23,155 nucleotides of DNA from a bacterium. GTDB taxonomy: Bacteria; SM23-31; JAUVVT01. The stretch spans positions 1 to 23,155 of the forward strand of contig JAUWXV010000031.1 in assembly GCA_030616165.1 (NCBI GenBank), written 5' to 3'. Position numbers and translations under genes: made by a program. Under the pieces are notes generated by a model. That model did no database searches. It worked only from the letters and a program-made list of their open reading frames with translations, and was not told where the DNA came from. Position 1 is the stretch's first letter. The number at the start of each line of letters is the position of its first letter. Positions 1 through 23,155 of the stretch are shown here, piece after piece.

Positions 1-56
1 TCCCCCTTAGCAAAGGGGGATTAATACGCCATATTTACGGCGTATTAAGGGGGTTG
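1..56. repeat. Double-hairpin CCCCCTT...AAGGGGG repeat
   Basis: CCCCCTT (2-8) pairs with AAGGGGG (13-19), then TTAATACGCC (21-30) pairs perfectly with GGCGTATTAA (39-48), followed by another AAGGGGG. This looks like a dispersed repeat unit, possibly cut by the window edge. Confidence 0.55.
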
Positions 57-183
57 TTTATCTTCAATCCATGTTTCAATTATTTTCAAATATAGTTGAA
101 TTTTGAAAGATGAGGATAGCCGGGTGCAAAAAATCCTGCCAATCGTGCCATACGAAGTAGTAATTTTGACCCTAATTAAAATC

Positions 184-216
184 GTAGGGGCGGGCTTGTC
201 CGCCTCTGGCGGATTT
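184..216 (+). repeat. REP-like element, GTAG + GGGCGGGC stem
   Basis: GTAG at 184-187 is followed by GGGCGGGC and an imperfect CCGCC return, then a second small hairpin CCGCC-TCT-GGCGG (200-212). Same family as the other GTAG-tagged palindromes of the window. Confidence 0.55.
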
Positions 217-388
217 ATCCTCCCAAATTCATTGTGTTGTTACTGTTACTAGTGCCATGTTAAATAACATATGTTCTTTTTTGTAATTTTTACAAAAAAA
301 TTTGACTGGAGTTAAGCATTTTTTTAATGAGAAAATAAAAAAAGTTCCTTAATTTTTATATTTGTATAATCTTCAAAAATATGTTAAC

Positions 389-426
389 GGACAGAACGCT
401 GCCTGCACACTGTGTTCTGTCCCTAC
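389..426 (-). repeat. REP-like element, GTAG + GGACAGAAC stem
   Basis: GGACAGAAC (389-397) pairs with GTTCTGTCC (414-422) and is followed by CTAC (423-426), so on the minus strand it reads GTAG then the palindrome. It matches the element at 3551-3588 at 34 of 38 positions, including the loop, in opposite orientation. Confidence 0.7.
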
Positions 427-454
427 ATAACAATCATTTATGATTAAATATATT

Positions 455-479
455 GTAGGGACAGGACATTGTCCTGTCC
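455..479 (+). repeat. REP-like element, GTAG + GGACAGGAC stem
   Basis: GTAG (455-458), GGACAGGAC (459-467), loop ATT, GTCCTGTCC (471-479). Perfect 9-bp stem directly after GTAG. Confidence 0.65.
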
Positions 480-610
480 TTCTGTATAAAATAAAAGTTA
501 ATTTTATGTCATTTATTATTTCTCCATTTCAAAAAATGTCAAAAAAATATATATCATTTATTATTTAATAAGGCACTGCTTAAGACCGTATTAATTAATT
601 ATTCAACAAG

Positions 611-661
611 AAGGGCGGGCCTGCCCGCCTCTGGTGGATTTATCCGCCAAAGGCGGATTTG
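611..661. repeat. GGGCGGGC / AATCCGCC double hairpin repeat
   Basis: GGGCGGGC-CT-GCCCGCC is followed by ATCCGCC-AAA-GGCGGAT. Related in sequence to the elements at 184, 6488 and 13379, but without a recognisable GTAG. Confidence 0.5.
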
Positions 662-895
662 GCATTGATAATTTGTGTGAAAAGGGATTTAATATAAATA
701 ATTTCTTTTTTCAAGAGACCCTAAGCAGTTTGGAGGTAAAGAAATTTAACAGAAAAAGATGTAAGGATGGTCAAGGAAGTGATGTGGTTTGAGTTTTGTT
801 TGAGTCCCAGAATATTACTATTTGCGAATCATTAGATTTGAAATATTAGAAATTATTAAAAACAAAAACAATTAAAATATTTTTTATCTTTTCCC

Positions 896-2740
896 TTATC
901 TTATTTTCTCCAAGTTTGATATAATTTCTTGATAATATAACGGATATTTTTCAAGGGTAAATATTTTCAAAGCCTCTTCATAAGCTATAATTGCCTTGTT
1001 CAGATTATCCTCTTTATCCCGGACTTCGGAAAGAACTTCATAGGCAAGCCCCAGATAATATTGTGTTCCTGCATATTCGAGTGGGTATTTCTTAATAGTT
1101 TTTATTTTTAAAGCTTCTTTAAAAGCACTAATAGCCTTGTTCAGATTAGCCTCTTCATCCCGAACTTCGGAAAGACCTGCATAGACAAGCCCCAGAGTAT
1201 TCTGTGCCTTTGCATATTCGAGTGGGTATTTCTTAATAGTTTTTATTTTTAAAGCTTCTTTATAAGCACTAATAGCCTTATTAATATTAGCCTCTATATC
1301 TCGAACTATGGAAAGACCTCTATAGGCATTCCCCAGATTATACTGTGTTCCTGCATATTCGAGTGAGTATTTCTCAATAGTATAAACTTTTAAAGCCTCT
1401 TCAAAAGCACTAATAGCCTTGTTCAGATTATCCTCTTTATCCCGAACTTCGGAAAGACCTCCATAGGCAAGTCCCAGATTATACTGTGTTCCTGCATATT
1501 TGATTGGGTATTTCACAAGAGTAAATATTTTCAAAGCCTCTTCAGAAGCTCTAATAGCCTTATTCAGATTAGCCTCTTTATCCCGGACTTCGGAAAGATC
1601 TCTATAGGCAATTCCCAGATTATTCTGTATTCCTGCATAGTTGATTGGGTATTTCACAATAGTGTAAATTTTCAAAGCCTCTTCAGAAGCTCTAATAGCC
1701 CTGTTCAGATTAGCCTCTTTATCTCGAACTTCGGAAAGACTCCTATAGGCAGTTCCCAGATTAATCTGTGTTCCTGCATAATAAAGTGGGTCTTTCTCAA
1801 TAGTATAAATTTTCAAAGCATCTTCAAAAGCTCTAATTGCCTTGTTCAGATTAGCCTCTTTATCTCGAACTTTAGAAAGATAGACAAGTCCCAGATTATT
1901 CTGTGTCATTGCATATTCGAGCGGGTATTTCTCAATAGTAAAAATTTTCAAAGCCTCTTCATGAGCACTAATTGCATCTTTCAGATTATCCTCTTTATCT
2001 CGAACTTCGGAAAGATTACTATAGGAAAGTCCCAGATTATTCTGTGTTCCTGCATATTCGAGCGGGTTTTTCTCAATAGTAAGAATTTTCAAAGCCTCTT
2101 TATAAGCTCTGATTGCCTTGTTCAGATTATCCTCTTTATCCCGGATTTCGGAAAGACCCCAATAGGCATTCCCCAGATTATTCTGTGTCTGTGCATAATC
2201 GAGTGGGTCTTTCTTAATAGTCCTGATTTTTAAAGCTTCTTCATAAGCACTAATTGCATCTTTCAGATTATCTTCTTTATTTCGAACTTCGGAAAGATCC
2301 CCGTAGGCAGTTCCCAGATTATTCTTTGTCTTTGCATAGTCGAGTTGGTATTCCTTAATAGTATAAATTTTCAAAGCCTCCAAAAAGGCATATATGGCAC
2401 TTTCCAGGTTTTGTTCCTTATTGCTTTTCTCAGATAAATCCAAGTAACATACACCTAATTGAGAATTTATTTCGCCATAAAAATAAGGTTCTTCTTTTTC
2501 TGTTATTTCCATCAATAAATTATCGTACACTTTTAATGCGTCTTCAAGTTTAGTTTCTTTTATTAGTCTCCCAGCATAATCTATTTTATCTCTAAATTCT
2601 TTTTTTCTTTGTTTTTCTTCTAAATGATTAATAATAACCCACGTTAAAATTGCAACTATCACTCCAGTTGTTATCGTAAAGACAAATTTATTTTTCTTTA
2701 TCATTCTAACAATATTTTTAGTTTTAGTGAAAATTTTCAT
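896..2740 (-). CDS. Membrane-anchored TPR-repeat protein, 614 aa
   Basis: Probable protein-protein interaction scaffold. Residues about 19-41 form one hydrophobic segment after a basic N-terminus, so the protein is probably a signal-anchor protein with its bulk outside the cytoplasm. From about residue 105 onward there are eleven copies of a 47-residue TPR-type unit (NL..AI.A.EEALKI.TI, then P.EYA.TQ.NLG.AY..LSEVRDKE). The fourth unit has lost two residues. The DNA shows the same 141-bp period, with neighbouring units very alike, so the array probably grew by tandem duplication and may vary in copy number. No catalytic domain (CHAT, kinase, protease) is fused to it. The ribosome site is weak (GGATTG before ATG). 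The gene stands alone, and its partner cannot be named from this window. TPR assignment is strong; function is unknown. Confidence 0.88.
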   Translation of the reverse strand: MKIFTKTKNIVRMIKKNKFVFTITTGVIVAILTWVIINHLEEKQRKKEFRDKIDYAGRLIKETKLEDALKVYDNLLMEITEKEEPYFYGEINSQLGVCYLDLSEKSNKEQNLESAIYAFLEALKIYTIKEYQLDYAKTKNNLGTAYGDLSEVRNKEDNLKDAISAYEEALKIRTIKKDPLDYAQTQNNLGNAYWGLSEIRDKEDNLNKAIRAYKEALKILTIEKNPLEYAGTQNNLGLSYSNLSEVRDKEDNLKDAISAHEEALKIFTIEKYPLEYAMTQNNLGLVYLSKVRDKEANLNKAIRAFEDALKIYTIEKDPLYYAGTQINLGTAYRSLSEVRDKEANLNRAIRASEEALKIYTIVKYPINYAGIQNNLGIAYRDLSEVRDKEANLNKAIRASEEALKIFTLVKYPIKYAGTQYNLGLAYGGLSEVRDKEDNLNKAISAFEEALKVYTIEKYSLEYAGTQYNLGNAYRGLSIVRDIEANINKAISAYKEALKIKTIKKYPLEYAKAQNTLGLVYAGLSEVRDEEANLNKAISAFKEALKIKTIKKYPLEYAGTQYYLGLAYEVLSEVRDKEDNLNKAIIAYEEALKIFTLEKYPLYYQEIISNLEKIR

Positions 2741-3490
2741 AATTCAATCCAATTCTATTTTTTATTAATTATTTTGAAATATACTCTCATCAAAACTGCC
2801 TTAATAAAATGTTTCTATTTAAGATAAAGAAAATTTATATTTATTACAAGGCAAGATGATGCTGAAACTTTTTAAAAATTTTAATAAATATATATTCATT
2901 ATAGATTTCAATTTTTAAAGTAACCGTATTTTATTGAATTAAATCTGTATAATCCTCTAAAATAGGGATTTAAAAATTAAATCCTGCCGTGCCTTTTGTT
3001 TAGTGTTTTGAATGCATTTGAACCTCTACATTTAAATATATATAATGTTTCGTGTAAAAGTAAAGATAAGCTATAATTTTTTATTTATATTATATAATAT
3101 GTTGGTTTATAAAAAATTTTTTAAAATGTTTACGAAAAAAGTATTGTGGAAATTTTGGGGAAACAATACTTATTTATTTTTATTATTTTAGTTTTCTTCC
3201 CCGTTTTTTTTTGGTGGAAGCGTGAGTCCGATAAACCGTTCGAGATGTGTTGAAGAATAAGATGAAGAGGAACTTCGATAGTAGAATGTTTTTATTTAAA
3301 TATATTATGAAAAACAGCGAAAAACAAGGAAAAATAAAAAAATTTTTAATAATTTTTAGATTTGGAATTTAAGTTAGTTTATTATAAATATGCGAAAATT
3401 GGGGGAGATGATAATTGGTTGTTTTTTGGTGAAAGCATGAGTCTAAGGAACGATTTACGAATGTAGAATGAAAATAATTAACAGCAGATG

Positions 3491-3517
3491 GGTAGAGACG
3501 CCCGGCAGTGCGTCTCC
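3491..3517 (+). repeat. REP-like element, GTAG + AGACGC stem
   Basis: GTAG (3492-3495), AGACGC (3496-3501), loop, GCGTCT (3510-3515). Same architecture as the other GTAG-tagged palindromes; a relative with ATAG lies at 12967-12992. Confidence 0.5.
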
Positions 3518-3550
3518 ATATTTCTATTTTTAATCTATTTTTTACAAACT

Positions 3551-3588
3551 GTAGGGGCAGAACACAGTGTGCAGGCATTGTTCTGCCC
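3551..3588 (+). repeat. REP-like element, GTAG + GGGCAGAAC stem
   Basis: GTAG (3551-3554), GGGCAGAAC (3555-3563), 16-nt loop, GTTCTGCCC (3580-3588). It is the opposite-strand sister of 389-426. The two stem differences between them lie at paired positions (A-T there, G-C here), so the stem is conserved by a compensatory change. Confidence 0.7.
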
Positions 3589-3595
3589 TTGTTTA

Positions 3596-3672
3596 TTTTC
3601 TTCCCTGCCCTTCGGGCTTGCCCTTCGGGTCTGCGTCCATGCCCTCTGGGCTTGCCCGCCTCTGGCGGGTCT
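3596..3672. repeat. Cluster of mini-hairpins (CCCTTCGGG, GCCCTCTGGGC)
   Basis: Back-to-back short palindromes: CCCTTCGGG twice, GCCCTCTGGGC, then CCCGCC-TCT-GGCGGG. Each is a 3-6 bp stem closed by a 3-nt loop. Two similar clusters follow at 3867-3921 and 4064-4112. Confidence 0.55.
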
Positions 3673-3796
3673 GCGGTCTATTATTATTCTTTCCAATCCT
3701 TATTTTAATTGCTTTTGCATTTAAATCCTGCTAAAAGCTAATAGCTAACAGCAATGTTTTTATAATTGTTTTAATCTATTTTCATTTTTACCAAAT

Positions 3797-3818
3797 GTAG
3801 GGGCGAATTTATTCGCCC
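3797..3818 (+). repeat. REP-like element, GTAG + GGGCGAAT stem
   Basis: GTAG (3797-3800), GGGCGAAT (3801-3808), TT, ATTCGCCC (3811-3818). Perfect 8-bp stem directly after GTAG. Confidence 0.65.
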
Positions 3819-3866
3819 TCTCTGTTTTCAATTAATATTTTATCATATTTTTATTATCCTTTCTCT

Positions 3867-3921
3867 GCCTGCCCTGTGGGCCTGCCTTGTGGGTGCCCTC
3901 TGGCTGCCCTTTGGGTGGTTT
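3867..3921. repeat. Second cluster of GCCCTNTGGGC-type mini-hairpins
   Basis: Contains GCCCTGTGGGC and degenerate relatives (CCTTGTGGG, GCCCTCTGGC, GCCCTTTGGGT) in tandem. Lies just upstream of the promoter at 3949. Confidence 0.5.
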
Positions 3922-3948
3922 CTTTTAGCAAAAAAACTAAAAAAGTTC

Positions 3949-3977
3949 TTGACAAAACGAAAATATTTCCGTATATT
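3949..3977 (+). promoter_or_regulatory. Consensus sigma-70 type promoter
   Basis: TTGACA at 3949-3954, a 17-bp spacer, and TATATT at 3972-3977. The -35 box is perfect and the spacing optimal. Expected transcription start is near 3984 on the plus strand. No normal gene follows; the next annotated gene is on the other strand. Confidence 0.55.
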
Positions 3978-4063
3978 AATATATAGTTATAATATATAAT
4001 AACTTTTATCTTGCAATTTAGTATTTTAAGTAGGTGTAAAAAATGGATTTAACAGAAAGAATA

Positions 4064-4112
4064 CCTGCCCTATGGGCGTTCTCTGCCTGCCCTTTGGGCC
4101 TGTCCTGTGGAT
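4064..4112. repeat. Third cluster of GCCCTNTGGGC-type mini-hairpins
   Basis: GCCCTATGGGC and GCCCTTTGGGC occur 24 bases apart, followed by a degenerate GTCCTGTGGAT. It lies inside the candidate small RNA. Confidence 0.5.
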
Positions 4113-4190
4113 GGTTAAAGAAAATATCCAACTTTTTTCGAATAAATTCTTGCTTTAACCCTTGAAATTAAATAAATTAACCCCTGGCAC

Positions 4191-4246
4191 AAAATTCCCA
4201 AAAACTCACATATATGGGAAGAATGGGAATTTTGGCACTTTTTTCC
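4191..4246 (+). terminator. Terminator-like hairpin with T-run
   Basis: AAAATTCCCA (4191-4200) is perfectly inverted at 4224-4233 (TGGGAATTTT), then GGCAC and TTTTTT. The T-run is on the plus strand, so it would stop the transcript from 3949. The T-run starts six bases after the stem, and the loop is long, so this is not a canonical terminator. On the minus strand it lies 80 bases past the NamZ stop without a T-run. Confidence 0.35.
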
Positions 4247-4313
4247 CACAAAACAAAATAAAAAAGCCCTTTTAGCCATATTGTCAAGGAATAGGTGTTG
4301 TGTGCATTAATTT

Positions 4314-5603
4314 TTAATCATAGAGGTAGTATTTTCTACTCATTGCTTTAAATTCTTCAGTATTCTTTTTGTAACTCTGGACAACTTTTTCGACGGTCAT
4401 TCCGGGTTTGTCCAAATCTTTCAGGGGTTCCGGCGGAAACCATATTAGTGAATCCGGGCTTGTTTTACGGTATGCATCAATTATATGAAGGGCGGCTTCA
4501 ACGGAACGGTATGCTTTGTAATCGGTTAACATTATTTCAACACCGCCGCACATCTGGTTCCACGGTTTTGTATATGGGCGGCTGGTGCGCCGGGATGACT
4601 GACGGGTCGCACTTTTTGGAATAAAGTAAACGGGGCGAAATATCGCACCGGGGATGTTCCTGCTGTTTAGGTCTTTTGCCGCTTTTATGGCGTTGACCCA
4701 TGGGGCTCCTGTTATAAGAAATGGTTTTGTAGTTCCACGTGCTTCAGATATGTTCATTCTTTCAAAAAGACACTGCCCAGGATATACAACCGCTGTCTCA
4801 TAAGTATCCATGTTAGGAGAAGTCATTACCCAAAACAGACCTGTATCATCCCACGTCATATTCCTTCGCCATCCTTTCATCTTAATTACGGTTAGAGCGG
4901 CACCTACACCTTCCCGCTCGTTCCACATCGCTGCCAATTCTCCATAGGTCATCGCGTGGCGAAGGGGAAGTGGTTCCTGTAAAGATTTCCAAAGGTCAAG
5001 AAAAGGACCTTCCACAACTTCACCGCCCAGTGGATTTGGCCTGTCCAATACAATATACGGTATCTCTGCTTCTGCACATGCTTTCATGGATAAAAACATT
5101 GAATACTTAAAGGTGTACCATGGTGTTCCTACGCCCTGAATATCGAAGATGAGAACATCGAGCATTTCGAGCCATTCTTTTTTCGGGGCACGACTTTCTC
5201 CGTATAGGCTGTAAACCGGAATTTTTGTTATTGGGTCTAATTCACCTTCCTTGTCAATTCGGCCCTGCATTGCCCCACGGACACCATGCTCTGCTCCAAA
5301 AAGTGCCGCCAGATTAACGGCAGGATTTTCTGCCAGAACATCAATATCACTCCGCAAATCTGAGGTAACGGCTGAGGGATTAGTAATCAGCCCGACGCGT
5401 TTACCCCTGATAAGGTCGAGGTGGTCTTCGATAAGCACCTCAATACCCGGTTTGACTGCCGGAGCCCTCTTGACAAATGAAGGCGGAGAGACGGGCGCTC
5501 TCCTGTCGATGACTTCTCCTTTCCAGATGCTACATGAAAAGAGAGTGCAGATGAGTGTGAAAAAAATAGATAATGCAGCCATGAATGTAATTTTTCTTCG
5601 CAT
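4314..5603 (-). CDS. namZ: NamZ-type exo-beta-N-acetylmuramidase lipoprotein (DUF1343, GH171)
   Basis: Members of this family remove terminal N-acetylmuramic acid from peptidoglycan fragments and so serve cell-wall recycling or scavenging. The 429-residue length fits the family with a lipoprotein leader: MRRK, a hydrophobic stretch, then a lipobox LFSC with Cys24. The mature protein starts the DUF1343 region with GIEVLIEDHLDLIRGKRVGL. The signature FGAEHGVRG follows near residue 100, and later DRPNPLGG and a YPGQCLFE-type segment are present. AAAGGA lies seven bases before the ATG, supporting this start. The gene stands alone, with no murQ, amgK or nagZ nearby. A 6-bp hairpin (5629-5648) lies in its leader. 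The family call is firm; enzymatic activity is inferred from the family. Confidence 0.88.
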   Translation of the reverse strand: MRRKITFMAALSIFFTLICTLFSCSIWKGEVIDRRAPVSPPSFVKRAPAVKPGIEVLIEDHLDLIRGKRVGLITNPSAVTSDLRSDIDVLAENPAVNLAALFGAEHGVRGAMQGRIDKEGELDPITKIPVYSLYGESRAPKKEWLEMLDVLIFDIQGVGTPWYTFKYSMFLSMKACAEAEIPYIVLDRPNPLGGEVVEGPFLDLWKSLQEPLPLRHAMTYGELAAMWNEREGVGAALTVIKMKGWRRNMTWDDTGLFWVMTSPNMDTYETAVVYPGQCLFERMNISEARGTTKPFLITGAPWVNAIKAAKDLNSRNIPGAIFRPVYFIPKSATRQSSRRTSRPYTKPWNQMCGGVEIMLTDYKAYRSVEAALHIIDAYRKTSPDSLIWFPPEPLKDLDKPGMTVEKVVQSYKKNTEEFKAMSRKYYLYD

Positions 5604-5628
5604 AAGTATTCCTTTCTATTTTATATTC

Positions 5629-5648
5629 AGTGGGCTGTGAAACCCACT
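5629..5648 (-). repeat. Hairpin AGTGGG...CCCACT in the namZ leader
   Basis: AGTGGG (5629-5634) pairs with CCCACT (5643-5648). It lies 26-45 bases upstream of the namZ start, so it would fold in the mRNA leader if transcription starts above it. Confidence 0.4.
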
Positions 5649-5684
5649 TATTATGTGAGATACCCGGGGCGATCATGGATAATA

Positions 5685-5702
5685 CCCTCGATTCATCGAG
5701 GG
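5685..5702. repeat. Hairpin CCCTCGAT-TC-ATCGAGGG
   Basis: Perfect 8-bp stem with a 2-nt loop. No GTAG tag. Probably another dispersed palindromic repeat. Confidence 0.5.
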
Positions 5703-5722
5703 ATTAATGATATTTTGAAGGA

Positions 5723-5743
5723 TGGTTCGCGAACCACCCCTAT
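5723..5743 (-). repeat. REP-like element, ATAG + TGGTTC stem
   Basis: TGGTTCGCGAACCA (5723-5736) is a perfect palindrome followed by CCCCTAT, i.e. ATAGGGG then the palindrome on the minus strand. Confidence 0.55.
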
Positions 5744-5774
5744 AACATAGAATGAAAAATTATTATTTTAAAGA

Positions 5775-5813
5775 GGGCGAACACACAGTGCACGCACAGG
5801 GGTTCGCCCCTAC
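5775..5813 (-). repeat. REP-like element, GTAG + GGGCGAAC stem
   Basis: GGGCGAAC (5775-5782), 19-nt loop, GTTCGCCC (5802-5809), then CTAC (5810-5813). On the minus strand it reads GTAG-GGGCGAAC. Loop resembles the CACAGTGTGCAGGC loop of the 389 and 3551 elements. Confidence 0.65.
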
Positions 5814-5962
5814 AATCGTGTCATGCGAAAATTTATGATTTTATAATTATATTGTCAAGAAATAAGTATTGTGGCAACGAATTTTAAAGATATTGAACCG
5901 CAGAGGGACAGAGACGCAGAGGTAAAAAGGACCAGAAAGATAAATGTGGGATTGAGTAATGA

Positions 5963-5996
5963 GGGTGAAGGTGAAGAACATCTTTGCCAGCAGAAA
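5963..5996 (+). repeat. GGTGAAGGTG...CTTTGCCAGCAGAA repeat
   Basis: GGTGAAG and CTTTGCC are imperfectly inverted, followed by AGCAGAAA. Near-copy at 6687-6718; its tail recurs at 8906-8918 and 20760-20772. Confidence 0.5.
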
Positions 5997-6086
5997 TTCA
6001 CAAAATTCTTTATTTTATCAGGAAACTTATTTATATTATTAAAATATTAGGGAATTAGATTTGAAGATGATTGGGCAAAAAAGTGG

Positions 6087-6110
6087 GTTCCCGCTTTCAC
6101 GGGAATGACA
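6087..6110 (+). repeat. TTCCCG...CGGGAATGACA dispersed repeat
   Basis: TTCCCG-CTTTCA-CGGGAA followed by TGACA. Same family as 13499-13583, 16147-16407 and 20827-20852. Confidence 0.6.
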
Positions 6111-6270
6111 AATGTGGTTGATGATGTTTTTAGGTAATTTATAGAAAATTAATTTATTTGAGGGAAGTATTTTCGTGAGACCACATTAATAACAGAACTT
6201 TGGTAAATTTTGAAAAACCATTATTTTTTGTGAATATATTGGGCTTCTTGATTCACAAAAGAAGCGGTAA

Positions 6271-6294
6271 GGGCGGTTCACGAACCGCCCCTAC
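6271..6294 (-). repeat. REP-like element, GTAG + GGGCGGTTC stem
   Basis: GGGCGGTTC (6271-6279), AC, GAACCGCCC (6282-6290), CTAC (6291-6294). Perfect 9-bp stem; minus strand reads GTAG then stem. Confidence 0.7.
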
Positions 6295-6487
6295 AACGGG
6301 ACAGAATGTATTGTTTGTTAATCTTTTAAATGCTGAAATAATACTGAATCAAGTTCAGCACAGGGTTCAGGATGACAAGATGTTATAAACCGGCTTAGAG
6401 GGATGGCGGAGTTAGGGACGATCTAACCTATTGATATATTATTTCAGAGTGCAACGAAATATGGAAATATATTATATTTTTACAGAA

Positions 6488-6532
6488 AGGGCGGGTAAAC
6501 CCGCCAGAGGCGGAAAAGCCCGCCGCCCCTAC
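6488..6532 (-). repeat. REP-like element with GGCGGGT stem and GTAG
   Basis: GGCGGGT (6490-6496) pairs with ACCCGCC (6499-6505), then CCGCCCCTAC ends at 6532, giving GTAGGGGCGG on the minus strand. Compound relative of the 184 and 13379 elements. Confidence 0.5.
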
Positions 6533-6596
6533 GCTCTGTTGGTGACAATACCAACCCGAAGGGCACGCAGGGGGTATAAAAACAGAGTTTTTCAAT

Positions 6597-6662
6597 CATT
6601 CTCGTTCCCAAACAGAGTTTGGGAACGAGAATGAGAATAGGAACAGAGTTTGGGAACGAGAA
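6597..6662. repeat. CTCGTTCCCAAAC hairpin repeat with an extra half copy
   Basis: CATTCTCGTTCCCAAAC (6597-6613) is perfectly inverted at 6617-6633 with a 3-nt loop, a 17-bp stem. The right arm is then repeated directly (CAGAGTTTGGGAACGAGAA, ending at 6662). No GTAG. Confidence 0.65.
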
Positions 6663-6686
6663 CGAGGATTGGAACTCTCAAAAAAA

Positions 6687-6718
6687 GGGTGAAGGTGCAG
6701 AGCATCTTCACCAGCGAA
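6687..6718 (+). repeat. GGTGAAGGTG...CTTCACCAGC repeat
   Basis: GGTGAAG and CTTCACC form a perfect 7-bp stem. Near-copy of 5963-5996; it sits 43 bases before the start of the next gene. Confidence 0.5.
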
Positions 6719-6760
6719 AAATAATTAGTCTATCACGCAACTATACGGAAGGGGAAAGCG

Positions 6761-8857
6761 ATGATTAAAAGATTCAGAAGCACTTTTATATTTTTAAGTC
6801 TCTTATTAATTTTAATAATTGTCGGCGTTTTAAATATGGATGAGCAGGGTATAAGAATTCCTTTAAAGGATGGGATATTAGCAGATGAAGATTTTTCCGA
6901 CCTTCCGACAGGTTCATTTTCGAGGATGAGGACTCCACTTTACGAATATCATTTTATTCCTGAGGAAAAATATCGCGGTAATTGGAAAGAAGCAACGACA
7001 TTTCAGGCGTCAATTGGAGGGATTCCTACTCCTCTTGGGACGTGGAATGTTATAGAAGTTGATGAACACCACGAAATGGAACAATCTTCCGTGAATAGAA
7101 GAGGACATACATTTCCGATGATTATTACTGGTGATGCTGATTGGACGGATTATACTTTAGAATGTGAATTAAGGCCACTTTCAGTTAAAAGTATGGTGGG
7201 AGTTATGTTCCGCTACCAAAACAGCAGGAATTTTTATTATTTATGTTTTGATAATGGAGACAAAATTCAGTTGAGAAAAATCGAGCACGAACTTGAATTT
7301 CATGCTGCGAACTGGACGATACTCGCGAGTAAAGAATTTAAATATGACTGCAATAATTATTATCATATTAATGTTGAAATTTTCGGGAGCGGAATAAAAG
7401 TTTATGTCAACAGTCAACCTGTATTTGATTTATATAATGAGACTTTCGGAACAGGTAAAGTTGGATTTATGGCAAATATTCCAGTAAGATATAAATATAT
7501 AAAGGTGTATACCACTCCTGATATAGAACGCTCTTTTTTAGAAAAGAAGAGAAAAGAGACCGAAGAATTGAATGCACTTCGAGAGAAATATCCAAAACCA
7601 AAACTATGGAAAAAGATAAATACACCTGACTTTGGTGCAGGAAGAGCGTTTAGGTTTGGCGACCTTAACGGCGACAATGAACTTGATATTCTAATCGGTC
7701 AAAATATTCGAAGGGTTCCGGGAGAGGGTGATGCTTATACTATGATAAGTTGTCTTACAGCAATTGACCTTGATGGGGACATTTTATGGCAGTTTGGTGA
7801 GCCGAACAAAGACCATGGGCTTTTGACGAGTGATATTGCATTTCAGATTTATGATATTGACCAGGATGGGAATAATGAGGTAGTTCTAACAAAAGATTTT
7901 AAAATTTTAATCCTTGACGGAAAAACAGGCAAGATTAAAAAAAGTTGCCCTACTCCATATTCGACACAAGCCGCACCAGCATTTTATCGGATGATTGGAG
8001 ACTGCTTTTATTTTGCTAATCTTTCAGGTAGAAAGGCACCTCAAGAAATTATTCTGAAGAATAGATATACAACATTCCGGGTTTATAATGAGAACCTTGA
8101 ATTCCTTTGGTCTGGTGAATGTAAAACAGGTCATTTTCCCTATTCCTTTGATATTGATGATGATGGTAGAGATGAAATAATGATGGGATACACGATGTTT
8201 GATGATGATGGAGAGATTCTCTGGTCGCTTGATAATGAACTCAACGACCATGCGGATGGGGTGTTTGCTGGGAAACTTTCGGATGACCCTTCTGCTGAAC
8301 CAATTGTTGTGATATCAGCGAGTGATGAAGGATTTTTGACTGCTGATAAGAATGGTAATATTAAAAAGCATGTAAGAATAGGTCATGCCCAGAGTCCCAG
8401 TATAGGGAATTATAGACCCGATGTTGCAGGTCTCGAGATTTGCCAGATAAATTTCTGGGGAAATCCGGGGATTATCACATTTTTTGACTGTGAAGGGAAT
8501 ATACTTCTATCGATTGAACCTGTAAATTATGCAAGCCCAATACTTCCGGTGAATTGGACAGGAAATGGACAGGAGTTTGTAATGATATCCGGAAATGTTA
8601 AAGAGGGTGGTCTTATGGATGGTTGGGGCAGAATGGTAGTAAAGTTTCCAGATGACGGGCATCCCGATTTATGCTTTAATGTTATGGACATAACCGGCGA
8701 CCCAAGAGATGAAATTGTGCTGTGGAACCAAAAAAGTATCTGGATTTATACACAGGATAAGTCAGTTCAATTTGAAAGAATTTATAAACCTGTAAGGAAT
8801 CCTCATTATAACGAGTCAAATTACAGGACTAATTATTCTCTGCCCCGGTGGGAATAG
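6761..8857 (+). CDS. Anchored LamG-like plus FG-GAP/beta-propeller protein, 698 aa
   Basis: Probable cell-surface or periplasmic carbohydrate-active or carbohydrate-binding protein. Residues about 8-24 are one hydrophobic anchor without a clear cleavage site. Residues about 120-250 look like a concanavalin A-type jelly roll of the LamG/DUF1080 kind (DWTDYTLECELRP, GVMFRYQNSRNFYYLCF, GTGKVGFMA). From about residue 300 to the end there are repeated calcium-binding-type blade motifs (GDLNGDNELDILIG, DIDQDGNNEVVL, DIDDDGRDEIMMG, DITGDPRDEIVLW), as in FG-GAP/VCBS propellers. The DDDGRDEI...DDDGEILWS..NDHADGVFAG stretch recalls rhamnogalacturonan lyase family PL11, but I cannot confirm catalytic residues. 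GGAAGGGG seven bases upstream supports the start. It probably shares a transcript with the next gene, 73 bases downstream. The domain reading is fairly sure; the substrate is unknown. Confidence 0.82.
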   Translation: MIKRFRSTFIFLSLLLILIIVGVLNMDEQGIRIPLKDGILADEDFSDLPTGSFSRMRTPLYEYHFIPEEKYRGNWKEATTFQASIGGIPTPLGTWNVIEVDEHHEMEQSSVNRRGHTFPMIITGDADWTDYTLECELRPLSVKSMVGVMFRYQNSRNFYYLCFDNGDKIQLRKIEHELEFHAANWTILASKEFKYDCNNYYHINVEIFGSGIKVYVNSQPVFDLYNETFGTGKVGFMANIPVRYKYIKVYTTPDIERSFLEKKRKETEELNALREKYPKPKLWKKINTPDFGAGRAFRFGDLNGDNELDILIGQNIRRVPGEGDAYTMISCLTAIDLDGDILWQFGEPNKDHGLLTSDIAFQIYDIDQDGNNEVVLTKDFKILILDGKTGKIKKSCPTPYSTQAAPAFYRMIGDCFYFANLSGRKAPQEIILKNRYTTFRVYNENLEFLWSGECKTGHFPYSFDIDDDGRDEIMMGYTMFDDDGEILWSLDNELNDHADGVFAGKLSDDPSAEPIVVISASDEGFLTADKNGNIKKHVRIGHAQSPSIGNYRPDVAGLEICQINFWGNPGIITFFDCEGNILLSIEPVNYASPILPVNWTGNGQEFVMISGNVKEGGLMDGWGRMVVKFPDDGHPDLCFNVMDITGDPRDEIVLWNQKSIWIYTQDKSVQFERIYKPVRNPHYNESNYRTNYSLPRWE

Positions 8858-8900
8858 TTTTTTTACTTTTTTATTGAAAGTTTTATTATATTGTTGAGGG

Positions 8901-8918
8901 AACCCTTCGCCAGCAGAA
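8901..8918 (+). repeat. TTCGCCAGCAGAA motif before the stalk-domain gene
   Basis: The 13-mer at 8906-8918 is identical to 20760-20772 and resembles the tails at 5963 and 6687. It directly abuts the ribosome-binding sequence AGGAG of the next gene. Confidence 0.5.
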
Positions 8919-8930
8919 AGAGGAGTCGTA

Positions 8931-9329
8931 ATGATTAGAGGACAGTATTTTTTACTGATAATTATAGTTTTAATAATAATAGTTGTAATTTTTGCACAGA
9001 AGACGATTTACCAGAATGTATATGATGTTGAAATAAATGGAAAAACTGCTCCATATTCGTTAAAGTCAATAAGGATTGAGGATGAGGAAATTTATATTGC
9101 ATCTTCCTACCTTGAAGAACATGGAGGTTTGAAAGCGAAGGTAAATAAAGATGAAATTGTTATGTTTAAAGATGATTTGAGTGTTATGTTTAGGATGGGT
9201 GAGGAAAAGAGTGATGCGTTCAAAAAGTCTGGCAGGTATTTCATACCGTTAAAGTATCTTATAGAAGGGCTTGGAGGTAAATATGTCTGGGATAAGGAGA
9301 ATAAGATATTAATTATCAATTTTTATTAA
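8931..9329 (+). CDS. Small membrane-anchored stalk-domain protein (copper amine oxidase N-like)
   Basis: The protein of 132 residues begins with a hydrophobic segment (about residues 5-22) and is therefore anchored or exported. The remainder resembles the copper amine oxidase N-terminal 'stalk' domain: two similar halves, the first with IYIASSYLEEHGGLKAKVNKDEIVMFK, the second with GRYFIPLKYLIEGLGGKYVWDKENKILII. That domain is usually an extracellular adhesion or scaffold module and binds no copper itself. AGGAG lies six bases before the ATG. The gene follows the propeller protein by 73 bases on the same strand, so the two probably form one unit, with the small protein perhaps assisting surface attachment; this is inference. 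A large inverted repeat follows the stop. Confidence 0.75.
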   Translation: MIRGQYFLLIIIVLIIIVVIFAQKTIYQNVYDVEINGKTAPYSLKSIRIEDEEIYIASSYLEEHGGLKAKVNKDEIVMFKDDLSVMFRMGEEKSDAFKKSGRYFIPLKYLIEGLGGKYVWDKENKILIINFY

Positions 9330-9357
9330 GTGTTCATGATTCAAGTTTAAAAAGGTT

Positions 9358-9447
9358 AAAACCGCGAATTTCGCTAATCAAAACTAATTGATTTTTATTA
9401 AATTGTGTAATATTAAATTAATGAAATTCGCGTAATTAGCGGTTTTT
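9358..9447. repeat. Inverted repeat AAAACCGCGAATTTCGC ... GCGGTTTTT
   Basis: AAAACCGCGAATTTCGCTAAT (from 9358) is imperfectly inverted at 9423-9447 (GAAATTCGCG...TTAGCGGTTTTT). It starts 28 bases past the stop of the stalk-domain gene and ends in five Ts, so it could also terminate that transcript. The stem arms are 44 bases apart. Confidence 0.5.
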
Positions 9448-9498
9448 AGAGCGGACTCGTTTATTTCACCCGATATGTTTAAATTCGATGAATGGGAC

Positions 9499-9522
9499 GG
9501 GTTCGATAAATCGAATCCCTAC
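9499..9522 (-). repeat. REP-like element, GTAG + GGGATTCGAT stem
   Basis: GGGTTCGAT (9499-9507), AA, ATCGAATCCC (9510-9519), with CTAC at 9519-9522. The minus strand reads GTAGGGATTCGAT then its inverse. Confidence 0.6.
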
Positions 9523-9762
9523 AATTCCCCCACAGTAATAGTGTATATTATCAAAGGTCATATTCTTAATTTAATACTGTTTTTAATAAAATTTTTTTTT
9601 ATCAATATTAATTATCGGTTGTTAACGAAATTATATTTACATAACTAAATTTACAAAAATAGAATTAAAAATCAAAAAATAGAATTAAATTCTTTTTAAC
9701 CATTTGCAGATTTCTAATTTCATAAATATATGAGCATCAGTTTCTGATGAACTAAATTTTAA

Positions 9763-9909
9763 ATTGTAATTCTAGATGTACTTCGCAAAATAAGGGAACA
9801 ACTCACTGATGAATTTCTTGTTGACCCTGAAGTAGACTCAAATAGACTTCATAGGCAGGCCAAAGAAGTAATAAATGGTTTTACATTTGTAAAAAATAAT
9901 TTTCATTAA
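9763..9909 (+). pseudogene. Open frame without a start: likely gene remnant
   Basis: An open frame of 48 codons runs from just after a stop at 9760-9762 to TAA at 9907-9909. The peptide (for example LRKIREQLTDEFLVDPEVD, later RQAKEVINGFTFVKNN) has normal protein-like composition, unlike the surrounding AT-rich junk, but there is no ATG, GTG or TTG start in frame. I do not recognise the family. It may be the 3' end of a decayed gene. A 13-codon frame (9926-9967) follows and may belong to the same decay. Confidence 0.3.
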
Positions 9910-10053
9910 TAAATTCAAAAAACTCATGAAAAAAGCCAAATACGAATGGGAGAATTTTGAGGTTTGATATTTGTATATTTATATCTATTTTGCCGCTTTA
10001 GTAACCGAAATAAATTGTATGTTTATATTACATTTTAGTTTGTTATCGAGAGG

Positions 10054-11424
10054 TTATTTAATTTTTTTTGCTTGAATTTCCCTGCCGCTTTGATAAAGAA
10101 TCAATTTTTCTACCTTACCCTCTTTATTTTTAATAAAGGAGATTTGTGCATCAACTTCTTTAAAGAAAAATTTTGTTTGTGACTCCGGGTGAATTTCGAG
10201 TTTGTCCTGACCGGTAGCTTTACAAAATAATCCATCATTTTCTTTGGAAATTGTCAGGATAAAATTTGGTTGAATTTCATAGTCACCGATATAATCATTA
10301 TAAATTTTAGGATCAACATCAATGATTTCTCTTATGCGGAGCAGAGTATAATTCTCACCAAATACAATAGCTGCCAAATCAATACTTATTTTACCTACGG
10401 GTGCCTGTTCAAAATTACTTAATACAATGATACAAACATCATCATTAATAAATCGGGTAATGTTTGTTCTGAATCCTTCAGTTTCACCGTTGTGCCCCAC
10501 AAATGTGCGGTTGAATATATCTACAATTCCCCATCCGTATCCGTAATTATCTTTAAAAGGTGTGAACATTTTTTTTAAAGCATCTTTCTTTAACAGTTTT
10601 TCAGTATACAACGCACGATCCAGGACATATAAATCCTCAATTGTAGAGTATAAAGCACCGGATGCATGTGCATTCGACATATCCCGATATTTTGCATTTT
10701 TAATTTTATCTCCTTTTATAGTATAACCGGATGCTCTATCTATGATAATTTCCTCAGGATGTTCATATCCTGAATTATTCATATTGAGGGGTTTTAAAAT
10801 GGATAACTCAATATACTTTTCATACAACTCACCGGTAACTTTCTCTATTATATATCCTAATAGGATATAACCGGAATTACTATATTTAAATTTTTCCCCC
10901 GGAGAAAATTCTAACTGTTTGTTCTTAAATTTGCTAATAGTTTCTTTAATGTCATAGTGAAAAGCTCTTCTCTCTTTGTTAAAATCATCAAGTTCGGCAT
11001 GATCCGGAATTCCTGAAGTATGAGTTAGAAGATGATATAATTTGATTTCATTACCTCTTGGATAATCGGGTATATATTTGCTTAAAGTATCATTAACGTC
11101 CAATAATCCTTTTTCCTCAAGCTGAAGTATTGCAATAGCCGTAAACTGTTTAGTCAGTGACGCTAATCTAAATTTAATTTTTGGCTCATTCGGTATATTA
11201 TGTTCGTAATTTGCCATGCCAAATCCTTTTTTCACGAGTATTTGACCGTTACGGGCAATCAAAATGCACCCGTTAAATTGTTTCATTTTTACATATCGAC
11301 TAATATATTCATCTACTTTTTTTCCTATATCTTCTTCTGTGTTTGCATACACTGTGGTTTCAATACCAAATATGAATAAATAAAAATATACCGTTGCAAT
11401 TAAAGATTTACATATAAATTTCAT
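10054..11424 (-). CDS. Serine beta-lactamase/penicillin-binding-like hydrolase, 456 aa
   Basis: Exported serine hydrolase of the class C beta-lactamase superfamily (PF00144). An N-terminal hydrophobic segment (about residues 6-27, VYANTE after it) looks like a Sec signal. The three active-site motifs are visible: S89-L-T-K92, Y181-S-N183 and H311-N312-G313. The C-terminal part (about 370-456: YNDYIGDYEI..., ISFIKNKEGKVEKLIL) resembles the DUF3471-type extension common in this group. Such proteins are more often esterases or D-aminopeptidases than true beta-lactamases; resistance cannot be inferred. A strong Shine-Dalgarno (AGGAGG, complement at 11433-11438) eight bases before ATG fixes the start. 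It is separate from its neighbours and lies beside a transposase remnant. Confidence 0.88.
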   Translation of the reverse strand: MKFICKSLIATVYFYLFIFGIETTVYANTEEDIGKKVDEYISRYVKMKQFNGCILIARNGQILVKKGFGMANYEHNIPNEPKIKFRLASLTKQFTAIAILQLEEKGLLDVNDTLSKYIPDYPRGNEIKLYHLLTHTSGIPDHAELDDFNKERRAFHYDIKETISKFKNKQLEFSPGEKFKYSNSGYILLGYIIEKVTGELYEKYIELSILKPLNMNNSGYEHPEEIIIDRASGYTIKGDKIKNAKYRDMSNAHASGALYSTIEDLYVLDRALYTEKLLKKDALKKMFTPFKDNYGYGWGIVDIFNRTFVGHNGETEGFRTNITRFINDDVCIIVLSNFEQAPVGKISIDLAAIVFGENYTLLRIREIIDVDPKIYNDYIGDYEIQPNFILTISKENDGLFCKATGQDKLEIHPESQTKFFFKEVDAQISFIKNKEGKVEKLILYQSGREIQAKKIK

Positions 11425-11470
11425 TTATATTTCCTCCTCTTGAAAAGTTAACAACTAAGGTAATAGACTT

Positions 11471-11817
11471 CCTTTTGGGATTACTCACTTTTTTATTTGA
11501 ATTATAATCTCAGTGAATATCTTCTTACTTATTGTAACCTCTGCCATCTGAAACGTAACATATCGACTATGTTTCACAACCTTCGCTCCAATATTAATCA
11601 ATTCATGCTGAACATTACGTCCAGTTCGTCTATCGCTAAAAATAGTAGCAACAGAATCAAATAATCCGAGTGCATCATCAAGGTCACGATAGACAAGTAA
11701 ACCACCGTCAGATGTTACCTTAGCACCATGAAATTCAAGCTTTATACTTCCGTCAAGACCAACCTTTAAACTTTCACCCTTGGCATTGTCCATTTCATTT
11801 CTGAATACTCCTAGGGG
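11471..11817 (-). mobile_element. Non-autonomous IS1380-type remnant (about 347 bp)
   Basis: The deleted transposase frame is bordered by weakly matching inverted ends: CCTTTTGGGATTACTCA on the left (11471) and, read on the other strand, CCCCTAGGAGTATTCAG on the right (11817 inward). A GGTAATA string lies near both outer edges (11459-11465 and 11816-11822). The ends are degenerate and the exact borders uncertain. Confidence 0.4.
11485..11793 (-). pseudogene. IS1380-family transposase, internal in-frame deletion (102 aa)
   Basis: The first 60 or so residues carry the N-terminal signature of IS1380-family DDE transposases: GAKVTSDGGLLVYRDLDDALGL followed by DRRTGRNVQH. The remainder (IGAKVVKHSRYVTFQMAEV, then KKIFTEIIIQI) matches the extreme C-terminus of the same family. 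Full-length members have more than 400 residues, so about three quarters, including the catalytic region, is missing, with reading frame preserved across the junction near residues 63-67. It cannot encode an active transposase. Such deletion derivatives may still be moved by an intact copy elsewhere. The flanking genes appear intact. Confidence 0.75.
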
Positions 11818-11823
11818 TAATAT

Positions 11824-12912
11824 CTAATGTGATAGGTCAATGTGGGCATTGACAAGGGGTAATATTCTTAAAAATTTGGGATTATTCCCAGCATAGTTAA
11901 TAATACCGATTTGAACTCCATTAAGTTTTTTTGTAACATTTACAATTCCAATAGACAGTCCATTTACATTATTCACCTTTACATAACCTCCCACTCCAAC
12001 ACCTGTTAATTTTTTAGTCCTAACATAAAGACACCCAAAAGCTATCCCTTTTATTTCTTCTCCTGCCCCAGCTCCAAAACCCCCTAAAGCTAAACCCGTC
12101 ATTTTTCCGCCGCATCCAACACCGACAAGACCGGCTGCAATTCCCTTAAAATCTCCTCCCGTACCTGTTCCAATCCCTCCAACAGATATACCTGTCATAT
12201 CTCCCCCGACTCCTGCTCCAACACCACCTAATGCTATTCCCTTCATATCCCCACCCACACCTGTTCCAATCCCTCCAACAGATATACCTGTCATATCTCC
12301 TCCCACACCTGAACCCACACCGCCAAATATTATTCCTTTCATATTACTACCCGCACCGGCACCGAGACCGCCTGCAACTATCCCTCTCACTTCACCACCC
12401 GCTCCAGCCCCAAGTCCCCCCAACATTATGCCGGTCATTTTCCCGCCTGAACCAGTTCCAAGACCGCCTACGGCAATCCCTCTCAATTCATTACTGCCCA
12501 ATCCAAGCAATCCCCAAAAAACACCATTCAGTTTTTCTCCAGCAACACCTGTTCCGATTCCAATTCCGTTTATCTCTTTCGCTGCTGTTGAAATTAATCC
12601 TATCGACGCTCCGTTTATCACAGCGTTTGGATTTCTTTTCGGTTTCCATAGAGTAATATTTAAGCCGTTTATTCTTTCGACGTTATTATCAACGAGATTA
12701 ATGCGTATTCCATTTATTCCCTTTGAATTCCCTAAACTTAGACCATACCCTTTGATTGCAAGATCCAAAGAATAATAAGAAGAATCTGGTGAAAAGGCAA
12801 AAACACTGTGAAAATTGAATATTAAGAAAATTATCAGGCAGGAAAGACAATTTTTTAAAATATTTTTATGGTAAAAAGTCAAATCGAACAAATTTCTAAA
12901 AAACCTTTTCAT
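11824..12912 (-). CDS. LA_2272-like surface repeat protein, glycine-rich, 362 aa
   Basis: Exported protein of unknown function. A long signal peptide (basic start, hydrophobic segment about 21-39, cleavage after VFA) precedes short repeats. About nine near-perfect 16-residue units (GG.GAG.GGDMTGI.. type) occupy roughly residues 140-285, flanked on both sides by looser versions of the same motif (INGI.IG, LNGVQIGIIN). It ends NNPKFLRILPLVNAH, the usual end of LA_2272-type surface repeat proteins described in Leptospira. A regular, thin beta-structure such as a beta-solenoid is plausible. The DNA repeats every 48 bp; 12163-12204 and 12259-12300 are identical 42-mers 96 bp apart, indicating recent duplication of a two-unit block. 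AAAGG lies 11 bases before the ATG. No partner gene is evident. Confidence 0.75.
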   Translation of the reverse strand: MKRFFRNLFDLTFYHKNILKNCLSCLIIFLIFNFHSVFAFSPDSSYYSLDLAIKGYGLSLGNSKGINGIRINLVDNNVERINGLNITLWKPKRNPNAVINGASIGLISTAAKEINGIGIGTGVAGEKLNGVFWGLLGLGSNELRGIAVGGLGTGSGGKMTGIMLGGLGAGAGGEVRGIVAGGLGAGAGSNMKGIIFGGVGSGVGGDMTGISVGGIGTGVGGDMKGIALGGVGAGVGGDMTGISVGGIGTGTGGDFKGIAAGLVGVGCGGKMTGLALGGFGAGAGEEIKGIAFGCLYVRTKKLTGVGVGGYVKVNNVNGLSIGIVNVTKKLNGVQIGIINYAGNNPKFLRILPLVNAHIDLSH

Positions 12913-12966
12913 TTATTTTTACCTTTTAATTAGATGTGTTGTAGGTTAATAAACATTCTAATAAAA

Positions 12967-12992
12967 TGAGACGCAGTGCGTTGAGTCTCTAT
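12967..12992 (-). repeat. REP-like element, ATAG + GAGACTC/GCGTCTC stem
   Basis: GAGACGCAGTGCG...GAGTCTC followed by TAT. On the minus strand it reads ATAGAGACTC then an imperfect return; a relative of the 3491 element. Confidence 0.45.
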
Positions 12993-13009
12993 GGATTTAC
13001 AGATTATTT

Positions 13010-13076
13010 TTTCAGGTGTGTCTCATCAAGTCCTATTATTAATTTTTTTCACTCAATAATAGGACTCCTTTCAGGT
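13010..13076. repeat. 12-bp inverted repeat between 8-bp direct repeats
   Basis: AGTCCTATTATT (13029-13040) is perfectly inverted at 13055-13066. The pair is bracketed by TTTCAGGT at 13010-13017 and 13069-13076, as a target duplication would be. Confidence 0.45.
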
Positions 13077-13185
13077 AATAATTCTTTCAAATTAGTTAAA
13101 AAGATGTGATTTTTTTTATATAATAGAAATTTGGCAGATTTTAATTTGTTAGCATAAACATTGTTAATTTAGGTATTTTTAATAT

Positions 13186-13325
13186 GAGATTGCCCCGAGG
13201 TCTCGGGACTCCTCGCAGTGACGTGTATTTATTGGTCTTACGGCTGCAAAAGTGTGTTGGTAACAATATAAACATAAAGCTAATTGTTTTGATTTTTAAG
13301 CCTTGATTTAATTTTTACCAAAGTT
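13186..13325 (+). repeat. AGATTGCC...CTCGCAGTGAC element plus 114-bp repeat, copy A
   Basis: GAGATTGCC, hairpin CCCGAG-GT-CTCGGG (13194-13207), CTCGCAGTGAC, then AT-rich sequence. 13212-13325 aligns without gaps to 17860-17973 with 10 mismatches in 114 (91% identity). Confidence 0.75.
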
Positions 13326-13378
13326 ATGTTATAATTTCAAGAGGATTTCACGAAATTCGTAAGTTATTAATTGCGTAA

Positions 13379-13459
13379 GGGCGGGCTTGTCCGCCTCTGG
13401 TGGGTTTACCCGCCCTCATTATAAGGGCGAACCCAAAGGACAAGCAATTTCGCCCCTAC
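13379..13459 (-). repeat. Two adjacent GGGCG hairpin elements, the second GTAG-tagged
   Basis: First GGGCGGGC...GGTGGGTTTACCCGCCC (13379-13414), then GGGCGAA (13425-13431) pairing with TTCGCCC (13449-13455) and CTAC (13456-13459). Confidence 0.55.
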
Positions 13460-13498
13460 GCGGGAATTTATCAGATATTATAAATATAAATACTTTTT

Positions 13499-13583
13499 GT
13501 CATTCCACCGAGTACTCGGGGGAATCCAGAGCTAAAACTGATTTAAAGCATAATACTGGATTCCCGCCTGCGCGGGAATGACA
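13499..13583. repeat. TGTCATTCC...GGAATCCAG / CTGGATTCCC...GGAATGACA repeat
   Basis: Two half elements in inverted orientation, one at 13499-13528 and one at 13556-13583, with TGTCATTCC and GGAATGACA as outer ends. The same paired layout occurs at 16330-16407. Confidence 0.65.
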
Positions 13584-13681
13584 TGTGGGCGTGGGAATGA
13601 AAACTTTTACTAATGCTTTTTTTGATTATTTCTAAAAAGTATTTTTATGAAATCCTGTTATAATTTCAATATTAATCAATT

Positions 13682-14215
13682 TTAAAAAATGTCCTTTAAG
13701 GGTAAGCCATGTTCCTGAATGGCTTTTTCGATAATTCTGTCCAATCTTCCCCTGACTTCGGCTATTATCAAATCATCGTCATTCAGGACGATTGTGTAGA
13801 TGCCAATAATGTCTTCACTTTTTTGTTTATAATAACATTCAACCATCTCATTTTTTTCTCTAACCCGAACAAAAACTTCCCACCCTGACTCATGTAATAC
13901 CTTTTTGACAGTATCAGGGATTTTTAATTCGGCTGGTTGATTAGTCTTCTTTATTTTATAAACACCGACCTGAACCTTCATAATTTCATCTAAATATGGG
14001 CTTGCTTCGTCTTCTGTGTCTATTAAATTAATAATTGTCTTAACTGGAAAAAGTAAAACAGGACCAAGGTTTAATTTGAGATATGTTTTCGTCTTTGCAG
14101 GTTGAATCTGCTTTTCAATTGCGTGCTGAACGTCATTGAACTCGTTTGTTGTGCATCCACTGCTCCACATTATAAATATCCCGAGTAGAAACAAAAGCAA
14201 AGATGATTTTTTCAT
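13682..14215 (-). CDS. DUF4252-type lipoprotein, 177 aa
   Basis: Exported protein of unknown function, last gene of the sigma-factor operon. A hydrophobic leader ends in SSGC (Cys21), so it is a probable lipoprotein. The C-terminal half (VKKVLHESGWEVFVRVREKNEMV, then LNDDDLIIAEVRGRLD) matches the same region of the upstream 183-aa gene (KNWERMVRVKEAKQRV, ISDDEAVFVNIIGNID) and the general DUF4252 pattern, so the two are paralogues. It lies 67 bases downstream of its sister, with a GTAG-type hairpin between them that might alter its relative expression. In other bacteria DUF4252 genes often follow ECF sigma/anti-sigma pairs, as here. Role unknown. Confidence 0.72.
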   Translation of the reverse strand: MKKSSLLLFLLGIFIMWSSGCTTNEFNDVQHAIEKQIQPAKTKTYLKLNLGPVLLFPVKTIINLIDTEDEASPYLDEIMKVQVGVYKIKKTNQPAELKIPDTVKKVLHESGWEVFVRVREKNEMVECYYKQKSEDIIGIYTIVLNDDDLIIAEVRGRLDRIIEKAIQEHGLPLKDIF

Positions 14216-14241
14216 TATTTATCCTAAAAAATTTATATTTC

Positions 14242-14267
14242 CCGACCCTGTGGACAGGGTCGGCTAC
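14242..14267 (-). repeat. REP-like element between the two DUF4252 genes
   Basis: CCGACCCTG (14242-14250), loop TGGA, CAGGGTCGG (14255-14263), CTAC (14264-14267). Perfect 9-bp stem with GTAG on the minus strand, the same strand as the operon, so it is transcribed in the operon mRNA. Confidence 0.65.
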
Positions 14268-14282
14268 GAAGCTCTTTTTATT

Positions 14283-14834
14283 TTAGTACTTCATATCACC
14301 TAATTTGGGGATGCCGAATTTATCTCCCAATTTCCCTAATTGAGCAGGGTCAATGTTGCCAATAATATTTACAAATACCGCCTCATCATCACTTATAGCC
14401 ATAACGACCAATCCTGATAGTATGTCATCAATGAACTGATTATAAATCTCGACGCGTTGTTTTGCCTCTTTAACGCGAACCATTCTTTCCCAGTTTTTTG
14501 ATTCTAATTCTTTTGATATTCTATTAATGACAGATTCTACTTCATCGAAACTTATTTCATCCATTGGAAAAACGTCTACTTTAATTAATTTCAGGTTTTC
14601 CAATAACCGTGATAATTCTGGATCTTCTTTTTCGGCCGCTTTAGAAACAAATCTCAAAAGGGATCCTTTGATAGAAACTTCGACCTTTTTTTCTATATCT
14701 TTAAAAAAATCAAAGTTTTCAAAATCAACATATCCCGGAGCTTCTTTAGTATCTTCATTTTCCTGCGCTAATGAGCAGGGCACACTATACCAGATAAAAG
14801 CAGAAGCGATAAAGAGAAAAATTAATCTTTTCAT
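14283..14834 (-). CDS. DUF4252-type exported protein, 183 aa
   Basis: Third gene of the operon, starting only three bases after the anti-sigma stop, hence almost surely co-transcribed and translationally coupled. A signal peptide (hydrophobic residues about 4-19, SLA-QE cleavage near 23) predicts export. The mature protein shows the DUF4252 layout: VDFENFDFF, VEVSIKGSLLRFVSKA near residue 60, LKLIKVDVFPMDEIS, KNWERMVRVKEAKQRVEIY, then ISDDEAVFVNIIGNID. It is paralogous to the next gene. No catalytic motif is evident. It may be a target or sensor of the envelope response governed by the sigma factor; that is inferred from position only. Confidence 0.75.
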   Translation of the reverse strand: MKRLIFLFIASAFIWYSVPCSLAQENEDTKEAPGYVDFENFDFFKDIEKKVEVSIKGSLLRFVSKAAEKEDPELSRLLENLKLIKVDVFPMDEISFDEVESVINRISKELESKNWERMVRVKEAKQRVEIYNQFIDDILSGLVVMAISDDEAVFVNIIGNIDPAQLGKLGDKFGIPKLGDMKY

Positions 14835-14837
14835 AAT

Positions 14838-15371
14838 TTACCCTCCGTTTAAAATTGGTTTAAATGCTGTTCTTATTGGTTTAATAAGATAGTTTTGTAT
14901 AATCTGGGTTTCCATTATTTGTTCAGTCTTTGCAGTGAAATAATGAAAGTAAGCCAGGGCTGTTTCAACATCCTTTTTTGCCTTTTCGACTTCCTGGGCT
15001 GTGTATTGTGGTGGAACAGGTTCTTGATACTCTAAATGCGGATAAATAACAAAAATACCCAAGATAATTACCGCAAGTGCGAAACTGATTTTCCAAGAAT
15101 GCCTTTCTAAGATTGTATTATAAATATTTGTAAGAAAAGATGGTTTTGAATCATCTACCCTAACAGAATGAAATACTTTTTCAATAACCGTATCAGGACA
15201 TTTTTCTTGTGGAAGGGTATGTAATTTTTCTACAATTTCTTGATAATAATTAAAAGCGGTTTGGCATTTTGAGCATTCTTTTAAATGAGTCTCTATTTCA
15301 ATTTTTTGCTCTGCAGTTATTTCGCCTTCCACGTAATCTGCAATTATGTTGTCAAATTCCTGGCATGTCAT
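14838..15371 (-). CDS. Zinc-finger anti-sigma factor, membrane-spanning, 177 aa
   Basis: Probable inhibitor of the ECF sigma factor encoded six bases upstream. The N-terminus is a zf-HC2 domain: Cys3 and the motif H29-x3-C33-x2-C36 (HLKECSKC), the usual zinc ligands of ZAS-type anti-sigma factors. One transmembrane segment lies at about residues 95-111, followed by a periplasmic part of some 65 residues (PPQYTAQEVEKAKKDVETALAYFHYFTAKTEQIM), probably helical. It would hold the sigma factor at the membrane until an external signal or proteolysis releases it. The gene overlaps neither neighbour but is tightly packed between them, which argues for stoichiometric expression. The function is inferred from family and context; high confidence. 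Confidence 0.88.
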   Translation of the reverse strand: MTCQEFDNIIADYVEGEITAEQKIEIETHLKECSKCQTAFNYYQEIVEKLHTLPQEKCPDTVIEKVFHSVRVDDSKPSFLTNIYNTILERHSWKISFALAVIILGIFVIYPHLEYQEPVPPQYTAQEVEKAKKDVETALAYFHYFTAKTEQIMETQIIQNYLIKPIRTAFKPILNGG

Positions 15372-15377
15372 AATTAT

Positions 15378-15917
15378 TTACTCCAAATTAAAATCGTTTT
15401 TAGAGTAATTTGATAATTGCTTTAATAAAAGTTTTCTTCCGCGATGAAGATATGTCTTAACGGAATTTACCGGTGTCCCAATAGTTTCTGCAATGAAATC
15501 GTATTTTAAATCCTGAATGTCACGCATAATTACCACGCTTCTTATCTTCTCCGGAAGACGATTAATAAATTGTTTAATTTGTTCCGTTATGTCATTTGAT
15601 ATTGCCTTCTGTTCAGGATTTGGATTCAAATCCGCCAAATTTTCCATAACTGAAACCTTCTCATCATTGTTATTAATTGATATTGAAATATGTGCCTTTC
15701 TTTTTCTTGCATAATCAATACATGTATTTCGCGTAACTTTGAATATCCATGCCTTGACAGCCTTCGTTTTTACCTGATGGAGATTATGCCAAAGTTTTAT
15801 GAGAACTTCCTGAGTTATATCTTCAGCATCTGGTCTATTCCCTATAAAGTAGTATGCCTGATTGAAAATCGAGTTTTTATACTTGTTAACAATTTTTGTG
15901 TATTGCAATTGTTTCAT
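15378..15917 (-). CDS. ECF (sigma-70 family) RNA polymerase sigma factor, 179 aa
   Basis: Directs RNA polymerase to a specific promoter set. Region 2 is visible near residues 10-75 (YKNSIFNQAYYFIGNRPDAEDITQEV, LIKLWHNL, WIFKVTRNTCIDYARKRK), region 4 near 120-172 (LPEKIRSVVIMRDIQDLKYDFIAE, then SVKTYLHRGRKLLLKQL). Length and the lack of regions 1 and 3 fit ECF sigma factors. It is the first gene of a four-gene operon with its anti-sigma factor and two DUF4252 genes. No Shine-Dalgarno is visible, and the candidate promoter at 15929-15957 would place the start of transcription only about five bases before the ATG, suggesting a near-leaderless mRNA. Confidence 0.92.
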   Translation of the reverse strand: MKQLQYTKIVNKYKNSIFNQAYYFIGNRPDAEDITQEVLIKLWHNLHQVKTKAVKAWIFKVTRNTCIDYARKRKAHISISINNNDEKVSVMENLADLNPNPEQKAISNDITEQIKQFINRLPEKIRSVVIMRDIQDLKYDFIAETIGTPVNSVKTYLHRGRKLLLKQLSNYSKNDFNLE

Positions 15918-15928
15918 TGTCTATTATA

Positions 15929-15957
15929 TAAACGAAATAAAACTGGAAAATGTTACA
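15929..15957 (-). promoter_or_regulatory. Candidate ECF-type autoregulated promoter
   Basis: On the minus strand TGTAAC (complement of 15952-15957), a 17-bp spacer, then CGTTTA (complement of 15929-15934). The AAC-type -35 and CGT-type -10 with this spacing are typical of ECF sigma promoters, and its place directly before the sigma gene suggests self-regulation. Confidence 0.45.
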
Positions 15958-16146
15958 TGTAAAATTAAATTTTTCTTATATTTCTGTTTTCGGTGGCTGT
16001 AATAATAACTATATTACCTTAATAAATCAATTGCTTATGGCTAGTAGAGTTTCACGAGAATAATGCTATAAATAATATAGTTAATATGGATAATGAATTT
16101 TATTTTCTTTAAAATATGTATCCATAATTAATAAGCCGTATCATTT

Positions 16147-16407
16147 CTGGATTCCCGCTTTCGTGTCTGTTACAGAGCTATCTTTTTTATCATTCCGAGC
16201 AAAGACCGAAGGATTAAGTCGAGGAATTTCCAGCTAATTTGAGATTTCTCCACTGCGTCTCCCCCCCCCCGCATACTGCGGGGGGGGAGAGACTTCGGTC
16301 GAAATGACACAGAGGTGTTGTGCAACACTCATGAAAGTGGGAATCCAGTAATATTTAAGGGCTAAACAACGTATGGATTCCTCCCACATATGCGGGGGGA
16401 ATGACAT
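16147..16407. repeat. Nested GATTCCC-family repeats with poly-C hairpin
   Basis: CTGGATTCCCGCTTTCGTG (16147-16165) is answered by CATGAAAGTGGGAATCCAG near 16330-16348, but 165 bases lie between. That insert begins CATTCCGAGCAAAGACCGAA and ends TTCGGTCGAAATGACA, so it looks like a second element placed inside the first. Within it GTCTC-C10-GCA (16257-16273) pairs with TGC-G8-AGAGAC (16277-16293). A further half element (GGATTCC...GGAATGACA, 16375-16407) closes the nest. Confidence 0.6.
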
Positions 16408-16479
16408 TTTGTGTTAATGATGTTTTGATTATTTTTAAAAAAGTATTTTATGAAGCACTATTAATTATTGATTTGGATA

Positions 16480-17322
16480 TTATCTATTCTTATTTGCCAT
16501 TTCATACACACGTACGTAATCTACAACAAAGAAATCAGGAAGGGCTGCTTTTTTTATATCTCCAGCCCACTTTCCAATCTCTACGGTAAGTTTAATATAC
16601 GCAGGTACCTGCGAGACACCTCCTTCACTGGTGCGCCATGTTTCTTTGCCATCAACATAGAAGATGTATTCATCTGTTTTCCAGTGAAGTCCAAAGGTGT
16701 GAAATCCACTGCTCAAGCCTGGTATTATGACCTGTTTTGCCACACTTTTGTGGTCCTTTCCATAGCCGTCCCAGTGTAATGCATGGTTTATTTTGTCTTC
16801 TTTCGACCAGGCTTTTTCCATAATATCTATCTCTGTGCCATCTCTACCTTCGTTTCCAACAGTGAAAACTCCGGGCCTGGAGAAGAGCCAAAAAGCGGGC
16901 CAGTGTCCTTCTTGTGTATGAAACTTGCACCGGGCTACCCAGTAGCCAAACCTGTGTTCAAATTTGCCCAATGTCCGTATAGCCCCAGAAGTGTATCGGT
17001 CACCATCTTTTTTTGTTCTGATTATCAAATTTCCAGTGCCATCTAAATAGCTGTCCTCTTTCAACCAATAACCATCTCTTCGCTTTCCGACCGGGGTTTC
17101 CCATTTGGATTCATCGAGTTCTGTACCGTTGAATTCATCGCTCCATACTAATTTCCATTCATTCCCTGCGGGAACAGGCGGGGTATATTCTTTTGTATAG
17201 TCTTGTTCATTTGTTTTATCTGCGCGGTCGGCTTCAGCTCCACAATCGACAGCCCCCATCCCCACAAGCAAAATTAATGTAAAGATAAAAATATTTGATA
17301 GAACTTGTTTCTTCATCGCCAT
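16480..17322 (-). CDS. GH16-family endo-beta-glucanase (laminarinase-like), 280 aa
   Basis: Secreted glycoside hydrolase that probably cleaves beta-1,3 or mixed-linkage glucans; the substrate is not determined by sequence alone. A leader of about 26 residues ends AVDC, an imperfect lipobox (Asp before Cys27), so it may be lipid-anchored or simply secreted. The GH16 domain starts at about residue 55 (WKLVWSDEFNGTELDESKW) and carries the catalytic E164-I-D166-I-M-E169 motif, preceded by WPAFWLF. It ends VVDYVRVYE, the normal GH16 terminus. Length is that of a single-domain enzyme with no carbohydrate-binding module. GAGGAAA seven bases before ATG supports the start chosen. It lies 126 bases downstream of a cold-shock-domain gene on the same strand. 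Confidence 0.92.
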   Translation of the reverse strand: MAMKKQVLSNIFIFTLILLVGMGAVDCGAEADRADKTNEQDYTKEYTPPVPAGNEWKLVWSDEFNGTELDESKWETPVGKRRDGYWLKEDSYLDGTGNLIIRTKKDGDRYTSGAIRTLGKFEHRFGYWVARCKFHTQEGHWPAFWLFSRPGVFTVGNEGRDGTEIDIMEKAWSKEDKINHALHWDGYGKDHKSVAKQVIIPGLSSGFHTFGLHWKTDEYIFYVDGKETWRTSEGGVSQVPAYIKLTVEIGKWAGDIKKAALPDFFVVDYVRVYEMANKNR

Positions 17323-17448
17323 TTTCTTTCCTCTACTTTGTTTAAAGTTTCTTTTTTGTCAATTAAGTCCACGTGTGGGTGCTTATTGACTCATACATAG
17401 AGGATTAGATTCCTGAAAAGATTTTCGTTACGAACATAACTCATTTTT

Positions 17449-17667
17449 TCATATTTTATACAGTTCTAATTTAATATTAACTGCTTTTTCGCCTTTTTCT
17501 TCTCTCATAATTGAAAAATTTACATTCTGACTAGAAAATATATCATTTCTAAGTATTGGATCGCTTATCCCTGTGAGATGAAAAAAAATGTCTTTCCCAT
17601 CATCATCTTTAATAATAAATCCGTACTTCTTCTTCTTGTTAAAAAACTTTATTTTACCCGTAGGCAT
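17449..17667 (-). CDS. Divergent cold-shock-domain protein, 72 aa
   Basis: Small nucleic-acid-binding protein of the cold-shock domain fold, likely an RNA chaperone. MPTGKIKFFNKKKKYGFII matches the domain start; KYGFI stands where RNP1 (K-G-F/Y-G-F-I) is expected, and DIFFHL is RNP2. The usual glycine of RNP1 is replaced by lysine and the C-terminal half (QNVNFSIMREEKGEKAVNIKLE) is close to typical. An upstream in-frame ATG would give 83 residues, but AGGAG lies ten bases before the ATG at 17667 and the conserved domain begins there, so the shorter start is preferred. Confidence 0.8.
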   Translation of the reverse strand: MPTGKIKFFNKKKKYGFIIKDDDGKDIFFHLTGISDPILRNDIFSSQNVNFSIMREEKGEKAVNIKLELYKI

Positions 17668-17700
17668 AATTTTGATTCTCCTAAAAAGTAATATAAACAC

Positions 17701-18046
17701 TGTTAATATGTATTATTCATAAAATTTACATTTATTTTGAATAAACCTTATCATTACATACATTTAAGTGTATTTGAACTTGTCAGGTCGAGTCCCGAAT
17801 ACTCAAGAAGACATCTCTGTTTTTTTAGAGATTTCTCTCCGCCAAAGGCGGAGACTCCGCTCGCAATGACATGTATTTATTGGCTTTACGGCTGCAATAG
17901 TATGTTGGTAACAATATAAACATAAAACTAATTGTTTTGATTTTTAAGCATTGATTTAATTTTTGCCAAGGTTTTGGTTATTAAATAATCGTTAATCGTT
18001 TTTAAGGTCTCCTTTGTAAGTGAGACAAACTCATCTAATGATAATA
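17701..18046. other. Intergenic stretch with repeat copy B
   Basis: 17828-17973 is a dispersed repeat (see next entry). A weak 5-bp hairpin GTCTC...GAGAC (18007-18026) lies about 20 bases past the glgB stop and might help terminate it; there is no clear T-run. Nothing else recognised. Confidence 0.5.
17828..17973 (+). repeat. AGATTTCTC...CTCGCAATGACA element plus 114-bp repeat, copy B
   Basis: Hairpin TCTCCGCC-AAA-GGCGGAGA (17836-17854), then CTCGCAATGACATG and an AT-rich body. 17860-17973 aligns without gaps to 13212-13325 (104 of 114 identical), while the hairpin parts upstream differ. Confidence 0.75.
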
Positions 18047-20257
18047 CTATGGATTTACTGGCTTAAATATAATGACACTTAATGGAGGAAGAATTATGTT
18101 AATAGAAAATGGTCTTTCCTGCCATGGTATTGATTCAGCCATAACTCCTCCCATATTCCCGAAATTGGTGCCGCCATAGATTTCTGAATCGCTGTTCAGT
18201 ATTTCTTTATAGTATCTATATTCTGGAACACCTATTCTATAGCCAAATCTTGGAACGGGAGTAAAATTATATATAAACAGGAGGAAATCTTTTGGATTTT
18301 TTGTTTTTCGAATAAAGGAAATTACACTGTGATTGACATCGCGGAAATCTATCCATTCAAAGCCACTGGTATCGAAATCGATTTCGTAGAGGGCTGGTTG
18401 TGATTTGTATAGAAGATTTAAATCTCTGACATATTTTTGCAATTTTAGATGGAGTTCATATTCAAGCAGATGCCAGTCAAGACTTTTGTTTACCTGCCAT
18501 TCAATCCACTGACCGAATTCTCCGCCCATAAACAGGAGTTTTTTTCCCGGATGCCCGTACATAAATCCATAAAATAATCTTAAATTTGAAAACTTTTGAT
18601 TATAATCACCCGGCATTTTATCAATGATTGACCTTTTGCCATGAACTACTTCATCATGGGATAAGACAAGAATGAAGTTTTCGGTAAATGCATACAGCAG
18701 GCTGAAAGTTAAATTATTGTGGTGGAATTTTCTGTGAATAGGGTCTTTACTTATAAATTCGAGAGAATCATTCATCCATCCCATATTCCATTTCATCGAA
18801 AATCCAAGCCCTCCCACATATGTGGGTCTTGAGACCATTGCCCAGGCGGTAGATTCTTCTGCCATTGTCAAAGTTCCCGGAAAATTAAGATGAACTACTT
18901 CATTAAATTTTTTAACGAAATTTATTGCTTCGAGGTTTTCATTTCCTCCATATTTATTTGGAATCCATTCGCCCGGACTCCTTGAATAATCCAAATAAAG
19001 CATGGAAGCCACAGCATCCATTCTCAAACCATCTATATGATACTTTTTAAGCCAGAAGAGTGCGTTACTGATAAGGAAATTTTGCACTTCATTACGGCTG
19101 TAATTGAAGATAAGTGTTCCCCAGTCTTTTTGTTCTCCTTTTCTTGGGTCAGCGTGCTCATATAAATGAGTACCATCAAAGAATGCCAAACCATGTGCAT
19201 CCCTGGGAAAATGTGCCGGGACCCAATCGATGATAACACCAATTCCCTCCTGATGGCATTTATCGATGAAGTACATAAAGTCCTCAGGTTTCCCGTGTCT
19301 GCTTGTCGGAGCATAATAGGCTATAGTCTGGTAGCCCCAAGATTCTTCTAAAGGATGTTCAGTAATTGGCAGAAGTTCTATATGTGTGTATCCCATATTT
19401 TTAATATATTGGACTAATTTTTCCGACAGTTCCCGATACGTCAGGTGTCGGTCGCTTTCTTCGGGGACGCGCATCCAGGAACCAAGATGAACTTCATAAA
19501 TTGATACAGGTTTTTCGAGCCAATTAGTATTTTTTCGGGCATCCATCCATGTATCATCTCCCCATTCATATCTGTCTATATTATGAACAATTGAAGCAGA
19601 TTTTGGAGGTTTTTCACAAAAGAATGCATAAGGGTCGGATTTAATCGAAATAGTATTATTATATTGAGATTTTATTTCATATTTATAAATGAGATCCTTT
19701 TGGAGACCGGGTATAAAGATTTCCCATATTCCCGAACCTGCCCTGTTGTTCATAGGATGAATTCTGCCATCCCATCTGTTAAAATTACCTATAACACTTA
19801 CTCTTACTGCATTAGGAGCCCAAACAGCAAAGTGCACTCCAGATGTGCCTTCAATTTCGATATAATGTGCACCCATCTTTTCATAAGACTGATAATGCGT
19901 TCCTTCAATCAAAAGATGAATGTCAAAGTCCGTTAAAATCGGAGTAAAATTATACGGGTCTTTAAATTCCTTATATTTTCTATCTCCCTCTTTTATCCTA
20001 AAATGATAAGGAAAGTATTCATCGCAATTTTTAAAAACTGCCTCATAAAATCCATCCCTGTGAATTTTAGTCATTTTTACTGCTTTTTTTGGAGCTCGAA
20101 TAATCCATGCTTCTTTACTATGAGGGAAAAATCCTCTTATTATAACTGCCTCCCTGTCGTTAATTTTATGCTGACCTAATATATCAGACGGTGTTGAATA
20201 TTCACCATTTATTATTGAGTTAATCTCTGTTTTGGGTGTAAAAGAGACTTTTTTCAT
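18047..20257 (-). CDS. glgB: 1,4-alpha-glucan branching enzyme GlgB, 736 aa
   Basis: Forms alpha-1,6 branches in glycogen by cutting and transferring alpha-1,4 chains in the cytoplasm. The N-terminal module (about 1-110) and CBM48 (about 125-225: [25 protein letters not shown]) precede the GH13 barrel. Catalytic residues are in place: nucleophile D414 in DGLRMDA, acid/base E467 in MAEESTAW, and D535 in SHDEVVHGK; the 53- and 121-residue spacings equal those of the E. coli enzyme. GEFGQWIEW and a C-terminal all-beta domain follow. Full length, so the protein is intact. The ribosome site is weak (AGAAG). No glgA, glgC or glgP is near, so glycogen genes appear scattered in this genome. Confidence 0.97.
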
Positions 20258-20423
20258 TAGTGTCTTCTGAGATTTGTTTAGAATTTATATTATTTATAAA
20301 TTATAATATATCTATTTATATCTTTTTATACAAGTAAGAAATTAATATTACCCAAAAATTGTGATATAAAAAGATGATTTTGTTGAGATAAATATTAAAA
20401 AATATTCTTGACTATAATAAACA

Positions 20424-20527
20424 AGATTGCCACGTCGTCCCGAGTTCTCGGGACTCCTCGCAATGACATGAAGTTAATTTGTCATTGCGAGTGACCCAGA
20501 AAATTCGGGAGAGTGGAGGAATCTCTT
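20424..20527. repeat. Inverted pair of AGATTGCC...CGCAATGACA elements
   Basis: AGATTGCC, hairpin CCCGAG-TT-CTCGGG (20439-20452), CTCGCAATGACATG, then 20479-20527 reads TGTCATTGCGAGTGACCC ... GAGGAATCTC, the same element in inverse orientation. The 114-bp companion seen at 13212 and 17860 is absent here. Confidence 0.65.
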
Positions 20528-20537
20528 TGAAATTTTG

Positions 20538-20573
20538 TTTAGTATGGGCAAACGGCCGTTGGCCCATACTAAA
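20538..20573. repeat. 36-bp near-perfect palindrome
   Basis: TTTAGTATGGGC (20538-20549) and GCCCATACTAAA (20562-20573) are exact inverses around AACGGCCGTT; only the pair 20550/20561 mismatches. The central 20 bases differ from 20773-20792 by one base. CCCATAC replaces the CCCCTAC tail of the related REP-like elements. Confidence 0.7.
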
Positions 20574-20759
20574 TGGTATTTATTTTATTCTATCGCAATT
20601 TATTATTATTACTAGTTTAAAAAAAATTTAATATATTGGAACATATAATATTAAATAAATTGTTTATAAAAGGGAAACTAATGTATTGTAACTCATTTAA
20701 CTATTATTAATGATACAGTGATATAAAGAGATTATTATAGGTTATTTTGTGGGAACACA

Positions 20760-20772
20760 TTCGCCAGCAGAA
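20760..20772 (+). repeat. TTCGCCAGCAGAA motif
   Basis: Identical 13-mer to 8906-8918; here it directly touches the palindromic element at 20773. Confidence 0.5.
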
Positions 20773-20796
20773 GGGCAAACGGCCGTTTGCCCCTAC
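20773..20796 (-). repeat. REP-like element, GTAG + perfect 20-bp palindrome
   Basis: GGGCAAACGG and its inverse CCGTTTGCCC form a perfect palindrome (20773-20792), followed by CTAC (20793-20796), so the minus strand reads GTAG then the palindrome. Confidence 0.7.
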
Positions 20797-20826
20797 AAAT
20801 AAAATGTTATTAATTTTGTATTTTAT

Positions 20827-20852
20827 GGATTCCCGCTTTCGCGGGAATGACA
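20827..20852 (+). repeat. GGATTCCCGCTTTCGCGGGAATGACA repeat
   Basis: ATTCCCGC and GCGGGAAT form an 8-bp stem, followed by GACAG. Cleanest copy of the family in the window. Confidence 0.65.
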
Positions 20853-20987
20853 GGGGAGACGGGAATGACAATACTTGGATTATAGTTATATAATTTTATT
20901 TTTAAACAAATATTCAAAATGTCTATATTATATCCATGTTATTTGCGTTATAATACACTAAATAAAGTTAAAATAAGGTAAAAATCT

Positions 20988-23155
20988 ATGAACAATTCGA
21001 AATTTTCTAAAGGAGAATTAAGAACAATAAGAATCCCTGTAAAAGGGATGAGTTGTGCTTCGTGTGTTGCAAAGATAGAGAAGGGACTTTCTGATATAGA
21101 TGGTGTTAAAGAAGCAAAGATAAACTTTGCTGCTGAAACTGCAATGGTAGAATACAATGCGAAAGTTGCGGATAAATCCATGTTTATCGAAAAGATAAAA
21201 AGTCTGGGATACGATGCAGTAATTGAAGAAAAAACTTTTTCTTTAGGTGGTATGAGCTGTGCGAGTTGTGCGGCGAAAATCGAGAACGGATTAAAGAGTT
21301 TAGAAGGTGTGATAGATGCTTCTGTAAACTTTGCCGCAGAGAAGGTAAATATCAAGTATTTTCCCACAGTCACCGGATTTTTCGATTTTAAAACTGCGGT
21401 TGAGAAGATTGGCAGTTATAAATTAATCAGCGATGAGAAGGAAAAAGATGTGTTAGAAGCAGAGAAGGAGATGAAGGAAAAAGAATATCGGATATTGAAA
21501 AGAAAATTAAAAATTAGTGTGGTATTAACATTTTTTATACTTTTAGGGAGTTTCAGTAAATTTTTCCCGATAATATCACAAATTCCCAAAGAGACTATAT
21601 TTGCTATTCTTTTTGTTTTAACCACCCCAGTGTTATTTTATTGCGGCGGGCAGTTCTTCATAGGATTCTTGAAAACATTGAAGAATTTTTCAGCCGATAT
21701 GAATACCCTGATTGCAGTCGGGACATCTGCTGCGTATATTTACAGTTCACTGGCATTGTTTTTTCCATCGTTTTTTTTGAAATCGGGATATAGTTTGAAT
21801 GTATATTTTGATACGACTGCAATGATAATCACTTTGATACTTCTTGGGAGAGTTCTTGAGGCAGGTGCAAAGAGTCGAACTTCTGATGCGATTAAGAAAC
21901 TTCTTCATCTACAGGTAAAAACTGCACATATATTAAGAAATAATGAAGAGATAGATTTGCCCGTTGAAGAGATTAAGGCTGGAGATATAATTATGGTGAA
22001 GCCCGGAGAGAAGATACCGGTGGATGGCGTTGTGAAAAAGGGGAGTTCTATGGTTGATGAGTCAATGGTGACCGGCGAAAGTATCCCATCGTTAAAAGAG
22101 GCAGGGAGTGAAGTTGTTGGAGGGACAATTAATACAACAGGGAGTTTTCAATTTGAAGCAGTGAAGGTTGGCAAGGAGACATTCCTTTCACAGATAATTA
22201 AGATGGTTCAAGATGCCCAGATGTCAAAAGCACCCATCCAGAGATTAGCAGATAAGATATCCGGAATATTTGTTCCGATAGTTATTTTGATTGGCGTGAT
22301 TACATTTTTAATCTGGTATATTTTCGGACCGGAACCAAGACTCACTTATGCTGTTTTAAACTTTGTGGCGGTCCTGATAATTGCATGTCCTTGTGCGCTT
22401 GGGCTTGCCACTCCAACAGCAATTATGGTTGGAACAGGGCTGGGGGCACAAAATGGCATATTAATAAAAAACAGTGAAAGTCTTGAAACTGCTTATAAAT
22501 TGAATACTATTGTTCTTGATAAAACCGGAACAATCACGAAAGGCAGACCAGAGGTCTCGGATATTGTTGCTTTAAATGAAGAATTAAGAGATGAAGTTCT
22601 TAAGACAGCGGCATCCGTTGAGAAAATTTCAGAACATCCTCTTGGTGAAGCGATTGTTAAGTTTGCGGAAGAAAAAAATATAATCCTTTTTGAGCCGGAA
22701 GAATTTGTCAGTATAACGGGTAAGGGGATAAAGGCAAAATTTGATGGGAAAAAGATAGTAATAGGAAATGAAAAACTTATGAGAGAGGAAAATATATCAA
22801 TAGATGAATTTGGTTATGAGGTCGAAGAGTTTTTAAAAAAGGGGAAGACTCTTGTTTATGTTTCAACCGATAGTAAGTTACTTGGAATAATTACGTTATG
22901 GGATGCGATTAAAGAAAGTTCGAAAAAGGCCGTTTCTGCTTTAAAGGATTCAAATATGGATGTTATTATGATAACCGGAGATAATAAATTGACAGCGGAA
23001 TCCATTGCAAAAGAATTGTCGATATCCAAGGTAATAGCAGAGGTTCTTCCTGACCGTAAATCGGAAGAGGTCAGGAGACTGCGGAGTGATGGTAAGGTTG
23101 TTGCAATGGTTGGAGATGGAATTAACGATGCACCTGCTCTTGCTGAAGCTGATAT
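20988..23155 (+). CDS. copA: Copper-translocating P1B-type ATPase, 5' part (722 codons)
   Basis: Pumps monovalent copper (or silver) out of the cytoplasm using ATP. The gene is cut by the right edge of the window, so no stop is seen. Two N-terminal heavy-metal-binding domains carry GMSCASC (Cys23/Cys26 and Cys91/Cys94). The transmembrane ion site is C467-P468-C469, the mark of the copper subgroup. Further motifs are TGES in the actuator domain, the phosphorylated D511 in [18 protein letters not shown] and GDGINDAP (D710). What remains outside is at most the last one or two membrane helices. The ATG at 20988 is preceded by AAGG only, a weak site, but the first metal-binding domain begins soon after it, so this start is reasonable. 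Regulation by CueR- or CsoR-type factors cannot be seen here. Confidence 0.95.

Follow-up and report, generated by a model that had tools for sequence, protein, structure and literature searches.

The window analysed here, a 23,155-nucleotide stretch of bacterial DNA, carries short hairpins that share a GTAG tetranucleotide immediately 5′ of a palindrome while the stem word changes from one hairpin to another. A sequence-only reading had proposed that these are REP elements moved by RAYT transposases and had explained their variety by one tag tolerating many stems or by several RAYTs. This locus raises the question of how one genome comes to hold so many stems behind a single tag. We find that the window hairpins are very probably GTAG-type REP elements, and their stems would vary because the genome holds, or formerly held, about a dozen different RAYTs.

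We scanned the window without prior coordinates for GTAG directly 5′ of a perfect palindrome, numbering each site by the first base of the tag. Such sites lie at 455, 3492, 3551 and 3797 on the plus strand and at 426, 5813, 6294, 6532, 13459, 14267 and 20796 on the minus strand. The hairpin at 9522 (minus) has one bulged base in its stem, and the element at 184 (plus) is longer than the other GTAG hairpins and imperfect. The elements of the window are as follows.

166–245, plus strand: left piece of a decayed, apparently RAYT-derived repeat; REP at 184 (GTAGGGGCGGGCTTGTCC...GGATTTATCC), then decayed RAYT codons toward the HUH motif
246–574, no strand assigned: insert of ~330 bp splitting that repeat, uninterrupted copies of which exist; ends resemble AGTGCC...GGCACT
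389–426, minus strand: GTAG REP, stem GGGACAGAAC, long loop (palindrome scan); stem GGGACAGAACA lies within the RAYT remnant C302:3127
455–480, plus strand: GTAG REP, stem GGACAGGAC (palindrome scan, folding)
575–724, plus strand: right piece of the apparently RAYT-derived repeat, with decayed codons of the HUH region, a second REP that has lost its tag, and the end TTTTTTCAAGAGACCCTAA
3492–3518, plus strand: GTAG hairpin, stem AGACGC/GAGACGC (palindrome scan, folding)
3551–3588, plus strand: GTAG REP, stem GGGCAGAACA (palindrome scan, genome pattern search, folding)
3797–3818, plus strand: GTAG REP GGGCGAATTTATTCGCCC, at least nine copies among 96 listed sites
5721–5743, minus strand: ATAG-tagged variant, palindrome GGTTCGCGAACC (palindrome scan)
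5775–5813, minus strand: GTAG REP, stem GGGCGAAC, part of a 111-bp stretch that recurs next to the decayed transposase of contig C24 (87% over 112 bp)
6271–6294, minus strand: GTAG REP GGGCGGTTCGTGAACCGCCC, 29/29 identity to a REP flanking the RAYT on C268
6489–6532, minus strand: composite GTAG REP (GGGCGG.../GGCGGGTTTACCCGCC), 86% over 49 bp to a REP copy 3′ of the stop codon of the RAYT on C283
9499–9522, minus strand: GTAG REP GGGATTCGATTTATCGAACCC, 93% identity across 27 bp with repeats that flank the RAYT at C182:26.2k
12968–12995, minus strand: ATAG-tagged weak hairpin, GAGAC stem (direct reading; too weak for the palindrome scan)
13378–13415, no strand assigned: REP with its tag lost, 38/38 identity to a REP after the RAYT on C283
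13425–13459, minus strand: GTAG REP, stem GGGCGAA, expanded loop (palindrome scan, genome pattern search, folding)
14242–14267, minus strand: GTAG REP CCGACCCTG-TCCA-CAGGGTCGG, between two DUF4252 genes; matches the array of 41-bp period at the RAYT C182:14.8k
20773–20796, minus strand: GTAG REP GGGCAAACGG/CCGTTTGCCC, 93% over 28 bp to a REP within the RAYT gene on C268

The earlier count of about fifteen hairpins, two of them with ATAG, needs some correction. The ATAG variant at 5743 (minus) is a clean palindrome, whereas the one at 12967 is weak, with a 5-bp stem, and two tag-less elements, at 612–648 and 13378–13415, had been overlooked. The tagged layout is borne out both by the scan and by a ranking of tetramers: within the window, GTAG comes first among all 256 immediately 5′ of perfect palindromes of at least 8 bp (8 of 66; mean 0.37%; binomial P 1.8e-10). 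GGAG, tried as an alternative tag, gave 14 window matches, mostly weak. All 12 elements that we folded as single-stranded DNA were more stable than their own shuffles (z −2.3 to −5.7), and a search of the window against Rfam found no family. All 17 elements tested are intergenic, with the listed ORFs covering 61% of the window. The claim that none lies inside a gene therefore holds for the window; elsewhere in the genome, REPs sit inside RAYT genes.

The insert at 246–574 bears its REPs (389–426 and 455–480) as a tail-to-tail pair. This pair is repeated many times in the genome, often less than 100 bp from a contig end, and may therefore be a repeat of high copy number at which the assembly breaks. 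Runs of small palindromes (for example CCCTTCGGG, GCCCTCTGGGC and GCCTCTGGCGGG) occupy 3604–3670, 3860–3920 and 4070–4115, and words of this type also lengthen the loops of the REPs at 184, 6489 and 13425. Window positions 5795–5905 are 87% identical to positions 1860–1968 of locus L005, a stretch that includes a REP and also the string CACAATACTTATTTCTTGACA. Next to it, the C24 transposase is interrupted by TAG and bounded by CGGGGACACAATACT-like inverted ends, so that the unit resembles the TIR-type RAYT units of PMC3733652. Among the window's genes, 896–2740 (minus) encodes a 614-residue tetratricopeptide-repeat protein whose repeats are very regular at the DNA level, and 11824–12912 (minus) a strongly repetitive, glycine-rich protein of 362 residues with no Pfam match.

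Genome-wide, too, GTAG precedes palindromes far more often than expected by chance. In a sample of arbitrary contigs from this genome, 162 kb in total, it is again the leading tetramer of the 256 (15 of 458; mean 0.31%; binomial P 3.4e-11). Across the genome searched (3.74 Mb in 343 contigs, 90% complete), the pattern GTAGGGGCN{4,34}GCCC matches 198 times, against 2 for its reversed-pattern control, and GTAGGGACN{4,34}GTCC 117 times, against 18. Together these two stem classes occupy about 300 genomic sites, a high copy number.

The same genome is rich in candidate transposases. It contains seven Y1_Tnp matches and 19 matches, at about 14 loci, to NF047646, the NCBI model of REP-associated tyrosine transposases. 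When proteins from six RAYT loci were run against ncbifam and Pfam, all matched NF047646 with E values of ~1e-14 or better. Those of C182:14.8k and C51 exceed the curated cut-off of 80 bits, while C302 (79.2), C283 (73.6), C182:26.2k (71.8) and C268 (54.3) score below it, still at E ~1e-14 or better. The best solved relative of the C302 protein by sequence is E. coli TnpA-REP (4er8, E 4e-7), a RAYT bound to a REP hairpin, and this structure is also the best PDB match of its AlphaFold model (pLDDT 81; Foldseek E 1.5e-8). In an alignment of 23 proteins, both HUH histidines, the WQ motif, Y148 and P153 are invariant; the alignment and the fold match place the HUH motif, W-Q and catalytic tyrosine on an IS200/IS605-type fold. 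Several of the copies are decayed or shortened. Searching the window with the RAYT proteins by tblastn gave nothing significant, in line with the earlier statement that the window holds no RAYT and that the source would lie elsewhere. That statement needs one amendment: a decayed RAYT fragment, detectable at the DNA level only, lies at 166–724.

Hairpins and transposase genes occur together. Within 300 bp of RAYT genes, hairpin density is 1.9/kb (leaving out the tandem array at C182:14.8k), 35 times the 0.056/kb of arbitrary contigs. Most RAYT loci carry GTAG hairpins within or beside the gene, with stems of their own, and for most window stems a similar one is found among them. The C182:14.8k gene lies within a GTAG-CCGAGCCTG array of 41-bp period, of the same kind as the window element at 14242. 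C268 has GGGCGAACGG in the gene and GGGCGGTTC adjoining it, the latter identical at 29 of 29 positions to window element 6271; GGGACAGAACA lies in frame at C302:3.1k (compare 389), and C182:26.2k has GGGCGCGAT and GGATTCGAT (compare 9499). C108 is flanked by GGGCACAGCG, and C278 and C207 carry GGGCAGAC types. We classified 96 sites from the 198-match search by hand, grouping them by eye, and most belong to classes seen at RAYT loci. The classes left unassigned are GGGCTTG (12 sites), GGGCGAATTTATTC (9) and GGGCGACYC (8). At the RAYT loci found in this assembly (90% complete, 343 contigs), we saw no match for the window stem GGGCGAATTTATTC (3797) or for the common genomic stems GGGCTTGATTTATCAAGCCC, nor a RAYT carrying the AGACGC stem of 3492. 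One locus that is a RAYT by model score, L179 on C51, has no GTAG hairpin nearby. The excess of GTAG, the ~14 RAYT loci and the stems they share with the window support the original identification of these palindromes as REP elements, and we infer that these RAYTs are active and move them.

REPs also lie within the reading frames of these transposases, an arrangement already published for subclass 2.4 (group 4) RAYT genes, where they generally fall between HUH and Y (PMC6006769). In C302:9.0k and its 92% identical twin C283, GGGTGAAC, GGGCGGAT and GGGCGGGT are all in frame, with GGGCGGAT mutated in C283. According to the AlphaFold model, the first REP of C302 is predicted to encode a disordered N-terminal tail (residues 7–15, mostly pLDDT <50), the second a helix end and turn preceding the HUH region (residues 68–75), and the third a loop preceding the WQ motif (residues 117–126). 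Two relatives have REPs at corresponding positions, with different stems: L039 reads SRRGDPCGRP at the first, where C302 has SRRGELIHP, and L038 reads SGGDGTPPLR before WQ, at the third, where C302 has REGRVNPPLR. These few cases are compatible with descent or with independent insertion. In related RAYTs, the in-gene sites appear to keep their codon positions while the stems turn over, and the gene itself may serve as the template by which transposase and REPs stay matched.

With the C302 gene as query, a genome search revealed dispersed repeats whose DNA is shared with the central part of that gene. They belong to an element of 347 bp that has the terminal inverted repeats TTAGGGTCTACTGAAAAA and occurs in three full copies, 97–98% identical to the consensus used as query, plus about a dozen partial ones. 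Between its two inverted REPs and outside the hairpins, 41 of 48 bases (85%, no gaps) are identical to the C302 gene, with an alignment score of 61, where the best of 2000 shuffles scored 29. The two REPs agree with those in the gene in stem, order and orientation and differ in spacing, 77 against 150 bp. In the gene, the shared stretch encodes the HUH region (RIHCVVIAVDHIHGLFS); stop codons interrupt it in the repeat. A decayed element of this 347-bp kind is present in the window, at 166–245 and 575–724, split by the insert that carries the 389/455 REP pair. Positions 208–245 are 92% identical to the RAYT gene at C302:9014-9508 and to the element consensus, and positions 575–724 are 80% identical to consensus positions 218–347. 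The genome also holds a third, truncated copy of the C302-type gene on C259 (83% over 187 bp) and pieces of another RAYT, comprising HUH codons and an in-gene REP, on C38 and beside C268.

The element at 166–724 looks like a miniature that arose from a C302/C283-type RAYT gene by deletion between two in-gene REPs. A gene that came first and was then internally deleted would be the simplest reading of the 347-bp element, and such a deleted RAYT fits the hypothesis that REP doublets (REPINs) derive from an ancestral transposase element. The reverse is unlikely, namely that a REP-containing repeat entered the RAYT gene by recombination and brought that coding stretch with it, so that the 347-bp element would not be gene-derived. 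In keeping with it, this stretch is where C302 and C283, 92% identical overall, diverge the most (one block matches at 18 of 24 bases), and the element is nearer to C302 than to C283 (90% versus 77%). The stretch, however, encodes the catalytic HUH region, is alignable across all homologues and is stop-broken in the repeat, pointing to the gene as the older bearer. Local exchange between repeat and gene probably also happened, since it is in the shared stretch that C302 and C283 differ most.

On the gene-first reading, in-frame inverted REPs followed by an internal deletion would have given a dispersed miniature with decayed HUH codons, a trace of the birth of a REP doublet, from a gene whose REP sites stay fixed, whose stems turn over and which acts as their template. 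We advance this combined proposal tentatively, as a real possibility. REP doublets recur at fixed spacing in the genome, and the RAYT-derived doublet has, in addition, the terminal inverted repeats TTAGGGTCTACTGAAAAA; another transposase may therefore move it. In G041, the genome of the closest named relative that we identified (locus L038), only the REP part of the RAYT gene has further copies and the gene body has none, so the RAYT-derived repeat is not general there.

As for the variety of stems, it is improbable that a single RAYT with a loose stem requirement produced them all. One gene can hold several, as the three of C302/C283 and the three different stems in and around the C268 gene illustrate, but the ~14 divergent RAYT loci have differing classes of stem, loop and length, and in relatives from other bacteria hairpin length and loop cluster by locus. 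We collected the loci of 80 relatives by RAYT protein search of named bacterial genomes from several phyla (best protein match 51% identical). In nearly all of the 40 relatives whose loci we inspected, GTAG hairpins lie within the gene or next to it, with different stems. In total, 161 hairpins were found at 69 of 88 loci, and sharing within loci exceeded sharing between loci for length (0.89 versus 0.25), loop (0.63 versus 0.34) and stem word (0.71 versus 0.48). Length and loop separate the loci most strongly; label shuffles never reached the observed values, although related loci are not independent. Published biochemistry, in which RAYT action depends on GTAG and on positions in the loop (PMC8266576), agrees with this clustering. 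Among four other genomes searched, the listed matches of G021 and G041 likewise show many stem types; stem diversity is therefore usual for such RAYT-bearing genomes. Between the two accounts offered at the outset, the answer is thus mainly several RAYTs, with the addition that the stem word also drifts within one lineage.

It is very improbable that the hairpins are mainly intrinsic terminators or mRNA-end stabilisers, selected between genes and tagged incidentally, because, despite their intergenic placement, the terminator-like scores of ~6 of the 17 and the 20 terminator-like sites in positions 1–15000 (11.3 in shuffles, sd 3.4), terminators do not need the GTAG that is the top tetramer here, many hairpins lack a T run, several lie 500–1000 bp from the nearest ORF, and near-identical stems occur at unrelated loci and within transposase genes. 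Several REPs do resemble weak terminators, and a role in RNA ends alongside their REP nature is possible.

With several RAYTs as the source, the proposed sequence of events would run as follows. Each RAYT would recognise GTAG and the hairpin on single-stranded DNA, cut and rejoin it, as suggested by the fold, motifs and matched stems and as established for other RAYTs (PMC8266576). Each would spread its own REPs, leading to many stems in one genome, in agreement with the co-location and matched stems. Within a lineage the stem word would drift, with the GTAG tag, hairpin length and loop staying similar. REPs would land or persist in RAYT frames, where the sequences place them, wherever the encoded peptide is a presumably tolerant tail or loop. 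Finally, deletion between two in-gene REPs would yield a miniature that was then amplified, possibly by another transposase as its terminal inverted repeats suggest.

That one genome can hold multiple REP families and their matching RAYTs is already published (Di Nocera et al. 2013, PMC3733652). The GTAG REP super-family with REPtrons of that study shares with this genome the terminal GTAG, stems of 6–13 bp, a mostly intergenic location, several families per genome and repeat-specific RAYT loci. Unlike that system, some REPs here are part of a larger repeat with RAYT coding sequence, a case we did not find named in that account. Our search of the open-access literature likewise found no published report of a RAYT gene stretch including HUH codons between REPs in a dispersed element with terminal inverted repeats.

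Many of the about a dozen RAYTs appear to be of the group 4 kind, TnpA-REP subclass 2.4 (BMC Genomics 2018, PMC6006769), and most have REPs of their own inside the gene and around it. The likeness extends to a stem base of three G-C pairs (GTAGGGG...), double-foot REPs and REPs in frame within the transposase gene. C268 and C108 have these stem-base pairs and in-frame REPs (that of C108 having lost its GTAG) together with the NH[IFV]H, WQ and YIxNNP motifs, and C182:26.2k comes close (NHLH, YIIDNP). C302 and C283 have the REP features of group 4 but read DHIH and YIENHP/YMENHP in place of NH[IFV]H and YIxNNP, and we do not place them in that group. Of their three in-gene REPs, moreover, two precede the HUH motif, in contrast to the position between HUH and Y in group 4.

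As in REPINs (PLoS Genetics 2011, PMC3116915), the dispersed unit here is an inverted REP doublet, thought in REPINs to depend on a RAYT in trans. The RAYTs of that study were described as single-copy, seemingly immobile genes, whereas the C302-type RAYT has two near-full copies and a fragment. Most of what we describe confirms known REP biology in a RAYT-rich bacterium. For the origin of REP doublets, repeats with a piece of the gene between the same REPs offer concrete sequences on which to test the origin model: the published proposal traces REPINs to REPs on the flanks of an ancestral element, and here both the REPs and the intervening DNA match the interior of a RAYT gene.
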